DNA of 64,000 bases from Bradyrhizobium sp. WBOS07 (GTDB taxonomy: Bacteria > Pseudomonadota > Alphaproteobacteria > Rhizobiales > Xanthobacteraceae), in the NCBI RefSeq assembly GCF_024585165.1, contig NZ_CP029008.1, forward strand, positions 3,038,001-3,102,000, in the 5' to 3' direction. A program made the translations under genes and the position numbers. How positions within the stretch are numbered: the first letter of the stretch is position 1; every line of letters starts with the position of its first letter. This document shows, in pieces, positions 1 to 64,000 of the stretch. The notes under the pieces were generated by a model that was not told the origin of the DNA, searched no databases, and saw only the letters and a list, made by a program, of their open reading frames with translations.

Positions 1-2
1 CC

Positions 3-689
3 GGCACCATCTCGGGCATCGTCGGCACCGGCTCGTCGATCATGCTGATGCCGGTGCTGGTCTATGCCTATGGGCCGAAGGAGGCCGTGCCGATCATGGC
101 GGTGGCGTCCGTGATGGCGAACTTCTCGCGCATCCTGGCCTGGTGGCGCGAGGTCGATTGGCGGGCCTGCGCGGCCTATTCGGTCACGGGCATTCCGGCC
201 GCGGCGCTCGGCGCGCGGACGCTGCTGGCGCTGCCCTCGCACGCCGTCGATCTCGCCATCGGCGTGTTCCTGATCGCGATGGTGCCGGTGCGGCACTTTC
301 TGGCGCGGCACGACCTCAAGGCCAATCTCTGGCATCTGGCGCTCGGCGGCGCGATCATCGGCTATCTCACCGGCATCGTGGTCTCGACCGGCCCGCTCAG
401 CGTGCCGCTGTTCCTGTTCTATGGCCTGTCCAAAGGCGCCTTCCTCGCCACCGAAGCCGCTGCCTCGCTCGGCCTCTATTTCGCGAAGTCGGTGACCTTC
501 GAACGTTTCGGCGCGCTGACCGGCGAGGTCTTCATGAAGGGCCTGATCGCGGGCGCCTCGCTGATGTCGGGCGCCTTTCTCGCCAAGCGCTTCGTGCTGC
601 ACCTAAAGCCGGACATGTTCCGCCTGCTGATGGACGCGATCATGATCGCGGCCGGGCTCTCCATGCTGTGGAACGCGACGCAGACCTAG
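3..689 (+). CDS. TauE/SafE family sulfite/organosulfur exporter, 5' end outside window
   Basis: The reading frame is open from the first bases of the window, so the true start lies upstream and only the C-terminal 228 residues are visible. The protein is a string of hydrophobic membrane segments with short polar loops. The glycine-rich opening GTISGIVGTGSSIM is typical of the repeated half of TauE/SafE (DUF81) permeases, which export sulfite, sulfoacetate or related anions across the inner membrane. Substrate cannot be deduced. It ends 11 bases before the convergent GGDEF-EAL gene, so it probably closes its own transcription unit. An internal ATG at 42 would remove the conserved glycine-rich segment and is unlikely to be the start. 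Confidence 0.8.
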   Translation, partial: GTISGIVGTGSSIMLMPVLVYAYGPKEAVPIMAVASVMANFSRILAWWREVDWRACAAYSVTGIPAAALGARTLLALPSHAVDLAIGVFLIAMVPVRHFLARHDLKANLWHLALGGAIIGYLTGIVVSTGPLSVPLFLFYGLSKGAFLATEAAASLGLYFAKSVTFERFGALTGEVFMKGLIAGASLMSGAFLAKRFVLHLKPDMFRLLMDAIMIAAGLSMLWNATQT

Positions 690-699
690 CCAGCTGCGC

Positions 700-2766
700 T
701 CAGGCGGCGAATTCGGGCGCGATCGAGGGGCTGTGGGCGAGGACGCGGCTCTCGACCGCCGGCTGCGTCTGGAGCCATCGCAGCACGGCGTCGAGCGGCT
801 GCGGCCGCTGATAGAAATAGCCCTGCCCGAACCTCACCCCCATCTCGCGCATGGCCGCGGCCTGCTCGGCGCGCTCGATGCCCTCGGCGACCAGCGTGAG
901 CCCCAGGGTGCCGGCAAGCGATGCGATCACGCCGACGATGGCCTTGTCTTCGGCGCTATCGGGAATCTCGCTGATGAAGGCCTTGTCGATCTTGACCCTG
1001 TCGAGCGGGAAGCGCCTGAGATGCGCGAGCGAGCTGTAGCCGGTGCCGAAATCGTCGAGCGCGATGGCGGCACCCAAGCGGCGCAGCCGATGCAGCGTCT
1101 CGGCCGCGCTGGCGATGTTGTTGATCAGCGAGCCCTCGGTGATCTCGAGCTCCAGCAGCGAGGGCGCAACATCGAAGCGTGCGCAGGTCGCGCGCAGCGC
1201 GGCGGCGAGCGAATGGTCGGCGAGCTCGGACGGCGGCAGATTGATCGCGATCCGGATCTGGGGCCTGCCGGCGGCGGCCAGCCGTTGCAGTGCCCAGCAG
1301 GCATCCGTCAGCACGTAGCGGGTCAGCCGCCCATTGTTGCCGCTGCGCTCGATCAGCGGCAGGAATTCGGCCGGACCGATCACGCCATGGTCGGGATGAC
1401 GCCAGCGGATCAGGGCTTCCAGGCCGACGACCTCGTGGGTTTCGAGGTCGACCTGGCTCTGGTACCAGACCTCGAACTGTCCCTCGGCAAAGCCGGCGGG
1501 AATGGCGAGCTCGAGATCCCTGCGGCGGCGGTAGTCGCGCTGAAGCGCTTCGTCCAGCACGGCGACCGTACCCGGCGCCTTGCTCTTGGCATGATAGAGC
1601 GCGATGTCGGCCAGCGTCGGCAGATGCGACAGCTCCGGATCGTCGGCGCGGCGCACGGCGAGGCCGATGCTGGCGCGCGGCACCACCTGCTTGTCGTGGA
1701 GCCGGATCGGCTCGGAGATGGCGGCCAGCACCTGCTGTGCGAATGCGTGCGCCGATGCCTCGTCGCTCACCTCGGGGCGGATGACGACGAATTCGTCGCC
1801 GCCGAGCCGGGCGACCCAATCCTCCGCTTCGACCGCGCTCCGAAGACGCTCGGAAATCTGAACCAGGAGCCTGTCGCCGGCCTCATGGCCGAAAGTGTCG
1901 TTGATGCCCTTGAAGTCGTCGAGATCGATGAAGCAGAACGCGACCAGCGCGTCCGCCCTGCCGCGATGGCGGCTCGCGACGGCCAGGCGCTCGGTCAGGG
2001 AGCGCCGGTTGGGCAGCCCGGTGAGCGGATCGTGCGCGGCCATGTGTCCGAGCCGGTCGAGCGCGCCTGACGTCGTATGTTGCATGGCGTTGAAGGCACG
2101 CGCGAGCTGGCCGAATTCGTTCGAGGATGTGACGTCCGCCGGATAGGCCCGGCCATCCTGCTTGCTGCGCTGGATCGCCGACATCATGGCGACGAGCGGC
2201 CTGCCGATGAAGATGTTGGCGGAGATCCGCATGGCGATCAGCGTCGCAAAGGTCGCGAGCAAGCCCACGATAAGCAGCAGCACCAGCCGGCTGCCGGCGT
2301 CCGCGTAAAGCGCCGCATTGGAATAGGCGATCGCGATGCGGCCGGCTTCGGCGGCCATGTTGCCGTTGCTGTAATGGATCGGACGCGAGACCTCCGCGAC
2401 CGCCTGGCGTTCGGGGCGCGCCGCCACGCGGGCAATCGCCGCGCCCGTATCGTCATAGACGGCCGCCGCCGCGATGGTCTCGTCGAGCATGATCTCGTTC
2501 AGCACGGCCGTGACCTGATCGTAGCGCATCTTCCAGAGCGGCTCGGCGATCAGCTCGGCCCGGCTCTCGGCGAGGCGGGCCATGCGGGCGTCGAGTTGCC
2601 TGACCTGCGACCAGAAGCTCGAAGCCTCGACGCCGGCGGAGGCGAGCAATTGCACCAGCAGCAGCACGGGCACGGTGGCCCAGATCATGGCGCGAACGAC
2701 CGAGCGCAAGCGCGGTGCGGCCTGGTCGCTGCGTTCGGGACCGGTCATCGCCTCATCCTTGCGCAT
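700..2766 (-). CDS. membrane GGDEF-EAL cyclic-di-GMP signalling protein with periplasmic sensor region
   Basis: 688 residues. A first membrane segment (about 26-45) is followed by a periplasmic stretch of about 110 residues, a second membrane segment (about 160-182), a HAMP-like linker, a GGDEF domain with the intact motif at 322-326, and an EAL domain with EAL at 450-452 and a later DDFGTGYSSL loop. Both catalytic signatures look intact, so the protein could make or degrade c-di-GMP. The product-inhibition I-site, normally RxxD five residues before GGDEF, reads ExxD here. The start ATG overlaps the stop of the upstream binding-protein gene by one base (TGATG), so the two are translationally coupled. 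An alternative start is the second Met at 2748. The frame stays open upstream across the binding-protein gene, but that extension is a shadow. Confidence 0.9.
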   Translation of the reverse strand: MRKDEAMTGPERSDQAAPRLRSVVRAMIWATVPVLLLVQLLASAGVEASSFWSQVRQLDARMARLAESRAELIAEPLWKMRYDQVTAVLNEIMLDETIAAAAVYDDTGAAIARVAARPERQAVAEVSRPIHYSNGNMAAEAGRIAIAYSNAALYADAGSRLVLLLIVGLLATFATLIAMRISANIFIGRPLVAMMSAIQRSKQDGRAYPADVTSSNEFGQLARAFNAMQHTTSGALDRLGHMAAHDPLTGLPNRRSLTERLAVASRHRGRADALVAFCFIDLDDFKGINDTFGHEAGDRLLVQISERLRSAVEAEDWVARLGGDEFVVIRPEVSDEASAHAFAQQVLAAISEPIRLHDKQVVPRASIGLAVRRADDPELSHLPTLADIALYHAKSKAPGTVAVLDEALQRDYRRRRDLELAIPAGFAEGQFEVWYQSQVDLETHEVVGLEALIRWRHPDHGVIGPAEFLPLIERSGNNGRLTRYVLTDACWALQRLAAAGRPQIRIAINLPPSELADHSLAAALRATCARFDVAPSLLELEITEGSLINNIASAAETLHRLRRLGAAIALDDFGTGYSSLAHLRRFPLDRVKIDKAFISEIPDSAEDKAIVGVIASLAGTLGLTLVAEGIERAEQAAAMREMGVRFGQGYFYQRPQPLDAVLRWLQTQPAVESRVLAHSPSIAPEFAA

Positions 2767-3914
2767 CAGTCGGCGGCGCCTTCGGGAAGCGGCAGGGACG
2801 AAATCAGCGCATCGAGGGAGAAGTCGTAATGACCGCATCGTCCCGGCTTCGCCCGGAAGCGCGCGAAGTCGATCCGGTCGAACGCACGTGTCTTGATGAG
2901 GTCGCCGACCGAGCCGAGATTCTGCCGGGTGATCGCCGACGTCTTGACCTCGACCCGGGGCGAGACGCCTGCGAAATCGCAGTCGTCGGCATAGTCGCGC
3001 AGCAGGACGATCGACCAGCCGCCGAGCAGGAAATGCCCGCCGTCGCTCAGCAGCAGGCGGCCCGCCCTGATCTCGCGCAGCGCATCCTCCGACCAGTTGA
3101 GGCCAACCAGCTGGATGTCGCGGCCGGGCACGAGGCCGGCGGCGACCACCGCGCGCAGCGCGCCGAGCGCCATCGGATCGTTTCCGGCCCAGATGCCGGC
3201 GGGGCGGATCTCCTTGCGCGCGGCCCAGCCCAGATAATTCGCGGTGACCCGCTCGGCCTCCGACTGCGTCCAGTTGGCGAACAGCAGCCGGTCCACCACG
3301 ACGTCGGGAGCGGCATCCACCGCCAGCTTGAGACCTGTGTTGCGCGCGATCGAGGCGGGCGTGATCTCGTCGCCGCCGATGCCGAGAATATGGATCTTGC
3401 CGTCCGCGCTCTGCCATTTCTCGGCACGCGCCGCCGCGATCAGGGCGCCCGCCATCCGCGCGCCCGCGGTCTGGAGATCGGTCGTGATGTCGCCGAGCCA
3501 AGTCTTGAGCTTCTGCCGCGGCGGCCCAAGGCGCGCCGCATCCTCGCCGATCAGCGTGTTCGAGAGCAGCAGCGTCTTGACGCCCGCAGCTTCGGCCGCC
3601 TCCAGGATTGGAACGGCGGCGGATTCCTCGTTTGACAGGATGAGGAAATCGGGCTTGTCGCGACGTGCCAGCACGCCGAGTCCGAGCTCCTGCATGGTGC
3701 GATAATTGCGTTCGCTGGTCAGCACCTCGACATGGGCGTCGAGCTTGCGCCCGGCAGCCTGCATGCTCTGCCCGACCATGTCCCAGAACACCTCGCCGGA
3801 CTTGCCGGGATTGACGAAGACGATCTCGAGCGGCTTGGCAAGGCTGGGGCTGGCGGAGGCGAAAACGCCACAGGCCATGCCCGCAGCGAGCAATATTCGC
3901 AGAAATCTCGTCAT
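2766..3914 (-). CDS. periplasmic sugar-binding-type protein (LuxP/Peripla_BP_4-like), partner of GGDEF-EAL
   Basis: 382 residues starting at the ATG at 3914, which gives a clean signal peptide (TRFLRILLAAGMACG followed by an Ala-X-Ala site near residue 25); the longer frame upstream adds non-signal residues. The mature part begins LEIVFVNPGKSGEVFW, like periplasmic binding proteins of the ribose/LuxP class. It has the alternating alpha/beta pattern and the motif AGIWAGNDPMALGALRAV characteristic of that fold. No ABC permease or ATPase lies nearby. Instead it is followed with a one-base overlap by a membrane GGDEF-EAL protein, so I infer that it is a ligand sensor feeding the cyclase/phosphodiesterase, as LuxP does for LuxQ, rather than a transporter component. 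Ligand unknown. Confidence 0.78.
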   Translation of the reverse strand: MTRFLRILLAAGMACGVFASASPSLAKPLEIVFVNPGKSGEVFWDMVGQSMQAAGRKLDAHVEVLTSERNYRTMQELGLGVLARRDKPDFLILSNEESAAVPILEAAEAAGVKTLLLSNTLIGEDAARLGPPRQKLKTWLGDITTDLQTAGARMAGALIAAARAEKWQSADGKIHILGIGGDEITPASIARNTGLKLAVDAAPDVVVDRLLFANWTQSEAERVTANYLGWAARKEIRPAGIWAGNDPMALGALRAVVAAGLVPGRDIQLVGLNWSEDALREIRAGRLLLSDGGHFLLGGWSIVLLRDYADDCDFAGVSPRVEVKTSAITRQNLGSVGDLIKTRAFDRIDFARFRAKPGRCGHYDFSLDALISSLPLPEGAAD

Positions 3915-4108
3915 TGTCTCGTCGCCGCCCCCCGATGGTTCCGAAATTGGACCCGCGTCCGCTAACACTTCGCAAAATCCACCCAGTCACAGCGGTACAG
4001 GGCTAATGAAAGTATAACTGGCGTGCCGGGCCGAGATCATCGAAGCGCCGGCGATCACCCCGCCATTCCGTGCTATCAGCAAGCCGAAACCTCGACTCAA
4101 CCGGTGCC

Positions 4109-5554
4109 ATGGCCAAGAACACGCTTTCCTTCGTCTGCCAGAACTGCGGCGCGGCCTATAACCGCTGGCAGGGCAAGTGCGAGTCCTGCGGCGAATGGAA
4201 TACGCTCGCGGAGGAAGACACCAGCGGCAGCGTGCCGGTCTCGATCCGCTCCAGGCGCAAGGGGCGAACGTTCGCGCTGGAGAGCCTTTCCGGCAAGAGC
4301 CCGGATGCGCCGCGCCTGTCCTCAGGCATGGCGGAGCTCGACCGCGTCACCGGCGGCGGCTTCGTCCGCGGCTCGGTGCTGCTGGTCGGCGGCGATCCCG
4401 GAATTGGCAAATCGACGCTGCTGACGCAGGCGACCAGCCTGTTGGCGCGCGCCGGCCACCGCGTCGTCTACATCTCCGGCGAAGAGGCGGTCGCGCAGGT
4501 GCGGCTGCGCGCCGAACGGCTCGGGCTCTCGGACGCGCCGGTGCAGCTCGCGGCCGAGACCTCGGTCGAGGACATCGTCTCGACGCTGTCGGAGGGCGCG
4601 GTACCCCGGCTGATCGTGATCGATTCGATCCAGACCATGTGGACCGATACGGTGGAATCGGCGCCCGGTACGGTGACCCAGGTGCGGGCTTCGGCGCAGG
4701 CGCTGATCCGGTTTGCCAAGAAAACCGGCGCCGCCATCATCCTGGTCGGCCACGTCACCAAGGACGGCCAGATCGCCGGCCCCCGCGTGGTCGAGCACAT
4801 GGTCGATGCCGTGATGTCGTTCGAGGGCGAGGGCTCGCAGCAATTCCGCATCCTGCGCGCGGTGAAGAACCGCTTCGGCCCGACCGACGAGATCGGGGTG
4901 TTCGAGATGACGGGCCTCGGCCTGCGCGAGGTCACCAACCCATCCGAGCTGTTCCTGTCCGAGCGCGATCTCGGCACACCCGGCACCGCAGTCTTTGCGG
5001 GCATCGAGGGCACGCGGCCCGTTCTGGTAGAATTGCAGGCGCTGGTGGCGCCGACCTCGCTCGGCACGCCCAGGCGCGCGGTGGTCGGCTGGGATCCGAG
5101 CCGGCTCTCGATGGTGCTGGCGGTGCTGGAGGCGCATTGCGGGGTCAAGCTGTCCGGCCACGACGTCTACCTGAACGTCGCCGGCGGCCTGCGCATCCAC
5201 GAGCCGGCAGCGGACCTCGCCGCGGCGGCGGCGTTGGTGTCGTCCCTGGTTAACGCGCAATTGCCGACCGATGCGGTCTATTTCGGCGAGATCTCGCTGT
5301 CCGGCGTGGTGCGCCCGGTGGCGCAGACCCCGGCCCGGCTGAAGGAAGCCGCCAAACTCGGCTTTCAGCGCGCCATGCTGCCCGAATCGGCACGCGGCGA
5401 GAGCAGCGGCGATGCCGGATTGTCGCTGAACGCGATCAACAGCCTGACGACTTTGGTGGCCGAGATCGCGGCTCGCGGCTCCCGCCGCGGCGAATCGAGC
5501 GCGCCGGCCGAGAAAAATGCCACACCGGCAAGATTCCGCCGCGGAGAGGGCTAG
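4109..5554 (+). CDS. radA: DNA repair/recombination ATPase RadA (Sms)
   Basis: 481 residues with the complete RadA architecture: an N-terminal zinc finger (Cys 10, 13, 24, 27), a RecA-like ATPase with Walker A GDPGIGKST at 95-103, the RadA-specific KNRFG motif at 253-257, and a C-terminal Lon-protease-like domain (about 300-460). RadA is a branch-migration helicase that works with RecA at recombination intermediates. The start is set at ATG 4109 because the zinc finger begins at once; a frame open from 4070 adds 13 unrelated residues. A stable hairpin overlaps and follows the stop codon. The next genes, cvpA and purF, run in the same direction, as is common in this group. Confidence 0.97.
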   Translation: MAKNTLSFVCQNCGAAYNRWQGKCESCGEWNTLAEEDTSGSVPVSIRSRRKGRTFALESLSGKSPDAPRLSSGMAELDRVTGGGFVRGSVLLVGGDPGIGKSTLLTQATSLLARAGHRVVYISGEEAVAQVRLRAERLGLSDAPVQLAAETSVEDIVSTLSEGAVPRLIVIDSIQTMWTDTVESAPGTVTQVRASAQALIRFAKKTGAAIILVGHVTKDGQIAGPRVVEHMVDAVMSFEGEGSQQFRILRAVKNRFGPTDEIGVFEMTGLGLREVTNPSELFLSERDLGTPGTAVFAGIEGTRPVLVELQALVAPTSLGTPRRAVVGWDPSRLSMVLAVLEAHCGVKLSGHDVYLNVAGGLRIHEPAADLAAAAALVSSLVNAQLPTDAVYFGEISLSGVVRPVAQTPARLKEAAKLGFQRAMLPESARGESSGDAGLSLNAINSLTTLVAEIAARGSRRGESSAPAEKNATPARFRRGEG

Positions 5555-5581
5555 GCGGAGGTGACGCCGAAGGCCTCCGCC
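5554..5581 (+). terminator. hairpin after radA, possible terminator
   Basis: An 8-bp perfect inverted repeat, GGCGGAGG (5554-5561) and CCTCCGCC (5574-5581), with a 12-base loop, begins on the last base of the radA stop codon. No run of T follows, so it may slow or protect the transcript end rather than act as a classical intrinsic terminator. Confidence 0.4.
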
Positions 5582-5721
5582 GCTATACAGCCGTCACAAA
5601 AGCAGCATGGGATTGCGTGGTTGCGGCCTTGCCGGGAACGCCGTCTGCCCCTCTTTTAAGGCAGCGGCCAAGCACCGATTCGCCAGAGCACCTTTGAAGT
5701 ACGAGCGGACCAGACCAGCCG

Positions 5722-6351
5722 ATGCCAGTAACCATCCTCGACCTGATCCTGCTCGGTGTGATGCTGATTTCGGGCCTGCTCGCCATGGTCCGCGGTTTCA
5801 TGCGCGAAATCCTGTCGATCGCGGCCTGGGGCGCGGCGGCGATCGTGACGCTCTATTCGTTCTCGAAGCTGCTGCCGACCGCCAAGACCTATTTCAACAA
5901 CGACACGGTGGCGAGCGTGGTCGTGGTCGCGGGCGTGTTCATCGGCACCCTCGTCGTGGTCTCCGTGATCACGGTGCGGATCTCCGACATGATCCTGGAT
6001 TCGCGCATCGGCGCGCTGGATCGCACTCTCGGCTTCCTGTTTGGCCTCGCTCGCGGCCTTTTGATCGTCGTGGTCGCGTTTCTGTTCTTCACCTGGCTGG
6101 TGCCGGACAAGCAGCGTCCGGACTGGGTCACGGGCGCCAAGTCCCGCGTGGTGCTGCAGGGAACCGGCGATTGGCTGATGGCCCTCTTGCCTGACGACCC
6201 CGAGAACACCATCTTGAAGAGATTCAAGAAAAACAAACCAGATGATGATCAAGCTGATTCCGAGCAGCAGCCTTCGGGCAGTGGCGACGGATACAGTAAA
6301 CCTGCTCGTGACAGTTTGAAGAAACTGATCGAGAAACCTGCGGCGCGTTGA
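5722..6351 (+). CDS. cvpA: CvpA family membrane protein
   Basis: 209 residues. The first about 140 contain four hydrophobic segments with the CvpA family opening (DLILLGVMLISGLLAMVRGF then REILSIAAWG). The last about 60 residues are polar and charged, with many Lys, Asp and Gln. CvpA proteins are inner-membrane proteins first noticed for colicin V production. Their common position directly before purF is repeated here: the TGA stop at 6349-6351 is 27 bases from the purF ATG. The molecular role of the family is not settled; links to envelope stress are known in enterics. Cotranscription with purF is likely. Confidence 0.92.
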   Translation: MPVTILDLILLGVMLISGLLAMVRGFMREILSIAAWGAAAIVTLYSFSKLLPTAKTYFNNDTVASVVVVAGVFIGTLVVVSVITVRISDMILDSRIGALDRTLGFLFGLARGLLIVVVAFLFFTWLVPDKQRPDWVTGAKSRVVLQGTGDWLMALLPDDPENTILKRFKKNKPDDDQADSEQQPSGSGDGYSKPARDSLKKLIEKPAAR

Positions 6352-6378
6352 TTGCCCTTAAAGAGAGGCGCGGACGAG

Positions 6379-7902
6379 ATGCGACACCCTGACCAGGACG
6401 CCCAATTCGATCTCGATCCACACGCCGGCCCCGGTCCGGCCGCGCTCGAGGTTCAGGACGATCTGGAGGGGGATACGCTGCGCGAGGAATGCGGCGTCTT
6501 CGGCATCTACGGTCACCCCGACGCCGCCGCCATCACCGCGCTCGGCTTGCATGCGCTTCAGCACCGCGGCCAGGAGGCCGCCGGCATCGTCTCCTACGAC
6601 GGCGGCCGTTTTCACAGTGAACGCCGGCTCGGCCTCGTCGGCGACACCTTCTCCCGCCGCGAAGTGATCGACCGCCTGCCCGGCAACATGGCGGTCGGCC
6701 ACGTCCGCTATTCCACCACCGGCGCCACCATCCTGCGCAACGTGCAGCCGCTGTTTGCCGAGCTCAATGCCGGCGGCCTCGCCGTCGCCCACAACGGCAA
6801 CCTCACCAACGGCCTGACGCTGCGCCGCGAGCTCGTCCGAAGCGGCGCCATGATGCAGTCGACCACCGACACCGAGGTGATCCTGCACCTGGTCGCGCGC
6901 TCCCGGCGCAGCCGCTTCATCGAGCGCTACATCGACGCGCTGCGCGAGATCGAGGGCGCCTATGCGCTGGTCTCGCTCACCAACAAGAAGCTGGTCGGCG
7001 CGCGCGATCCGCGCGGCATCCGCCCGCTCGTGCTCGGCGAGCTCGACGGCTGCCCGATCCTGACCTCGGAGACCTGCGCGCTCGACATCATCGGCGCGCG
7101 CTTCATTCGCGACATCGAGCCGGGCGAGGTCATCGTATTCGACGAGAACGGCCAGGACATCCACAAGCCGTTCCCGCCGATGGCGCCGCGTCCCTGCATC
7201 TTCGAGTACATCTATTTCTCCCGGCCGGATTCCATCGTGCACGGCCGCTCGGTCTACGAGGTCCGCAAGGCCTTCGGGGCCCAGCTCGCGCGCGAGAGCC
7301 ACGTGCCGATCGACGTCGTCGTGCCGGTGCCGGATTCCGGCGTGCCGGCCGCGGTCGGCTACAGCCAGCATTCCGGCGTGCCGTTCGAGCTCGGCATCAT
7401 CCGCAACCATTATGTCGGCCGCACCTTCATCCAGCCGACGCAGGCGATCCGCGAATCCGGCGTGCGCATGAAGCATTCGGCCAACCGCGCCGCGATCGAG
7501 GGCAAGCGCATCATCCTGATCGACGACTCCTTGGTGCGCGGCACCACCTCGAAGAAGATCGTGCGCATGATGCGCGATGCCGGCGCCAAGGAAGTGCACT
7601 TCCGCCTCGCCTCGCCCCCGATCCTCTATCCCGATTATTACGGCATCGACCTGCCCGACCGCGGCGGCCTTCTGGCGGCGACGCATTCGCTGGAGGAGAT
7701 GCGCGAGATCATCGGCGCCGACTCGCTGGCCTTCCTGTCGATCGACGGCATGTACCGCGCCATGGGCGAGCCCGGCCGCGACCCCGCCAATCCGAAATTC
7801 TCGGATCATTGCTTTACCGGGGCGTATCCGACCCACCTCACCGACCAGACCCAGACCGAGCAGCAGCCGCGGCAGCTGTCGCTGCTGGCGGAGGCGAGCT
7901 GA
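6379..7902 (+). CDS. purF: amidophosphoribosyltransferase
   Basis: 507 residues. PurF catalyses the first committed step of purine synthesis, converting PRPP and glutamine to 5-phosphoribosylamine. A propeptide of about 37 residues precedes the nucleophile Cys 38 (in REECGVFGIYG), implying autocatalytic removal. The class II glutaminase domain follows (HVRYSTTG, HNGNLTN), then the phosphoribosyltransferase domain with the PRPP loop IILIDDSLVRGTTS. The start is ATG 6379 with a purine-rich AAGAGAGG upstream; a TTG at 6352, right after the cvpA stop, is in frame but less likely. A palindromic repeat lies downstream. Confidence 0.97.
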   Translation: MRHPDQDAQFDLDPHAGPGPAALEVQDDLEGDTLREECGVFGIYGHPDAAAITALGLHALQHRGQEAAGIVSYDGGRFHSERRLGLVGDTFSRREVIDRLPGNMAVGHVRYSTTGATILRNVQPLFAELNAGGLAVAHNGNLTNGLTLRRELVRSGAMMQSTTDTEVILHLVARSRRSRFIERYIDALREIEGAYALVSLTNKKLVGARDPRGIRPLVLGELDGCPILTSETCALDIIGARFIRDIEPGEVIVFDENGQDIHKPFPPMAPRPCIFEYIYFSRPDSIVHGRSVYEVRKAFGAQLARESHVPIDVVVPVPDSGVPAAVGYSQHSGVPFELGIIRNHYVGRTFIQPTQAIRESGVRMKHSANRAAIEGKRIILIDDSLVRGTTSKKIVRMMRDAGAKEVHFRLASPPILYPDYYGIDLPDRGGLLAATHSLEEMREIIGADSLAFLSIDGMYRAMGEPGRDPANPKFSDHCFTGAYPTHLTDQTQTEQQPRQLSLLAEAS

Positions 7903-7944
7903 CGGCGGGGCGTCCGCGCGAGCCCGTCAGGGGCTGCTCTTTTT

Positions 7945-8068
7945 CGTCATGGCCGGGCTTGTCCCGGCCATCCACGTCTGTAATACCCGCCGCAAAGAAC
8001 GTGGATGCCCGGGAAGTAGGCGAGCGGAAGCGACGCCGTCCTTCAGACGGCTACGCCCGGGCATGACG
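7945..8068. repeat. palindromic intergenic element (CGTCATGGCCGGGC type)
   Basis: The element opens with CGTCATGGCCGGGCTTGTCC, itself a hairpin (GGCCGGG/CCCGGCC), and closes with the near-complementary CGCCCGGGCATGACG. Between them is a degenerate internal inverted repeat. A half copy is at 10351-10380 and a related, diverged element at 17739-17844. Such elements are scattered between genes in Bradyrhizobium-like genomes. This one lies between purF and the SDR gene, about 14 bases before the SDR start, so it is probably transcribed into that leader. Confidence 0.7.
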
Positions 8069-8081
8069 GAAGTATTCGACG

Positions 8082-8822
8082 ATGACAAAACCCCTCGCTG
8101 ACCGCATCGCTCTCGTCACCGGCGCCTCGCGCGGCATCGGCTATGCCACGGCCCTCGCGCTCGCCAAGGCCGGCGCGCATATCGTCGCCACCGCGCGCAC
8201 GCAGGGCGGGCTGGAAGAGCTCGACGACGAGATCCGCAAGCTCGGCGGCAGTGCCACCTTGGTGCCGCTCAACCTCACCGATTTCGACGGCATCGCCCGG
8301 CTCGGCGCCGGCCTGCACGAGCGCTACGGCAAGCTCGACATCCTCGTCGGCAATGCCGGCGTGCTCGGCCCCTCCTCGCCGATCGGCCATATCGAGCTGA
8401 AGAGCTTCACCGACGTGATGGCCATCAACGTCTCCGCCAACTTCCAGCTGATCCGCTGCATGGAGCCACTGCTGAGGCAGTCCGACGCCGGCCGCGCCGT
8501 GTTCATCACCTCGGGCGCCGCCAACAAGGCGACCGCCTATGTCAGCCCCTACGCCGCCTCCAAGGCCGCGCTGGAGACGCTGGCGCGCGCCTGGGCGCAG
8601 GAGACCGCGAACACCAAGCTGCGCGTCAACCTGTTCAACCCCGGCCCGGTCCGCACCCGCATGCGCGCCACGCTGATGCCGGGCGAAGACCCGGCGACGC
8701 TCGACACCCCCGAGCAGGTCGCCGAGTTCATCGTGCCGATGTGCGCGCCCGACTGGACCGAGACCGGCAAGTTCTACGACTACAAGACCCGCACGCTGAT
8801 GAGCTTCCGCGCGCCGGCCTGA
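8082..8822 (+). CDS. SDR family NAD(P)-dependent oxidoreductase
   Basis: 246 residues with a classical short-chain dehydrogenase fold. The cofactor motif TGASRGIGYA is at about residues 14-23, NAG is in the fourth strand, and a catalytic Ser/Tyr/Lys set follows (ITSGAAN, then YAASKAAL). The absence of an acidic residue after the second strand together with arginines there (ATARTQGG) hints at NADP(H) preference; this is an inference. The substrate is unknown. It is separated from purF by a palindromic element and followed immediately by a gene fragment of the NHL/SMP-30 type, so no operon context helps. Confidence 0.88.
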   Translation: MTKPLADRIALVTGASRGIGYATALALAKAGAHIVATARTQGGLEELDDEIRKLGGSATLVPLNLTDFDGIARLGAGLHERYGKLDILVGNAGVLGPSSPIGHIELKSFTDVMAINVSANFQLIRCMEPLLRQSDAGRAVFITSGAANKATAYVSPYAASKAALETLARAWAQETANTKLRVNLFNPGPVRTRMRATLMPGEDPATLDTPEQVAEFIVPMCAPDWTETGKFYDYKTRTLMSFRAPA

Positions 8823-8926
8823 TTGACGCCATGGCGGTCGACGCCAAGGGTAACGCCTATACCGCCGAGGTCGACACCGGAACGCGCATCCGGAAGTTCA
8901 GGCTGACATCGGACACGCTGAAATAG
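8823..8926 (+). pseudogene. remnant of an NHL-repeat/beta-propeller protein C-terminus
   Basis: Directly after the SDR stop the sequence encodes AMAVDAKGNAYTAEVDTGTR followed by IRKFRL, then a stop at 8924-8926. This is a single NHL-type propeller blade of the form seen at the end of SMP-30/peptidyl-hydroxyglycine-lyase-like proteins. Nothing upstream in any frame continues the propeller, because the preceding bases are the intact SDR gene. I read it as the surviving 3' end of a lost gene. A 32-residue peptide from the ATG at 8831 is possible but unlikely. Confidence 0.55.
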
Positions 8927-9093
8927 CGTCTCAACGCATTTTGCCCAAAAGTTAACCGAGTGATGACGCTACGACGCAGCGTCATCCGGCTTTAGGTGCA
9001 TTGCCGCCGGGCGTCGGACAGGCTAGAGCCATCGGAAGGACCAAGACTCCCGCAAGAGAGCCGTCCGCATATTTGACAATGGAGGAAGCTTTT

Positions 9094-10320
9094 ATGACGA
9101 CGACGTTCGCCCGCCGCTCCGCGGCCCTTCTGGCCTGTGCCGCCTTCGGTTTTGCCACATCCGCTTTCGCGCAGGACAAGACCGTCAAGATCGGCGTGCT
9201 CAACGACATGTCGAGCCTCTATGCCGACATCGGCGGCCCGAACTCCGTGGTCGCGATCAAGATGGCGGTCGAGGATTCCGGTCTGCTCGCGAAGGGCTGG
9301 AAGATCGACGTCATCAGCGGCGACCATCAGAACAAGCCCGACGTCGGCGTCAACATCGCCCGGCAGTGGATCGACAACGAGAAGGTCGACGCCATCGCGG
9401 ACACGCCGAACTCCGGCGTTGCGCTGGCGGTCAGCAACCTCGTCAAGGAAAAGAATGCGGTGCTGCTGAACTCCGGCGCCGCCTCCGCTGACCTGACCGG
9501 CAAGGCCTGCACGCCGAACACGATCTCCTACACCTACGACACCTACATGCTGGCCAACGGCACCGGCAAGGCGCTGACCAAGGCCGGCGGCGACAGCTGG
9601 TTCTTCCTGACCGCGGACTATGCCTTCGGTCACGCGCTCGAGCGTGACACCACCGCGGTCGTAACCGCGAACGGCGGCAAGGTGCTCGGCAGCGTCAAGC
9701 ATCCGATCAACACTGCGGACTTCTCGTCCTTCCTGCTGCAGGCACAATCGTCCAAGGCCAAGGTCGTGGGCCTTGCCAATGCCGGCGGCGACACCACGAA
9801 CTCGATCAAGCAGGCGGCCGAATTCGGCATCGTCTCCGCCGGCCAGAAGCTCGCCGCGCTGCTGCTGTTCATCAACGACGTGCACTCCCTCGGCCTGAAG
9901 ACCGCGCAGGGCCTGACCTTCACCGAATCGTTCTACTGGGACATGAACGACAAGACCCGCGAATGGTCCAAGCGGTTCTCCAAGCTTGCCAGCAAGAACG
10001 CGATGCCCTCGATGACCCAGGCCGGCAATTACGCGATGGTGCTGCACTATCTCAAGGCGATGGAAGCGCTCGGCGGCAATCCGCATGACGGCGCCAAGGT
10101 CGTCGCCAAGATGAAGGAGCTGCCGACCAACGATCCGCTGTTCGGCAACGGGCCGCTGCGCCAGGACGGACGCCGCCTCATCCCGGCCTATCTGTTCGAG
10201 GTGAAGAAGCCGGAGGAGTCGAAGGGACCGTGGGACTATTACAAGCAGATCGCCACGATCTCGGCGGAAGACGCGGCGAAGCCGCTCAAGGACAGCGACT
10301 GTCCGCTGGTGAAGAAGTGA
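9094..10320 (+). CDS. orphan Liv-type ABC transporter substrate-binding protein
   Basis: 408 residues with a signal peptide (TTTFARRSAALLACAAFG, cleavage after about residue 25, Ala-X-Ala then QDKTVKIGVL). It has the type I periplasmic-binding fold of branched-chain amino acid/amide receptors. The start ATG at 9094 has a strong GGAGGAAG eight bases upstream. No permease or ATPase gene adjoins it. The protein is closely similar along its whole length to the binding protein at 23743-24963; both share HQNKPD, LTADYAFGHALERDT, NPHDGAKVVAKMKE and end CPLVKK. It may therefore deliver a second ligand to that LivHMGF transporter. Compound substrates range from amino acids to aromatic acids in this family; the ligand is unknown. 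Confidence 0.9.
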   Translation: MTTTFARRSAALLACAAFGFATSAFAQDKTVKIGVLNDMSSLYADIGGPNSVVAIKMAVEDSGLLAKGWKIDVISGDHQNKPDVGVNIARQWIDNEKVDAIADTPNSGVALAVSNLVKEKNAVLLNSGAASADLTGKACTPNTISYTYDTYMLANGTGKALTKAGGDSWFFLTADYAFGHALERDTTAVVTANGGKVLGSVKHPINTADFSSFLLQAQSSKAKVVGLANAGGDTTNSIKQAAEFGIVSAGQKLAALLLFINDVHSLGLKTAQGLTFTESFYWDMNDKTREWSKRFSKLASKNAMPSMTQAGNYAMVLHYLKAMEALGGNPHDGAKVVAKMKELPTNDPLFGNGPLRQDGRRLIPAYLFEVKKPEESKGPWDYYKQIATISAEDAAKPLKDSDCPLVKK

Positions 10321-10350
10321 CCGCGTAGCGGCTCCGCACAGCCTCAACGA

Positions 10351-10380
10351 CGTCATGCCCGGGCTTGTCCCGGGCATTTC
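10351..10380. repeat. half copy of palindromic intergenic element
   Basis: CGTCATGCCCGGGCTTGTCC continues as CGGGCATTTC. This is a hairpin matching the left end of the element at 7945-8068 and lies 30 bases after the binding-protein stop codon. The right half is absent; a different repeat family begins 25 bases later. Confidence 0.65.
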
Positions 10381-10404
10381 GTTTGGGGCTTCAGAAAACG
10401 CCGC

Positions 10405-10492
10405 TGTAGGGCAAAGCGAAGCGTGCCCACGATTTCTTCGTTTCATGAACAGATCGTGGGCACGGCGCTTATGCGCCTTTGCCCACCCTACG
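10405..10492. repeat. GTAGGGTGGGCAAAG-type palindromic repeat, copy 1
   Basis: The long inverted repeat opens GTAGGGCAAAGCG and closes CGCCTTTGCCCACCCTACG; the inner arms are CGTGCCCACGAT and ATCGTGGGCACG. Compared with the copies at 10558-10650 and 63526-63649, the left end lacks the TGGG of the usual GTAGGGTGGGC. The whole element could fold into one imperfect stem-loop. Confidence 0.75.
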
Positions 10493-10557
10493 AGACCGTC
10501 TTCGTGGCTGCTAGCGTCCGCACGGCGATGGCTGCGCACAGCACCGTCAGCAGCTGT
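10493..10557 (-). pseudogene. duplicated 3' end of the MFS transporter gene
   Basis: These 65 bases align without gaps to 10651-10715, the last about 22 codons of the MFS gene, with about 54 matches counted by eye. Read on the minus strand they end [19 protein letters not shown] and stop, against [19 protein letters not shown] in the gene. The stop is again formed by the neighbouring repeat element. The segment together with repeat copy 1 therefore looks like an older tandem duplicate of the gene end plus repeat copy 2. Confidence 0.7.
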
Positions 10558-10650
10558 CGTAGGGTGGGCAAAGCGCAAGCGTGCCCACCGCCTGTCTCGA
10601 TCATGAGGAAATCGTGGGCACGGCGCTTGCGCGCCTTTGCCCACCCTACG
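10558..10650. repeat. GTAGGGTGGGCAAAG-type palindromic repeat, copy 2
   Basis: A full-length copy: it opens CGTAGGGTGGGCAAAGCG, has inner arms GTGCCCACCG and ATCGTGGGCACG, and closes TTTGCCCACCCTACG. Its right end overlaps the 3' end of the MFS gene and supplies that gene's TAG stop codon (complement of CTA at 10646-10648). Confidence 0.8.
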
Positions 10651-11902
10651 ATACCGTCTTCGTGGCCGCCAGCGAGCGCACGGCGATGGCCGTGCACAGC
10701 ACCATCAGCACCGCTGCGAGCAGGAATGGCGCGCCGGGCAGATGCAGCGGCGCGCTGCTGCCGATGAAATAGGAGAAGGTCAGCGTGAACAGGAACGGAC
10801 CGACGAGCTGCGATACGCTCTGCACGCTCGCGGTCGCACCCTGCAGCTGGCCCTGCTGATCGGGCGACACGAGCCGCGTCATCAGGGCTTGCGATGCGGC
10901 GCCGGAGATCCCCCACAGCGCCAGAATGGGAATGCCGATCCAGGACAACGGCCCGGTCGGCGCCGCGCCCAGGACCGCGAAGCCGAGCGCGCCGCAGCAC
11001 AGGCCGAGCAGCAGCGCGTTCCGCTCGCCCAGCACACGCACGATGGGGCCGATCGCGAGCCCCTGCACCACCATGGCGCAGATGCCGACCATCGCCAGCG
11101 TCAATCCCACGGTCTTGGAATCCCAGCCATAGCGGTAGGTCGCATAGAGCACGAAGGTCGAGGGCAGCACGACATGCGCGACCTGCGCGATGAAGTTCAC
11201 GACCGACAAGGCGGCCAACACCGCGTTGGATCGCAACAGACGCAGTGCCCCGACCGGACTGGCACTCCTCCAGCGGAACGGCGCGCGCTTGTCGGGCGCC
11301 AGCGATTCCGGCAGGACGAACAATCCATAGAGCGCATTGGCGAAGCTCAGCGCTGCCGAGGCCCAGAACGGCAGGCGCGGATCGATGTCGCCGAGCAGGC
11401 CGCCCAGCGCCGGGCCCAAGATGAAGCCAGCCCCGAAGGCAGCGCCGACCTTGCCGAAGACCGCCGCGCGCCGCTCCGGCGGCGTGATGTCGGCGATATA
11501 GGCAAAGGCGGTCGAGATGCTGGCGGAGGTAATGCCTGATATCACGCGGCCGATGAACAGCCAGAGCAGAGACGGGGCCAGCGCCATCAGCACGTAGTCG
11601 GCGGCCAGGCCGAAATTCGACAGCAGCACCACCGGCCGCCGTCCGAAGCGATCGGAGAGCGCGCCGAGCAGCGGCGAGAACACGAACTGCATCAGAGCCC
11701 AGGCGGTGCCGAACAGGCCGAAGATGCGGGCCGCGTGCGCGGTGTCGTCGTCGACGAAGCTCTCGATCAGCTTCGGCAGGATCGGCATGATCACGCCGAG
11801 CGCGAGCATGTCGAGCAGGATGGTGACGAAGATGAAAACGACCGCGCCGCGCCGGGCCGGCGCTGCATCTTGCGCCGCCGCCTCGCCGGCACCCTCACTC
11901 AT
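10646..11902 (-). CDS. TetA-type MFS drug/metabolite exporter
   Basis: 418 residues with about twelve membrane segments. The motif-A loop after segment 2 reads [12 protein letters not shown], and the family motif [10 protein letters not shown] follows segment 5, as in 12-TMS multidrug/tetracycline exporters of the TCR/Tet group. These proton antiporters expel hydrophobic compounds from the inner membrane; the substrate is not predictable. The start ATG at 11902 overlaps the der stop by four bases (ATGA), so it is translationally coupled to der. The last codons and the TAG stop come from an intergenic palindromic repeat, and the same 3' end is duplicated at 10493-10557, so the natural C-terminus may have been changed by repeat insertion. 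Confidence 0.85.
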
Positions 11903-13281
11903 GAAGGGCGCTTGCGCTTGTGCGCGAACGGATTGGCCTTCTCGCGCAGCGTGATGCGCACCGGCGTGCCCGGCAGATCGAAGCTCTCGCGCATGGAATT
12001 GGTGAGATAGCGCAGATAGGATTGCGGCACCGCGTCGGCGCGCGAGCAGAACAGCACGAAGCTCGGCGGACGCGCCTTGTTCTGCGTGATGTAGTTCAAC
12101 TTCAGCCTGCGGCCGGACACCGCCGGCGGCGGGTTGGCCTGGACCGCCTGCTCGAACCAGCGATTGAGCGCCGAGGTCGGCACGCGCCTGTTCCAGACCG
12201 CATAGGCGTCCTGGATCGCCTGCATCAGGCGGTCGATGCCTTCGCCCATCAGGCCCGAGACGGCGACAATAGGCACGCCCTTGACCTGCGGCAGCCAGTG
12301 GTCGGCATCACGGCGCAAAGTCGAGATCGCGCCGCCGCCCTTGGTCTCCATCAGGTCCCATTTGTTGACGGCGAGCACGATGGCGCGGCCCTCGCGCTCG
12401 ATCAGATCGGCGATGCGCAGATCCTGCTCCTCGAAGCGGTTTTGCGTGTCCATCATCAGCACGACGACTTCGGCAAAGCGCACCGCGCGCAGTGCATCGG
12501 CGACCGAGAGCTTTTCCAGCTTCTCCTCGATGCGCGAACGCCGGCGCAGGCCGGCGGTGTCGAACACGCGAAAATCGCGGCCCTTCCAGTTGATCTCGAC
12601 CGCGATGGAATCGCGCGTGGTGCCGGCCTCCGGGCTCGTCAGCAGCCGCTCTTCGCCGAGCAGATGGTTGATCAGCGTCGACTTGCCGGCATTGGGCCGG
12701 CCGACGATGGCGACGCGGATCGGGCGCGTCGCGGCCTCTTCCTCGGAGAGCGGCGCGTCGTCCTCGATCTCGTCTTCGTCGACGGGCTCCGGCATCAGCT
12801 TGGCAAGCGCATCGTAGAGCTCGCCCATGCCCTCGCCGTGCTCGGCCGAGATCTGGATGGGATCGCCAAGGCCGAGCGCGAAGGCTTCCATCGCGCCGGC
12901 ATCGCCGTGCTTGCCCTCGCTCTTGTTGGCGATCAGCAGCACCGGCTTGTCGGCCTTGCGGGCGAAATCGGCGAAGGCGCGATCGGTCGGCGTGAGGCCG
13001 ATGCGGGCATCGATGACGAAGAACAGCGCGTCGGCTTGCGCGATCGCGGCCTCGGTCTGCTCCTGCATGCGCGCGGTCAGCGAGCCCTTGGCGCCCTCGT
13101 CGAGCCCGGCGGTGTCGATGATGGTGAAGTGGAGATCGCCGAGCCTGGCCTCGCCCTCGCGGCGGTCGCGGGTGACACCCGGCAGATCATCGACGAGCGC
13201 GAGCTTCTGTCCGACCAGACGGTTGAACAGCGTCGATTTGCCGACATTGGGCCGGCCGATGATGGCGATCGTGAAGGACAT
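11899..13281 (-). CDS. der: ribosome biogenesis GTPase Der (EngA)
   Basis: 460 residues with the double-GTPase layout unique to Der. A first G domain has P-loop GRPNVGKST at residues 8-16, DTAGL and NKSE; a second has [14 protein letters not shown] and NKWD; the KH-like domain occupies about the last 100 residues. Der is essential for 50S subunit maturation. An acidic linker ([17 protein letters not shown]) separates the G domains, typical of alphaproteobacteria. The upstream YfgM-like protein and lipoprotein on the same strand match the yfgM-bamB-der neighbourhood of other proteobacteria. Confidence 0.97.
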
Positions 13282-13329
13282 CGGTCATTCGTGCGCTGCC
13301 GGGGCTGCGCGTGTCAATGAAATGAATGA

Positions 13330-13878
13330 TCAGCGCGAGAAGCTGCCGCTCGGCAGCGGCGCCGGGAAAGCGCCCTGCGATTGCTGCTGCGTGGTCTGGG
13401 TCGGCTGCGCCTGCTGGACCGGCTGATCCGGCGGCGGCGCGGTGGTGCGCTTGCGGACGATCTTGTGCTTGGGCGGCGGAGCGGCCGTGGGTGGTGCCGC
13501 CTCAGGCTGGGCCTCGCCGTCGACCTCGCCGGCAGGCGCCTCGGCCGGCGCGACGGCAGCGGCCGGCTGCCTGGTCTGCTTCGCCTTGGCGCCCTTCCCC
13601 GGCCTGGCCGGCTCGGGCGGCGGCTCCGCGGGCAAAGCCGCGACGGCGGGCACGTTCGGATCGGGCTGCTGCTGCGCGCCCTTGTACAGATCCTTCGGCA
13701 CGCCCTGCTCGAGGCCCGGCACACCTTCGGGGAAGACCGGCTTGCGGTCGCCCGGCAGCTTCTTCTTGGTATCGAGGAAGTCGAGCAAGTCGCTTGGATC
13801 GAAGCTGGAGCAGCCGCCCAGGACGCCGGTGAAGGCGATCAGGACGGCGGCTGCGATCAAGCGTGGCGTACGGCGCAT
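13330..13878 (-). CDS. small proline/alanine-rich lipoprotein
   Basis: 182 residues. A lipobox (FTGVLGGC, Cys 23) ends a short signal peptide, so the protein should be lipid-anchored, probably in the outer membrane. Residues 24-65 are charged and ordered-looking (KKKLPGDRKPVFPEGVPGLE region). The remainder is low-complexity Pro/Ala/Lys with basic runs, ending GAFPAPLPSGSFSR. I recognise no enzymatic domain. It lies between a YfgM-like gene and der, the slot bamB takes in E. coli. No PQQ/beta-propeller repeats are present, so it is not a normal BamB. Whether it substitutes for or descends from the BamB N-terminus is open. Confidence 0.7.
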   Translation of the reverse strand: MRRTPRLIAAAVLIAFTGVLGGCSSFDPSDLLDFLDTKKKLPGDRKPVFPEGVPGLEQGVPKDLYKGAQQQPDPNVPAVAALPAEPPPEPARPGKGAKAKQTRQPAAAVAPAEAPAGEVDGEAQPEAAPPTAAPPPKHKIVRKRTTAPPPDQPVQQAQPTQTTQQQSQGAFPAPLPSGSFSR

Positions 13879-13946
13879 CGTGTGTCTCGTTTACGTCAGA
13901 GGGCCCGTCTGTCGTCAGCTCTTGTCAGCTCTTATCAGCTCTTGGG

Positions 13947-14600
13947 TCAGCTTTTGGCGACGGGCGGCAGCAGGGCCTGGAGCGCCTCGGCGCGCGAGCG
14001 CAGGCCGGGGGGCGTTTCATTGTCCTCGGCAATCGCGTCGAGCCATTTGCGGGCCGCGGTCATGTCGTTGTTGCGCCAGGCCGAGAGCGCCAGCATCTCG
14101 CGGGCGCTGTGGCGGTAGGTCGCCTTGGGCGCCGCGGAAGGCTCCAGCCGCTGCAGCATGTCGGCATAGCTGGCGCTGTCGAGCACGAGGCCAGCGGCGC
14201 GGATCTTCGCCAGATCCTGCCACTCACCGCCGACGCTGCGGTCGGCAGCAAGATCGTCATACATCTTCGCGGCGGCCTTGGGATCGCGCGCGGCAGCCTC
14301 GGCGGCGGCGCGCAGCCGCGCCAGGGTGCGATAACCCGACGGCGCCTTGGCGGCGAGCTCGGTGAAGGCGGCCTCAGCCTCGGCGTGCTTGTCCTGCTCG
14401 GACAGCTCCGCCGCCTTCTCGAAGGCGGCACCGGCCTCGGCGGCCTTCTTGGCCTCAAAGTACTTGTAGCCCTGCCAGCCAGCGGCCGCGGCCACGACCA
14501 GCACCATCAGGGCGATGAAGTAGATCGAATACTTGTCCCACAGCTTCTTGAACTGTTCGCGACGTACTTCCTCGTCGACTTCGTCAAATAATTCAGACAC
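13947..14600 (-). CDS. YfgM-like tetratricopeptide membrane protein
   Basis: 217 residues. A charged N-terminal segment (SELFDEVDEEVRREQFKKLW) precedes one membrane helix (about 28-46), then a periplasmic region of TPR-like helical repeats rich in Ala and Glu. This is the layout of YfgM, the ancillary SecYEG/chaperone-linked protein. Its position upstream of der with one lipoprotein gene between is the conserved context. The C-terminus ends LLPPVAKS. Role as a periplasmic chaperone or envelope-assembly factor is by family analogy. Confidence 0.82.
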   Translation of the reverse strand: MSELFDEVDEEVRREQFKKLWDKYSIYFIALMVLVVAAAAGWQGYKYFEAKKAAEAGAAFEKAAELSEQDKHAEAEAAFTELAAKAPSGYRTLARLRAAAEAAARDPKAAAKMYDDLAADRSVGGEWQDLAKIRAAGLVLDSASYADMLQRLEPSAAPKATYRHSAREMLALSAWRNNDMTAARKWLDAIAEDNETPPGLRSRAEALQALLPPVAKS

Positions 14601-14758
14601 TTATGCTAATCCCATACCCGTCCGGGTGCGCGCGCCGAAGCGTCCGCGTCAGGAATCCCGTCCCCCGTGTGGCGGCGAGGTACCCTAACGATATGGCGGT
14701 GGCAAGGCAAAGCGAGCCCGATCAAGGCGTTAACCACCCGGGAGAGCCCGGATGGGCC

Positions 14759-14782
14759 CTGCCCGGCTCAAGTTCCGGGCAG
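14759..14782 (-). terminator. hairpin at the 3' end of the AMP-ligase gene
   Basis: A perfect 8-bp stem, CTGCCCGG (14759-14766) and CCGGGCAG (14775-14782), with an 8-base loop spans the stop codon of the ligase gene. It is not followed by a T run on the minus strand. It may mark the transcript end before the promoter region of the YfgM-like gene. Confidence 0.35.
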
Positions 14783-16360
14783 CTCCCGGAGCTGCCGCTT
14801 CAAGACCTTGCCGTTGGCGTTACGGGGCAACGGGTCGGCCGTGATCGCCATGGTTTCGGGAACCTTGTAGTCGGACAGCCGCTCCGCGCACCAGGCCCGC
14901 AAGTCGCTGTCGGCCACCGGCGCCCGCGTCACCACCACGGCATGGACGCGCTCGCCCAGCACCGGGCAGGCTTTGGCGATGATCGCGCTCTCGACCACGG
15001 CGGGATGGCCGGCCAGCACGGACTCGACCTCGGCCGAATAGATCTTCAGGCCGCCGCGATTGATCATGTCCTTCTGCCGGTCGAACACGCGGACAAACCC
15101 TTCCGCATCGACCGAGCCGAGATCGCCGGAGTGCCAGAATCCACCCGTGAAGCTCTCGGCGGTCGCCTTGGCATTGTTCCAGTAGCCCTTGATGACGGAG
15201 GCGCTCTGGATCCAGAGCTCGCCGATCTCGCCACGCGGCAGTTCTCGCCCATCCGGATCCATCGCCACGATGCGCGCGCCGGGGCACGGCAGGCCGACGC
15301 TGTCGATGTGGCTCTCGGTCAGCTCGCCCGGCATGATCGTCGAAGGCGACGTCGTCTCGGTCGCGCCGTAGCAGTTCATCAGCTTCAGGCCGGGAATCTT
15401 CGCCTTGAGCTTCTCGATGGTCGCGACCGGCATCGGCGCGCCGCCAAAACCGCCGATGCGCCAGCTCGACAGATCGTAGCCGTCGAAATCGGGCTGCAGC
15501 AGGCAGAGATTATACATCGCCGGCACCATCACCGTGTAGGTGACGCGCTCGCGCGCGGCGACCTTGAGATAATCGGCGGCTTTGAACTCCGGCATGATGA
15601 TCAGCGCGCCGCCGCAGCGGATCATGGTGGTGATGTTGGCGACCACGCCGGTGACATGGCCGAGCGGCACCGCCGCGATCGAGCGGTCCGCGCCCGTCAA
15701 TTGCAGGCAGGACACGAACACCATCGAGGAATGCACGATATTGCAATGCGCCAGCATCGCGCCCTTCGGCTTGCCCGTGGTGCCCGAGGTGTAGAGGATC
15801 ATCGCGGTGTCCTCTTCGCTCACCTCGACCGGCGCCGGTGCCGGCGCGTTGTCGGCGAGCACGGCGAAGCGCGATCGGGCCGGATCCTCGTCGATGGCGA
15901 TGCGATGGATCAGATCGGGCACGTCCTGCGCGTCGGGCAGCCGCTCGGCGAGCGAGGCATCGTGGATCAGGATCTTCGCGCCGCAATCGGCGAGCACATA
16001 GGCGATCTCCGGCTTCTGCTGACGCGTGCTCAGCAGCACCGTGACCAGTCCCTCATGTGCTGCGGCAAACAGCAGCAGCGGAAATTCGATGCGGTTGCCG
16101 AGCAGGATCGCGACGCGGTCGCCGCGCTGCAAGCCCAGCTTGCGAAAGCCCGCCGCGATCCGTGTCGCCTGCTCCACGGCCTGCCGCCAGCTGAGCCGGA
16201 CATTGCCCGCAATCAATGCCTCACCAACCGGATTGCGGGCGCAGGCGTCCGCGACCATCGTCCACAGGCTCGCCGGCCGATCGCAAAACGCCGGCACCAC
16301 CCGATCGCCGAACCGCGCCTCGAGCCGCATCGGCGGAATCTGAGATTGCGACCAGTCCAT
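14768..16360 (-). CDS. AMP-dependent acyl-CoA synthetase/ligase
   Basis: 530 residues of the ANL adenylating superfamily. The P-loop-like motif TSGTTGKPKG is at 191-200, the A5 motif reads NCYGATETTSP, the A7 hinge region reads HSGDLGSVDAEGFVRVFDRQKD, and the catalytic lysine sits near the end in NANGKVLKRQL. It should activate a carboxylic acid to an acyl-AMP and then a CoA thioester; the acid (fatty, aromatic or other) cannot be told from sequence. GAGGGCG precedes the ATG at 16360. Neighbours are unrelated, so it is probably a single-gene unit. Confidence 0.9.
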   Translation of the reverse strand: MDWSQSQIPPMRLEARFGDRVVPAFCDRPASLWTMVADACARNPVGEALIAGNVRLSWRQAVEQATRIAAGFRKLGLQRGDRVAILLGNRIEFPLLLFAAAHEGLVTVLLSTRQQKPEIAYVLADCGAKILIHDASLAERLPDAQDVPDLIHRIAIDEDPARSRFAVLADNAPAPAPVEVSEEDTAMILYTSGTTGKPKGAMLAHCNIVHSSMVFVSCLQLTGADRSIAAVPLGHVTGVVANITTMIRCGGALIIMPEFKAADYLKVAARERVTYTVMVPAMYNLCLLQPDFDGYDLSSWRIGGFGGAPMPVATIEKLKAKIPGLKLMNCYGATETTSPSTIMPGELTESHIDSVGLPCPGARIVAMDPDGRELPRGEIGELWIQSASVIKGYWNNAKATAESFTGGFWHSGDLGSVDAEGFVRVFDRQKDMINRGGLKIYSAEVESVLAGHPAVVESAIIAKACPVLGERVHAVVVTRAPVADSDLRAWCAERLSDYKVPETMAITADPLPRNANGKVLKRQLRELPGT

Positions 16361-16436
16361 CGGAACGCCCTCGGCTTGTTGCTTATGTCACGTTCCGCGC
16401 ACGGCTGCGCGGATCGGTCTTGCGCTGAGCGGCTAG

Positions 16437-17021
16437 CTACACCCCCACGACCGGCACGCCAATCACGACCGGATGGAACGCGAACGCCAGGGCCACATAG
16501 GCGACCACGCCGACCCCGACCGCAATCAGATCGTTGGTGACGCCGCCGACGGGAATCGGCGGGCCGCCGGCGTCGGTGCGAGCTTTAAGCGAGATGCGGT
16601 CATAGACGGCCCAGCCCAGGAACGAGCCGAACAGGATGATGGAGCCGAGATCGCCATTGGCCAAAAGATGCGCCGCAGCCCACAGCTTGACGCCGGCCAG
16701 CATCGGATGCTCCAGCGTCGCGTAGATGCGGCCGCGCAGATAGGACGCCACGACCAGGATCACGGCGGGCAGCATCAGCGCGAGCGTGATGTGCTTCATC
16801 GCCTTCGGCGGATACCAGACGTCGATCCAGCCGGTGGCGCGGTAGTGGGCGTAACCCCAGATGATCAACGCGAGCCCCGCCAGCGAGACCAGCGCGTAGA
16901 GGATCTTGTAGGTCCCCTCACCCAGTCTTGCGATCGCCTGCGCGCGCGCGTCTCGTTTGGTTGTGAAAACATGGGCCGCAAAGAACAGCACCAGCCCCAG
17001 GATCATGACCAGCAGACCCAC
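16437..17021 (-). CDS. NnrU family membrane protein
   Basis: About 194 residues if started at the GTG at 17021, which has an excellent GGGGAGGA a few bases upstream; the longer frame from 17120 adds an implausible arginine-rich leader. The protein has six or so hydrophobic segments and the NnrU features FFAAHVFTTKR, GEGTYKILYALVSLAGL, HPMLAGVKLWAAAHLLANGD and LGWAVYDR. NnrU-type proteins resemble isoprenylcysteine methyltransferase-like membrane enzymes and were named from denitrification loci, but most copies, as here, are not near nitrogen-oxide genes. Function unknown. Confidence 0.85.
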   Translation of the reverse strand: MGLLVMILGLVLFFAAHVFTTKRDARAQAIARLGEGTYKILYALVSLAGLALIIWGYAHYRATGWIDVWYPPKAMKHITLALMLPAVILVVASYLRGRIYATLEHPMLAGVKLWAAAHLLANGDLGSIILFGSFLGWAVYDRISLKARTDAGGPPIPVGGVTNDLIAVGVGVVAYVALAFAFHPVVIGVPVVGV

Positions 17022-17091
17022 GACATCCTCCCCGCAAAGCAGCCCCCGGCAATGGCGTATCACCGATCGGCTGCGGGCCGCAACTCGTGCG

Positions 17092-17673
17092 CTACCGACC
17101 GATCTGTCGATTGTCGACATAGCGGATGGCGATCGGCCGGCCTGCCAGCGCGCCGCCGAGACCGCCGGTGAATTTCAGCGGCAGGCAGGCTTTCAGCGAT
17201 GAATTGATGGCGTTGAGATAGGTGGTTCGGGTCTGTGCGGGCACCCCGGGCGTCGCATATGTGAGACGCGGCGGGCCGATCAGGCCGCCGTCCCTGTTGA
17301 AGCTGAAGCGCACCGACATCTGCATGCCCGCGCGCGCATTGTCCGATGGCGGCGACCAGCAGCTGCGCAACGCGGCGAAGAGGTCGCCGATCGTATCGAG
17401 ATCGTGATCGGGCTTGTGATATTTGGCGCGGTCCGCCTCCGATGGAACGCTCTGGATGGTGAGCTGGAGGTTCTGGCCATAGGGGTAATCGATCTCGGGG
17501 ATGCAGGGGCCCGGCTCCAGCGGGCTGCAATAGGACGGCGTGCAGGGCCTGTTGTCGAGCACGCTGCACGGCTCATGGGCGAACGGAATCGGATTGATCT
17601 GGCGCGGCCGCGCGTCGGCGGCAGCCGTCGAGATCGTCAGCAGGATGATGACGGGAATGCTGCGCCACATCAC
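17092..17673 (-). CDS. exported protein with TonB/TolA C-terminal-like domain
   Basis: 193 residues. The N-terminal MMWRSIPVIILLTISTAAAD is a signal peptide. A Cys/Pro-rich segment follows (about 34-66, six cysteines including CSVLDNRPC and YCSPLEPGPC), suggesting disulfides in the periplasm. The C-terminal third, starting MSVRFSFNRDGGLIG and ending AIRYVDN, matches the pattern of the TonB C-terminal/TolA-like domain (a strand with Asp-Gly, a helix with ALK-type residues, then a final strand). There is no N-terminal membrane anchor for energy transduction, so it is not a classical TonB. Function not recognised. Confidence 0.65.
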   Translation of the reverse strand: MMWRSIPVIILLTISTAAADARPRQINPIPFAHEPCSVLDNRPCTPSYCSPLEPGPCIPEIDYPYGQNLQLTIQSVPSEADRAKYHKPDHDLDTIGDLFAALRSCWSPPSDNARAGMQMSVRFSFNRDGGLIGPPRLTYATPGVPAQTRTTYLNAINSSLKACLPLKFTGGLGGALAGRPIAIRYVDNRQIGR

Positions 17674-17738
17674 GCGAACGTGGCATCGGGAATGAACACG
17701 TCAAGCCGAGACGCGTTCACATGCTCGCGTTCAACTCC

Positions 17739-17844
17739 GGCGTCGTCGCCCGGCTTGACCGGGCGACCCAGTACGCCGTGACGACAATGATCGAATCGAT
17801 GGGCTGCGGAGTACTGGATTCCCCGCCTTCGCGGGGAATGACAG
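17739..17844. repeat. palindromic intergenic element (GCCCGGCTTGACCGGGC type)
   Basis: The left hairpin GTCGCCCGGCTTGACCGGGC continues as GAC; a middle part contains CCAGTAC and its inverted partner GAGTACTGG; the right hairpin CCCCGCCTTCGCGGGG is followed by AATGACAG. It is a member of the scattered palindromic families also seen at 7945 and 10351, placed between the convergent-side end of prfC and the TonB-like gene. Confidence 0.65.
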
Positions 17845-17878
17845 TGTGTAGCTAACCGCGGGGCCACAACGCGCCCCG

Positions 17879-19501
17879 CTACCCCTTCTTCTTCACGTCC
17901 TTGACGTTGGTGAACTCGATGCCCTCGGCGCGCTCCTTGGTGTAGCCGAGATAGAACTCGTTCCTGGCGAGATACACGGGATCGCCGTCGACGTCGTCGG
18001 CGATGCTGGAGGTGTTGGCGGCGATGAAGGCATCGAGCTTCTTGCGGTCCTCCGAGGAGACCCAGCGCGCCAGCTGGAATTCGCTGACCTCGAACTCGAC
18101 CGGCAGCGAATATTCCGCCTCGAGCCGCGCCTTCAGCACGTCGAGCTGCAGCGCGCCGACGACACCGACCAATGCCGGGGCGCCGTCGCGCGGGCGGAAC
18201 ACCTGCACCACGCCTTCTTCCGACATCTGCTGCAGCGCTTCCTTCAGCTTCTTGGCCTTCATCGCGTCGGTGAGCCGCACCCGGCGGACGATTTCCGGCG
18301 CGAAGCTCGGCACGCCGACGAAGTTGAAATCCTCGCCCTCGGTCAGGGTGTCGCCGATGCGCAGCGTGCCGTGGTTGGGGATGCCGACGACGTCGCCGGC
18401 GAAGGCCTCGTCCGCGACCGAGCGGTCCTGGGCAAAGAAGAATTGCGGGCTCGACAGCGGCATGCTCTTGCCGGTGCGCACCAGCTTGGCCTTCATGCCG
18501 CGGCTGAGCTTGCCCGAGCAGAGGCGCGCGAACGCGATGCGGTCGCGGTGGTTCGGATCCATGTTGGCCTGGATCTTGAACACGAAGGCGCTCATGCGCG
18601 GATCGGTGGCCTCGACCCTGCGCTGGTCGCTGTCCTGCGCGCGCGGCTCGGGCGCGAACTTGCCGAGGCCTTCCAGGAGGTCGCCGACACCGAAATTGCG
18701 CAGCGCGCTGCCGAAATAGACCGGCGTCAGATGGCCTTCGCGAAACGCCTCGAGCTCGAACGGTTTCGAGGCCTCGGTGACGAGCTCGAGCTCGTCCTTC
18801 ACCGCGGAGACGTCGAGATTGGCGTTGAGCTTGGCGAGCTCCTCGATCGCGATCTGCTGGGCCGCGCCGGTCTTGGCGCCGCCGCCTTCGAGCAGGCGCA
18901 CGCCGCCATTGACGACGTCATAGGTGCCGAGGAAGTCACGGCCGCGGCCGACCGGCCAGGTCATCGGCGTGGTGTCGAGCGCCAGCGTCTTCTCGATCTC
19001 GTCGAGCAGCTCGAACACGTCGCGGCTCTCGCGGTCCATCTTGTTGATGAAGGTGATGATCGGAATATCCCGCAGGCGGCACACCTCGAACAGCTTGCGG
19101 GTGCGCGCCTCGATGCCCTTGGCGGCGTCGATCACCATGACGGCGGAATCGACCGCGGTGAGCGTGCGATAGGTGTCTTCCGAAAAGTCCTCGTGGCCCG
19201 GCGTGTCCAGCAGGTTGAAGACGAGGCCCTCGAACTCGAAGGTCATGACCGAGGTCACGACCGAGATGCCGCGCTCGCGCTCGATCTTCATCCAATCCGA
19301 GCGGGTGTTGCGCCGCTCGCCCTTGGCCTTGACCTGGCCGGCCAGGTTGATGGCGCCGCCGAACAGCAGCAGCTTCTCGGTCAGCGTGGTCTTGCCGGCG
19401 TCGGGATGCGAGATGATCGCAAAGGTGCGCCGCCGCGCCACTTCAGCGGCAAGCGGGGAACGGGCCGGCGATTCGGCTGTGGTGATGGCGATGTCGGACA
19501 T
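17879..19501 (-). CDS. prfC: peptide chain release factor 3
   Basis: 540 residues. This translational GTPase has G1 SHPDAGKTT near residue 33, the switch region RNTRSDWMKIERERGI, DTPGHEDF and NKMDR, followed by beta-barrel domains and the RF3-specific C-terminal domain (LQLDVLKARLEAEYSLPVEF). RF3 recycles RF1/RF2 from the ribosome after peptide release. It resembles EF-G in the G domain, but the WMKIERERGISV sequence and the length of about 530 residues identify RF3. Start ATG 19501 follows a GC-rich leader shared with the divergent guanidine exporter region. Confidence 0.97.
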   Translation of the reverse strand: MSDIAITTAESPARSPLAAEVARRRTFAIISHPDAGKTTLTEKLLLFGGAINLAGQVKAKGERRNTRSDWMKIERERGISVVTSVMTFEFEGLVFNLLDTPGHEDFSEDTYRTLTAVDSAVMVIDAAKGIEARTRKLFEVCRLRDIPIITFINKMDRESRDVFELLDEIEKTLALDTTPMTWPVGRGRDFLGTYDVVNGGVRLLEGGGAKTGAAQQIAIEELAKLNANLDVSAVKDELELVTEASKPFELEAFREGHLTPVYFGSALRNFGVGDLLEGLGKFAPEPRAQDSDQRRVEATDPRMSAFVFKIQANMDPNHRDRIAFARLCSGKLSRGMKAKLVRTGKSMPLSSPQFFFAQDRSVADEAFAGDVVGIPNHGTLRIGDTLTEGEDFNFVGVPSFAPEIVRRVRLTDAMKAKKLKEALQQMSEEGVVQVFRPRDGAPALVGVVGALQLDVLKARLEAEYSLPVEFEVSEFQLARWVSSEDRKKLDAFIAANTSSIADDVDGDPVYLARNEFYLGYTKERAEGIEFTNVKDVKKKG

Positions 19502-19589
19502 GGCGGGAGCGTGTGGCAGGGAAAACGGGCCTGATCAAGCCTCATTTGGTGATTGCAGAGCCATTCGGCCAGCCCCATATCGCTTTTCG

Positions 19590-19640
19590 GGAAGGACGGC
19601 CTTCCGTTTCTCAGCACCTCAGCCGCGGGGACGACCCTGC
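19590..19640 (+). ncRNA. guanidine-II riboswitch (mini-ykkC) upstream of gdx
   Basis: Two hairpins with ACGR tetraloops are visible. P1 is GGAAGG-ACGG-CCTTCC (19590-19605), a perfect 6-bp stem. P2 is GCGGGG-ACGA-CCCTGC (19625-19640), 6 bp with one G-U. A 19-base linker separates them, and the ATG of the Gdx/SugE gene lies 18 bases further on, with ATGGAGGG between. Two small stems with ACGR loops a short distance apart, just before an SMR exporter of the SugE type, is the defining pattern of the guanidine-II class, in which guanidine dimerises the loops and frees the ribosome-binding site. It was recognised by eye. Confidence 0.85.
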
Positions 19641-19657
19641 CTGAATGGAGGGTCGTC

Positions 19658-19972
19658 ATGGCCTGGAGCATCCTGTTCGTCGCCGGGCTTCTCGAGATCA
19701 CCTGGGCGATCGGCCTGAAATACACCGAGGGTTTTACCAGGCTTGTTCCGTCCGTCGTCACGCTGGTGGCCATGGCTGGCAGCGTCGTCCTGCTCGGCCT
19801 CGCGCTCAAATCGCTGCCGGTCGGAACCGCCTATGCGGTGTGGACCGGGATCGGCGCGGTCGGCACCGCGACGCTGGGCATCATCCTGTTCGGGGAGCCG
19901 GCCACGGCGCTGCGGCTTGCCAGCATCGGCCTGATCGTCGCCGGGATCGTCGGGCTGAAGCTCGTCACTTGA
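19658..19972 (+). CDS. gdx: SMR family guanidinium exporter Gdx (SugE)
   Basis: 104 residues with four membrane helices. The sequence is that of the SugE/Gdx subtype: [19 protein letters not shown] with the coupling Glu 13 in helix 1, then [20 protein letters not shown], and a C-terminal GLKLVT. Gdx proteins are proton-coupled guanidinium exporters of the inner membrane and work as antiparallel dimers. The start is ATG 19658 with ATGGAGGG upstream; the frame extends to 19553, but that part is the riboswitch. The two-hairpin guanidine-II riboswitch directly upstream supports the substrate. The 3' end overlaps the convergent phosphate transporter gene by eight bases. Confidence 0.93.
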
Positions 19973-20972
19973 CGAAGAGCTGGACCGCCCACCAGGTCAG
20001 CGCTGCGACGATGCCCGACGCCGGAATCGTGATCACCCAGGCATAGACGATCGAGCTTGCCACGTTCCAGCGCACCGCCGAGACGCGGCGGGCCGCGCCG
20101 ACGCCGACGATGGCGCCGGTGATGGTGTGCGTGGTCGAGACGGGGACTCCGAGGAAGGTCGCCATGAACAGGGTCGCCGCGCCTCCGGTCTCGGCGCAGA
20201 AGCCCTGCATCGGCGTCAGCTTGGTGATGCGCAGGCCCATGGTGCGGACGATGCGCCAGCCGCCCATCAAGGTGCCCAGCGCCATCGCCGCCTGGCACGA
20301 CAGCACCACCCAGAACGGCACCGAGAAGTCGCTGCCGAGATGGCCCTGCGAATACAGCAGCACCGCAATGATGCCCATGGTCTTCTGCGCGTCGTTGCCG
20401 CCATGGCCGAGCGAATAGAGCGAGGCGGAGGCGAACTGAAGGATGCGGAAGGCGCGATCGACCGCGAACGGCGTCGAGCGCACCGAGGCCCAGGACACGA
20501 TCGCCACCAGCATCATCGCGAGCAGGAAGCCGACCAGCGGCGACAGCACGATCGCCAGCACCGTCTTGGACAATCCAGTCCACACCGCAGCCGAGATCCC
20601 GGCCTTGGCCATGCCGCCGCCGACGAGCCCGCCGATCAGCGCGTGCGAGGACGAGGACGGGATGCCGAGCGCCCAGGTCACCAGGTTCCAGACGATGGCG
20701 CCGACCAGCGCGGCGAAGATCACCTGGGGATCGACGATCGCGGGATCGATGATGCCGGTGCCAATGGTCTGGGCGACGTGCAGCCCGAACACCATGAAGG
20801 CGATGAAGTTGAAGAAGGCGGCCCAGAACACCGCGAATTGCGGCCGCAGCACGCGGGTGGAGACGATGGTCGCGATCGAATTGGCGGCGTCGTGCAGGCC
20901 GTTCAGGAAGTCGAACAGCAGCGCGACGGCGATCAAGCCGACCAGGATGGGAAGACCCAACGCGGCATCCAC
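19965..20972 (-). CDS. pit: inorganic phosphate transporter, Pit family
   Basis: 335 residues with about ten membrane segments and the duplicated PHO-4 signature: [18 protein letters not shown] in the first half and [13 protein letters not shown] in the second. Pit proteins are low-affinity metal-phosphate/proton symporters of the inner membrane. The second conserved loop, [16 protein letters not shown], is also present. It follows, 70 bases downstream on the same strand, a DUF47 gene, the common partner of Pit in rhizobia (orfA-pit). It overlaps the end of gdx by eight bases, tail to tail. Confidence 0.94.
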
Positions 20973-21042
20973 GGCGAGGCCCTACTTAAAGCTTGCGCAT
21001 GATCTGAGCGGAAAACCGCTGCACACTTTTCCGGATCATGCG

Positions 21043-21687
21043 CTACACCTGCTCGATGACGATGCTGTTGATCTCGTTCGCGACGTCGTCGAAACGATCG
21101 GCCACCTTCTCCAGGTGGTCGTAGATCTCGACGCCGACGATGAAGTCCATCGCATTGCCGTCGCGGTGCTTGAGGAACAGCTCCTTCAGGCCGATGTCGT
21201 GGAGATCGTCGACGCGCCCCTCCAGCTTGCCCAACTCTTCCGTGATCGCGGTGAGCATGGCGACGTTCGGGCCGATCGACTGCATCAGCGGCAGTGCACG
21301 GCCGACCAGATTGGCGCATTCGATCAGAAGCCCGCCGATCTCGCGCATCGGCGGCTCGAAAGTGCGGACCTCGAACAGCATCACGGCCTTGGCGGTCTGC
21401 TGCATCTGGTCGATGGCGTCGTCCAGCGAGGTGATCAGGTTCTTGATGTCGCCGCGGTCGAACGGGGTGATGAAGGTGCGGCGCACCGCCGTCAACACCT
21501 CGCGGGTGATATTGTCGGCGTCGTTCTCGAACTGGTTGACGCGCTGGCAATAGACCGGTGTCTCCTCGCCCCCGTTGAGCATGCCCTGGAGCGCGATCGA
21601 GCCCTGGATCACCGTCTGGGCATGTCGGTCGAACAGGTCGAAGAACCGTTCTTCCTTGGGCAGGAAAGCACGAAACCATCGCATCAT
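21043..21687 (-). CDS. DUF47/PhoU-like phosphate transport regulator
   Basis: 214 residues, all helical and highly charged, opening MRWFRAFLPKEERFFDLFDR. DUF47 proteins are PhoU-fold helical-bundle proteins encoded next to Pit transporters and thought to modulate their activity. The acidic clusters FENDADNITREV and DDAIDQMQQTAK are the family's metal-binding-type repeats. Gene order DUF47-pit on one strand supports an operon. No good Shine-Dalgarno is visible before either of the adjacent ATG codons (21687, 21684). Confidence 0.9.
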   Translation of the reverse strand: MMRWFRAFLPKEERFFDLFDRHAQTVIQGSIALQGMLNGGEETPVYCQRVNQFENDADNITREVLTAVRRTFITPFDRGDIKNLITSLDDAIDQMQQTAKAVMLFEVRTFEPPMREIGGLLIECANLVGRALPLMQSIGPNVAMLTAITEELGKLEGRVDDLHDIGLKELFLKHRDGNAMDFIVGVEIYDHLEKVADRFDDVANEINSIVIEQV

Positions 21688-21843
21688 GGGGATAGGCTAC
21701 CGGTTGGAAAATGGCCCGGCCCGAGGGGCCGTCATCGAACTGTCATAAACCATTTTCGAGCCGCGCGCGTGCCATCTCACGCCCGCGGAGCCGGATCATC
21801 CACCGCTTTCACGCGGCAAGTAAATTGACCTTAAATCAATTAC

Positions 21844-22812
21844 TTAGAGTGATCTCCGGAAGTAATGCGCGATTTCACCGACGACGCCGCGGCGGAAGGT
21901 GAGCACGCAGACCACGAAGATCGCGCCCTGGATCACCGTCACCCATTGGCCGAAACCCGCCAGATATTGCTGCATGGCGATGATGACGAAGGCGCCGACC
22001 ACGGGGCCGAAGATGGTGCCGAGGCCGCCGACCAGCGTCATCAGCACGACCTCGCCGGACATCGACCAATGGACGTCGGTGAGCGAGGCGTTCTGCGCCA
22101 CGAACACTTTCAGCGCGCCGGCAAAGCCGGCCAGCGTGCCTGAAAGCACGAAGGCCAAGAATTTGTACTGGTCGGTCCGGTAGCCGAGCGAGATCGCCCG
22201 CGGCTCGTTCTCGCGGATCGCCTTCAGCACCTCGCCGAACGGCGAGTTGATGATGCGGAAGATCAGGAGAAAGCCGGCGAGGAACCCGGCCAGCACGACG
22301 TAATACAGCACCGTCGGCTTCGACAGATCGAAGATGCCGAACATGTGTCCCTGCGGGATGCCCTGGATGCCGTCCTCACCATGGGTGAACGGGGCCTGGA
22401 GGTAGATGAAGTACAAGAGCTGCGACAGCGCCAGCGTGATCATCGAGAAGTAGATGCCCTGGCGGCGGATCGAGATGTAGCCCGTGATGAGCGAGAGCAC
22501 GAAAGCCGCGGCGATGCCGACGAGGATGCCGAGTTCGGGCGGCAAGGCCCACACCTTCAACGCATGCGCGCTGCAATAGCCGGCGGTTCCCAGGAACATC
22601 GCGTGGCCGAACGACAGCAGGCCGCCATAGCCGATCAAGAGGTTGAAGGCACAGGCGAGCAGCGCAAAGCACAGCGCCTGCATGACGAAGAACGGGTAGA
22701 CGCCCGTGAACGGCACCGTGGCGAGCAGCAGCGCCATCACCACGAAAACGATCATCTCGTCGCGCATCGCGCGAGGGGTCACCGGCAGCGTGTCGTCCGT
22801 CAGGGTTGTCAT
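21844..22812 (-). CDS. livM: Liv-type ABC transporter permease, LivM subunit
   Basis: 322 residues with about eight to nine membrane helices. The LivM hallmark GYGGLLSFGHAMFLGTAGY lies near residue 63, and the EAA-like cytoplasmic loop reads RENEPRAISLGYRTDQYKFL. It pairs with the LivH protein encoded one base upstream (stop at 22814, start at 22812) to form the membrane channel. It is the last gene of the livG-livF-binding protein-livH-livM operon. Substrate is set by the binding protein and is unknown. Confidence 0.9.
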   Translation of the reverse strand: MTTLTDDTLPVTPRAMRDEMIVFVVMALLLATVPFTGVYPFFVMQALCFALLACAFNLLIGYGGLLSFGHAMFLGTAGYCSAHALKVWALPPELGILVGIAAAFVLSLITGYISIRRQGIYFSMITLALSQLLYFIYLQAPFTHGEDGIQGIPQGHMFGIFDLSKPTVLYYVVLAGFLAGFLLIFRIINSPFGEVLKAIRENEPRAISLGYRTDQYKFLAFVLSGTLAGFAGALKVFVAQNASLTDVHWSMSGEVVLMTLVGGLGTIFGPVVGAFVIIAMQQYLAGFGQWVTVIQGAIFVVCVLTFRRGVVGEIAHYFRRSL

Positions 22813-22813
22813 A

Positions 22814-23677
22814 TCAGGCCGCCCTTCCCGTCAATCCCGTTGGCTTCACCAAGAGCACCAGCACCATCAGCACGAACACGACGGTGTTGGAGGCCTCGGG
22901 GTAGAAATATTTGGTCAGACCCTCGATCACCCCGAGCGCGAAGCCGGTGATGATGGAGCCCATGATCGATCCCATGCCGCCGATCACGACCACCGCGAAC
23001 ACGACGATGATGAGGTCGGCGCCCATCAGCGGCCGCACCTGGTTGATCGGGGCCGAGAGCACGCCGGCGAGCGCGGCGAGGCCCACGCCGAGACCGTAAG
23101 TGAGCGTGATCATGCGCGGCACGTTGATGCCGAAGGCGCGCACCAGAGTCGGATTTTCAGTCGCGGCGCGCAGATATGCGCCGAGCTGGGTCTTCTCGAT
23201 CAGGAACCAGGTCGCAAGGCACACGACCAGCGAGAACACGACCACCCAGCCGCGATAGATCGGCAGGAACATGAAGCCGAGATTCATGCCGCCCTTGAGC
23301 TGGTCCGGAATGGCGTAAGGCAGGCCGGACGAGCCGAAATAGTTCTGGAACACGCCCTGCACGATCAGCGCGATGCCGAAGGTCAGGAGCAGGCCGTAGA
23401 GATGATCGAGCCCGGTCAGCCATTGCAGCATGGTCCGCTCGAGGATCATGCCGAAGATGCCGACGATGATGGGCGCAAGCAGCAGCGCCCACCAATAATT
23501 GATGCCGCCGAGATTCAGCAGGAAATAGGCAACGAAGGCGCCCATCATGTAGAGCGCGCCATGGGCGAAATTGATGATGTTGAGCATGCCGAAGATCACG
23601 GCAAGCCCGAGACTGAGCAGCGCGTAGAACGAGCCGTTGATCAGTCCCACCAGTAGCTGAGCGTAAAGAGCCTGCAT
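22814..23677 (-). CDS. livH: Liv-type ABC transporter permease, LivH subunit
   Basis: 287 residues, about eight membrane helices. LivH signatures are present: GLINGSFYALLSLGLAVIFG at the N-terminus, IINFAHGALYMMGAF, and the C-terminal GGMGSIMGSIITGFALGVIE. It forms the channel with the LivM protein of the next gene. The ATG at 23677 lies 65 bases from the stop of the binding-protein gene on the same strand. Confidence 0.9.
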   Translation of the reverse strand: MQALYAQLLVGLINGSFYALLSLGLAVIFGMLNIINFAHGALYMMGAFVAYFLLNLGGINYWWALLLAPIIVGIFGMILERTMLQWLTGLDHLYGLLLTFGIALIVQGVFQNYFGSSGLPYAIPDQLKGGMNLGFMFLPIYRGWVVVFSLVVCLATWFLIEKTQLGAYLRAATENPTLVRAFGINVPRMITLTYGLGVGLAALAGVLSAPINQVRPLMGADLIIVVFAVVVIGGMGSIMGSIITGFALGVIEGLTKYFYPEASNTVVFVLMVLVLLVKPTGLTGRAA

Positions 23678-23742
23678 CGATCAATCTCGTACCCGGTCGC
23701 GTTATGCCAATTCATTCTGCCGCGCCCGCGGGCGCGGCCAAC

Positions 23743-24963
23743 TCACTTCTTCACCAGGGGACAGGCGCTTTCCGACAGCGGCCGGAAGGCCTGCTCGCCG
23801 GGGGTCGTGCCGATCAGCTTGTAATAGTCCCAGGGTCCCTTGGACTCCTCGGGCTTCTTCACCTCGAAGAGATAGGCCGGATGCAGCTTGCGGCCGTCGG
23901 CGCGGATCGTGCCCTTGCCGAACAGCGCGTCGTCCGTCGGCATTTCCTTCATCTTGGCGACGACCTTCGCGCCGTCATGCGGATTGCCACCCATGGCCTC
24001 CAGCGCCTTGAAATAGTGCAGCAGGCCCGAATAGACGCCGGCCTGCACCATCGAGGGCATCGCCTTGTTCTTCATGCGCTCGGAGAAGCGCTTGGAGAAC
24101 GCGCGCGTCCCGTCGTTCATGTCCCAATAGAAGGTCTCGGTGAAGTTCAGGCCCTGCGCCACCTTCAGGCCGAGTGCGTGCACGTCGGTGATGAAGAGCA
24201 GCAGGCCCGCAAGTTTCTGACCGCCCGAGACGATGCCGAACTCCGCCGCCTGCTTGATCGTGTTGGTGGTGTCGCCGCCGGCATTCGCCATGCCGATGAT
24301 CTTGGCCTTGGAGGCCTGCGCTTGAAGCAGGAACGACGAGAAGTCGGCGGTATTGAGGGGATGCTTGACGTTGCCGATCACCTTGCCGCCCGATTTCAGC
24401 ACGACCGCGGCGGTGTCGCGCTCGAGGGCATGGCCGAAGGCATAGTCCGCGGTCAGGAAGTACCAGGTGTCGCCGCCCGACTTCACCAGCGCCTGCCCCG
24501 TGCTGTTGGCCAGCATGTAGGTGTCATAGACCCAGTGGACCGTGTTCGGCGAGCACTGCGCGTTGGTGAGATCCGACGTCGCTGCGCCGGTGTCGATCAG
24601 GATGGAATTCTTCTCCTTGACGACATTGTTGACCGCCAGCGCAACGCCGGAGTTCAGGACATCCATGAAGATGTCGACCTTCTCGACGTCGATCCATTGC
24701 CGGGCGATCGTGGAGCCGATGTCGGGCTTGTTCTGATGGTCTGCGGAGATCAGGTCGAGCTTCCAGCCCTTGGCCGCGAGCCCGGAATCCTCGATCGCCA
24801 TCTGCGCGGCGACGGTCGAGCCGGGGCCGCCGAGGTCGGCATAGAGTCCCGAATTGTCGGTCAGCACGCCGATCTTGATGTTCTTGTCCTGCGCGACCGC
24901 GGCACCTGCCGAACCGAAGGCCAGGGCTGTGCCGAGCAACATTGCCGAAATGCCGTGCTTCAT
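23743..24963 (-). CDS. Liv-type ABC transporter substrate-binding protein
   Basis: 406 residues. Signal peptide KHGISAMLLGTALAFGSAGA with cleavage before QDKNIKIGVL; the start at 24963 is chosen for this peptide, although the frame is open further upstream. The fold is that of Liv/amide receptors. Close paralogue of the orphan receptor at 9094-10320, including the same C-terminal CPLVKK. Placed between livF and livH, it is the dedicated receptor of this transporter. Ligand unknown; relatives bind branched-chain amino acids, amides or aromatic acids. Confidence 0.92.
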   Translation of the reverse strand: MKHGISAMLLGTALAFGSAGAAVAQDKNIKIGVLTDNSGLYADLGGPGSTVAAQMAIEDSGLAAKGWKLDLISADHQNKPDIGSTIARQWIDVEKVDIFMDVLNSGVALAVNNVVKEKNSILIDTGAATSDLTNAQCSPNTVHWVYDTYMLANSTGQALVKSGGDTWYFLTADYAFGHALERDTAAVVLKSGGKVIGNVKHPLNTADFSSFLLQAQASKAKIIGMANAGGDTTNTIKQAAEFGIVSGGQKLAGLLLFITDVHALGLKVAQGLNFTETFYWDMNDGTRAFSKRFSERMKNKAMPSMVQAGVYSGLLHYFKALEAMGGNPHDGAKVVAKMKEMPTDDALFGKGTIRADGRKLHPAYLFEVKKPEESKGPWDYYKLIGTTPGEQAFRPLSESACPLVKK

Positions 24964-25018
24964 GATCCGCTCCCCAGTATGGCTTTGATGACTACTCTCG
25001 ATGGTCCGGCCTGCACAG

Positions 25019-25765
25019 CTACACGCCGAGATAGGTGTGGAGCTTGTCCATGTTGGCGGCAAGCTCGGCATTGGAAAATCCGTCAATGATCTTGCCATGC
25101 TCGACCACGTAGTAGCGGTCGGCGACGGTGGAGGCGAAGCGGAAATTCTGCTCGACCAGGAGGATCGTGAAGCCCTCCTTCTTGAGCCGCGCAATGGTGT
25201 GGCCGATCTGCTGGATGATGACGGGCGCAAGACCTTCGGTCGGCTCGTCCAGCATCAGGAAGCTCGCGCCGGTGCGCAGGATGCGCGCGATCGCGAGCAT
25301 CTGCTGCTCGCCGCCGGACAGCTTGGTGCCCTGGCTGTTGAGCCGCTCCTTCAGGTTCGGAAACAGCTCGAAGATCTGTTCGAGCGGCAATCCGCCTTCA
25401 CGGACCACCGGCGGCAGCATCAAGTTCTCGCGCACGTCGAGACTGGCGAATATGCCCCGCTCTTCCGGACAGAACGCGATGCCCATGCGCGCGATCTTGT
25501 CGGAGCTCGCGCGGATAATCTCCTGGTTGTTGAACTTTACCGAGCCGGTACGCTTGCCGATGATGCCCATGATCGACTTCAGCGTGGTCGTCTTGCCGGC
25601 GCCGTTGCGCCCGAGCAGGGTGACGACCTCGCCCGCGTTCACGTCGAAGTTGATCCCGTGCAGGATGTGGGACTCGCCGTACCAGGCTTCGAGGTTGCGG
25701 ACTTGAAGGATGTTTCCGCCGGTCGCAACCTTGGCCGGAGCCTCGGCCATCGCAGTGTCAGGCAT
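25019..25765 (-). CDS. livF: Liv-type ABC transporter ATPase, LivF subunit
   Basis: 248 residues. Walker A GRNGAGKTT near residue 53, Q-loop followed by AFCPEERGIFASLDVRENL, signature LSGGEQQML, Walker B FLMLDEPTEGLAP and a C-terminal switch histidine region ILLVEQN. The AWYGESHILHG opening and short length are LivF-type. It overlaps the livG stop by eight bases, so the two ATPase subunits are translationally coupled. Confidence 0.93.
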   Translation of the reverse strand: MPDTAMAEAPAKVATGGNILQVRNLEAWYGESHILHGINFDVNAGEVVTLLGRNGAGKTTTLKSIMGIIGKRTGSVKFNNQEIIRASSDKIARMGIAFCPEERGIFASLDVRENLMLPPVVREGGLPLEQIFELFPNLKERLNSQGTKLSGGEQQMLAIARILRTGASFLMLDEPTEGLAPVIIQQIGHTIARLKKEGFTILLVEQNFRFASTVADRYYVVEHGKIIDGFSNAELAANMDKLHTYLGV

Positions 25766-26513
25766 GCCCGGCTCCCAAGTATGCTTCCTTGACGCGCTCG
25801 TCCTTGGTGAGCTCGCTGTAATGACCTTGCGCGAGCACCTGCCCGCGCGTCAGCACGGTGATGATGTCGGAGAGGTTGGCCACGACGCTCAGATTATGCT
25901 CGACCATCAGGATGGTATATTTCGCGGAGATGCGCTTGATCAGCGCCGCGATCTTGTCGATGTCCTCGTGGCCCATGCCGGCCATCGGCTCGTCCAGCAG
26001 CATCATCTCCGGGTCGAGTGCGAGCGTGGTTGCAATTTCGAGTGCACGCTTGCGGCCATAGGGCATCTCGACCGCGGGCGTGTTGGCAAACTCGCTGAGA
26101 CCGACATCGTTGAGGAGCTCGCGGGCGCGGTCGTTGAAGCGGTTGAGGACCGATTTGGAGCGCCAGAAATCGAACGAAGAGCCGTGCTGGCGCTGAAGCG
26201 CGACACGGACGTTCTCCTGCGCGGTGAGATGCGGAAATACCGCCGAGATCTGGAACGAACGAACAAGGCCCAGGCGGGCCACGTCGGCCGGCGCCATCGC
26301 CGTGATGTCCTGCCCCTTGTACAGGATTTTTCCGGCAGACGGTTTGAGGAACTTGGTCAGAAGATTGAAGCAGGTCGTCTTGCCGGCCCCATTCGGGCCG
26401 ATCAACGCGTGAATGCTCCCACGGCGAACCTTGAGCGCAACGTCGCGGACGGCGAAGAAGCCCGCGAACTCCTTGGTCAAGCCTTCCGTTTCGAGAATGA
26501 ACTCATCGGCCAA
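25758..26513 (-). CDS. livG: Liv-type ABC transporter ATPase, LivG subunit
   Basis: 251 residues. Walker A GPNGAGKTT near residue 40, the LivG-specific RSFQISAVFPHLTAQENVRVA segment, a degenerate signature (PYGRKRALEIA in place of LSGGQ, usual for LivG), Walker B MMLLDEPMAGM and ILMVEHNLSVV. First gene of the operon; 340 bases of non-coding sequence separate it from the divergent PAS-domain gene, and the promoter must lie there. Confidence 0.93.
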   Translation of the reverse strand: MADEFILETEGLTKEFAGFFAVRDVALKVRRGSIHALIGPNGAGKTTCFNLLTKFLKPSAGKILYKGQDITAMAPADVARLGLVRSFQISAVFPHLTAQENVRVALQRQHGSSFDFWRSKSVLNRFNDRARELLNDVGLSEFANTPAVEMPYGRKRALEIATTLALDPEMMLLDEPMAGMGHEDIDKIAALIKRISAKYTILMVEHNLSVVANLSDIITVLTRGQVLAQGHYSELTKDERVKEAYLGAGHA

Positions 26514-26853
26514 ACAGATTTCCCCCTGCCACGCGCGCTAGCTGCGTGGCTATCCTTGTTGCTTCGGCTTTCCGGTGGCCTTGGAGCCTGTCCTTGATAG
26601 CCCATCCGGAACGCCGCCTCCGGGCGCGGAATATGCCGGAGGTGACGGGGGTTAGGCAAGGCGGAAAGCTGAGCAGATCAGGTCTCCGGCTGGGATACAA
26701 ATGCTCCCTTAGTCGGAGGTGTGTGATGTCGTGCCTGCCCGGCCTCCCGGTTCGCAAGACACCGGTCGTCAAGTCGTCGTTAACGGTCTTTCGTTCCGTG
26801 CGCCAGCCTTCATCAATAATTTTCCCGCACATGGGATCGTGCGCAGGTTTTTG
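26514..26853. other. intergenic region between divergent livG and PAS-domain genes
   Basis: These 340 bases hold no convincing gene. A small inverted repeat CCACGC/GCGTGG sits at about 26528-26550, close to the livG start, and could be an operator or leader hairpin. The right half is relatively AT-rich. In-frame codons upstream of the PAS gene start at 26854 show no protein-like pattern. Promoters for both directions are expected here, but I could not pick confident -35/-10 pairs. Confidence 0.4.
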
Positions 26854-27519
26854 ATGGTCTGGAATATTGTCTTGGATTTCGCCAGCGCCGCTCCTTCCGT
26901 CGTCAAGTCGATCAGGCAGCGTGATCTCCTGAACACGTGGCTGCGACTCTATGCGCGCGAGCAGATCGCGCCGGCGGTCTGGGAGTATCAGCCCGCGCGG
27001 CTCGAGGAGGAGCTGTCCGATCTCATCTATTATACAGTGGATACGTCGACGCCGGCCCCGCGCCTGATCATCCAGAGCGAAAACACGCGGATCTCGCGCG
27101 CCTATGGACATACCGGCAAGGGCGTTCTGCTCGAGGACTATCTCGGGCCACGATTCGCGCCGCTCGTGATGCCGATCTATCTCGAATGCGTGGCGCGCGG
27201 GCTGCCGGTCTACAGCGTTGCCGACGTCGACGACATCTACGGGCGCATCGTCGCCTATGAACGGCTGCTGCTGCCTTTCCAGACCGACGGCAAAGTCTGT
27301 CACGTCATCGCATCGGTCAAGACCTTCTGCGAGGACGGCGGCTTCGAGATCAAGAATCTGATGCGCGGAAATGACGCGCTGCCTCGTCCGAAACTGCGCG
27401 CCCTGATCGATCGTGAGCTCTTCCATCGTTCGCCCGGCCGCATCGCGACGGCCGAATTGGTCGAGTTCGCGGACCAGCCGGATCCCGGCGTCACCAATGA
27501 GATCATCGAGCTGAACTAA
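26854..27519 (+). CDS. PAS_5-type PAS domain protein
   Basis: 221 residues from the ATG at 26854; the start is uncertain because an in-frame GTG at 26839 and a longer open frame lie upstream and no clear Shine-Dalgarno is seen. The core resembles the alphaproteobacterial PAS_5 family: WLRLYAREQIAPAVWEYQP, then YGHTGKGVLLEDYLG, and YERLLLPFQTDG near the end of the PAS fold. There is no output domain, so it may bind a ligand or partner protein and signal through another component. No operon context. Confidence 0.7.
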   Translation: MVWNIVLDFASAAPSVVKSIRQRDLLNTWLRLYAREQIAPAVWEYQPARLEEELSDLIYYTVDTSTPAPRLIIQSENTRISRAYGHTGKGVLLEDYLGPRFAPLVMPIYLECVARGLPVYSVADVDDIYGRIVAYERLLLPFQTDGKVCHVIASVKTFCEDGGFEIKNLMRGNDALPRPKLRALIDRELFHRSPGRIATAELVEFADQPDPGVTNEIIELN

Positions 27520-27559
27520 GACGCGGAACGCGCGATGACATTCTCATCGCGCTTTGGCG

Positions 27560-27919
27560 TCAGCGCGACTTGGCGCCGACTTCCCTGGCATAGATGTCCG
27601 GCTTGAAGCCCACCAGCAGCTTGCCGCCGATTTCCAGCACCGGCCGCTTGATCATCGATGGTTGCGCTAGCATCAAGGCCAGCGCCTTCTTCTCGGAGAG
27701 GCCTCCCTTGTCAGCATCGGGCAGCTTCTTGAACGTCGTCCCGGCGCGATTGAGCAGCGTCTCCCAGCCGACCTTGTCGCTCCACTGCTTGAGCTTGTCC
27801 TTCTCCACGCCCGCCGCCTTGTAGTCGTGGAACGCGTAAGGCACGCCATGGCTATCGAGCCAGGCGCGCGCCTTCTTCATGGTGTCGCAGTTCTTGATGC
27901 CGTAGATGATGTTGGGCAA
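27560..27919 (-). CDS. ArsC/Spx/YffB-family thioredoxin-fold protein
   Basis: 119 residues. The N-terminal IIYGIKNCDTMKKARAWLD carries the single catalytic-type Cys (11) of the ArsC/Spx superfamily. MIKRPVLEIGGKLLVGF is the conserved RP segment near the C-terminus, as in YffB. These proteins are glutathione-linked reductases or regulators; YffB has no arsenate reductase partner genes and neither does this locus. Divergent from csaA with 104 bases between the starts. Confidence 0.88.
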   Translation of the reverse strand: MPNIIYGIKNCDTMKKARAWLDSHGVPYAFHDYKAAGVEKDKLKQWSDKVGWETLLNRAGTTFKKLPDADKGGLSEKKALALMLAQPSMIKRPVLEIGGKLLVGFKPDIYAREVGAKSR

Positions 27920-28023
27920 GACGTTCCTCGCGCATGACGCATCGTGATGGACGCGGCGTTGTACGAAACTCCGCTCCGCGCGACAATATTGCGAACGACG
28001 CCACCTTGCCGAACGGACATCCC

Positions 28024-28395
28024 ATGCACGTCACCCACGATCCCGCAGCCGCCGCCACGCCGACCATCGACTTCAACAGCTTTCTCGCCGTCGATATCCG
28101 CGTCGGCACCATCGTCGACGCCAAGCCGTTTCCCGAGGCGCGCAAGCCGGCATTTCGGCTGTGGATCGACTTCGGGCCCGCCATCGGCGTGCGCAAGAGC
28201 TCGGCCCAGATCACCGAAAACCATCCGATCGAGACGTTGGTAGGACAACAGGTCGCGGCCGTCGTCAATTTCCCGCCACGCCAGATCGGACCTGTCATCT
28301 CGGAGGTGCTGACGCTCGGCTTCCCCGACGCCGACGGCAAGGTCGTGCTGGTGCAGCCGAGCCAGCCGGTGCCGAACGGCGGACGGCTGTTCTAG
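28024..28395 (+). CDS. csaA: CsaA-type tRNA-binding protein
   Basis: 123 residues started at ATG 28024. The OB-fold tRNA-binding domain begins FNSFLAVDIRVGTIVDAKPF and ends VLVQPSQPVPNGGRLF, as in CsaA. The central KSSAQITENHPIETLVGQQV and FPPRQIGPVISEVLTLGF are close to the family consensus. CsaA is a small dimeric tRNA-binding protein proposed to act as a chaperone or in protein export. The frame is open from 27934, but the leader has no family similarity. A TetR-type gene remnant follows. Confidence 0.93.
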   Translation: MHVTHDPAAAATPTIDFNSFLAVDIRVGTIVDAKPFPEARKPAFRLWIDFGPAIGVRKSSAQITENHPIETLVGQQVAAVVNFPPRQIGPVISEVLTLGFPDADGKVVLVQPSQPVPNGGRLF

Positions 28396-28499
28396 CCGCG
28401 CGGTCCGGGGCTGCCGCGTCGCTGCCGCCGGCGCACTGCCGAAGCCCCGCGCAACCGCCGCGGCCGCACCGACGCCGTCGAAGGCATCCAGATACCGAG

Positions 28500-28645
28500 C
28501 GCCCTGATCGTGGCGCGGTCGCGCGCATGCTGATCGCGATCTTCCAGGGGTTCGTGCTGCAAAAAAGCTGGGCGACGAATTTGACGTCGACGCCTGCATG
28601 GCGGCGGTGGCCGGCATGATCGACGGCTTCCGCGCGGCAACGTTA
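28500..28645 (+). pseudogene. remnant of a TetR/AcrR regulator C-terminus, frameshifted
   Basis: The plus strand encodes ARMLIAIFQGFVLQK and then, one frame over, LGDEFDVDACMAAVAGMIDG followed by FRAAT. This is the typical last helix pair of TetR/AcrR regulators. The switch of frame falls in a run of six A at 28561-28566; seven would restore one frame. No N-terminal HTH is found upstream, since only about 100 unconvincing bases separate it from csaA. It is therefore a decayed fragment rather than a sequencing error alone. It ends against the convergent LacI-type gene. Confidence 0.6.
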
Positions 28646-29692
28646 CGGCAGATTGTCCCGCAAAAAAATGTCGATGCGGATGCGCTCCTGATCGGGGCTG
28701 ATCGGCTCACCCGAACAATGCGCGAGCAGGACCCGCGCCGCAGACCGCGCCTCGTGGCCGGGATCCTGGTTGATGATGGCATCGAGCGTGCCGCGCACAA
28801 GGAAGCGCCGTGTGTACTGGGTCAGCTCGTGGGTGATCCAGACCACCTCGCGCGCGCGGCCGGAGGCTTCGAGCGCATCGGCGATGCCTCGATTTCCGGC
28901 GCCGCAGCAATATATGCCGCGGAGATCGGCATGGCGCGCCAGCAACGCGGTGGTGAGCTCTCGCGTGCGTGCGCTGTCGTCGCGGCCCTCGATGACCGGT
29001 AGCATGCGCAGGTTCGGATACTCGCTGGAGAGGATCTGGTGAAAACCGAACTGCCGCTCGGTGTGATCGCGCAGCGACAACGACCCGGCGATCACGGCGA
29101 CCGTCCCCTCGCGGCCGGCGAGGAAGCGTCCCAGCAGCGTTGCGGCGGTTCGTCCCGCGGCCGGGTTGTCGATGCCGACGTAATGCAGGCGGCGCGAGCT
29201 CGGCGCGTCCGACACGAGGGTCACCACGGCGACCCCGCGCGCGGTGAGCTCGTCGATCGCAGCGCGCACCCTTGGGTGGTCGAGCGCGATGACGGCGACG
29301 CCCTGATAGGCCGGCGACAAGTCCTCCAGCGTGCCGGCCAGCACATCCGGATCGAACACATCGACATGGAGGATGTCGATGAAGCCGCGCTGGCCGGCAA
29401 GCCAGTCTGCGGTGCGCTGGACCTGCTCGGCCAAATTGGTCATGAAGCTGTTGCTGCCGGACGGCAGCACGAAGGCGAAGCGAAAGCTCTGCCCGCGTGC
29501 GAGCCGCGCCGCCGCCACGTCGGCGCGGTAGCCCAGCTTGGCGACGGCGGCCTCGACACGCGCGACGGTCTTGGCGCGCACGCCCTCTCGCCGGTTGACG
29601 ACGCGGTCGACGGTCGCGAGCGAAACGCCGGCGGCCCGCGCGACATCCTCGAGCGTGGCGCGAACGACCGGCTGCGTCGCGCCAGCGCTCAT
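28643..29692 (-). CDS. LacI family transcriptional regulator of the thu-like operon
   Basis: 349 residues. The N-terminal HTH reads LEDVARAAGVSLATVDRVVN and a hinge helix follows (AARLARG). The effector domain is a type I periplasmic-binding fold (FAFVLPSGSNSF, GVAVIALDHP, YVGIDNPAAGRTAA). The start at 29692 overlaps the thuA stop by four bases (ATGA), so it is cotranscribed with and coupled to the operon it probably controls, as ThuR controls thu genes in Sinorhizobium. The effector is likely a sugar. The frame continues upstream inside thuA but is a shadow. Confidence 0.9.
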   Translation of the reverse strand: MSAGATQPVVRATLEDVARAAGVSLATVDRVVNRREGVRAKTVARVEAAVAKLGYRADVAAARLARGQSFRFAFVLPSGSNSFMTNLAEQVQRTADWLAGQRGFIDILHVDVFDPDVLAGTLEDLSPAYQGVAVIALDHPRVRAAIDELTARGVAVVTLVSDAPSSRRLHYVGIDNPAAGRTAATLLGRFLAGREGTVAVIAGSLSLRDHTERQFGFHQILSSEYPNLRMLPVIEGRDDSARTRELTTALLARHADLRGIYCCGAGNRGIADALEASGRAREVVWITHELTQYTRRFLVRGTLDAIINQDPGHEARSAARVLLAHCSGEPISPDQERIRIDIFLRDNLP

Positions 29693-30333
29693 TCGCGCGC
29701 CGCCCACAGCATGCCGCGGGTCATCAGGGTGCGGATCTCCGGCACGTCGAGCTCGTAGGCGCGGTGGCCGAGCGAGGAATAGAACACCCTGCCCGCGCCA
29801 TAGCGCTTTTTCCACACCACGGGCATCACCACGCCCTCGATCCAGGACGCGTGCTCGCCGGTAAAGGTCGTCGTCGCCAGCACCTCATTGGCGGGGTCGA
29901 CATGCATGTAGTACTGCTCGGAACGATGCTCGAAACTCTTCAGGCCCTTCATGATGGGGTCGTCCGGCTTCGTCAAGTCGACTTTGTAGTCGATGATGTT
30001 GCCGGGATGGGCAACCCACTGCCCGCCGCACAGGAACTGGTATTCGACCGACTCGCGGAAAGCATCGCACATGCCGCCATGATGGCCGGCGAGCCCGACG
30101 CCTGCGCGCACCGCAGCGCAGAGATTCAGCGCGTCCGGCTTCTCGATCTTCGACATGGTGTAGATCGGGATGATCAACGACAGATCATGGATCGCCGGAT
30201 CGCCGAATGCTTCCGTCGTCGTTTCGATCCGGACCTCAAAACCTTCCGCCCTGAGCCAGCCGCGGATCATCGAGGCACACAGATCCGGATCGTGTCCCGA
30301 CCAGCCGCCCCAAACAATCATTGCCTTGCGCAT
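29689..30333 (-). CDS. ThuA-like domain protein
   Basis: 214 residues. Class-I glutamine-amidotransferase-like ThuA fold: KAMIVWGGWSGHDPDLCA at the start, GLAGHHGGMCDAF in the middle, and WKKRYGAGRVFYSSLGHRAYE near the end. ThuA is needed for trehalose/sucrose-type disaccharide use via 3-keto intermediates in Sinorhizobium. The start is placed at 30333, because GAGGG lies seven bases before it; an ATG two codons earlier is too close to that site. It lies ten bases after the Gfo/Idh/MocA gene and overlaps the LacI gene. Confidence 0.9.
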   Translation of the reverse strand: MRKAMIVWGGWSGHDPDLCASMIRGWLRAEGFEVRIETTTEAFGDPAIHDLSLIIPIYTMSKIEKPDALNLCAAVRAGVGLAGHHGGMCDAFRESVEYQFLCGGQWVAHPGNIIDYKVDLTKPDDPIMKGLKSFEHRSEQYYMHVDPANEVLATTTFTGEHASWIEGVVMPVVWKKRYGAGRVFYSSLGHRAYELDVPEIRTLMTRGMLWAARE

Positions 30334-30343
30334 GGTCATTCCC

Positions 30344-31441
30344 TCAATCGATCTGTCCGGTTTCACGCCCCGTGGGCAGCATCGCCGGCCGCTCGACGCG
30401 GCTCTCGATCTTGACGCGCCGCCCCTCGTCGGCGGAGGTCTGGAACGCCTCCATCACCTCCAGCACGTGAAAGGCGAGCGCGCCGCTGGCGCGATGCGGC
30501 CGGTTGTCGAGGATCGCGGCGGCCATATCGGCGACACCGATGGAACGGAACTCACCCTCGACATGACCGTGGGTCAACGGCACCGTCTCCCATTCACCGC
30601 CGGTCCTGGCGATCTGCACCTCGCCGCCGAAGCGGTTCGGGTCCGGCACCAGCATGCTGCCCTTGTCGCCATAGATCTCGATCGGCGCATGGCGGTGCTT
30701 CGGCACGTCGAAGCTCATCGCGATCGAGACGACTGCTCCGCTCTCGAATTCGAGCGTGCCTGCGACATGGGTCGAAACCTCCACCGGGATCAAGCTGCCG
30801 TTCATCGGCTGGCTGGTGACGAGACGCTCGGTCTTCGGGCGCGCGGTCGAGCCCATCACACTCGCGACCGGTCCGAGCAGCTGCACGAGATCGGTGATGT
30901 AATACGGGCCCATGTCGAGCATCGGGCCGCCACCGCGCAAGTAATAGAAACCCGGCGCCGGATGCCAGCGCTCGTGGCCCGGGCAGCCGAAGAAGGCACT
31001 GCCCGCCACCGGCGTGCCGATGACGCCGTCGTCGATCAGCTTGCGCGCGGTCTGGTGTCCGCCGCCAAGGAACGTGTCGGGCGCGCAGCCGACGCGAAGA
31101 TTCTTCTGCGCGGCGAGATCCATCACCTTGCGGGCCTCCGCGACGTTGATGCCGAGCGGCTTCTCGGAATGGACGTGCTTGCCGGCGTTCAGCACCGCGA
31201 GGCTGACATCGGTGTGGGCGAGCGGCACGGTGAGATTGATGACGATTTCGACGTCGTCGCGCTTGAGCAGCTGATCGACCCGCATCGCCGGCAGCCCGAA
31301 GGCGGCCCCCTGCCGCTCCGCCATATCGCTGCGCATGTCGGCCAACGCTCTCACCTCCATGACCGGGAAGCGCTGCGCTGCCTTGAGGTAGGCGGTGCTG
31401 ATCACACCGCAGCCGATGATTCCGACGCCGACTTTTCTCAT
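30344..31441 (-). CDS. Gfo/Idh/MocA family oxidoreductase (ThuB-like)
   Basis: 365 residues. N-terminal Rossmann fold with VGVGIIGCGVISTAYLKA, then the catalytic motif HVHSEKPLG with Lys about residue 94 in a conserved EKP, and the C-terminal beta-sheet domain (FFGCPGHERWHPAPGF, GGGPMLDMGPYYITDL). Such NAD(P)-dependent enzymes oxidise or reduce sugars and inositols. Beside ThuA and a carbohydrate ABC transporter it fits the ThuB position, a 3-keto-sugar-forming dehydrogenase. Substrate is inferred, not shown. Confidence 0.9.
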   Translation of the reverse strand: MRKVGVGIIGCGVISTAYLKAAQRFPVMEVRALADMRSDMAERQGAAFGLPAMRVDQLLKRDDVEIVINLTVPLAHTDVSLAVLNAGKHVHSEKPLGINVAEARKVMDLAAQKNLRVGCAPDTFLGGGHQTARKLIDDGVIGTPVAGSAFFGCPGHERWHPAPGFYYLRGGGPMLDMGPYYITDLVQLLGPVASVMGSTARPKTERLVTSQPMNGSLIPVEVSTHVAGTLEFESGAVVSIAMSFDVPKHRHAPIEIYGDKGSMLVPDPNRFGGEVQIARTGGEWETVPLTHGHVEGEFRSIGVADMAAAILDNRPHRASGALAFHVLEVMEAFQTSADEGRRVKIESRVERPAMLPTGRETGQID

Positions 31442-31463
31442 TGCGTTCTCCGTGAAGTCCTGC

Positions 31464-32312
31464 TCATCCCTTGACCGCGCCTGCGGTGAGACCGGCGACG
31501 ATGTGCTTCTGTGCCAGCAGGAACAGAATAATTGTCGGCAGGATGGTGAGCGTGATGAAGGCCAGGATCAGGTGCCACTCGGACGAATATTCGCCCTGGT
31601 AGATCATGATGCCGAGCGGCCAGGGATAGAGCGCATCGGTGTTGAGCATCACGAGCGGCAGCAGATAGGCGTTCCAGCTGTTGACGAAGGTGATGGTCCC
31701 GACGGTCGCGAGGATCGGCCGTGACAGCGGCAATGTCACGTATCGGAAGAACTTGATGTAGCTACAGCCGTCGACCAGCGCCGCTTCGAGCAGCTCGTGC
31801 GGAATGTCCTTGAAGAAGCGCCGCAGCAGCAGCACGCTCATGGCGAGGCCGAAGGCCACCTGCGGCAGCGCGACACCGAAATAGGTGTCGAGCAGTCCGA
31901 GGTCGCGCACCTTGATGAACAAGGGCAGCACGGCGGTCGCCGCAGGAAACAGCAGACCGAGCGTCAGGTAGCTCAACAGCATCGAGCTGCCGTAGAACTT
32001 GACATGGGCGAAGGTGAAAGCCGCCATCGACGCGACGATCAGGGTCAACGTCACCGTGAGCGTCGAGATGATCAGCGAGTTGCGCAGGAGCTGCCAGTAG
32101 CGCGCCGAGAACAGGATGTCGGCGTAATTCTGCCATTCCCAGTGCATGGGCCAGCCGAACGGATTGACCCGCAATTCGCCGAGCGACTTGAAGCCTCCGA
32201 GCACGGTCGCGAGCAGCGGCACCAGCACGAAGACGGCGACGACGGCGAGGAACACCGTCTTGAGCGGCACGGCGGGATCGAACGGCGCGCGGGCGGTTTC
32301 GGCACTATTCAT
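31464..32312 (-). CDS. carbohydrate ABC transporter permease (MalG type)
   Basis: 282 residues with six membrane helices. The EAA loop reads HELLEAALVDGCSYIKFFRYVTLPLS, the CUT1 MalG consensus. The ending KHIVAGLTAGAVKG is the family C-terminus. The start at 32312 overlaps the upstream permease stop by eight bases. Forms the channel with the MalF-type protein; no ATPase gene is present in the operon. Confidence 0.92.
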   Translation of the reverse strand: MNSAETARAPFDPAVPLKTVFLAVVAVFVLVPLLATVLGGFKSLGELRVNPFGWPMHWEWQNYADILFSARYWQLLRNSLIISTLTVTLTLIVASMAAFTFAHVKFYGSSMLLSYLTLGLLFPAATAVLPLFIKVRDLGLLDTYFGVALPQVAFGLAMSVLLLRRFFKDIPHELLEAALVDGCSYIKFFRYVTLPLSRPILATVGTITFVNSWNAYLLPLVMLNTDALYPWPLGIMIYQGEYSSEWHLILAFITLTILPTIILFLLAQKHIVAGLTAGAVKG

Positions 32313-33246
32313 CGCGCATGAACCATCGCTTGTAGGTGAAGGCAAAGGTCACGCAGATCACGAACAGGATCACGCCGATGGCGCTGCCGTAGCCGACCCG
32401 CATGCGCGAGATGCCGTTGTTGTAGAGGAAGCTCACCATGGTGTTTGAGGAATCCGCAGGGCCCCCGCGCGTCAGCGGCATGACCAGGTCGAACAGCTGC
32501 AGCGAGCCGACGATGGCGAAGAACACCGAGAGCCGGATCGTCGGATAGAGCAAGGGGATGACGACGTGACGCAGCGCCTGCGAGCGCGTTGCACCGTCGA
32601 TTCTCGCCGCCTCGACCAGGCTCTTGTCGAGACCTTGAAGCGCGGCGATGAACAGCATCATGTGGAAGCCGAAATATTTCCAGACGATCACGATCAGCAC
32701 CGCCAGCATCGCCGTGTCGGTCGAGGCCAGGAGATGCGGCGGCTCGGCGCCGAAGCTGCGCCAGATCGAGGCGACCAGGCCGTAATCGCCGTCATAGACG
32801 AACGAGAAGATCAGCCCGGTCGCGATCTCGGCCAGGATGTAGGGCATGAAGAACAGCATGCGCAGCGCCACGGCTCCCCGAAAGCGCTCGGCGAGCATCA
32901 GCGCCAGCGTCAGCGCAAGCGGCAGCTGGATCGCGAGCGAGACCGCGATGATCAGCCCGTTGTTGCGCAGTGCGAGCCAGAAGGCGCGCGTCTCCAGCAC
33001 GAAGCGGTAATTGTCGAATCCGATCCAGTTGGTCGGCCTGCCAAACCCGTTCCAGTTGAAGGCCGAATACCAGGCCGCCTCGCCGATCGGCAACACCACG
33101 AACAGGGTGAACAACAGCAGCGCCGGCGGCAGGAACAGGATCAGGACCGTGAAGCGGCCGTCCCAGCTCGGGCCGCGAACAGCGGCCCGCGGCGCCGTCT
33201 CGGCGGCGACGCGCATCGCCGGCGCGATCGCGATCCGCCGCGCCAC
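32305..33246 (-). CDS. carbohydrate ABC transporter permease (MalF type)
   Basis: 313 residues, about six to seven membrane helices after a basic cytoplasmic leader of about 30 residues. The EAA loop reads KSLVEAARIDGATRSQALRHVVIPLL. It starts with GTG at 33246, one base after the TGA of the binding-protein gene, with no separate ribosome site of note, so reinitiation is likely. It partners the MalG-type permease. Confidence 0.9.
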   Translation of the reverse strand: MARRIAIAPAMRVAAETAPRAAVRGPSWDGRFTVLILFLPPALLLFTLFVVLPIGEAAWYSAFNWNGFGRPTNWIGFDNYRFVLETRAFWLALRNNGLIIAVSLAIQLPLALTLALMLAERFRGAVALRMLFFMPYILAEIATGLIFSFVYDGDYGLVASIWRSFGAEPPHLLASTDTAMLAVLIVIVWKYFGFHMMLFIAALQGLDKSLVEAARIDGATRSQALRHVVIPLLYPTIRLSVFFAIVGSLQLFDLVMPLTRGGPADSSNTMVSFLYNNGISRMRVGYGSAIGVILFVICVTFAFTYKRWFMRDE

Positions 33247-33247
33247 C

Positions 33248-34513
33248 TCAATTGCCCTGCTTCCACGCCGCCTCGATGGCTTTCGCAGCGTCCCGAGGGT
33301 TCATGCTGCCACCGGCGATTTCCGCGGTGACATCATTCACGACGCGGCCGACGGAGGGGCCCAGGCTCTGGTCATAGAAATTCTGGTGATAGTTCGATTT
33401 CGCCAGATTGGCCGCGATCTGCTTCATGAAGGCGCTGTTGAGGCCGGCCTCGCCCCCCTTGACGACGGGAACGATGAAGTTGCCGGCGGCAAGCCGCGCC
33501 TGCACGTCCTTGGAGATAAAGAATTTCAGGAAGTCGGTGGCTTCCTTGGGCGCCCCCTTGGTGATCAACCAGCCGGTGATGCCGCCGAGCGTGTCCGACG
33601 GCTCACCCTTGCCGCCGGGTACGACCGGAAAATCGAACCAGCCCAGCTTGTCGTCGCCGAGACCGACCTTGTCGGCGGCAAGTGCGCGCTGGGTGTGATA
33701 GAAGGACGAGATGGCCAGGATCATCGCGGCCTTTCCGTCGCCGAAATAGCCGACAGCCTGCGGGTTCTTGAAGCCGAGGAAGCCATTCTGGAACGGCTGT
33801 AGATCGACCAGCTGCTTGAACAACTCGCCGGATCTCTGGAAGGTCTCCCCGGCGAAGCCACCATTCTCACCCTTCAGCGCTGCATCGAAGGCCGGCTTGC
33901 CGCCGACGCGCACTGCGAGATGCGTCCAGTAGAAATGCAACGGCCATTTGTCGGCGCCGCCAACCACAATCGGCGTAACACCTGCGGCCTTCAGCGTTTT
34001 CACCGCGCCGAGCAGATCGTCCCATGTCTTGATCTTACTTGCATCGACATTGCCCTTGGCCATCAAATCCTTGTTGTAGAGGAAGCCGACCTGCGATAGC
34101 GCGATCGGAAGTCCAAAGACGCGGCCGTTCTGGGTGAAGGCGGCGAGCGCCGCCGGTGCGATCGTGTCGCCGTAGCCGCCGCTCCTCACGGAGTCGGTGA
34201 TGTCTTCCAGCACGCCCGCCTCGACCTGCGCCTTCAGCACTCCGCCGGCCCAACTATAGATGATGTGCGGCCGGTCCTTCGATTGCAGGATGGTCGGCAG
34301 CTTGGCCTTGTAGGCCTCGTTCTCGAGGAACTGCATCTCGACCTTCACACCGGGGTGCGACGCCTCATAGCTGCGTGCGACCTCCTCCCAGATCTTCACC
34401 TGGGCCGGGTTGACCTCGATGTGCAGCCATTTCACGGTCGTGTCGGCTGCGGCCGAATTGGCCCAAAGCAGACAGGCGGCAGCGGCGAGTCCCAGCTTCC
34501 CGAGCAGTCTCAT
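33248..34513 (-). CDS. carbohydrate ABC transporter substrate-binding protein (CUT1)
   Basis: 421 residues with signal peptide RLLGKLGLAAAACLLWANSA ending in Ala-Ala-Ala-Asp. The mature part opens TTVKWLHIEVNPAQVKIWEE and has the extracellular solute-binding protein family 1 pattern (VEMQFLENEAYKAKLPTILQ; VFGLPIALSQVGFLYNKDL). The ATG at 34513 has GGGAGGA five bases upstream. It is the first gene of the operon binding protein-MalF-MalG-Gfo/Idh-ThuA-LacI and diverges from an SDR gene across 168 bases. Likely ligand is a di- or monosaccharide. Confidence 0.92.
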   Translation of the reverse strand: MRLLGKLGLAAAACLLWANSAAADTTVKWLHIEVNPAQVKIWEEVARSYEASHPGVKVEMQFLENEAYKAKLPTILQSKDRPHIIYSWAGGVLKAQVEAGVLEDITDSVRSGGYGDTIAPAALAAFTQNGRVFGLPIALSQVGFLYNKDLMAKGNVDASKIKTWDDLLGAVKTLKAAGVTPIVVGGADKWPLHFYWTHLAVRVGGKPAFDAALKGENGGFAGETFQRSGELFKQLVDLQPFQNGFLGFKNPQAVGYFGDGKAAMILAISSFYHTQRALAADKVGLGDDKLGWFDFPVVPGGKGEPSDTLGGITGWLITKGAPKEATDFLKFFISKDVQARLAAGNFIVPVVKGGEAGLNSAFMKQIAANLAKSNYHQNFYDQSLGPSVGRVVNDVTAEIAGGSMNPRDAAKAIEAAWKQGN

Positions 34514-34681
34514 CACATTCCTCCCACCGGCTTTTATTCGTTGATCGCAATCCTGCCTTCGATTTTTGAGGTGCGCAACTAAAATTCTGATCTATGGACC
34601 TCAGGCGGGAACAGCTAAGGTTGGGCCAGGGAGAGATGGCGGCGTCCTGCGCCGTCCGCAAACGCAACTCGAGAGGTGTCC

Positions 34682-35440
34682 ATGACCGCCGTTTATTCCG
34701 ACCTCGCCCGCAAGGTCGTTCTTGTCACCGGTGGCGCATCGGGAATTGGCGCTGCGATCGTGCGGCGCTTCGCGCAACAGAAATCCGAGGTGGTGTTCTT
34801 CGACATCAAGGCCGAGGAAGGTCGACGCCTCGCGAGCGAGTTGTCCGATCAGGGTCTGGCTGCGCATTTCCGGCACGTCGACCTCACCGATATCGCCGCG
34901 TTGCGAGCCGGCGTCGCGGAGGCGCGCAGCGCGCACGGCGCGATCAACATCCTCGTGAACAATGCGGCGAATGACGAACGGCACAAGACCGAGGAGATGA
35001 CCCCGGAGCATTGGGACGACCGCATCGCGGTGAACCTGAAGCACCAGTTCTTTGCGGCGCAGGCCGTGCTGCCGGACATGAAGGCGGCGAATGCCGGCGC
35101 CATCATCAACTTCGGCTCGGTGTCCTGGATCGCCGGACAAGGCGGCATGGCTGCGTACACGGCCAGCAAGTCCGGCGTCATCGGTCTTACGCGCTCCTTG
35201 GCGCGCGACTATGGTCCCTACAATATCCGCGTGAACGCGATCGCGCCGGGCTGGATCATGACCGAGCGCCAGCTCGAGAAATGGATGACGCCGGAGGGCG
35301 AGGTGGAACTGATGCAGCGGCAATGCCTGAAGCGCAAGCTCGTGCCCGACGAGGTCGCCAGGTTCACCGTCTTCCTCGCCTCCGACGAAGCCTCCGCCTG
35401 CACCGCTCAGCACTACATCGTGGATGGCGGCTGGGTGTGA
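34682..35440 (+). CDS. SDR family sugar dehydrogenase, D-xylose 1-dehydrogenase-like
   Basis: 252 residues. Cofactor motif TGGASGIGAA near residue 17, NNAANDERHK, catalytic Ser in INFGSVSWIAG and YTASKSG with Tyr/Lys. As I recall it, Caulobacter XylB shares FFDI/FLDI after the third strand, NDDRHK, GAVINFGSISW, the TERQLEKWMTPEGE region and LFLASDDASLCT, all matched or nearly matched here, so an aldose-1-dehydrogenase acting on a pentose is the best guess. GAGAGG precedes the ATG; a GTG at 34676 is also in frame. It diverges from the thu-like operon and may share its LacI control. Confidence 0.82.
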   Translation: MTAVYSDLARKVVLVTGGASGIGAAIVRRFAQQKSEVVFFDIKAEEGRRLASELSDQGLAAHFRHVDLTDIAALRAGVAEARSAHGAINILVNNAANDERHKTEEMTPEHWDDRIAVNLKHQFFAAQAVLPDMKAANAGAIINFGSVSWIAGQGGMAAYTASKSGVIGLTRSLARDYGPYNIRVNAIAPGWIMTERQLEKWMTPEGEVELMQRQCLKRKLVPDEVARFTVFLASDEASACTAQHYIVDGGWV

Positions 35441-35662
35441 GATGCCGAGGACGGCGATGCATCGAGGCACAGCCTAGTGGCCGCTTGCACTGCAAAACAA
35501 CTTGCGCCGCAACATTCAAAAATGAGACTGCCCGTTAAACCGGACGAGGCGCGCACGCGGGCAGGCGCATTCGACTTCGGCTAGCTTCCCTCCAAAGCCG
35601 CGGGCTGTTCGAGAGCCACGGGCGTCGCGCGGCAACAAAGCTGCGATACAGGGAGGAGCAAA

Positions 35663-36913
35663 ATGTCGAAATGCAGTGTGGGACTGCTCGCGCTGAGCAG
35701 CCTGTTTCTTTCGGGCGCGGCGATCGCCCAGGAAAAGATCAAGGTCGGCGTCACGGCCACGCTCGAAGGCACCTACACGGTGCTCGGCGAGGACGGGATC
35801 CGCGGCCACCAGACCGCGCTCAACGTGCTGGGCAAGAAAGTCGGCGACAAGGAGCTCGAATTCATCATCGCCTCCACCGACGCGACGCCCGATTCCGCGG
35901 TCCGTGCCGTGCGCAAACTGATCGAGCAGGACAAGGTGCAGATCCTGCTGTCCCCGCTATCCGGTGACGAAGGCATCGCCGTCAAGAATTTCGCAAAGAC
36001 CCATCCGGAGCTGACCTTCATCAACGCCGCCTCGGGTGCCCAGGAAACGACCTATGTCGATCCCGCCCCGAACTTCTTCCGCTACAACATGGACGGCGCG
36101 CAATGGCAGGTGGGCCTCGGCAAATACGCCTATGAGGAGAAGAAGTATCGCAAGATCGCGACCGTCGGCGAGGACTATTCCTTCATCTACACCCAGGTGT
36201 TCGGCCTCGTGCTCGAATTCTGCGGCGCCGGCGGACAGGTCACGAACCGACAATGGGTGCCGCTCGGCACCAAGGACTTCGCCTCGGTCATCGCAGCGCT
36301 GCCCGACGATGTCGATGCGATCTATCTGGGCCTCGGCGGCGCCGACGCCGTCAACTTCCTCAACCAATATCAGCAGGCCGGCGGCAAGGCGCATCTGATG
36401 GGCGGCTCCATCATGATCGACCAGACCATCCTGTCGTCCAAGGGCAACGCCAAGAACGCTCTGATCGGCACCATCGCGGCGAGCGGCCAGGCCGACACCT
36501 GGGAGGATCCGGGCTGGCAGAAATTCGTGAAGGCCTATCAGGACGCCTTCCCGCCCAACAAGCGCTTCCCCAGCCCGTCACTGCTCGCCACCAACTATTA
36601 CGACTCGACCATGGCGCTGATCCTGGCGCTGCGGCAGGTCAATGGCGATCTCTCCAACAACCAGGCCAAGTACAAGGAAGCCCTCGCCAAGATCGAGATC
36701 GACGCGCCCAACGGCAAGATCAAGCTCGACTCCAACCGGCAGGCGATCGGCACGAACTTCGTCACCGAAGTCGTCGACGACGGCAAGGGCGCGCTGTTCT
36801 CAAAGGTCGTGAAGGTGATCCCCAACGTCAACCAGACGCTGGGCTATGATCCTGCGGTGTTTGCCAAGATCGGTTTGCCAAGCCGTACAGTACCGGAATG
36901 TAAGAAGTACTGA
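35663..36913 (+). CDS. Liv-type ABC transporter substrate-binding protein of the 36-58 kb locus
   Basis: 416 residues with a signal peptide (SKCSVGLLALSSLFLSGAAI, cleavage before QEKIKVGVTA). The fold is that of Liv/amide/aromatic receptors: TATLEGTYTVLGEDGIRGHQ, VQILLSPLSGDEG, NFFRYNMDGAQWQVGLG, GLGGADAVNFLNQYQQAGG. The ATG follows GGGAGGAG. It is the first gene of the long plus-strand locus; its permeases start 1.1 kb downstream, after an AraC-type gene. A long hairpin after its stop codon may let it be made in excess of the rest, as is usual for receptors. Ligand unknown. Confidence 0.92.
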   Translation: MSKCSVGLLALSSLFLSGAAIAQEKIKVGVTATLEGTYTVLGEDGIRGHQTALNVLGKKVGDKELEFIIASTDATPDSAVRAVRKLIEQDKVQILLSPLSGDEGIAVKNFAKTHPELTFINAASGAQETTYVDPAPNFFRYNMDGAQWQVGLGKYAYEEKKYRKIATVGEDYSFIYTQVFGLVLEFCGAGGQVTNRQWVPLGTKDFASVIAALPDDVDAIYLGLGGADAVNFLNQYQQAGGKAHLMGGSIMIDQTILSSKGNAKNALIGTIAASGQADTWEDPGWQKFVKAYQDAFPPNKRFPSPSLLATNYYDSTMALILALRQVNGDLSNNQAKYKEALAKIEIDAPNGKIKLDSNRQAIGTNFVTEVVDDGKGALFSKVVKVIPNVNQTLGYDPAVFAKIGLPSRTVPECKKY

Positions 36914-36939
36914 CGTAGTCCCATCGCGGGCGATGACTG

Positions 36940-36996
36940 ACCGGGGAGAGATTTGTAAGGGCGCGACGCGTGGCGCACTTGCATTCTCTCCCCGGT
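36940..36996 (+). terminator. long-armed hairpin between binding-protein and AraC genes
   Basis: Perfect 12-bp inverted repeat ACCGGGGAGAGA (36940-36951) and TCTCTCCCCGGT (36985-36996), with a 33-base loop that itself contains a GCGC-rich stem. It begins 27 bases after the receptor stop and ends 45 bases before the AraC start. It is followed by GTTGTTGAAC rather than a T run, so partial termination, mRNA stabilisation of the receptor message, or a regulator site are all possible. Confidence 0.5.
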
Positions 36997-37041
36997 TGTT
37001 GAACGCTATCGGAAAAACGAAGAGCTTCTGGGAGGGAAGGC

Positions 37042-37869
37042 ATGAGCCGGGCGCTCGCCGTCTTCCACGGCCGCTTCGGCCGGGCGACGGTCTATCAGTT
37101 GAACCGCCCTTTCAATATCCACGCGCATCGTGAAGGTCATTTGATCTTCCATGTCGGGGGACGTCCCGCATGCATCGATGTCAGCGATGGACGTTACGAG
37201 CTCACCGAAGGTTCCGTCGTCGCCGTCAATCCATGGGAGCCGCACAATTTCCTGCCGTCCGACCTCGAAGGCGGCGCCGTTTTCTTCGTGCTCTATGTCA
37301 ATGCGGAATGGTTTGCGCCCGATGCGCCCGGCACCGACCGGTTGCGCTTCGGCCGGACCCAGTTCACGCGGTCGGTCGCGCTGGACAAGCATATCAGGCA
37401 CGCCGCCGCCCTCGTCTGCGGCGCACCCTCGCTCAACAGCCTCGATGGCGAGCTGAGAAGGCTGATCGACATCTGCTACGACGAGAGTTGGCAACAGGCG
37501 GAGGCCGCGCGCGATCCGCGCGCGAACGGCTCCGTCACCGATTTTCGCGTGCGCAAGTGCATAAAGATGATGTCGGAAAGTCCCGGCGCCGAGATCGAGC
37601 TCGACACCATCGCACGCGAATCCGGCCTGTCGCGACCGCACTTCTACCGGCTGTTCCGCACCCAGACCGGCGTCACGCCGCACCTCTATCTCAACACGCT
37701 GATGATGGAGCAGGCGCTGGAGGCGCTGGTGGCGAGCGAGGCGCCGATCGCCGACATCGGCTTCGATCTCGGCTTCTCCTCGCAAAGCGGCTTCACGCGT
37801 TTCTTCGCCGCCAATGTCGGGATGGCCCCGACCGATTATCGCCGCGCCGCCAAGGTTTTGCGCGCCTGA
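37042..37869 (+). CDS. AraC family transcriptional regulator
   Basis: 275 residues. The N-terminal cupin-type sensor domain opens RALAVFHGRFGRATVYQLNR and includes VAVNPWEPHNFLPSD. The C-terminal double HTH has LDTIARESGLSRPHFYRLFR and IADIGFDLGFSSQSGFTRFF, ending GMAPTDYRR, the AraC signature. GGGAGGGAAGG precedes the ATG. Placed between the receptor and permease genes, it is the only regulator in the 22-kb locus and the obvious candidate to control it in response to the imported compound. Confidence 0.93.
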   Translation: MSRALAVFHGRFGRATVYQLNRPFNIHAHREGHLIFHVGGRPACIDVSDGRYELTEGSVVAVNPWEPHNFLPSDLEGGAVFFVLYVNAEWFAPDAPGTDRLRFGRTQFTRSVALDKHIRHAAALVCGAPSLNSLDGELRRLIDICYDESWQQAEAARDPRANGSVTDFRVRKCIKMMSESPGAEIELDTIARESGLSRPHFYRLFRTQTGVTPHLYLNTLMMEQALEALVASEAPIADIGFDLGFSSQSGFTRFFAANVGMAPTDYRRAAKVLRA

Positions 37870-38010
37870 CGGGCGCGCGAAAAGATACTCACGATCAAAT
37901 GCGTCCCCATCAGCCCCATTAGGATGTGCGCAACGCGGTCCCGACACGAGGACCGCGGTCGACAGGGAGCGCACGTTCATGGCAGGGCTTGCGGCCGGTG
38001 ACGGTCTGCG

Positions 38011-38040
38011 CGCCCCCTCACCTCGCTTGCAGGGAGAGGG
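38011..38040. repeat. short CCCTCACCTCGCTTGCAGGG-type element
   Basis: CCCCCTCACCTCGCTTGCAG followed by GGAGAGGG forms a small stem (CCCTC/GAGGG). It resembles the end of another scattered intergenic repeat family of Bradyrhizobium-type genomes; only this part is present. It sits 31 bases before the LivH-type start, in the 201-base gap after the AraC gene. Confidence 0.45.
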
Positions 38041-38070
38041 TTGGATCGACGTCGAGACGGAGCGGCGATC

Positions 38071-39081
38071 ATGAGCCGCTTCGTCGAGCGCCATCCCGCC
38101 TGGGCATTGATCGTCATCATCGCGGTCGCGGTGGCGCTGTGGCTCATCTTCGCGGTGTGGCCGCCGGGCCTCGAAGAGGCCGTCGGCCGCAAGCGGGTGT
38201 TCCTCAACGCGCTCTTCAACGGCATCACGCTCGGAGGTCTCTATTTCCTCGTCGCCAGCGGCTTCACGCTGATCTTCGGCCTGATGCGCAACGTCAATCT
38301 CGCGCACGGCTCGCTCTATCTGTTCGGCGGCTATGTCGGCTATGCCATCAGCGCCTCCACCGGCTCCTGGGTGCTGTCGTTCATCGTCGCCTTCGTCCTC
38401 ACCGCGCTGGTCGGCGTACTGCTTCAGGTTCTCGTGTTCCGCCGCATGGAGGGCCAGGATCTGCGCCAGACCATGGTGACGATCGGGCTCTCGATCGTGT
38501 TCGCCGACCTCATGCTGTGGGCCTGCGGCGGCGACTTCTACCAGATCCAGACTCCGAACTGGCTGATCGGCCCGATCGAGCTGCCGCTGCTCACCGCCGT
38601 GAAATCCTCTGGCGAGCCGGTCTACCTGCGCTATCCGCTGGTCCGGCTCGTGATCTTCCTGGCCTCCGCCGTCATTGGCATCGCGATGTGGCTCGCGCTC
38701 AACCGCACCCGGGCAGGCATGATCATCCGCGCCGGCGTCGACGACCGCGACATCCTCGCCGCGACCGGCGTCCGCATCCAGGTCGTCTTCGTGCTCGTCT
38801 TCGCTCTCGGCGCCGGGCTTGCCGGCATCGCCGGCGTGGTCGGCGGCACGTTCCAGTCGCTCTCGCCCGGTGAGGACATCCGCTTCCTGCTCGCCTCTCT
38901 CGTCGTCGTGATCGTGGGCGGCATGGGCTCGATCCCCGGCGCCGCGCTCGGCGCGCTGATCATCGGCCTCGCCGAGCAGCTCGGCTCGGTCTACATCCCG
39001 ACCTACGCCATCGTCGTGACCTTCCTGATCATGGTGCTGGTGCTGGCGCTTCGGCCGCAGGGCCTGCTGGCGAGGCGCTGA
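38071..39081 (+). CDS. Liv-type ABC transporter permease (LivH type)
   Basis: 336 residues, longer than usual LivH because of an N-terminal helix (WALIVIIAVAVALWLIFAVW) before the canonical opening LFNGITLGGLYFLVASGFTL. MRNVNLAHGSLYLFGGYVG and GGMGSIPGAALGALIIGLAE are family signatures. The start at 38071 is chosen because the frame upstream is not conserved. The next permease begins one base after the stop (TGAGATG). Confidence 0.9.
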   Translation: MSRFVERHPAWALIVIIAVAVALWLIFAVWPPGLEEAVGRKRVFLNALFNGITLGGLYFLVASGFTLIFGLMRNVNLAHGSLYLFGGYVGYAISASTGSWVLSFIVAFVLTALVGVLLQVLVFRRMEGQDLRQTMVTIGLSIVFADLMLWACGGDFYQIQTPNWLIGPIELPLLTAVKSSGEPVYLRYPLVRLVIFLASAVIGIAMWLALNRTRAGMIIRAGVDDRDILAATGVRIQVVFVLVFALGAGLAGIAGVVGGTFQSLSPGEDIRFLLASLVVVIVGGMGSIPGAALGALIIGLAEQLGSVYIPTYAIVVTFLIMVLVLALRPQGLLARR

Positions 39082-39082
39082 G

Positions 39083-40171
39083 ATGTCCGTCACGCATGAC
39101 GCCCGCGTTCAAGTTCACAGGCCCGCGTCGACGGTGGGACGGCCGGTTGCGCGCGCCTGGCCCGACATCAACAACCCCGCGGCCTGGATCGTGGCGGCCA
39201 TCCTGCTGATCATGCCGCTGATCGCCAACAGCTTCTTCCTGATCGAGATCTTTGCCACCACCTTGATCCTCGGCACCGTCGCGCTGAGCCTGATGTTCCT
39301 GGCCGGATATGGCGGCATGGTCAGCCTGATGCAGCTCACCATCGCAGGCTTCTGCGCCTACATGGTCGCGGTGTTCGGCGTCAGCGGCAATGCCAATATC
39401 AGCCTCGGCTGGCCGTGGTGGCTGGCGGTGCCGATGGCGCTGACGCTGGCTGTCGTCTTCGGCACCCTCGGCGGCGCGCTGGCGGTGCGCACCGAGGGCA
39501 TCTACACCATCATGATCACGCTGGCGATCGGCGCCGCGTTCTACTACTTCACCAACCAGAACTGGGCGATCTTCAACGGCCACACCGGCATCAACAACGT
39601 CTCGACGCCGCGTTTCTGGGGCGTCGACTGGCGGGCGGACATTCCCTTCTATTATGTCGTGCTCGCGACAGCCGGGCTCTGCTATTTTGCGGTCGACTAC
39701 ATCTCCCGTGCGCCATTCGGTCTCGCCCTCCAGGGCGTGCGCGACAATCCGCGCCGCATGTCCGCGCTGGGCTTCAACGTCAATGCCCACCGCGTCGCGG
39801 CCTATGCGGTGGCCTCCTTCATCGCGGGCCTTGCCGGTGTGCTCCAGGTCTGGAACTATCGCCAGATCTCGCCCGGCTCGGTCAGCGTCGGCGCCTGCAT
39901 CGACATCCTCATCATCGCCGTCGTCGGCGGCATCACCCGCCCGGTCGGTCCCTATATCGGCGCGCTGGTCTTCGTGCTCCTGCGCACCTTCGCGCTCGAC
40001 TTCCTGGTCAAGATCGGGCTCGACGGCAACCGCTTCCGCCTGCTGATCGGCCTCGGCTTTCTCGCCATCGTGTTCTGGTCGTCGGACGGCGTCATCGGTC
40101 TCTGGCAGCGCTGGCGCCAGAGCCGGCTACGCGAGACGGGCCGCCAGGGCGGAGGGCGCGGCCATGGATAG
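39083..40171 (+). CDS. Liv-type ABC transporter permease (LivM type)
   Basis: 362 residues with about nine to ten membrane helices. LivM signature LAGYGGMVSLMQLTIAGFCA (usual form GYGG..S.GQ) and cytoplasmic loop RDNPRRMSALGFNVNAHRVA. A charged tail ends GRQGGGRGHG. It overlaps the following ATPase gene by eight bases. It forms the channel of the locus importer with the LivH-type protein. Confidence 0.9.
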   Translation: MSVTHDARVQVHRPASTVGRPVARAWPDINNPAAWIVAAILLIMPLIANSFFLIEIFATTLILGTVALSLMFLAGYGGMVSLMQLTIAGFCAYMVAVFGVSGNANISLGWPWWLAVPMALTLAVVFGTLGGALAVRTEGIYTIMITLAIGAAFYYFTNQNWAIFNGHTGINNVSTPRFWGVDWRADIPFYYVVLATAGLCYFAVDYISRAPFGLALQGVRDNPRRMSALGFNVNAHRVAAYAVASFIAGLAGVLQVWNYRQISPGSVSVGACIDILIIAVVGGITRPVGPYIGALVFVLLRTFALDFLVKIGLDGNRFRLLIGLGFLAIVFWSSDGVIGLWQRWRQSRLRETGRQGGGRGHG

Positions 40172-40946
40172 CGTCGCCCAGCGCCTCTCCGCCGTCGGCG
40201 CCGGCGCAGCGCTGGAACTGCGTGGCGTGACGCGGCTGTTCGGCGCGCTGGCGGCCTTGACCGACGTCACCATCACCGTGCGTCCCGGCGAACGCCGCGC
40301 GGTGCTCGGCTCCAACGGCGCCGGCAAGACCACGCTGTTCAACTGCATCACCGGCGACTTTCCGCCGACATCGGGCACGATCCGCTTCTTCGGCGAAGAC
40401 GTCACGCATTTCCCGCCCTATGAGCGCATCCGCCGGGGACTGCGGCGCACCTATCAGATATCCGCGCTGTTTCCCGGCCTCACCGTGCAGGACAACGTCT
40501 ACCTCGCCTGCCGCGGCGTCTCGCGCGGACGGTTCTCGTTCCTGCGCCCCGGCCACAACGACGCGCTGATGCACGCCGCCGACAGCCTGGTGCAGGCCGT
40601 GCACCTGACTGCGGTCAAGGACCAGCGCGTTGCCGAGCTCGCGCACGGGCAGCAGCGCCAGCTCGAGATCGCGCTGGCGCTCGCCGGCGCCCCGCGCTTC
40701 GTGCTGTTCGACGAACCGGCCGCGGGCCTGTCGCCGACCGAGCGGGCCGAGCTGATCGAGATCCTGACCTCGCTGCCGGCCCATATCGGCTACATCATCA
40801 TCGAGCACGACATGGACGTGGCGCTGCGCGTCGTCGAGAGCGTGACGATGATGCACAACGGCCGCATCTTCAAGGAAGGCCCGCCGGAAGAGATTCAGTC
40901 CGATCCTGAAGTGCAGGAGTTATATCTCGGAGGCGGCCATGAATGA
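40164..40946 (+). CDS. Liv-type ABC transporter ATPase (LivG type)
   Basis: 260 residues. Walker A GSNGAGKTT near residue 50, RRTYQISALFPGLTVQDNVY as in LivG, signature region ELAHGQQRQLEIALAL (LAHGQ instead of LSGGQ), Walker B FVLFDEPAAGLSP and YIIIEHDMDVAL. Ends VQELYLGGGHE. It overlaps both neighbours by eight bases, so expression is tightly coupled. Confidence 0.92.
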   Translation: MDSVAQRLSAVGAGAALELRGVTRLFGALAALTDVTITVRPGERRAVLGSNGAGKTTLFNCITGDFPPTSGTIRFFGEDVTHFPPYERIRRGLRRTYQISALFPGLTVQDNVYLACRGVSRGRFSFLRPGHNDALMHAADSLVQAVHLTAVKDQRVAELAHGQQRQLEIALALAGAPRFVLFDEPAAGLSPTERAELIEILTSLPAHIGYIIIEHDMDVALRVVESVTMMHNGRIFKEGPPEEIQSDPEVQELYLGGGHE

Positions 40947-43155
40947 GGCCCGCCGCAATTCCGCTGCGCTCGAGGTCCGCGGGCTCGACGTCTATTACGG
41001 CCATTCGCACGCGCTCCAGGGCGTCGACCTTTCGCTGGAGAGCGGCGTGTTCTCCGTCGTCGGCCGCAACGGCATGGGCAAGACCACGCTGTGCAAGGCC
41101 ATCATGGGCCTGGTGCCGGTCAGCGGCGGCTCGATCCGGGTCCGCGGCGAGGACATCACGCGGCGGCCGCCCGCTCACATCGCGCGCCTCGGCGTCGGCT
41201 ATGTGCCGCAAGGTCGCCGCCTCTGGCGCTCGCTCAGCGTGGACGAGCATCTCCAACTTGCCGGCGGGATGCGGTCGGGTGCCTGGACCGTCGAGCGCAT
41301 CTACGACACTTTTCCGCGCCTCGCCGAGCGCAAGGACCATGGCGGCAGCCAGCTCTCCGGCGGCGAGCAGCAGATGCTGGCGATCGCGCGCGCGCTGCTG
41401 ACCAACCCGCAACTCCTGGTCATGGACGAACCGACCGAAGGCCTCGCGCCCGTCATCGTCGCCCAGGTCGAGGAGATGCTGCTGCGGCTGGGCGAGGACG
41501 GCGACATGTCCGTGCTCGTGATCGAGCAGAACATCGGCGTGGCGACCGCGATCTCGCGCAACGTCGCCATCATGGTCAACGGCCGCATCAACCGCATCAT
41601 CGACTCGGCGCGGCTCGCCGCCGACCGCGAGTTGCAGCAGCGTCTGCTCGGCGTCGGCTTGCATGCCGAGCTTACGCCGGATCTCGACGTGCCGGCGGCA
41701 GGCTCGGACGCGAAGCCGGCGCCGCAGGCCGCCCGACCGAGCGGCCCGATCCGGATCTACATCTCCAACCCGACACCGCCGACACGCTGGTCCCAACCCG
41801 CGCCCATCGCCCGGATCGAAGCGGCGGCACGCACGCTCTCGACGCAGGTATCGCGCCTCGACGAGACGGCGCGGCGCAAGCGCGAGCCGGCGACATCGCA
41901 GTCGTCGGGGCCGCCGGTCGTGCTGGTCGTCGGCACGCTCGACACCAAGGGGACGGAGCTCCGCTTCATCCGCGACATCGTCGCCGAAACCGGCCTGCGC
42001 ACGCGGCTGGTCGACGTCTCCACCAGCGGCAGGCACGCCAGCTGCGATGTCTCCGCGCAGGAGATCGCGCTGAACCATGGCCGCGGCGGGGCTGCGGTGT
42101 TCGGCGCCGACCGCGGCGCGGCCGTGACGGCGATGGCGGACGCGTTCGCCAACTGGCTGCGGCGCCAGGGGAATGTCGCCGGCGTGATCTCTGCCGGCGG
42201 CTCGGGCGCGGCCTCGCTGGTTGCCCCGGGCATGCGCACCCTGCCGGTCGGCGTGCCCAAGCTGATCATCTCATCCGTCGCCTCCGGCGATATCGGACCC
42301 TATGTCGGTCCCGCCGACATCACCATGATGCACTCGGTCACCGACGTTCAGGGACTGAACTCGATCTCGCGCGCCGTGCTGTCGAACGGCGCCAACGCGA
42401 TCGCGGGCATGGTCAAGGCGCGCCTCGATCAGCACGAGACGAGGCAGCGCGCCGCCAGCGCGGCACCGCCTGCGGTCGGCATCACCATGTTCGGCGTGAC
42501 GACGCCGGCCGTCCAGAAGATCGCCGCGGAGCTGGGCGCGGACTTCGAATGTCTCGTCTTCCACGCCACCGGCGTCGGCGGCCGCTCGATGGAGAAGCTC
42601 GTCGAATCCGGCCAGCTCGCCGGCGTCATCGATATTACGACGACCGAGATCTGCGATCTGCTGATGGGCGGCGTGTTTCCCGCCACCGAAGATCGCTTCG
42701 GCGCGATCATCCGCACCCGCCTGCCCTATGTCGGCTCCGTCGGCGCGCTCGACATGGTCAATTTCGGCGCGCCCGACACAATTCCCGAACGCTACCGCGG
42801 CCGCAAGTTCCACGTCCACAATCCGCAGGTGACGCTGATGCGGACGACTGTCGAAGAGAATGAACGGATGGGCCGCTGGATCGCCGAGCGGCTCAACCAG
42901 ATGGATGGCCCGGTCCGCTTCTTCCTGCCCGAGGGCGGCGTCTCCGCACTCGATGCGCGGGGCCAGCCGTTCTGGGATCCGGACGCCGATGCCGCCCTGT
43001 TCCGCGCGCTGGAGCGCGACGTGCGGCAGACCGGCAACCGCCAGCTCATCCGCGTTCCCCACAATATCAACGATCCCGATTTCGCCGCCGCCATCGTCAG
43101 TGCATTCCGAACCCTGTTCGGCCGCACCGGGGCGCGGCGGAGACTAGCGAGGTGA
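40939..43155 (+). CDS. LivF-type ABC ATPase fused to Tm-1-like (UPF0261) domain
   Basis: 738 residues in two parts. Residues 1-235 form a complete LivF ATPase: Walker A GRNGMGKTT at 42-50, YVPQGRRLWRSLSVDEHL, LSGGEQQ at 139-145, VMDEPTEGL from 161, VLVIEQN. Residues 236-324 are a Pro/Ala-rich linker. From about 325 (PPVVLVVGTLDTKGTELRFI) to the end runs a Tm-1-like ATP-binding domain: GVISAGGSGAASLVAPGMR, ISSVASGDIGPYVGPADI, FHATGVGGRSMEKL, then DPDFAAAIVSAFRTLF. The Tm-1-like domain is of unknown reaction and is typically paired with the PEP-hydrolase-like protein encoded next, as here. Fusion ties that function to the transporter's ATPase subunit. It overlaps the LivG-type gene by eight bases. 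Confidence 0.9.
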   Translation: MNEARRNSAALEVRGLDVYYGHSHALQGVDLSLESGVFSVVGRNGMGKTTLCKAIMGLVPVSGGSIRVRGEDITRRPPAHIARLGVGYVPQGRRLWRSLSVDEHLQLAGGMRSGAWTVERIYDTFPRLAERKDHGGSQLSGGEQQMLAIARALLTNPQLLVMDEPTEGLAPVIVAQVEEMLLRLGEDGDMSVLVIEQNIGVATAISRNVAIMVNGRINRIIDSARLAADRELQQRLLGVGLHAELTPDLDVPAAGSDAKPAPQAARPSGPIRIYISNPTPPTRWSQPAPIARIEAAARTLSTQVSRLDETARRKREPATSQSSGPPVVLVVGTLDTKGTELRFIRDIVAETGLRTRLVDVSTSGRHASCDVSAQEIALNHGRGGAAVFGADRGAAVTAMADAFANWLRRQGNVAGVISAGGSGAASLVAPGMRTLPVGVPKLIISSVASGDIGPYVGPADITMMHSVTDVQGLNSISRAVLSNGANAIAGMVKARLDQHETRQRAASAAPPAVGITMFGVTTPAVQKIAAELGADFECLVFHATGVGGRSMEKLVESGQLAGVIDITTTEICDLLMGGVFPATEDRFGAIIRTRLPYVGSVGALDMVNFGAPDTIPERYRGRKFHVHNPQVTLMRTTVEENERMGRWIAERLNQMDGPVRFFLPEGGVSALDARGQPFWDPDADAALFRALERDVRQTGNRQLIRVPHNINDPDFAAAIVSAFRTLFGRTGARRRLAR

Positions 43156-43158
43156 CCG

Positions 43159-43992
43159 ATGGCCCGGTTTGAGCGCGCTGCACTCCTGAAACGATTCCGC
43201 GAGATGGCGAAGCGCGGCGAGCCGATCGTCGGCGGCGGGGCCGGCACCGGCCTGTCGGCCAAGTGCGAGGAGGCCGGCGGCGTCGACCTCATCGTGATCT
43301 ACAATTCCGGCCGCTATCGCATGGCCGGTCGCGGCTCGCTGGCGGGGTTGATGGCTTACGGCGACGCCAACGCCATCGTGCTGGAGATGGCCGGCGAAGT
43401 TCTGCCTGTGGTCAGCAACACGCCGGTGCTCGCAGGCGTCAACGGCACCGATCCGTTCCGCGACATGGACGTCTTTCTCGACCAGTTGAAGACGCTCGGC
43501 TTTGCCGGCGTGCAGAACTTTCCGACGGTCGGCCTGATCGACGGCGTGTTCCGCGCCAACCTCGAGGAAACCGGCATGTCCTACGCGCTTGAGATCGACA
43601 TGATCGCGAAGGCGCGCGAGAAGGACCTCCTGACGACGCCGTACGTCTTCAGCGAGAAGGAAGCCGCCGCGATGGCGCTCGCCGGCGCCGACATCATCGT
43701 CTGCCATCTCGGGCTCACGACCGGCGGCACGATCGGCGCGCAGACCGCAGCAAAGCTGAAGGACTGCCCGGCGCGCATCGACGTCTGGGCCTCCGCCGCG
43801 CTCAGCGTCAATCCCGATATCCTGGTGCTCGCTCACGGCGGCCCGATCGCGGATCCCGCCGATGCCGATTTCATCATGAAGAACACCCGCTACTGCCACG
43901 GCTTCTACGGCGCCTCTTCGATGGAGCGGCTGCCAGTCGAGCGGGCTCTGACGGAGCAGGTGCGTAAATTCAAGGCGATCGGCGCGCAATAA
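43159..43992 (+). CDS. phosphoenolpyruvate hydrolase family TIM-barrel protein
   Basis: 277 residues. The sequence opens [20 protein letters not shown] then [20 protein letters not shown] and [20 protein letters not shown], the hallmark of the PF09370-type TIM barrels annotated as PEP hydrolase or signal-transduction proteins. Further conserved parts are [31 protein letters not shown] and [14 protein letters not shown]. It starts three bases after the Tm-1-like fusion gene. The two families occur together widely, suggesting that they act on the same substrate; the reaction is not established. Confidence 0.87.
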
Positions 43993-44018
43993 CGCCGGAA
44001 CGATCGAGGGAGAGAAAC

Positions 44019-46925
44019 ATGTCAGGGATCCTGGTCGGCGAGCTTATCCTCTGGCTGATCGTCGCAGTCGTCGTCATCGTGATCGGCGTCTACATCGTCA
44101 ACTGGCTCTACCACCGCTCCTCCAAGGAGGTGTCGTTCGTTCGGACCGGCTTCCTCGGCGAGCGCGTGGTGATCAACGGCGGCGCCTTCGTGCTGCCCTT
44201 CATCCACGACTACACCTCCGTCAACATGAACGTGCTGCCGATGGGCATCGTGCGTTCCAAGCAGGATGCGGTGATTACCCGCGATCGCATGCGGGTCGAC
44301 ATCGAGGCCGACTTCTACGTCCGGGTCCAGGCGACCCGTGAAGCCGTCTCGATCGCGGCCGCGACGCTCGGCCGCCGCACCATGGAGCCGGAGCAGCTGC
44401 ACGCGCTGTTGGCCGGCAAGTTCATTTCCGCGATCCGCTCCGTCGCTTCGGAAATGACCCTGGAGGAAATGCATGAGCGGCGCGGCGACTATGTCGAGCG
44501 GGTCAAGACCAATGCGGCACAAGCCCTCGCCCAGAACGGTCTCGAGCTGGAATCGGTCGCCATCACCGATCTCGACCAGACCGACCTCGAATTCTTCAAC
44601 CCCTCGAACCGGTTCGACGCCGAAGGCTTGACCCGCCTGATGGAGGACATCGAGGCCCGGCGCAAGCTGCGCAACGACATCGAGCAGGACTCGATGATCA
44701 AGATCCGCACCCGCAATCTGGAGGCCGAGCGTCAGGCGCTCGACATCGAGCGCGAGAGCGAGACCGCGCGGCTGGAGCAGGAACGCGACATCGAGATGCG
44801 CCGCGCGCTTCAGCGCACGGAAGTCGCCCGCGAGCGCGCGCTGCGCGAGACCGAGGCCGAGCAGGCCCACATCTCGGCGCGCGAGGCGATCGAGCGCGCG
44901 CGGATCGCCAATGAGCAGGCGATCGCGGAGGCCCGCATCGCCTCCGAGCGCGAGACCCGCCAGAAGGAGATCGAGCGCACCCGCACCATCGAGGAGAAGG
45001 AGCTGCTGGCGCGTGAGGAGATCGAGAAGACCCGGATCGCCAACCAGCGCTCGATCGATACGACGCGGATTGCGTCGGAGCGCGAAGTCCGCCAGCGCGA
45101 GATCGAGCGAATGCGCACCGTGGAGGAAGCCGAGATCGCGGCCCGCGAGGCGATCGAGAAGGCCCGCATTCAGCAGGACCGTGTCGTCACCGACGCCCGC
45201 ATCGCCAACGAGGAGGAGACAAGGCGCCGCGAGATCGAGCGTACCCGCGCCGTGGATGAAGCCGAGATCGCCGCCCGCGAGGCCACCGAAAAGGCGCGCA
45301 TCGCCCAGACCCTGATCGTCAACGTCGAGCGCATCTCCTCCGACGAGCGGACCCGCGCGCTGGAGATCCACCAGGTGCGCACCATCCAGGAGGCCGAGAT
45401 CGAGGCGCAGCGCGCCGTCGAAGCCGCCCGCATCGCCCGCGAGCGGACGCTCGCCGCCGAGCGCATCGCAGCCGAGCAGAATACCCGGCAGCTGGAGATC
45501 GAGCGCAACCAGGCCCTCGACGTCGCCGGCATCGCCGCGCGCGAGACCACCGAGGCCTCGCGCATTGCTCAGGAGGAGCGCGTTCGCTCGCTGGAGATCG
45601 CCCGCAACCGGGCCGTCGAGGAAGCCGACATCGCCTCCCGCGAGGCGATCGAGGCGGCGCGCATCGCCCAGGAGAAGGCGGTCGCGGCCGAACGCATCCA
45701 GGCCGAGCGCGACACGCGCTCGCTGGAAATCGAGCGCACCGGCGTGCTGGAGGCCGCCGAACTGAAGCGGCGCGATGCCATCGAGCGCCAACGTATAACG
45801 GTCGATCTGGCGCTCGAGGCCGAGCGCATCAACTCGTCCAAGAAGCGCGAGGTGCTCAACATCGAGCAGAAGAAGGCGATCGAGATTGCCGACGAAGACC
45901 GCGTCATCGCGCTCTCCGCGAAAAAGTCGGAACGGATCGATGCCGACCGTCAGGTCCGGCAGGCCGAGATCGTTGCCCGCAAGGAGGTCGAGACCACGGA
46001 TGTCTCGCGCGAGCAGGCGCTGGAAGCCGCGCGCCTCGAGCGCCGCCGCGCCATCGAGCAGCTCGAGGTCGCCCGCGTCCAGTCGTTGCAGGAGGCCGAG
46101 ATCGCCTCCCGCGAAGAGGTCGAGCGCGCCCGCATCGCGTCCGACCGCGGCCTCGACGAGGCTCGCGTCGGCCGCGAGCGCGAGCTACGCAAGCTCGAGG
46201 TCAACCGGGAGAAGGAGGTCGAGACGGTCCTGATGGAGAAGGCGATCGCCATCCACCAGAAGTCGCTGGAGGAATCTGCAGCCAAGGCCATGGCCGAGGA
46301 GGCGCGGATGCGGGCGACGGAGGCGACCGAGCGCGTCATTACCGCCCGCGAGAGCGAAATTGCAAAACGCCGCAAGACCGTCGAGGTGCTGCTCGCCGAG
46401 AAGCAGGCCGAGGAGACCCGCATCGCGGCGGAGGCCGAGCGCGTGCGCGCGGCCGTCGAGGCCGAAGCGCAGCGGATGCTCAACGAGGCCGAGAACGTGC
46501 TCACCGACCAGGCGCGCTATTCCCTGTTCCGCAGAAAGCTGCTCGACCGGATCGAGGGCATCGTCCGCGAAAGCGTCAAGCCGATGGAGAAGATCGAGGG
46601 CATCCGCATCCTCCAGGTCGACGGCCTCAACGGCAACGGCCACGGAAACGGCAATGGCGGCCGCAGCGCCACCGACGAGGTCATCGATTCCGCCCTGCGC
46701 TACCGCGTCCAGGCGCCGCTGATCGACTCCATCCTGTCCGACATCGGCGTCGAGGGCGGCAGTCTTTCGAAAATGCCGGGCCTGATCCGCGAGGCCCGCG
46801 ACATGCAGGGCATCAAGGAGTCCGCACGCAAGAGCGGCGGTGGCGGCGACAAGCCGGCCGCCTCCCCGCCTGCGGCCGAAGGCAGCGAACCGCCGACCGA
46901 GCGCGGACCGCGGAAGAAGAGCTGA
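44019..46925 (+). CDS. giant flotillin/SPFH-like membrane protein with 44-residue repeats
   Basis: 968 residues, about twice a usual flotillin. An N-terminal membrane helix (about 9-31) is followed by an SPFH domain (about 35-215: SFVRTGFLGERVVINGGAFV, VITRDRMRVDIEADFYVRV, LESVAITDLDQTDLEFFNP). A continuous charged helical region (about 215-800) is then built from a 44-residue repeat. A C-terminal segment includes a Gly/Asn run (NGNGHGNGNGG) and a flotillin-like end (about 820-960). GAGGGAGAG precedes the ATG. Flotillins scaffold membrane microdomains. Location inside a catabolic/transport operon, right before a molybdenum hydroxylase, suggests that it organises that machinery at the membrane; this is an inference. 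Confidence 0.88.
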   Translation: MSGILVGELILWLIVAVVVIVIGVYIVNWLYHRSSKEVSFVRTGFLGERVVINGGAFVLPFIHDYTSVNMNVLPMGIVRSKQDAVITRDRMRVDIEADFYVRVQATREAVSIAAATLGRRTMEPEQLHALLAGKFISAIRSVASEMTLEEMHERRGDYVERVKTNAAQALAQNGLELESVAITDLDQTDLEFFNPSNRFDAEGLTRLMEDIEARRKLRNDIEQDSMIKIRTRNLEAERQALDIERESETARLEQERDIEMRRALQRTEVARERALRETEAEQAHISAREAIERARIANEQAIAEARIASERETRQKEIERTRTIEEKELLAREEIEKTRIANQRSIDTTRIASEREVRQREIERMRTVEEAEIAAREAIEKARIQQDRVVTDARIANEEETRRREIERTRAVDEAEIAAREATEKARIAQTLIVNVERISSDERTRALEIHQVRTIQEAEIEAQRAVEAARIARERTLAAERIAAEQNTRQLEIERNQALDVAGIAARETTEASRIAQEERVRSLEIARNRAVEEADIASREAIEAARIAQEKAVAAERIQAERDTRSLEIERTGVLEAAELKRRDAIERQRITVDLALEAERINSSKKREVLNIEQKKAIEIADEDRVIALSAKKSERIDADRQVRQAEIVARKEVETTDVSREQALEAARLERRRAIEQLEVARVQSLQEAEIASREEVERARIASDRGLDEARVGRERELRKLEVNREKEVETVLMEKAIAIHQKSLEESAAKAMAEEARMRATEATERVITARESEIAKRRKTVEVLLAEKQAEETRIAAEAERVRAAVEAEAQRMLNEAENVLTDQARYSLFRRKLLDRIEGIVRESVKPMEKIEGIRILQVDGLNGNGHGNGNGGRSATDEVIDSALRYRVQAPLIDSILSDIGVEGGSLSKMPGLIREARDMQGIKESARKSGGGGDKPAASPPAAEGSEPPTERGPRKKS
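44835..46196 (+). repeat. 132-bp tandem coding repeat (44 residues = 4 x 11)
   Basis: Residues 273-726 of the flotillin-like protein align as units of 44 residues beginning near EIERTRTIEEKELLAREEIE, at 273, 317, 361, 405, 449, 526, 570 and 683. The unit at 493 is 33 residues, exactly one 11-mer short; the 614-682 part is more diverged (36 plus 33). Recurrent features are EIER.R at the unit start, AEIAAREAIE.ARIA in the middle and RIA.E..TR at the end. An 11-residue sub-period indicates a hendecad coiled coil. Codons drift between units, so expansion is not recent. Confidence 0.85.
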
Positions 46926-46934
46926 GATCGCACC

Positions 46935-47372
46935 ATGGCCCGCGTCTATGTCTCCACCGTCATCAACGCCCGCAACGACCGCGTCTGGGCGCGGGTGCGC
47001 GACTTCAACGGCTTGCCGAACTGGCATCCGGCCATCGCCGAAAGCCGCATCGAAGGCGGCGAGCCCTCGGACAAGATCGGTTGCGTCAGAGATTTCCGCC
47101 TGCGCAACGGCGACCGCATCCGCGAGAAGCTCCTGGGCCTCTCCGACTACGACATGTTCTGTACCTATTCGATTCTGGAATCTCCGATGGGCGTCGAGAA
47201 CTACGTCGCGACGCTGCGGCTGACCCCGGTCACCGACGGCGACCAGACTTTCGCGGAATGGACCGCCGAGTTCGATTGCGCGCCGGAGCGCGAGTCCGAG
47301 CTCGTCGGCAACATCGGCGGCGGCGTGTTCCAGGGTGGGTTCGACGCGCTGAAGCGCGTGTTCGGAGGCTGA
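46935..47372 (+). CDS. SRPBCC family protein 1
   Basis: 145 residues of the START/Bet v1-like (SRPBCC) fold: RVYVSTVINARNDRVWARVR then DFNGLPNWHPAIAESRIEGG, KIGCVRDFRL, LGLSDYDMFCTY, and a C-terminal amphipathic helix GGGVFQGGFDALKRVFGG. Clearly paralogous to the next gene. SRPBCC proteins have a deep hydrophobic pocket; in the cox cluster the related CoxG links CO dehydrogenase to the membrane. Here the long CoxG C-terminal membrane anchor is absent. Starts nine bases after the flotillin stop. Confidence 0.88.
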   Translation: MARVYVSTVINARNDRVWARVRDFNGLPNWHPAIAESRIEGGEPSDKIGCVRDFRLRNGDRIREKLLGLSDYDMFCTYSILESPMGVENYVATLRLTPVTDGDQTFAEWTAEFDCAPERESELVGNIGGGVFQGGFDALKRVFGG

Positions 47373-47374
47373 CC

Positions 47375-47818
47375 GTGCCGCATATCGTCAAGAGCACGAT
47401 CCTGGACGCGCCGACCGATGCGGCGTGGGCCATGCTGCGCGATTTCAACGGGCACGATCGCTGGCATCCGGCGGTTGCGACCTCCTCCATCGAGCGTGCG
47501 CAATCCTCCGACAAGATCGGCTGCGTCAGGCGGTTCAGGCTCAAGGACGGCTCCGAGCTGCGCGAGCAATTGCTGGCGCTGTCCGACCTCGAACAGAGCT
47601 TCAGCTATTGCCTGCTCGATACCCCGATCCCGATGTTCAATTACGTCGCCCATGTCCGCCTGCTGCCGGTCACCGATGGCGACCGCACCTTTTGGCACTG
47701 GGAGTCCCGCTTCACCACCAGGCCCGAGGACAAGGACCGCATCACCCACATGGTCGCCGAAGACATCTATCAGGCTGGATTCGATGCGATCCGCCGACAC
47801 CTGAGGGAGGCCGCATAA
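47375..47818 (+). CDS. SRPBCC family protein 2
   Basis: 147 residues beginning at GTG 47375, two bases after the previous stop and seven bases after GGAGG. The fold and many residues match protein 1: DFNGHDRWHPAVATSSIE, SDKIGCVRRFRLKDG, RLLPVTDGDRTFWHWESRF, and a C-terminal helix IYQAGFDAIRRHLREAA. A tandem duplication that kept both copies suggests different partners or a heterodimer. The open frame to its left inside gene 1 is a shadow. Confidence 0.85.
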   Translation: MPHIVKSTILDAPTDAAWAMLRDFNGHDRWHPAVATSSIERAQSSDKIGCVRRFRLKDGSELREQLLALSDLEQSFSYCLLDTPIPMFNYVAHVRLLPVTDGDRTFWHWESRFTTRPEDKDRITHMVAEDIYQAGFDAIRRHLREAA

Positions 47819-47820
47819 TC

Positions 47821-48639
47821 ATGGCCGTGACGGTAAAGACCTTTACCAGCGCCAGCGAGGCCGCCGGCGCGCTGTCCTCGGATCGCAGCGCGCGCTATCT
47901 CGGTGGCGGCACGCTAGTGATGCGCGCATTGAACGAGGGCGACGTGTCGATCTCGACCGTCGTCTGCGCGCAGGATCAGGCCCTCACCCGGATCGACGCA
48001 TCGGGTCCGCGCATCACCCTGGGTGCCGGCGTCACCTTCGCCCGCATCCTCGCCGAACGCGACCTCGCCGTCCTGCATGCTCCCGCCCGCTCGATCGGCG
48101 GGCCGGCCGTGCGCAACATGGGTACCGTCGGCGGCAACCTCTTTGCGCCGAACCCTTATGGCGATTTCACAGTCGCGCTGCTGGCGCTCGATGCCACCGT
48201 GGCCGTGCAAGGCGGTTTTGGCGCGCGCGACATTCCGATCGAGGAGTTCCTGCAGGCGCGCGACCGCCAGGCCGGCACGCTCGTGCTGTCGGTGTCCTGC
48301 ACCCGGCCGGCCGGCACCGAGGCGTTCCGCTATCGCAAGATCGCGCGGATCAAGCCCAAGGGCGGCTCGGTCATCACGCTGGCCGCGCATCTGCCGATCA
48401 GCGGCGGGCGGATCGCGGGCGCTCGCATCGCGCTGGGATCGATGGCGCCGACCCAGATCCGCGCCCGCGCCGCCGAGCGGGCGCTGGAGGGCCGCTCGCT
48501 GGATGCCGCCACCATCGCGGCGGCTGCATCGGCTGCGACCGAAGCAACGTCGCCGTCCGACAACGCGCTCGGCAGCGCCTGGTATCGCCGCGAGATCGTC
48601 GGCGTCCACCTGCGCCGCCTGCTGTCAGGTCAGGATTAG
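47821..48639 (+). CDS. molybdenum hydroxylase FAD subunit (CoxM type)
   Basis: 272 residues, start ATG 47821 two bases after the SRPBCC stop. FAD-binding motifs YLGGGTLVM (26-34) and RNMGTVGGNL (99-107) are those of the CoxM/xanthine dehydrogenase medium subunit; the C-terminal CO-dehydrogenase flavoprotein domain spans about 180-272 (KIARIKPKGGSVITLAAHL). Transfers electrons from the iron-sulfur subunit to the acceptor. Gene order M-S-L follows the cox pattern. The frame open from 47425 is a shadow of SRPBCC 2. Confidence 0.92.
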   Translation: MAVTVKTFTSASEAAGALSSDRSARYLGGGTLVMRALNEGDVSISTVVCAQDQALTRIDASGPRITLGAGVTFARILAERDLAVLHAPARSIGGPAVRNMGTVGGNLFAPNPYGDFTVALLALDATVAVQGGFGARDIPIEEFLQARDRQAGTLVLSVSCTRPAGTEAFRYRKIARIKPKGGSVITLAAHLPISGGRIAGARIALGSMAPTQIRARAAERALEGRSLDAATIAAAASAATEATSPSDNALGSAWYRREIVGVHLRRLLSGQD

Positions 48640-48645
48640 ATCGCC

Positions 48646-49122
48646 ATGGCAAAGATCCCCCTGCAATTTCGCCACAACGGCCGCGACGTCGCGATCTTCG
48701 TCGACGGCGGCACCAATCTGCTGGTCGCGCTGCGCGAGCTGATCGGCGACATGACGCCGAAATTCGGCTGCGGCCAGGGCGGCTGCGGGGCGTGCAGCGT
48801 GCTGGTCGACGGCGAGCTGCACCTGTCCTGCCTGACGCTCGCCGAGACGGTCGCCGGCCGATCGATCGAAACGCTCGACGGCATGAAGCAGGGCCCGAAC
48901 CTGCATCCGCTCCAGCGTGCGTTTGCCGACAATTTCGCCGCCCAGTGCGGCTATTGCACGCCGGGCATGCTGATGGCCGCAAAAGCCCTGCTCGACCGCA
49001 ATCCATCGCCGAGCCGCGATGAGGTCATCGAGGCCATCTCCGGCAACATCTGCCGTTGCACCGGCTATGAGCCGATCATCAATGCCATTCTCGCCGCCGC
49101 GGGCGGCCGGGTTAGCGCCTAA
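48646..49122 (+). CDS. molybdenum hydroxylase [2Fe-2S] subunit (CoxS type)
   Basis: 158 residues with all eight cluster cysteines. The plant-type ferredoxin cluster uses C42, C47, C50 and C62 (GCGQGGCGACSVLVDG); the second, helical-domain cluster uses C101, C104, C136 and C138 (QCGYCTPGM and ICRCTGY). Length and motifs are normal for CoxS/XdhA-type small subunits. No signal peptide, so the enzyme is cytoplasmic, possibly peripheral to the membrane. Confidence 0.96.
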   Translation: MAKIPLQFRHNGRDVAIFVDGGTNLLVALRELIGDMTPKFGCGQGGCGACSVLVDGELHLSCLTLAETVAGRSIETLDGMKQGPNLHPLQRAFADNFAAQCGYCTPGMLMAAKALLDRNPSPSRDEVIEAISGNICRCTGYEPIINAILAAAGGRVSA

Positions 49123-49134
49123 GGACGCCGTGCC

Positions 49135-50727
49135 ATGCTGGAACTGCGCAAGGACATCTTCGCCGACGAGCGCGACGACAACCTCAAGGAAATCGGCAAG
49201 GGCACCCAGCGCCAGGATATGCTAGGGCACGTCACGGGCACTTCGAGCTATTTTGACGACCATAAGCTGCAAGGCATGCTGCACCTGAAGGTCCTGCGCT
49301 CGACACAGGCCCATGCGCGGCTGCGCCGCATCGATACCACGGACGCGGAACGCTCGCCCGGCGTCCGCCGGATCATTCGTGGCGCCGACGTTCCGGTCAA
49401 CCTCAACACGCTTCTCAGCCTGATCAACTTCGGCAAGGACGATGAGCCCTCGCTCGCGGTCGACAAGGTCCGCTACAAGGGCGAGCCGATCCTCGCCATC
49501 GTCGCCGACAGCGAACGGGAGGCGTTCGAGGCCATCGCCAAGGTCAAGGTCGACTACGAGCCGCTGCCGGCCGTGTTCGACGTCGAGGACGCGCTGAAGC
49601 CCGGCGCGCCCGTGGTCAACGAGACCTATCCGAAGAACGCCTTCATCTATCACGACGCCTACGACCACCAACGCCTGCGCTTCGGCGATGCGGACGCGGC
49701 GCTTGCGACCGCCGACCACGTGCTCGAACAGCGCTACCAGATGTCGCCGATCGAGCACGCGCCGACCGAGACCAACGGCGCCATTGCCGCACCTGATACC
49801 AACGGTCGCTACGTCGTCTACACCTCGACCCAGGCGCTGTTCTTCTCGGTCGACACCTGCGCCAAGATCCTGGATGTGCCCTCCAACACCTTCCACTTCA
49901 TCGGCGGCACCGTCGGCGGCGGGTTTGGCGGCAAGGTCGATACCCTGACCGAGCCGCTCGCCATTCTCGGCGCAATGCTGACCGGGCGACCGGTCCGCTA
50001 CGTGTTCGGGCGCGAGGAGGAGATGCAGTACGGCCCGCCACGCGGCGCCGAGCGCATCTACATCAAGGACGGCGTCATGCGCGACGGCCGCATCGTCGCG
50101 CGCAAGATCCGGGCCTATTTCGACAGCGGCGCCTATACCAGGCTGTCCAGCTACGCCGCGGTGAAATGCGCCGCGCATCTGCCGGGCCCCTACACCATCC
50201 CCAACGTCTATGGCGACGTCTATTGCGTCTTCACCAACCGCACGCCGGCGACCGCCATGCGCGGCTTCGGCGTCACTGCGATGGATTTTGCCATCGAGTG
50301 CCAGATGGACAAGCTCGCAAATCTCGTCGGCATGGACCCGATGGAGTTTCGCATTCTCAACGCCTATCGCGACGTCGACATGAAGGCACACCGGCGCGAA
50401 GCCAAGAACACCGCGTTGATCGAGTGCGTCCAGGTCGCGGCCGAGAAAGCCAAATGGCCGATCCGCGACGAGTTCAAGCGCGCCTCCTCGCGCAAGGACG
50501 GCGGCGGCAGCCGTGCCGCGACCCCGCCGACGCCGACGGATTCTTCGCGCGCGAGGCCGGCGCCGGTGCAGCAGCGCACCAGCTATGACCGCGCGCCGGT
50601 GACCGCGACACGGGAGCCGCCGCGCGATCCACCACCGCCGGCGCCGCCCCCTCCCCCGCCGCGCCCGGCCGCGCCGTCGCACGGCGCGACGCGGTTCTCA
50701 TCCGTGTTCGGGACCAGGAGGCGCTGA
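49135..50727 (+). CDS. molybdenum hydroxylase large subunit, N-terminal part, with Pro-rich tail
   Basis: 530 residues corresponding to the first half of an about 770-residue CoxL/XdhB-type catalytic subunit. The a/b-hammerhead domain is at about 10-150 (GKGTQRQDMLGHVTGTSSYF), then the first molybdopterin-binding domain (IGGTVGGGFGGKVDTLTEPL, GREEEMQYGPPRG, PATAMRGFGVTAMDFAIE). After about residue 450 the fold stops and an 80-residue Ser/Pro/Arg tail follows with PPPPAPPPPPPRP. The active-site loop is AMRGFG, as in xanthine-dehydrogenase-like enzymes, not the AYRCSFR of form I CO dehydrogenase. It is followed one base later by the gene for the second half. Confidence 0.88.
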   Translation: MLELRKDIFADERDDNLKEIGKGTQRQDMLGHVTGTSSYFDDHKLQGMLHLKVLRSTQAHARLRRIDTTDAERSPGVRRIIRGADVPVNLNTLLSLINFGKDDEPSLAVDKVRYKGEPILAIVADSEREAFEAIAKVKVDYEPLPAVFDVEDALKPGAPVVNETYPKNAFIYHDAYDHQRLRFGDADAALATADHVLEQRYQMSPIEHAPTETNGAIAAPDTNGRYVVYTSTQALFFSVDTCAKILDVPSNTFHFIGGTVGGGFGGKVDTLTEPLAILGAMLTGRPVRYVFGREEEMQYGPPRGAERIYIKDGVMRDGRIVARKIRAYFDSGAYTRLSSYAAVKCAAHLPGPYTIPNVYGDVYCVFTNRTPATAMRGFGVTAMDFAIECQMDKLANLVGMDPMEFRILNAYRDVDMKAHRREAKNTALIECVQVAAEKAKWPIRDEFKRASSRKDGGGSRAATPPTPTDSSRARPAPVQQRTSYDRAPVTATREPPRDPPPPAPPPPPPRPAAPSHGATRFSSVFGTRRR

Positions 50728-50728
50728 C

Positions 50729-51751
50729 ATGACCCGGCATCGCGGACGCGGCATGGCGTCGATCAACTATCCCATCGGCATGAACCTCGGCGGCGATCCG
50801 AGCCAGGCCCTGGTTCACTCCAATCCCAGCGGCAAGTTCACGGTCGCGTTGTCGTCGATCGATCTCGGCCAGGGCATGAAGTCGGTGACGCGGCAGATCT
50901 GCGCGGAAACGCTCGGCGTTCCCGTCGAGGACGTCTATGTCGACACCGCCGATTCCGACACCGGCCCGCACTGCATGGGCTCGTTCGCCTCGCGCGGCAC
51001 CCACCGCGTCGGCAATGCGGTGATGGCCGCTGCCCGCGAAGCGCGTGGGGTGATGATGGAGGCGGCGGCCGAGGAGCTCGAGGTCAACGCCGCCGATCTC
51101 GACACCGACGGGCGCGGCAACATCCACGTCAAGGGCGCGCCGCACCGCTCGATCTCGACCAAGGACGTCGCGATTGCCGCGCAGTTCAAGCAGGGCAAGA
51201 CCATCTCGGGCCGCGGCATCTTCCTGGTCCCGCTCTCCGATGTCGACCCGGAGACCGGCGAGATGTCGCCGGCGACCTGCTACGCCCATGCCTGTCTGGT
51301 CGCGGAAGTCGAGGTCGATGACGAGACCGGCGAAGTCGCGATGGTGCGGATGGATTCCGCCTATGAGCTCGGCCGCGCGCTCAATCCGCGCCTGGTCGAG
51401 CAGCAGCTGGTCGGCGGCGCCTGGATGGGCGTCAGCCACGCGCTCTACGAGACCCCGGAGCCGTATTATCCCGATCCCGTTCATGGGCCCCGCGACTTCG
51501 TCGAATATCTGATGCCCGGCCCTGGCGACATCTGCCCGCACGATATCGCGGTGCTGGAGCGTCCGGCGCCCGATGGTCCCTTCGGGGCCAAGGGACCCGG
51601 TGAGATGTGCGCCAATCCGGTGCTCCCGGCCGTCGCGAATGCGATTTTCAACGCCGTCGGCGTCCGCATCGACGACCTGCCGATCACGCCCGAAAAGGTG
51701 CTGCGCGCGATCAAGGCCCAGGGCGGCGCGCGGCCGCAGGCTCGGCGTTAG
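50729..51751 (+). CDS. molybdenum hydroxylase large subunit, C-terminal part
   Basis: 340 residues matching the second molybdopterin-binding domain of CoxL/XdhB: RGRGMASINYPIGMNLGG, DLGQGMKSVTRQICAETLGV, DTADSDTGPHCMGSFASRGT, and the catalytic loop FGAKGPGEMCANP with the base Glu 292. It begins one base after the stop of the N-terminal part. Together the two halves contain every conserved motif I would look for, so a functional heteromeric catalytic subunit is more likely than decay. It ends PQARR, with GTG of the MoxR gene eleven bases later. Confidence 0.88.
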   Translation: MTRHRGRGMASINYPIGMNLGGDPSQALVHSNPSGKFTVALSSIDLGQGMKSVTRQICAETLGVPVEDVYVDTADSDTGPHCMGSFASRGTHRVGNAVMAAAREARGVMMEAAAEELEVNAADLDTDGRGNIHVKGAPHRSISTKDVAIAAQFKQGKTISGRGIFLVPLSDVDPETGEMSPATCYAHACLVAEVEVDDETGEVAMVRMDSAYELGRALNPRLVEQQLVGGAWMGVSHALYETPEPYYPDPVHGPRDFVEYLMPGPGDICPHDIAVLERPAPDGPFGAKGPGEMCANPVLPAVANAIFNAVGVRIDDLPITPEKVLRAIKAQGGARPQARR

Positions 51752-51761
51752 AGGATCGGCC

Positions 51762-52639
<878 letters not shown>

Positions 52640-52643
<4 letters not shown>

Positions 52644-53761
52644 ACACCGAGCCCCGGCTTCCGCGCGCCGCCCGCGTCTTCGTCTCGTTCGTTGCGCTGC
52701 TGCGCGCCAACAACTTTGCGGTCGCGCCGGAGCAGACCACCGCGTTCCTCACCGCGATCGAGCTGCTCGGCCCGCGCGACCTCGAGGATATCAGGCAGGC
52801 GGCGCTCGCCACCCTTGCCCCGCCGCCCGAGCGCCGCGCCGCTTTCGACCGGCTGTTCGATCTGCACTTCCGCGGCAGCGAGGCGGTCGAGCGCGCCGAC
52901 GACGGCGAAGACGACGAGACCGTCCGGCTCCAGGAAGAAGGCCGCGGCGACGAGGAACCATTGCTGTCCGATGACGCCAATGAATCCGGCCTGACTGCCG
53001 CACGGACCGAGGCGCTGGTCGAGCGCCGCTTCGCGCAACTCTCCACGACCGACGCCCTGCGCCGCCTGACGCGCGAGGCGCCACGACGGCTGCCGCGGCG
53101 CCGCGGTCACCGTCGCATGCGGACCCGCCGCGGTCCGTTCGCCGACCTCCGTCGCACCTTGCGTGACAGCGTTCGCAGCGACGGCGAGATCCTACGGCTC
53201 GGCCACATGAAGCGGCGTCAGCGCCCGCGCAAGATGCTGCTGCTGATCGACGTCTCCGGCTCGATGAAGAGCCGCACCGAGGAGAACATGAAGCTTGCGC
53301 ATGCGCTGGTGCAGGCTGCGCCCAATGTCGAGGTGTTCACCTTCGGCACGCGGCTGACCCGCGTCACCCGTCCGCTGCGGCTGAAGCGCCGCGAGCAGGC
53401 ACTGAACGCGGCCGCGCATCTGGTCAGCGATTGGGACGGCGGCACCCGCATCGGCGACGCGCTGCAGGCCTTTCTCGCCGTGCCCCGCTTCGGTGGCTAT
53501 GCCCGCGGCGCCGCTGTCGTAATCGTCTCGGACGGATTGGAGCGTGGCGAACCCGATGCGCTGCGCGATGCGGTCGCAAAGCTGTCACGGCGGGCCTGGC
53601 GGGTGAGCTGGCTGACGCCTCTGGCGACAGGCCCCGCCTTCCGCCCCCAAACCGAGGCGCTCATTGCCATCGAGCGCTTCGTCGACGACCTCGTCGACGG
53701 CGGCTCGAGCGCGTCGATCGTCGCGCACATTCTGGCGCTGGGACGAAGGAGAGCGGCGTGA
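52640..53761 (+). CDS. VWA domain protein (CoxE-like)
   Basis: 373 residues from ATG 52640, overlapping the MoxR stop (ATGA). The N-terminal half is helical and acidic, with a strongly basic patch (RRLPRRRGHRRMRTRRG, about 150-166). The C-terminal von Willebrand A domain has the MIDAS motif DVSGS at 204-208, followed by DGGTRIGDAL and VIVSDGLERG. This is the CoxE layout (DUF58-independent VWA). It should act with the MoxR ATPase. It ends in a GTGA overlap with the amidohydrolase gene. Confidence 0.92.
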
Positions 53762-54642
53762 CCGATATGATCGACGGCCATCACCACATCTGGCGGCAGG
53801 CCGACCTGCCCTGGCTGGTCGGGCCGATGCAGCCCCGCATTTTCGGACCCTACGAGCCGATCCGGCGCGATTATCCGATCGAGGAATATCTCGACGACCT
53901 CAAAGGCACCGGCGTCACCCGCTCGGTCTACGTCCAGACCAACTGGGCCAACGACCGTTTCGAGGACGAAGCCGCCTGGGTCCAGCAAACCGCCGACGCG
54001 CATGGCTGGCCCCATGCAATCGTCGCCTACGCCAATTTCGCCGTGGACGATGTGCGACCTCAGCTCGACCGCCTGAAGCGCTATCCCCTGGTGCGCGGCG
54101 TGCGCATGCAGCTGCATTGGCACGAGAACCCGCTCTACCGCTTTGCAGCCCGCGCCGATCTCTGTGCCGATCCGATGATCCAGCGCAACGTTGCGCACCT
54201 TGCCGACTATGGCTGGAGCTTCGACCTGCAGGTGTTCACGCCGCAAATGCCGCAGGCCGCGGCGCTCGCGCAAGCCTGCCCCGACGTCACCTTCATCCTC
54301 CAGCATGCCGGCATGCTCGAGGACCTCTCGCCCGCCGGCCGCGCGGCCTGGCGCGCCGGCATCGCGCAGCTGGCAGCCCGTCCGAACGTGGTCTCGAAGC
54401 TGTCGGGGCTCGGCACCTTCATCCATCGCAACGATCCCGCGCATATTGCGGCCGTCGTCACCGACACGGTCGCGATGTTCGGCGCCGAACGCTGCCTGTT
54501 CGGCTCCAATTTTCCGATCGAGAAATTGTGGACCAGCTATCGCGAGCTCGTCGATGCATTTCGCGCAGCCACTGCGCCGCTGAGCACCGAGCAGAAGGAC
54601 GCGATCTTCAAGACGACGGCAATGCGCGTCTACCGGCTTTGA
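53758..54642 (+). CDS. amidohydrolase family 2 (TIM-barrel lactonase/decarboxylase-like)
   Basis: 294 residues beginning at GTG 53758, inside the VWA stop codon, with AAGGAG seven bases upstream. HxH metal motif in MIDGHHHIWRQADLPWL near residues 7-9, GPYEPIRRDYPIEEYLDDL, GVRMQLHWHENP, LQHAG with the third histidine, FGSNFPIEKLW with the Asp position replaced by Asn as in some lactonase-type members. Resembles L-fuconolactonase/2-pyrone-4,6-dicarboxylate-hydrolase-like proteins, pointing to hydrolysis of a lactone or cyclic acid after ring hydroxylation. Exact substrate unknown. Confidence 0.88.
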   Translation: MTDMIDGHHHIWRQADLPWLVGPMQPRIFGPYEPIRRDYPIEEYLDDLKGTGVTRSVYVQTNWANDRFEDEAAWVQQTADAHGWPHAIVAYANFAVDDVRPQLDRLKRYPLVRGVRMQLHWHENPLYRFAARADLCADPMIQRNVAHLADYGWSFDLQVFTPQMPQAAALAQACPDVTFILQHAGMLEDLSPAGRAAWRAGIAQLAARPNVVSKLSGLGTFIHRNDPAHIAAVVTDTVAMFGAERCLFGSNFPIEKLWTSYRELVDAFRAATAPLSTEQKDAIFKTTAMRVYRL

Positions 54643-54673
54643 CAGGCAAGGGACAGGACAGGGAGAGCAACGA

Positions 54674-55522
54674 ATGGCGCTGGAGATCAAGATCCTGGAT
54701 TATGGCGATATCGAACTGGAATCGAGCTTTCTGGTTCTCGGCCGCGACTGCGGCCGCACCCGCCGCGTCCTCACCCTCGGCTTCCTGATCCTCGGGGGGA
54801 AATATCCAGTCGTGGTCGACACCGGCTACCGCTCCAACCAGATCATGGAGACGCTGGGCATGCGCGGGCTTCAGTACCATGAGAACATGATCGAGAACCA
54901 GCTCGCGCGCCACGGCGTGCGCATGGGCGACGTCCGCTTCGTCTGCCACACCCATCTGCACATCGACCATGCCGGCAAGGACGATCTGTTTCCGATGAAC
55001 ACGACGGTGGTCCTCAACCGCAAGGAGCTGGAATATTCCGTCTCCGGCCTGATGCATCCGCAATACCCGGCGCCCGACATCAAGCACCTGATCGACCGCC
55101 TGCATACCAAGAGCGCGCTGCGTTTCCTCGACCTGGAGATCACCGGCCCGATCGAGCTGATGCCCGGCGTCTATTGCGACGCCGCCAACGCGCATACCGA
55201 GGGATCGATGAACGTCATCGTCGAGACCGCCGACGGCATCGCGACCATCTGCGGCGATGTGATCTACGACTTCAACGACCAGATCGTCACGCCCTTCAAC
55301 GAGATCCACGACTGGGAGCCGCGCACCACCGGCAACCACGGCACCAGCAAGCGCGCGGAAAAGGCCTCGATCAAGAAGCTGCTCAGCAATTCGCGCTACC
55401 TGCTGCCCGTGCACGACCGTCCGGCCAAGATCGAAGGCGGCAACGTGGTCGGGCGCCTGCACGACCAGGTCCCCGGACCGGTCGTGCAATCGCTGCCGGC
55501 GCGCAACTGGTTTCCGGCGTGA
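54674..55522 (+). CDS. MBL-fold hydrolase, N-acyl-homoserine-lactonase-like
   Basis: 282 residues. Metallo-beta-lactamase motif HTHLHIDH at 92-99, then NAHTEGSMNVIVE with a metal histidine, ICGDVIYDF with the bridging Asp, and a late PVHDRPAKI histidine. The N-terminal GFLILGGKYPVVVDTGY matches AttM/AiiA-type lactonases, which are dinuclear zinc enzymes. Quorum-signal degradation is one option; the operon context suggests rather a lactone intermediate of the imported compound. GGGAG precedes the ATG. Confidence 0.87.
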   Translation: MALEIKILDYGDIELESSFLVLGRDCGRTRRVLTLGFLILGGKYPVVVDTGYRSNQIMETLGMRGLQYHENMIENQLARHGVRMGDVRFVCHTHLHIDHAGKDDLFPMNTTVVLNRKELEYSVSGLMHPQYPAPDIKHLIDRLHTKSALRFLDLEITGPIELMPGVYCDAANAHTEGSMNVIVETADGIATICGDVIYDFNDQIVTPFNEIHDWEPRTTGNHGTSKRAEKASIKKLLSNSRYLLPVHDRPAKIEGGNVVGRLHDQVPGPVVQSLPARNWFPA

Positions 55523-55542
55523 CGTGACCTGAGGATCGAGCG

Positions 55543-57132
55543 ATGACCCACGTCACCTTGCGAAGCGAGTTCGAGACCCTGATCGATCCCTACGCGCCGG
55601 TCGCGCAGGTCGGCACCGGCTTCGACTTCACGGAGGGGCCTGTCTGGCATCCGATCGATCACTATCTGCTGTTCTCGGACATGCCTGCCGACGTGCGGCG
55701 GCGCTGGGACCCGCGGCGCGGCGTCGCCGAGGTCAAGCGTCCGTCGAACAAATGCAACGGCATGACCTATGACGCCGAGCTGAACCTGATCGTCTGCGAG
55801 CATGCGACCTCGCAGCTGGTCCGCGAGCGGCCGGACGGCCGGCGCGAGGTGCTCGCCTCGCATTTCCAGGGTCAGGAGCTGAACAGCCCGAACGACGTCT
55901 GCGTGCACTCCTCGGGCGCGATCTATTTCTCGGACCCCTGGTACGGCCGCATGCCGGTCTATGGCGTCGAGCGACCGCGGCAACTCGGCTTCCAGGGCGT
56001 CTATCGCGTCGTGCCCGGCGGCGAGCCGAAGCTCGTGGTGGACCGCACCTTGTTCGACCAGCCGAACGGATTGTGCTTCGCGCCGGACGAGAAGCTGCTC
56101 TATGTCAACGACACCGTCCAGGCGCTGATCCGCGTGTTCGAGGTCGCTGGCGACGGCTCGCTGTCCAATGCGCGCGTGTTCGCCAGCGGCATCCGCTCCG
56201 AGCTCGAACCCGGACTGCCCGACGGCATGAAGTGCGACCAGCACGGCAATGTCTGGGTCACCGCGCCGGGCGGCGTCTGGGTCTATTCACCGCGCGGCGA
56301 ATTGCTCGGCAAGCTCCGCCTTCCCGAGCTCGTCGCCAACCTTGCCTGGGGCGGTCCAGATTTCCGCACGCTGTATCTGACCTCGACGCATTCGGTCTAC
56401 GCCATCCCGACCAAGGTCGGCCCGCGCCATGAGCCCTATATGAACGCCAGACCTGGCAGCGGCCGACCTGGCAGCGGCCCCGCGGCCGCCGGCTCCGCAC
56501 CTGCCGCCCCCATCCTTGCCGATGGCGAGATGCATCTCGATCCGCAGCGCTGTGCCATGATCATCCAGGATCTCCAGAACGACGTCATCATGACCGGCGG
56601 CGCGTTTGCTGAGTCCGGAGCGCCGGAACATGCGCGGCAGCAGCACGTCGTCGAGAACGTTCGCCGTCTTGCCGAGGCCGCGCGGGCCCGCGGAATCGTC
56701 ATCATCCATGTCTGGTTCGTCGTCGAGCCAGGCGCGCCCGGGGTGACGCTGAACGCCCCTTTGTTCGAAGGCCTGGTCGACAGCAAGGCGATGGTGCGCG
56801 GGAGCTGGGGCGCGGCGCCGGTTTCGGGTCTCGAGCCAAGGCCCGGCGATTTCGTCGTCGAGAAGATGCGCATGAGCGCCTGGGAGGGAACGCGGCTGGA
56901 GACGATCCTGAAGGCGACCGGCCGCGACATGATCATCAACACCGGGGCCTGGACCAACATGTCGATCGAGCACACCGCCCGCACCGGCGCCGACAAGGGC
57001 TATTTCATCATCGTGCCCGAAGATTGCTGCTCGACCATGAATGCCGACTGGCACAACGCCTCGATCAACTTCGCAATGCAGAACGTCGCGATCGTCACCC
57101 GGGCGGACACCGTCATCCGGGCGTTGGGATGA
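55543..57132 (+). CDS. SMP-30/gluconolactonase fused to isochorismatase-like domain
   Basis: 529 residues. Residues 1-310 are an SMP-30 beta-propeller lactonase (FDFTEGPVWHPIDHYLLFSD, ELNSPNDVCVHSSGAIYFSD, QPNGLCFAPDEKLLYVND, PDGMKCDQHGNVWVTAPGG). A Gly/Pro/Ala linker with GSGRPGSGP covers about 310-330. From 335 an isochorismatase-like hydrolase follows: IIQDLQND with Asp 343, VVEKMRMSAW with Lys 441, and GAWTNMSIEHTAR, where the usual nucleophilic Cys is Ser 474. Family members with Cys are amidases; those without it include true isochorismatases, which open a vinyl ether without a nucleophile. A two-step activity on one substrate (lactone opening, then hydrolysis) is my inference. Confidence 0.88.
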   Translation: MTHVTLRSEFETLIDPYAPVAQVGTGFDFTEGPVWHPIDHYLLFSDMPADVRRRWDPRRGVAEVKRPSNKCNGMTYDAELNLIVCEHATSQLVRERPDGRREVLASHFQGQELNSPNDVCVHSSGAIYFSDPWYGRMPVYGVERPRQLGFQGVYRVVPGGEPKLVVDRTLFDQPNGLCFAPDEKLLYVNDTVQALIRVFEVAGDGSLSNARVFASGIRSELEPGLPDGMKCDQHGNVWVTAPGGVWVYSPRGELLGKLRLPELVANLAWGGPDFRTLYLTSTHSVYAIPTKVGPRHEPYMNARPGSGRPGSGPAAAGSAPAAPILADGEMHLDPQRCAMIIQDLQNDVIMTGGAFAESGAPEHARQQHVVENVRRLAEAARARGIVIIHVWFVVEPGAPGVTLNAPLFEGLVDSKAMVRGSWGAAPVSGLEPRPGDFVVEKMRMSAWEGTRLETILKATGRDMIINTGAWTNMSIEHTARTGADKGYFIIVPEDCCSTMNADWHNASINFAMQNVAIVTRADTVIRALG

Positions 57133-57135
57133 CCG

Positions 57136-57762
57136 GTGGCCAAGCTCCTGCATCTGTCCTGCTCGCCCCGCCCCGACTCCGAGTCGAGCGCCGGCGCACG
57201 CGTCTTCCTTGACGGGTTTCGGCAAGCGCGGCCCGACTGGGACATCGACGTGATGGACCTCTGGCGCGAGCGGCTGCCGGAATTCATCGGTCCCATCGTA
57301 GAGGCCAAGTATGCGCGCATGAAGGCGCAGCCGTTCGACGACGCACAGCGCCGCAGCTTCTCCGAGGCGGAGCGGATCGCATTGCGGTTCTCGCTGGCCG
57401 ATCGCGTGCTGATCTCGACGCCGATGTGGAATTTCGGCATCCCCTACAAGCTGAAGCAATGGTTCGACATCGTCATCCAGCCCGGCCTGACGTTCCGGTT
57501 CGATCCAGCGCAGGGCTATCTTCCGCTGCTCAAGGACCGGCCAACCGTCGTCATCCTCGCTTCGGGCAGCGATTTTGCCACCGGCATGAATCGCGGCCGC
57601 ATCGACATGGCAACGCCCTATTTGCGCGAAGCGCTTCGCTTCATCGGCGTCAGCGACGTGCGCTTCGTGCCGATCGGACCGACGACGGGGCCGGCGGAGC
57701 CAATCCGCGTCGCGCGCGAGGCGGCATATCGGCAACTGGGGACGATGGCTGCGCGGTTTTGA
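57136..57762 (+). CDS. FMN-dependent NADH-azoreductase-like flavoprotein
   Basis: 208 residues from GTG 57136, three bases after the previous stop. Flavodoxin-like fold: LLHLSCSPRPDSESSAGARV (FMN phosphate loop), TPMWNFGIPYKLKQWFDIVI, and GSDFATGMNRG. This is the AzoR/quinone reductase family, which reduces quinones and azo dyes by two electrons. As the last gene of the locus it may detoxify or recycle a quinone-like product or act as an electron sink. No clear Shine-Dalgarno; translation is probably coupled. Confidence 0.88.
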   Translation: MAKLLHLSCSPRPDSESSAGARVFLDGFRQARPDWDIDVMDLWRERLPEFIGPIVEAKYARMKAQPFDDAQRRSFSEAERIALRFSLADRVLISTPMWNFGIPYKLKQWFDIVIQPGLTFRFDPAQGYLPLLKDRPTVVILASGSDFATGMNRGRIDMATPYLREALRFIGVSDVRFVPIGPTTGPAEPIRVAREAAYRQLGTMAARF

Positions 57763-57920
57763 TCAGCTCTTGCGCATCCGGTGGCCGTAGCGGAACGCGC
57801 TGAGGAGAAGCTGCCGGCCTTCATTTCTAGGGTACTTATGGTGCCCAAAAGTGCCTTTCCGCGAGCAGCCACGCGCACCATCGGCCATCTTTCAAGGCCA
57901 GCGCCAGACGCCACGCCGCA

Positions 57921-57952
57921 TTGACTGACTATGCCAGAATTGGCATAGTCAG
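57921..57952 (+). promoter_or_regulatory. promoter and palindromic operator of the higBA-type module
   Basis: TTGACT (57921-57926) and CATAGT (57944-57949), 17 bases apart, fit a -35/-10 pair. Between and across them lies a perfect 12-bp inverted repeat CTGACTATGCCA (57925-57936) and TGGCATAGTCAG (57941-57952) with a 4-base centre. An operator covering the promoter just before a toxin-antitoxin pair is the expected site of autorepression by the HTH antitoxin. The toxin start codon is 12 bases beyond. Confidence 0.75.
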
Positions 57953-57963
57953 ATGATGAAGGA

Positions 57964-58269
57964 GTGAGATGGCACGGCAGCAGCCGATCCGATGTCGAAG
58001 CCTTTCCGAACGACGCGAGACGCGAAGCTGGATATCAATTATTTCAGGTTCAGATCGGGGAAAACCCTTCCGATTGGAAACCCATGGCGTCGATCGGACC
58101 CGGCGTTCGCGAGATCAGGATACGTCAGGCGTCAGGCGCTTACCGGATCATCTACCTGACTACGATCGGCGACGTTGTTCACGTGCTGCATGCGTTCCAG
58201 AAGAAGACACAGGCAACGGCGAAACGGGAAATCGACCTCGCCAAAGCGCGGCTCAGACAGATCAGGTGA
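57964..58269 (+). CDS. RelE/HigB (Gp49-like) family toxin
   Basis: 101 residues. Starts at GTG 57964 with GAAGGA directly before it. The sequence FPNDARREAGYQLFQVQIGE, GVREIRIRQASGAYRIIYL, and HVLHAFQKKTQATAKREIDL is the Gp49/HigB consensus, with the late Phe-x-Lys-Lys catalytic region of this RelE-superfamily mRNA interferase. The antitoxin gene follows five bases after the stop. Toxin-first order is typical of higBA. A palindromic operator lies upstream. Confidence 0.9.
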   Translation: MRWHGSSRSDVEAFPNDARREAGYQLFQVQIGENPSDWKPMASIGPGVREIRIRQASGAYRIIYLTTIGDVVHVLHAFQKKTQATAKREIDLAKARLRQIR

Positions 58270-58274
58270 CGATA

Positions 58275-58541
58275 ATGGCAAGATCAGTATTCCACGACCT
58301 CTTCCCCGAGGAAGAAGCAGCAGAGCTTGAAATGCGCGCCAAGTTGCTTTCCGGCATCAACAAATGGCTAAACAAGTCCGGATTGACGCAGACCGAGGCG
58401 GCCGAACAACTCGGCGTTACTCAGGCTCGGATATCGGAGATCAAGAACGGCAAGATCAACCGGTTCAGCCTAAGCATGCTGGTCCGGCTTGCGCAGCGCG
58501 CCGGGCTGCGCCCTGGGATCAAGTTACAGAAGGCAGCGTGA
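58275..58541 (+). CDS. XRE family HTH antitoxin (HigA-like)
   Basis: 88 residues. HTH motif LTQTEAAEQLGVTQARISEI followed by KNGKINRFSLSMLVRLAQRA is the Xre/HigA_2 (helix-turn-helix, DUF-type XRE_N) pattern usually found downstream of Gp49-like toxins. Starts at ATG 58275, five bases after the toxin stop. Should neutralise the toxin and repress at the palindrome 57925-57952. Confidence 0.9.
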   Translation: MARSVFHDLFPEEEAAELEMRAKLLSGINKWLNKSGLTQTEAAEQLGVTQARISEIKNGKINRFSLSMLVRLAQRAGLRPGIKLQKAA

Positions 58542-58876
58542 CGGCCGAGATAGGCATCGTCACGGGCGCTGTTGCTGCGATCATCGGCCTACGTTTCACG
58601 AAGGTTACAGAGCGTGGCGTACTTTGGAGATAACCCTTGGCTTTCACGCCAGTTGCAGGGGCACGTCGGCGACCCCGAGATCGTTGATCGTCAGGCGAAG
58701 GGACCACTTTTCCATTCAGGAAATACAACTAGATGGCGATACATGGCGCGCTAGGAGAGCACGCAATGCGTGCCGAGTCGCTGGAGCACAACTATTGACT
58801 TAGGATACATTGCCTAGTCTTACCATCCGAAGGTAAGACCAAAAGAAGCACATTAAAATCAATGAGCTACAAGACT
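58542..58876. other. gene-free stretch between antitoxin and tRNA-Leu, with hairpin
   Basis: No convincing gene in 335 bases. A short open frame at 58572-58754 has an odd composition and I recognise nothing in it. A perfect 8-bp inverted repeat GTCTTACC (58817-58824) and GGTAAGAC (58832-58839) with a 7-base loop lies 38 bases past the 3' end of the minus-strand tRNA and may terminate it, although no T run follows. The end of the stretch (58840-58876) is AT-rich compared with the window. Confidence 0.4.
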
Positions 58877-58961
58877 TGGTGCGCTCGGAGGGACTCGAAC
58901 CCCCACGATTTTACTCACTGCCACCTCAAGGCAGCGCGTCTACCAGTTCCGCCACGAGCGC
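58877..58961 (-). tRNA. tRNA-Leu (anticodon GAG)
   Basis: 85 bases on the minus strand. The acceptor stem is GCGCTCG paired with CGAGCGC, discriminator A, and CCA is encoded. The anticodon arm CTGCC-TTGAGGT-GGCAG presents GAG, reading CUC/CUU. A long class II variable arm (TGAGTAAAATCGTG region) and the T arm GGGGGTTCGAGTCCCTC confirm leucine. A toxin-antitoxin pair lies on its 3' side, a common position for integrated cargo, but I found no duplicated tRNA 3' end that would mark an att site. Confidence 0.96.
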
Positions 58962-59118
58962 TTTGGGGATGCCGGCTTGAGGCTTGAAGGCCGGCCGGAT
59001 CAACGGCGCCGATCTAACAAATCCATCAGGGGGCTACAAGCCTGCAAAGGCCCAGAATTCCACAAGCTTTGCAGGAAAGTTCGGGCCCCGCTCCAAATCG
59101 GCCCTATCCCGGTGTCCG

Positions 59119-59173
59119 GGCCGCTACCGCGTGCCCCGGCCGCTACGCGTGCCCAGGCCGCTACCGCGTACCC
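59119..59173 (-). repeat. three tandem 18-19 bp repeats at the 3' end of fliN
   Basis: GGCCGCTACCGCGTGCCCC (59119-59137), GGCCGCTACGCGTGCCCA (59138-59155) and GGCCGCTACCGCGTACCC (59156-59173). The third unit contains the TAG stop of the fliN-like gene (59161-59163 complement), so the gene's last codons appear to have been copied downstream, or the array grew into the gene end. Confidence 0.75.
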
Positions 59174-59523
59174 GGTGAGCGCGGCAGCATCTGCTTGACC
59201 TCGACCGCGATTCGGTTGCGGTCTACCAGCACGACGCCGGAGGCGACCGGCAGGTTGTTGGCCAAAACCTTGACCTCGTCGGCCTCGGTTGCGTCCAGCT
59301 CGATGATGGCGCCGCGGGAAAGACGTAATACCTGATGGATCGGCATCGTGGTCGTCCCGAGCACGACCATGAGATCCACGGTGACTTTATCGAGGGTGGG
59401 CACTGTCAGGACCGCCGCAACTTGGGACTGGGACTTGAGACTTGGAATGTGGGACCGACCAAGGGACTTGGACTTCGACTTGGCATTTGCCCCCGAGATG
59501 ATCACCACGTTATGGTTAGCCAA
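59161..59523 (-). CDS. fliN: FliN/SpoA-domain flagellar motor switch-like protein
   Basis: Up to 120 residues. The C-terminal about 75 form a SpoA domain: [51 protein letters not shown]. This is the FliN part of the flagellar C-ring. The N-terminal region is low complexity ([20 protein letters not shown]) and encoded by CAAGTC-like hexamers. No in-frame ATG exists before the domain: TTG at 59523 or GTG at 59508/59505 are the options, all near the divergent lipB start. No other flagellar gene is in the window, so it may be an isolated motor gene or a SpoA protein of another system. Confidence 0.75.
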
Positions 59524-60272
59524 TGGTTAATTCGTCGCAAAACCCCCGCCAAAACCAGCGTGAAGAGCTCGATCTGACGCCATTTTCCGCTCCCGGCGGC
59601 GAGCCGGTCGAGTGGCGAATCTCGGACGCGCCGGTGCCCTATCCGGAGGCGGTGGCCGCGATGGAGGCCCGGGTCGCGGCCATCGCGGCGGGCGAAGCGC
59701 GAGAGCTGATCTGGCTGCTCGAGCACCCCCCGCTCTACACCTCCGGCACCTCGGGCAAGGACACCGACCTGCGCGATCCCCGATTCCCGGTCTTCGCCAC
59801 CGGACGCGGCGGCCAGCTCACCTATCACGGGCCCGGCCAGCGGGTGGCCTATGTCATGCTCGACCTCAAGCGCCGCCGGCCGGACGTCCGGGCCTATGTC
59901 GCGAGCCTGGAGGAGCTGATCCTGCGAACGCTCGCCGCCTTCAACGTCCGCGGCGAGCGGCGTGAGGACCGGGTCGGCGTCTGGGTCAAGCGGCCCGACA
60001 AGGGCGAAGGTTACGAGGACAAGATCGCGGCGATCGGCGTGCGGTTGAAGCGCTGGGTCTCGTTCCACGGCATCGCGATCAATGTCGAGCCGGAGCTCTC
60101 GCATTTTGCCGGCATCGTGCCGTGCGGCGTCGTCGATCCCCGCTACGGCGTCACCTCGCTGGTCGATCTCGGCCAGCTCGTGACCATGGCCGACGTCGAC
60201 ATTGCGCTACGCCAGGCATTCGAACAGCTGTTCGGACCGACCCGCGCGCTGCTGCCGGAAGCGGCCGCCTGA
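59523..60272 (+). CDS. lipB: octanoyltransferase (lipoate biosynthesis)
   Basis: 249 residues. LipB transfers octanoyl from acyl-carrier protein to lipoyl domains. Family motifs: [57 protein letters not shown] with the catalytic-site Lys region, and GIVPCGV with the active-site Cys. The ATG at 59523 lies on the complementary strand of the fliN-like start region, so the two genes diverge with almost no spacer. A bidirectional-type hairpin lies 180 bases downstream. Confidence 0.96.
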
Positions 60273-60450
60273 AGCTTTCCCGCTGGAGACGCGGCGTCCC
60301 GCATTCTCTGATCGTCGTCTTCATCTCGCAGATCGGCCCCGATCTCAGCGACGTCAGGTTGCCGAACCCGCTGGACCTGAAGTTGTTCGACAAGACGTGC
60401 TTCCTGAACAATTCCGAAGTTCGGTTCCGCGCCGCGAGCTGACGATAAGA

Positions 60451-60476
60451 CCGCGGGTGAGATACCTCGCCCGCGG
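60451..60476. terminator. hairpin between convergent lipB and tautomerase genes
   Basis: CCGCGGGTGAG (60451-60461), loop ATAC, CTCGCCCGCGG (60466-60476): an 11-bp stem with one T-G pair. On the minus strand it is followed by TCTTATCG, on the plus strand by CCTCCGCCTT. It probably ends both convergent transcripts. The 180 bases from the lipB stop to this hairpin hold no recognised gene. Confidence 0.6.
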
Positions 60477-60484
60477 CCTCCGCC

Positions 60485-60907
60485 TTATGCTGCCCTCAGC
60501 GCCACCTCGAGCTTGCCGGCGATGTAGCGCCGCTCTTGCGTGAGGCCGCCAAAGCCGTAGGCGTCGCCCCTGACCTCGTCGACATGCAGATAAGTCTCGG
60601 GATGCAGCGGACCGATAATCTCGGCCATGCGCTTGAACATCGCGGCGAGATAGGCCGCCTTTTCGTCCTTGGTGTTGGTGCCTTCGCTGACGTGGATGTC
60701 GAGCCAGTAGCTCGCAAGCTTCTGCTCGGCCAGCGACTTGCCGCCGGCGAACCAGTCATCGGCCTCCACCGCCTTGACGATGATGGCGGTCACCTTGGGA
60801 TCCTTGTGCAGGATCTCGGCAGTAAGCTCGGACACGGCGTTCGCGATGTCGGCTTTCAGGGACGGCGACTGGCGGGAGGTGGTGTAGGACACGGTGATCA
60901 GGGGCAT
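60485..60907 (-). CDS. tautomerase family protein (4-oxalocrotonate tautomerase-like, fused-domain length)
   Basis: 140 residues starting at ATG 60907, which places the catalytic Pro directly after Met (MPLITVSYTTSRQSP). The frame extends to 60976, but that would bury the essential N-terminal proline. A second Pro-less repeat of the beta-alpha-beta unit follows (KLASYWLDIHVSEGTNTKDE), giving about twice the length of a 4-OT monomer. Tautomerases of this size act as isomerases or dehalogenases; substrate unknown. Divergent from a LysR gene with a shared operator, so regulation by that LysR is likely. Confidence 0.88.
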   Translation of the reverse strand: MPLITVSYTTSRQSPSLKADIANAVSELTAEILHKDPKVTAIIVKAVEADDWFAGGKSLAEQKLASYWLDIHVSEGTNTKDEKAAYLAAMFKRMAEIIGPLHPETYLHVDEVRGDAYGFGGLTQERRYIAGKLEVALRAA

Positions 60908-60982
60908 TGTGGCTCTCCTCGAGATGCTGCGCCGGTCAGGCGGCGTTGACGGAGAAGCTAGACCCCCGCTCGTCATTTTGGT

Positions 60983-61013
60983 ATCTTATCTCTGTTGATA
61001 TCAATGATAAGAT
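60983..61013. promoter_or_regulatory. LysR-type operator between tautomerase and LysR genes
   Basis: Perfect 8-bp inverted repeat ATCTTATC (60983-60990) and GATAAGAT (61006-61013) separated by 15 bases, in an AT-rich island in the 112-base gap between divergent starts. A central GTTGATATCAAT adds a second palindrome (TTGATATCAA, 60994-61003). This fits the dyad recognition site of a LysR regulator; it ends six bases before the LysR ATG, suggesting autoregulation. Confidence 0.7.
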
Positions 61014-61019
61014 TTAATA

Positions 61020-61871
61020 ATGACGCCCACGCTCGACATCGCCACCGTCCGGGCCTTCCTGCTGGTCGCCGACCTCCGGAGCTTCACGCGTACCGCCGAA
61101 GCGCTCGGCACGACGCAAGCGGCGGTCAGCCTGAAGCTGCAACGGCTGGAGACGCTGCTGGGAAGACGACTCGTCGAGCGCTCGCCGCGCGCGGTCCGGC
61201 TCACCGGCGACGGCGCCAGCTTCCTCGAACGTGCCCGTGTGCTGATCGCGGCGCATGACCGCGCGCTCTCGGATCAGGCACCGGCCGCGCAATCACTCTC
61301 GCTCGGCATCTCCGATCATGCGGCAGGCCCCGAACTGGTGCCGCTGCTCGAACGCCTGCACGCAATGTCAGCAAATCTCACCCTCGCCGTCAGCATCGGC
61401 TTCTCGCGCGAGATGCAGGATGCTTACGATGCAGGCGAGCTCGATGCGGTAATTGTCCGCCAGGAAGGCAGCCGCCGCGGCGGCGAGACGCTGACCGAGG
61501 ACGAGTTCGGCTGGTTCGCCGCACGACACTTCACCCTGCCGAAGGGCGAGCCGCTGCCGCTGGCGACGCTCGCCCCGCCCTGCGGCGTCCGCGCCCTCGC
61601 CGTGCGCGCGCTCGACAAGGCCGGCATCGCCTGGCGCGAGCGCTTTGTCGGCGGCGGCGTCACCGCGGTGGTCGCAGCCACGCTCGCCGGCCTTGCCGTC
61701 GCACCGCTGGCGCGGCGGATCGCGCCTGCCGGTCTGGTCGACATCGGCTCTGCGCATAGACTGCCCAAGCTCGGCAGCTCGAAGGTGATGCTGCATTCGA
61801 AGGTCAGCGATCCCGCCAAGCTTGCTGCGTTGCGTACGGTCGCGGCGACGTTCCGGAGCGTGGCGACCTGA
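61020..61871 (+). CDS. LysR family transcriptional regulator
   Basis: 283 residues. N-terminal winged HTH: DIATVRAFLLVADLRSFTRT then AEALGTTQAAVSLKLQRLE, the LysR signature. Effector domain from about 90 (LSLGISDHAAGPELVPLLER). The C-terminal half has the usual periplasmic-binding-like strands (GGGVTAVVAATLAGLAVAPL). ATG 61020 follows an AT-rich operator. Probably controls the divergent tautomerase. Confidence 0.93.
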   Translation: MTPTLDIATVRAFLLVADLRSFTRTAEALGTTQAAVSLKLQRLETLLGRRLVERSPRAVRLTGDGASFLERARVLIAAHDRALSDQAPAAQSLSLGISDHAAGPELVPLLERLHAMSANLTLAVSIGFSREMQDAYDAGELDAVIVRQEGSRRGGETLTEDEFGWFAARHFTLPKGEPLPLATLAPPCGVRALAVRALDKAGIAWRERFVGGGVTAVVAATLAGLAVAPLARRIAPAGLVDIGSAHRLPKLGSSKVMLHSKVSDPAKLAALRTVAATFRSVAT

Positions 61872-61982
61872 CGATAGGGGCGCTCGGGCGACCCTTTACG
61901 GGACACCTGCCTAAAAATGTCACATCTTGAGGGAACCATTCGCCGCTTGCGGCGTTTGCCCCCGTCGAGGCGGGGTCCGGGA

Positions 61983-63503
61983 ATGGTCGAAAAGTTCAGT
62001 CAACAGAGAGACTTGTTCGAGAGCGAACGCAGTTTCCGGCTGTTGGTTGAGGGAGTTGCGGACTACGCCCTCTATATGCTCGATCCCAAGGGGATCATCA
62101 CCAGCTGGAACATCGGCGGCGAGCGCATAAAGGGCTATTCGCCCGAGGAGATCCTCGGCCAGCATTTCTCCCGCTTCTACACCGAGACCGACCGCGCCAA
62201 CGGCAAGCCGGCCCGTGCGCTCGGTATCGCCAGGGAAAAGGGCCGCTATGAGGAGGAAGGCTGGCGCGTCCGCAAGGACGGCACGTTCTTCTGGGCCAGC
62301 GTCGTGATCGATCCGATCTACGAGGACGGCGAACTGGTCGGATTCGCCAAGATCACGCGCGACATCACCGAACGCCGCAATGCCCAGATCAAGCTCGAGA
62401 CGATGCACAAGCAGCTCGCCGAGTCCCAGAAATTCGACGCGCTCGGTCAACTCACCGGCGGGGTCGCCCACGACTTCAACAACCTCCTGATGATCATCAG
62501 CGGCAGCCTCCACATGCTGAAGCGAGGCGCCGACGACGCGGACAAGCTCCAGCGCGCGATCTCGGCGATCGAGACTGCGACCCGGCGCGGCGCGGCGCTG
62601 ACCAACCAGTTGCTCACCTTCGCGCGGCGGCAGAGCGTGAACCCGCAGGCGATCGATTTCGCCGAACGCATCGCCGCGATCCGCGAGGTACTCGATGCCG
62701 GCGTCGGCAGCTCCGTCCGGCTGGCACTCGACGTCGACCGCGACGTCTGGCCGATCAAGACCGACGCCTCCGAGCTCGAGACCGCGCTGCTCAACCTCGT
62801 CATCAACGCCCGCGACGCCATGCCCGACGGCGGCACGGTGACCATCGGCGCGCGCAATGTCGTGCTCGACGAAGCGTCCTTCGCCGGCGACTTCGTCGCG
62901 ATCAACGTCACCGACACCGGGCTCGGCATCCCCTCCGACGTGCTCGACAAGATCTTCGAGCCGTTCTTCACGACCAAGCCGATCGGAAAAGGCACGGGCC
63001 TCGGCCTGTCTCAGGTGCACGGCTTCGCGCATCAGGCCGGCGGCACCGTGAAAGTCGCAAGCGAACTCGGCAAGGGCACCACCTTCACCGTCCTGTTGCC
63101 GCGCGGAGAAGACGCGCCATCGCAGGACACGCAGGGGGAGCCGGCGTTCCGGGGCAGCGGCACGGTGTTGCTGGTGGAGGACAATCCGGACGTCGCCCTC
63201 GTCAGCATCGGCCTGCTGGAGCAGCTGGGCTACCAGGTGCGCCGGGTCGCCGACGCCGAATCGGCCTTGCGCGAGATCGAGACCAACGGCGTCGACTTCG
63301 TGTTCTCGGACATCGTCATGCCTGGCAAGATGGATGGCCTCACCCTCGCCTATCATCTCCGCCAGATTCGCCCCGGCCTGCCGATCTTGCTCGCCACCGG
63401 CTACAGCGAGGTCGCCGCCGGCGTGCGTGGCGACTTCCCGATCCTGCGCAAGCCGTATGAGATCCACGAGCTCAGCGAGGCCATCGCCAAGCTGCCGAGG
63501 TGA
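61983..63503 (+). CDS. PAS-containing hybrid histidine kinase
   Basis: 506 residues, soluble. PAS domain about 15-130 ([20 protein letters not shown] then [19 protein letters not shown]), HisKA with the phospho-acceptor His 163 in [11 protein letters not shown], HATPase_c ([32 protein letters not shown]), and a C-terminal receiver domain ([14 protein letters not shown], acceptor Asp in SDIVMPG, Lys in LRKPYE). No membrane segment, so the signal is cytosolic. Start taken at 61983; an ATG at 61917 is in frame but adds an Arg/Pro-rich leader. No separate response regulator or target operon adjoins, so the output is unknown. Confidence 0.9.
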
Positions 63504-63525
63504 GGCCCTCGATCGGTGAACACCT

Positions 63526-63649
63526 CGTAGGGTGGGCAAAGCGACTTGTCCGCCGTAGCTCGAAGAGCGAAGGCGGAAGCGTGCCCACGATCTTTCGCAA
63601 TCGACAGAGATGGTGGGCATGGCGGAATTGCGCCTTTGCCCACCCTACG
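63526..63649. repeat. GTAGGGTGGGCAAAG-type palindromic repeat, copy 3
   Basis: Opens CGTAGGGTGGGCAAAGCG, closes GCGCCTTTGCCCACCCTACG. Inner arms are GCGTGCCCACGATC and AGATGGTGGGCATGGCG. This copy has an extra insert ACTTGTCCGCCGTAGCTCGA (63543 on) inside the left arm relative to copies 1 and 2. Lies between the kinase stop and the convergent acylphosphatase gene. Confidence 0.78.
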
Positions 63650-63706
63650 AGACCAACTTAGTTGTGCGACGTTTGCCTTTTTCCGCGACCGGCGCACAGA
63701 CAGCAC

Positions 63707-64000
63707 CTACACCGTCGGCAACACCGAAAACGCTTCCCCTGCCCGGCGCAGATTCAACTCATCCGCACCGGCGGTCTCGCTCGTCACGCTGTCGACGCGC
63801 GAGGATGGCGGGCCGTGGCGGCACAGTGCGACCATGTCGGCAACGTGGTGGGGCGCGCCGGCGAACAGTGCTTCCACGCTGCCGTCGCGGCGATTGCGAA
63901 CCCAGCCTTCGAGGCCGCTCGCCGTCGCCTGATACTCGACCCAGGCCCGATAGCCGACGCCCTGCACGCGCCCGCGGATCATCACCTGGAGAATCGCCCG
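63707..64000 (-). CDS. acylphosphatase, 5' end outside window
   Basis: At least 98 residues. The frame stays open to the window edge, encoding RAILQV before [15 protein letters not shown], so the true start is probably a few codons beyond base 64000 rather than the GTG at 63985. [11 protein letters not shown] contains the catalytic Arg, and [13 protein letters not shown] the catalytic Asn. Hydrolyses acyl phosphates; small soluble enzyme. Convergent with the hybrid kinase, with a palindromic repeat between. Confidence 0.92.

Follow-up and report, generated by a model that had tools for sequence, protein, structure and literature searches.

What does a bacterium do with an importer, a molybdenum hydroxylase, several hydrolases and a giant flotillin encoded side by side, and do these genes form a single system? 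In Bradyrhizobium sp. WBOS07, 20 genes, all on the plus strand, fill positions 35663 to 57762 of the window, the 64,000-nucleotide stretch analyzed here. The initial annotation had counted about twenty plus-strand genes separated by overlaps or gaps of a few bases. The count was correct, and 17 of the 19 junctions measure 31 bases or less, a figure unaffected by the start codons of coxM, coxD and the amidohydrolase gene (amh), which are uncertain by a few codons. Both longer gaps flank araC, 128 bp between the binding protein gene and araC and 201 bp between araC and livH, which makes "a few bases" a slight overstatement. Every component named at that stage was detected, by Pfam matches and, for the second SRPBCC protein, by translation. 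The genes are as follows.

35663..36913, plus strand: Liv/HAAT-type periplasmic binding protein (SBP); Peripla_BP_6, E 8.6e-49; best PDB match 4zpj
37042..37869, plus strand: AraC-family regulator; HTH_18, E 8e-23
38071..39081, plus strand: LivH-type permease (start taken at 38071, although 38041 is possible); BPD_transp_2, E 3.1e-35
39083..40171, plus strand: LivM-type permease; BPD_transp_2, E 1.1e-30
40164..40946, plus strand: LivG ATPase; ABC_tran and BCA_ABC_TP_C
40939..43155, plus strand: LivF ATPase fused to both UPF0261 (Tm-1-like) domains, 738 amino acids; Pfam; Tm-1 PDB entry 3wry, E 6.2e-99
43159..43992, plus strand: PEP-hydrolase-like (TBST) TIM barrel; PF09370, E 1.4e-129; PDB 2p10, E 3e-120
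44019..46925, plus strand: giant flotillin, 968 amino acids; Band_7 and Flot
46935..47372, plus strand: SRPBCC protein A; Polyketide_cyc2 (PF10604), E 6.8e-29
47375..47818, plus strand: SRPBCC protein B, GTG start, 147 amino acids; from translation
47821..48639, plus strand: FAD subunit (CoxM type), ATG at 47821; FAD_binding_5, CO_deh_flav_C
48646..49122, plus strand: [2Fe-2S] subunit (CoxS type); Fer2, Fer2_2
49135..50727, plus strand: N-terminal half of the Mo large subunit (CoxL1, NdhL type); Ald_Xan_dh_C and MoCoBD_1; best PDB match 3hrd_A, E 2e-58
50729..51751, plus strand: C-terminal half of the Mo large subunit (CoxL2, NdhM type); MoCoBD_2; best PDB match 3hrd_B, E 7.3e-47
51762..52643, plus strand: MoxR-type AAA ATPase (CoxD type), GTG at 51762 taken as an uncertain start; AAA_5, AAA
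52640..53761, plus strand: VWA_CoxE protein; PF05762, E 1.5e-46
53758..54642, plus strand: Amidohydro_2 protein resembling L-fucono-1,5-lactonase (start 53758 or 53767); PF04909, E 2.4e-50
54674..55522, plus strand: metallo-beta-lactamase (MBL)-fold hydrolase, lactonase-like; Lactamase_B
55543..57132, plus strand: SMP-30/gluconolactonase fused to an isochorismatase-type hydrolase; SGL and Isochorismatase; PDB 3e5z, 3kl2
57136..57762, plus strand: Flavodoxin_2 reductase, accessory; Pfam

The Peripla_BP_6 protein, the two BPD_transp_2 permeases and the two ABC ATPases constitute a Liv/HAAT ABC importer, and the N- and C-terminal UPF0261 domains with the adjacent TBST gene constitute a Tm-1-like pair. 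The large scaffold candidate carries the SPFH/Band_7 and Flot domains of a flotillin, and AAA_5 next to VWA_CoxE identifies CoxD/CoxE-type maturation genes. When SRPBCC protein A was checked for a CoxG-type match, PF10604 was its sole hit in Pfam, NCBIfam gave none, and its predicted structure was too poor for a fold search. The second SRPBCC protein of relatives matches protein A at 43 to 53%, and a homologue of protein B occupies the same place in one related locus (L004). Among the relatives searched, the flavodoxin-like last gene was found only in the two loci from the genus Bradyrhizobium.

There was extensive conservation of this arrangement. Of 80 Bradyrhizobium-type loci, 72 keep all 15 genes from the binding protein to CoxE in one order, and the remaining 8 are truncated. 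Outside Bradyrhizobium the cluster recurs in ten loci, at 39 to 85% identity per gene, with the same order in other families of the order (three genomes), elsewhere in the class (five genomes) and in Shinella and Yoonia. This conservation of order far exceeds chance. The LivF-Tm-1 fusion, the flotillin and the split large subunit, whose joint occurrence the initial annotation had proposed as a check, were found together and in order in distant families. Pairwise distances of 17 other families correlate with those of coxL2 (r of 0.48 to 0.95) and of the fusion (r of 0.58 to 0.87) in up to 13 loci, values obtained without species-tree control that whole-genome descent could also yield.

The same survey showed that the blocks also occur apart. 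A full-length LivF-Tm-1 fusion occurs in 17 of 385 genomes of the class, and in 11 of these 17 the front cassette (Liv importer, fusion, PEP-hydrolase-like protein, flotillin and SRPBCC proteins) is followed by another back end. These type II clusters (L149 to L159) share the entire cassette and continue with an SRPBCC domain fused to a zinc-binding dehydrogenase, which we name quinone-oxidoreductase-like, and with FAH, alpha/beta hydrolase and amidohydrolase genes; no close coxL2 was found in them. In L159, a distant coxM/S/L-like set adjoins the type II cluster. Conversely, short forms contain the hydroxylase core without a flotillin within the fetched stretches of 4.6 to 36 kb, and retain both Mo halves and mostly the CoxD/CoxE genes. 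The initial annotation had stated that blocks at unrelated loci would count against a single system. On this point the result is mixed, with cassette and core each found alone but also together in fixed order; the system is therefore modular.

Published expression data bear on the question as well. Judged by gene order, the B. diazoefficiens counterpart of the locus is bll3369-bll3387. Gene order predicts other kinds of protein for bll3383-3385 than those named in print (permease, ATP-binding, ATP-binding), and the assignment is therefore anchored on bll3382, bll3386, bll3377, bll3376 and bll3369 and on the following site.

35503..35514, plus strand: PhaR-like site TGCGCCGCAACA, which differs from the published consensus at one position and ends 148 bp 5' of the SBP start codon

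This site is identical to the 12-mer that Table 3 of PMC6201568 gives for bll3387. The PhaR-like pattern is unenriched in the window (33 matches versus 28.4 expected), and what counts is the exact identity and the place. In the text of the same paper, bll3369-bll3384 are among the genes lowered more than fourfold in a phaR mutant. In a nasT mutant, 7 of the 19 genes (bll3383-3386, bll3369, bll3376 and bll3377) were raised 2.3- to 5.4-fold (Table 3 of PMC6759348). The early statement that the locus has no recognized counterpart holds for function, our literature search having found no functional study of bll3369-bll3387; it does not hold otherwise, the locus being common in the genus and its B. 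diazoefficiens counterpart present in the expression literature.

With ordered co-occurrence in distant families and reported co-regulation of much of its length, the block very probably is one system under common control, as initially proposed. It could instead be two independent modules, one of transport, Tm-1 and flotillin genes and one of hydroxylase and hydrolase genes, that are neighbors sharing regulation only. The separate occurrence of each block in type II clusters and short forms would fit that reading, as would the nasT table, which lists only 7 of 19 genes. We consider it improbable in view of an order fixed over deep divergence, reported regulation that touches both ends of the block, correlated distances (again without species-tree control) and a hydroxylase tail, described below, observed only in loci that carry the cassette.

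The identity of the hydroxylase was considered next to two known enzymes. The first match of both Mo halves is PDB 3hrd, the nicotinate dehydrogenase of Eubacterium barkeri, whose gene names (NdhL, NdhM) are used above. The division of the large subunit, noted at the outset, is real, being present in the relatives examined, and it falls at the nicotinate dehydrogenase position, the boundary between large and medium subunits. CoxL1 aligns with the large subunit, and CoxL2 residues 3 to 331 align on residues 2 to 328 of the medium subunit, 3hrd_B, nearly end to end. Both enzymes also share a GAKGxGE stretch near the C terminus. Aerobic CO dehydrogenase is the other candidate, and the M-S-L-D-E gene order, the MoxR and VWA_CoxE genes and the SRPBCC proteins do resemble its cox cluster; two genes are even named coxM and coxS in PMC6759348. 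However, the halves score 179 and 116 bits against the CO dehydrogenase model TIGR02416, whose cut-off of 991 exceeds even their sum. The large subunit of CO dehydrogenase is marked by a CSFR active-site loop, and this loop is absent from the CoxL1 translation on reading by eye, which bears out the early remark that it was missing. The subunit is split, and hydrolases and an importer are present, which CO as a substrate would make pointless. An aerobic CO dehydrogenase operon is thus extremely unlikely, and the proposed likeness to the cox cluster survives for gene order and maturation genes but not for the enzyme itself, which is nearer to nicotinate dehydrogenase. Xanthine dehydrogenase models fared no better (NCBIfam pucD, 285 and 122 bits for the two halves versus 784).

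A pathway can be proposed from these parts. The Liv-type importer would take up a cyclic compound or a small organic acid. This would then be handed either to the Tm-1/PEP-hydrolase-like pair or straight to the hydroxylase, an enzyme that would add a water-derived oxygen. The product, a lactone, lactam or acid, might be opened by the COG3618-type amidohydrolase and the MBL-fold and SMP-30 enzymes, with the isochorismatase domain presumably cleaving an amide. CoxG-type SRPBCC proteins are quinone carriers; by analogy, those encoded here may carry a quinone, or else a hydrophobic intermediate.

The cyclic compound of the initial annotation is one possible substrate, and two candidate kinds are considered here, each rather less likely than not. 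One is a sugar-like lactol or aldose, which the Mo enzyme would convert to a lactone for opening by the COG3618-type and SMP-30 enzymes. By model, the amidohydrolase is nearest to L-fucono-1,5-lactonase. Transport genes of the SBP_bac_1, MalK-type or Peripla_BP_4 kinds, unlike the Liv importer, are found close to some short forms, as are 6PGD, GFO_IDH_MocA and aldo-keto reductase genes, although on both strands, and the Yoonia locus adds SDR-FAH-SDR and aldehyde dehydrogenase genes. On the other hand, long forms have a Liv-type binding protein, the isochorismatase domain suggests an amide, and every score is far under its curated cut-off, including that of the amidohydrolase (NF052480, 106 bits versus 400). 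The other kind, judged equally likely, is an aromatic or N-heteroaromatic acid that would be hydroxylated beside the ring nitrogen, the position attacked by nicotinate dehydrogenase. The 3hrd matches, the lactone-, lactam- and amide-opening families downstream and a weak resemblance of the MBL protein to 4-pyridoxolactonase are consistent with this, the MBL scores being 51 bits for AHL lactonase (AiiA) and 48 for 4-pyridoxolactonase versus cut-offs of 375 and 325. Against it, the kinship to nicotinate dehydrogenase is distant within a broad family, and no ring-specific enzyme was recognized in the cluster.

What, then, does the flotillin do? Three segments are relevant.

41647..41916 (approximate bounds), plus strand: variable linker of the LivF-Tm-1 fusion with a conserved PPTRWSQ core; motif count
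44595..46691, plus strand: rod of the flotillin, delimited by two marker motifs and about 698 residues long, with a 44-residue (4 x 11) repeat; lag-44 identity
50503..50724, plus strand: CoxL1 tail, a variable Pro-rich linker with RFSSVFGTRRR at its end (50692-50724); motif counts in coxL1 genes

Each of the 24 coxL1 genes compared from loci with a flotillin carries the tail, and none of the 11 intact short-form genes does. An RFSSxxGxRRR-type motif is present in 73 of 73 complete coxL1 genes in the 80 Bradyrhizobium-type loci and was found in 110 of the best 120 database matches, all close relatives. The mean majority fraction is 0.79 for the last 12 tail columns versus 0.25 for the linker (14 loci, four of the genus). 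In a coxL2 tree, rooted for drawing only, the 13 long-form rows all fall on one side (support 100/99). Tail and flotillin cassette thus lie on one branch, and their match amounts to a single evolutionary change rather than many. In the fusion, PTRWS (residues 281 to 285, bases 41779-41793) belongs to the sole conserved linker motif, [TN]RW[STG], found in 23 of 23 cut-out linkers (24 of 24 counting one not cut out; shuffles, mean 0.03, maximum 2), in type I and type II clusters alike, and in 120 of 120 database fusions listed, all close relatives. The flotillin rod shows a lag-44 identity of 0.294 versus a mean of 0.109 and a maximum of 0.148 in 500 shuffles; type II rods are about 440 residues long (8 of 11 measured).

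These motifs lend the initially suggested flotillin association some support at the sequence level. RFSSVFGTRRR and PTRWS could act as docking tags on tethers, drawing enzyme and importer to the flotillin, which would form a membrane-attached wall or microdomain around the machinery. A docking role for the two peptides is plausible, a little short of an even chance; two AlphaFold models were both poor (mean pLDDT of 49 and 37) and lend docking no structural support. Alternatively, the genes are one catabolic operon whose flotillin has a general role at the membrane or in stress, while the tail has some other purpose, such as split-subunit assembly, stability, or binding of an SRPBCC protein or, as a basic, aromatic peptide, the membrane. 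The basic RRR end would fit a lipid or acidic surface, the single branch that sets the flotillin apart also sets apart the Tm-1, PEP-hydrolase-like and SRPBCC proteins, and type II clusters have a flotillin but no RFSS..RRR tail. A role in maturation alone is unlikely, however, since short forms keep both halves, and mostly the CoxD/CoxE genes, without a tail, and a linker motif common to types I and II is expected if the motif recognizes a shared component. We regard this alternative as rather unlikely, and on balance slightly favor the scaffolded catabolic system as a whole, in which importer, hydroxylase and hydrolases operate at a flotillin microdomain with peptide docking tags.

A bolder form of the scaffold, which we consider doubtful, has the repeat rod form a tall cage, capped by the membrane, over the importer and the hydroxylase pathway, with enzymes entering by address peptides: a C-terminal hydroxylase tag on a Pro-rich tether and an internal importer-Tm-1 tag, with type I and type II back ends plugging into the same front cassette. 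If true, the structure would amount to a catabolic compartment walled by protein, attached to the membrane and equipped with a targeting code of its own. New here are the back-end exchange, the Mo split site, the CoxL1 tail motif, the fusion linker motif and the flotillin rod repeat.

Several known systems provide comparisons. Relative to nicotinate dehydrogenase, the cluster adds the flotillin, the importer, the Tm-1 pair and the CoxD/CoxE genes, and CoxL1 has an extra tail of roughly 70 to 160 residues with its end motif. Encapsulins are protein-shell compartments whose cargo carries peptides; the CoxL1 tail, in which a tether that varies carries a short conserved end and which is seen only with the scaffold (within the fetched stretches, and as one tree change), follows a similar logic. 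Plant Tm-1, as described in PMC5028733, is a fusion of UPF0261 and TBST; here both UPF0261 domains are likewise present, but they are fused to an ABC ATPase, with TBST encoded by the adjacent gene. The flotillin complex is described in PMC11260169 as a cone-shaped membrane cage with a helical wall. The protein here resembles Flotillin1/2 in its SPFH domain and in a long, charged helical stretch that lacks classical heptads, but its rod is about 700 residues with a 44-residue repeat compared with a wall helix of 186 residues, and, unlike Flotillin1/2, it sits inside a catabolic operon.

Twenty plus-strand genes were identified between window positions 35663 and 57762 by domain searches and translation, in a genome that is a single contig of 6.73 Mb.

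Gene order in the block (window 35663 to 57762).
Genes 1 to 5, plus strand: binding protein, AraC, LivH, LivM, LivG
Genes 6 to 8, plus strand: LivF-Tm-1 (UPF0261) fusion, PEP-hydrolase-like barrel, flotillin of 968 residues
Genes 9 to 12, plus strand: two SRPBCC proteins, FAD subunit, [2Fe-2S] subunit
Genes 13 to 16, plus strand: Mo large subunit as two genes (coxL1 and coxL2), MoxR-type ATPase, VWA_CoxE
Genes 17 to 20, plus strand: Amidohydro_2, MBL-fold protein, SMP-30/isochorismatase fusion, flavodoxin-like reductase

At 17 of the 19 junctions neighboring genes are within 31 bases of each other, and gaps of 128 and 201 bp lie on either side of araC. A scan of positions 38000 to 57999 gave no excess of promoter- or terminator-like sites over background. 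A separate minus-strand ABC transporter (SBP_bac_1, 33248 to 34516; BPD_transp_1, 32305 to 33246) lies upstream of the block, and a minus-strand tRNA-Leu (gag; 58877 to 58961) lies shortly downstream.

The locus is common in the genus. When genomes were scanned with the fusion as the query, the best 80 of 205 relatives were retained as loci (L003 to L082), 79 titled Bradyrhizobium and one Frankia sp. RB7. All 15 genes from the binding protein to coxE stand in order at 72 of these 80 loci; the other eight are shorter, with genes missing at one end. Among 60 genomes, 36 of them from the genus (the window's own included), a coxL1 match of at least 87% was found in 26 of the 36 and one of 71% in one more, and of 117 genus genomes, 93 have the MBL gene (E <= 1e-80; a partial match in one of them). 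Outside the genus, a collinear cluster occurs in other families of the order (G054, G048, and G056) and in G207, G218, G190, G375, and G747, and it is plasmid-borne in Shinella zoogloeoides and Yoonia sp. SS1-5, with per-gene identities from 39% (araC, G054) to 85% (coxL2, G207). No MBL gene was found in the fetched Shinella and G218 stretches, and no binding-protein gene in the fetched Yoonia stretch; in G207, these MBL and SMP-30/isochorismatase genes are found together on a different contig. Among the loci searched, the flavodoxin-like gene was confined to those of the genus. Pairwise distances were correlated between families over up to 13 loci, without species-tree control.

The initial annotation had treated the block as one unrecognized system for import, hydroxylation, and hydrolysis. 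The counter-case named there, relatives with the blocks at unrelated loci, applies in part: the transporter-flotillin and hydroxylase blocks can separate, but in the lineage of the window they stay together. Among 385 genomes of the class, coxL2 was found in 8 (E <= 1e-95) and the full-length fusion in 17, with UPF0261 alone in ten more; coxL2 and the full-length fusion coincide in six. The other eleven fusion genomes have a second kind of cluster, here called type II (L149 to L159, from G394, G164, G437, G401, G138, G087, G416, G243, G338, G187, and G181), type I being the flotillin cassette with the Mo hydroxylase. The type II front retains the fusion, PEP-hydrolase-like, flotillin, SRPBCC, and LivG genes in 11 of 11 clusters and the binding protein in 10 of 11. 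Its back end has a fusion of an SRPBCC domain with a zinc-binding dehydrogenase in all eleven (by Pfam for one and by homology for the others), an alpha/beta hydrolase in nine, and an FAH protein in eight. An amidohydrolase lies within the fetched stretch in eight, and L158 has a further one located upstream. In the tree, one branch (100/99) separates the type I fusions from those of type II. At L159, a distant coxM/S/L-like set adjoins the cluster on the opposite strand.

The hydroxylase core likewise occurs without the cassette. Fetched stretches from Sinorhizobium BG8, Nonomuraea gerenzanensis, G050, G486, G740, G688, G545, and G588 contain M-S-L1-L2-D-E-amidohydrolase with neither flotillin nor fusion, and in G050 a PEP-hydrolase-like gene is nearby. 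In their fetched stretches, G255, G348, and the haloarchaeon Salinigranum rubrum have M-S-L1-L2 but no D, E, or amidohydrolase, flotillin and fusion again being absent. The haloarchaeal genes, which suggest wide transfer of the hydroxylase core, are on a plasmid (L122), where split NdhL/NdhM-type hydroxylase genes accompany a cyclase-family gene and an SRPBCC gene. Stand-alone Tm-1/PEP-hydrolase pairs are found on plasmids of Azospirillum, Sinorhizobium, Terrarubrum, and Mesorhizobium (L135 to L139), several of them adjoining sugar ABC transporter, cupin, Gfo/Idh/MocA, or SRPBCC genes.

Two short peptides in the block are candidate docking tags. The first is at the C terminus of CoxL1, where a variable proline-rich stretch leads to a final RFSSVFGTRRR. 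Tail and end motif were present in 24 of 24 coxL1 genes from flotillin-containing loci (the window, ten of the 80 loci, G012, G024, and G025 from the genus, and ten loci outside it), the Yoonia version reading RFISGSRRR. The tail was found in none of 11 intact short-form genes, Sinorhizobium BG8 being left out with its broken frame; absence of flotillin from short forms was judged on fetched stretches 4.6 to 36 kb long. Within the 80 loci, every complete coxL1 gene (73 of 73) has the motif, as do 110 of the best 120 of 3638 database matches (74 to 96% identity to the window); by eye, eight of the ten exceptions end early or are out of frame or merged, and P0151 and P0168 have variant ends. An alignment of 14 loci, including four from the genus, gave a mean majority fraction of 0.79 over the last 12 columns versus 0.25 in the linker; ten tails were cut at a pattern, for G054, G048, G207, and G747 the final 90 residues were used, and only end and middle are quoted. 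An all-frame scan of the loci found the motif in no other protein. Since the 13 long forms, those with the tail, share one side of a single branch in the tree (100/99), tail and flotillin cassette count as one change.

The second candidate lies in the LivF-Tm-1 linker of 81 to 121 residues, in which a core [TN]RW[STG] was conserved in all 23 excised linkers; 1000 linker shuffles averaged 0.03 and reached at most 2. Adding a linker missed by the cutting pattern gives 24 of 24 fusions, with G012 left out, and the core is present in 120 of 120 listed database fusions, all close relatives. Amidohydrolases of seven type II loci (L149, L150, L151, L152, L153, L155, and L157) begin with a conserved peptide of the type x-A/T-[DE]-x-x-[FY]-x-x-W-x-G ([FY]..W.G), after which comes a variable linker; the peptide might be a third docking tag. 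Fold models of CoxL1 and SRPBCC A were too poor for use, probably because their alignments, of 20 and 8 close relatives, were shallow.

Bacterial flotillins are thought to organize membrane functions, and their clients, and how these are recognized, are known in few cases. Between the SPFH end and the Flot cap, the rod of the window flotillin has identity peaks at multiples of 11, foremost 44 (lag-44 identity 0.294, versus a shuffle mean of 0.109 and maximum of 0.148). The 44 peak is absent from residues 181 to 450 of the second flotillin of the genome (L002), a range used where the markers were not found; P0003, a database flotillin outside the placed clusters, has a long 44-repeat rod too. 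Where both marker motifs allowed measurement, rods were 439 to 442 residues long in eight of 11 type II loci, 620 to 870 in twelve named type I loci, and 695 to 700 in 72 of 73 measured among the 80; G012, Yoonia, L156, L158, and L159 have no value. The one exception has a rod of 654, 43 to 44 residues fewer, about one repeat. Among the best 120 of 6062 flotillin relatives, apparent PEP-hydrolase-flotillin (P0013) and flotillin-SRPBCC (P0004) fusions were judged by eye to be frameshift artifacts, since translation in another frame is apparent at the joins and along parts of the rod, and were left uncounted. The accessible part of a report on the human flotillin complex describes a cone-shaped, membrane-attached cage with a wall helix of 186 residues (PMC11260169); the window flotillin would have a taller wall. 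The flotillin-organized membrane site proposed initially is a candidate arrangement supported by sequence patterns, and the operon would offer a defined flotillin client set with two short candidate docking peptides open to mutation.

In the soybean symbiont B. diazoefficiens, the block has already been reported to respond to mutation of phaR and of nasT. Among database relatives of the fusion, P0274 (91%) carries the name bll3382, and counting outward by gene order makes the block bll3369 to bll3387, with coxL1 at bll3375. Printed names fit that order for 3386 (AraC), 3377 (coxM), 3376 (coxS), and 3369 (gluconolactonase); those of 3383 to 3385 differ in kind. The available portion of the phaR paper names bll3369 to bll3384 as down more than fourfold in the mutant, and bll3387, with a PhaR-like site TGCGCCGCAACA, as down 5.13-fold (PMC6201568). 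An identical 12-mer stands at window position 35503. The PhaR-like pattern as such showed no excess over chance across the window (33 versus 28.4 expected), and our argument is restricted to the 12-mer that is identical to the published one and correspondingly placed. In the nasT mutant, seven of the 19 genes (bll3383 to bll3386, 3369, 3376, and 3377) are given as up 2.3- to 5.4-fold in the accessible part of the source (PMC6759348), and bll3374 appears only in a figure legend in that of another (PMC6321122). The label "polyketide synthesis cluster," used in the available phaR text (PMC6201568), is unsupported by the domains found in the block. No functional study of the cluster was found in the literature searched, which left subscription papers mostly outside its scope; the passages found in PMC13207237 concern other loci.

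On the most economical reading, a small molecule would be imported, the Mo enzyme would insert oxygen, and up to three hydrolase families would open a lactone or lactam, alongside amide cleavage. A sugar-like and an N-heteroaromatic substrate appear about equally likely; the PDB chain closest to the binding protein, 4zpj, is at most a weak lead for the ligand. The amidohydrolase (53758 to 54642) has GSNFPIE where an L-fucono-lactonase-like relative, 4dlf, has GSDWPV, and the orthologues compared retain NFPIEK (NYPIEK in Yoonia), an Asp-to-Asn change near the expected active site. The uncharacterized Tm-1/UPF0261 and TBST pair gains a metabolic setting through its fused importer ATPase, and it is of interest because plants, according to the accessible part of one report, turned this pair into a virus-resistance protein (PMC5028733).

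A CO dehydrogenase was considered for the Mo enzyme and dropped: CoxL1 has no CSFR loop, and scores were far below the CO-dehydrogenase cut-offs. Every NCBIfam equivalog score was far below its cut-off. The best solved relative of CoxL1 is the large subunit of nicotinate dehydrogenase (3hrd_A, E 2e-58), and that of CoxL2 is the medium subunit, matched nearly end to end (3hrd_B, E 7.3e-47). Relatives and 3hrd are split at the same place, and a frameshift origin of the split was therefore dropped. From sequence, the enzyme is built as a molybdenum hydroxylase of the nicotinate dehydrogenase type, with which it has a GAKGxGE stretch in common.
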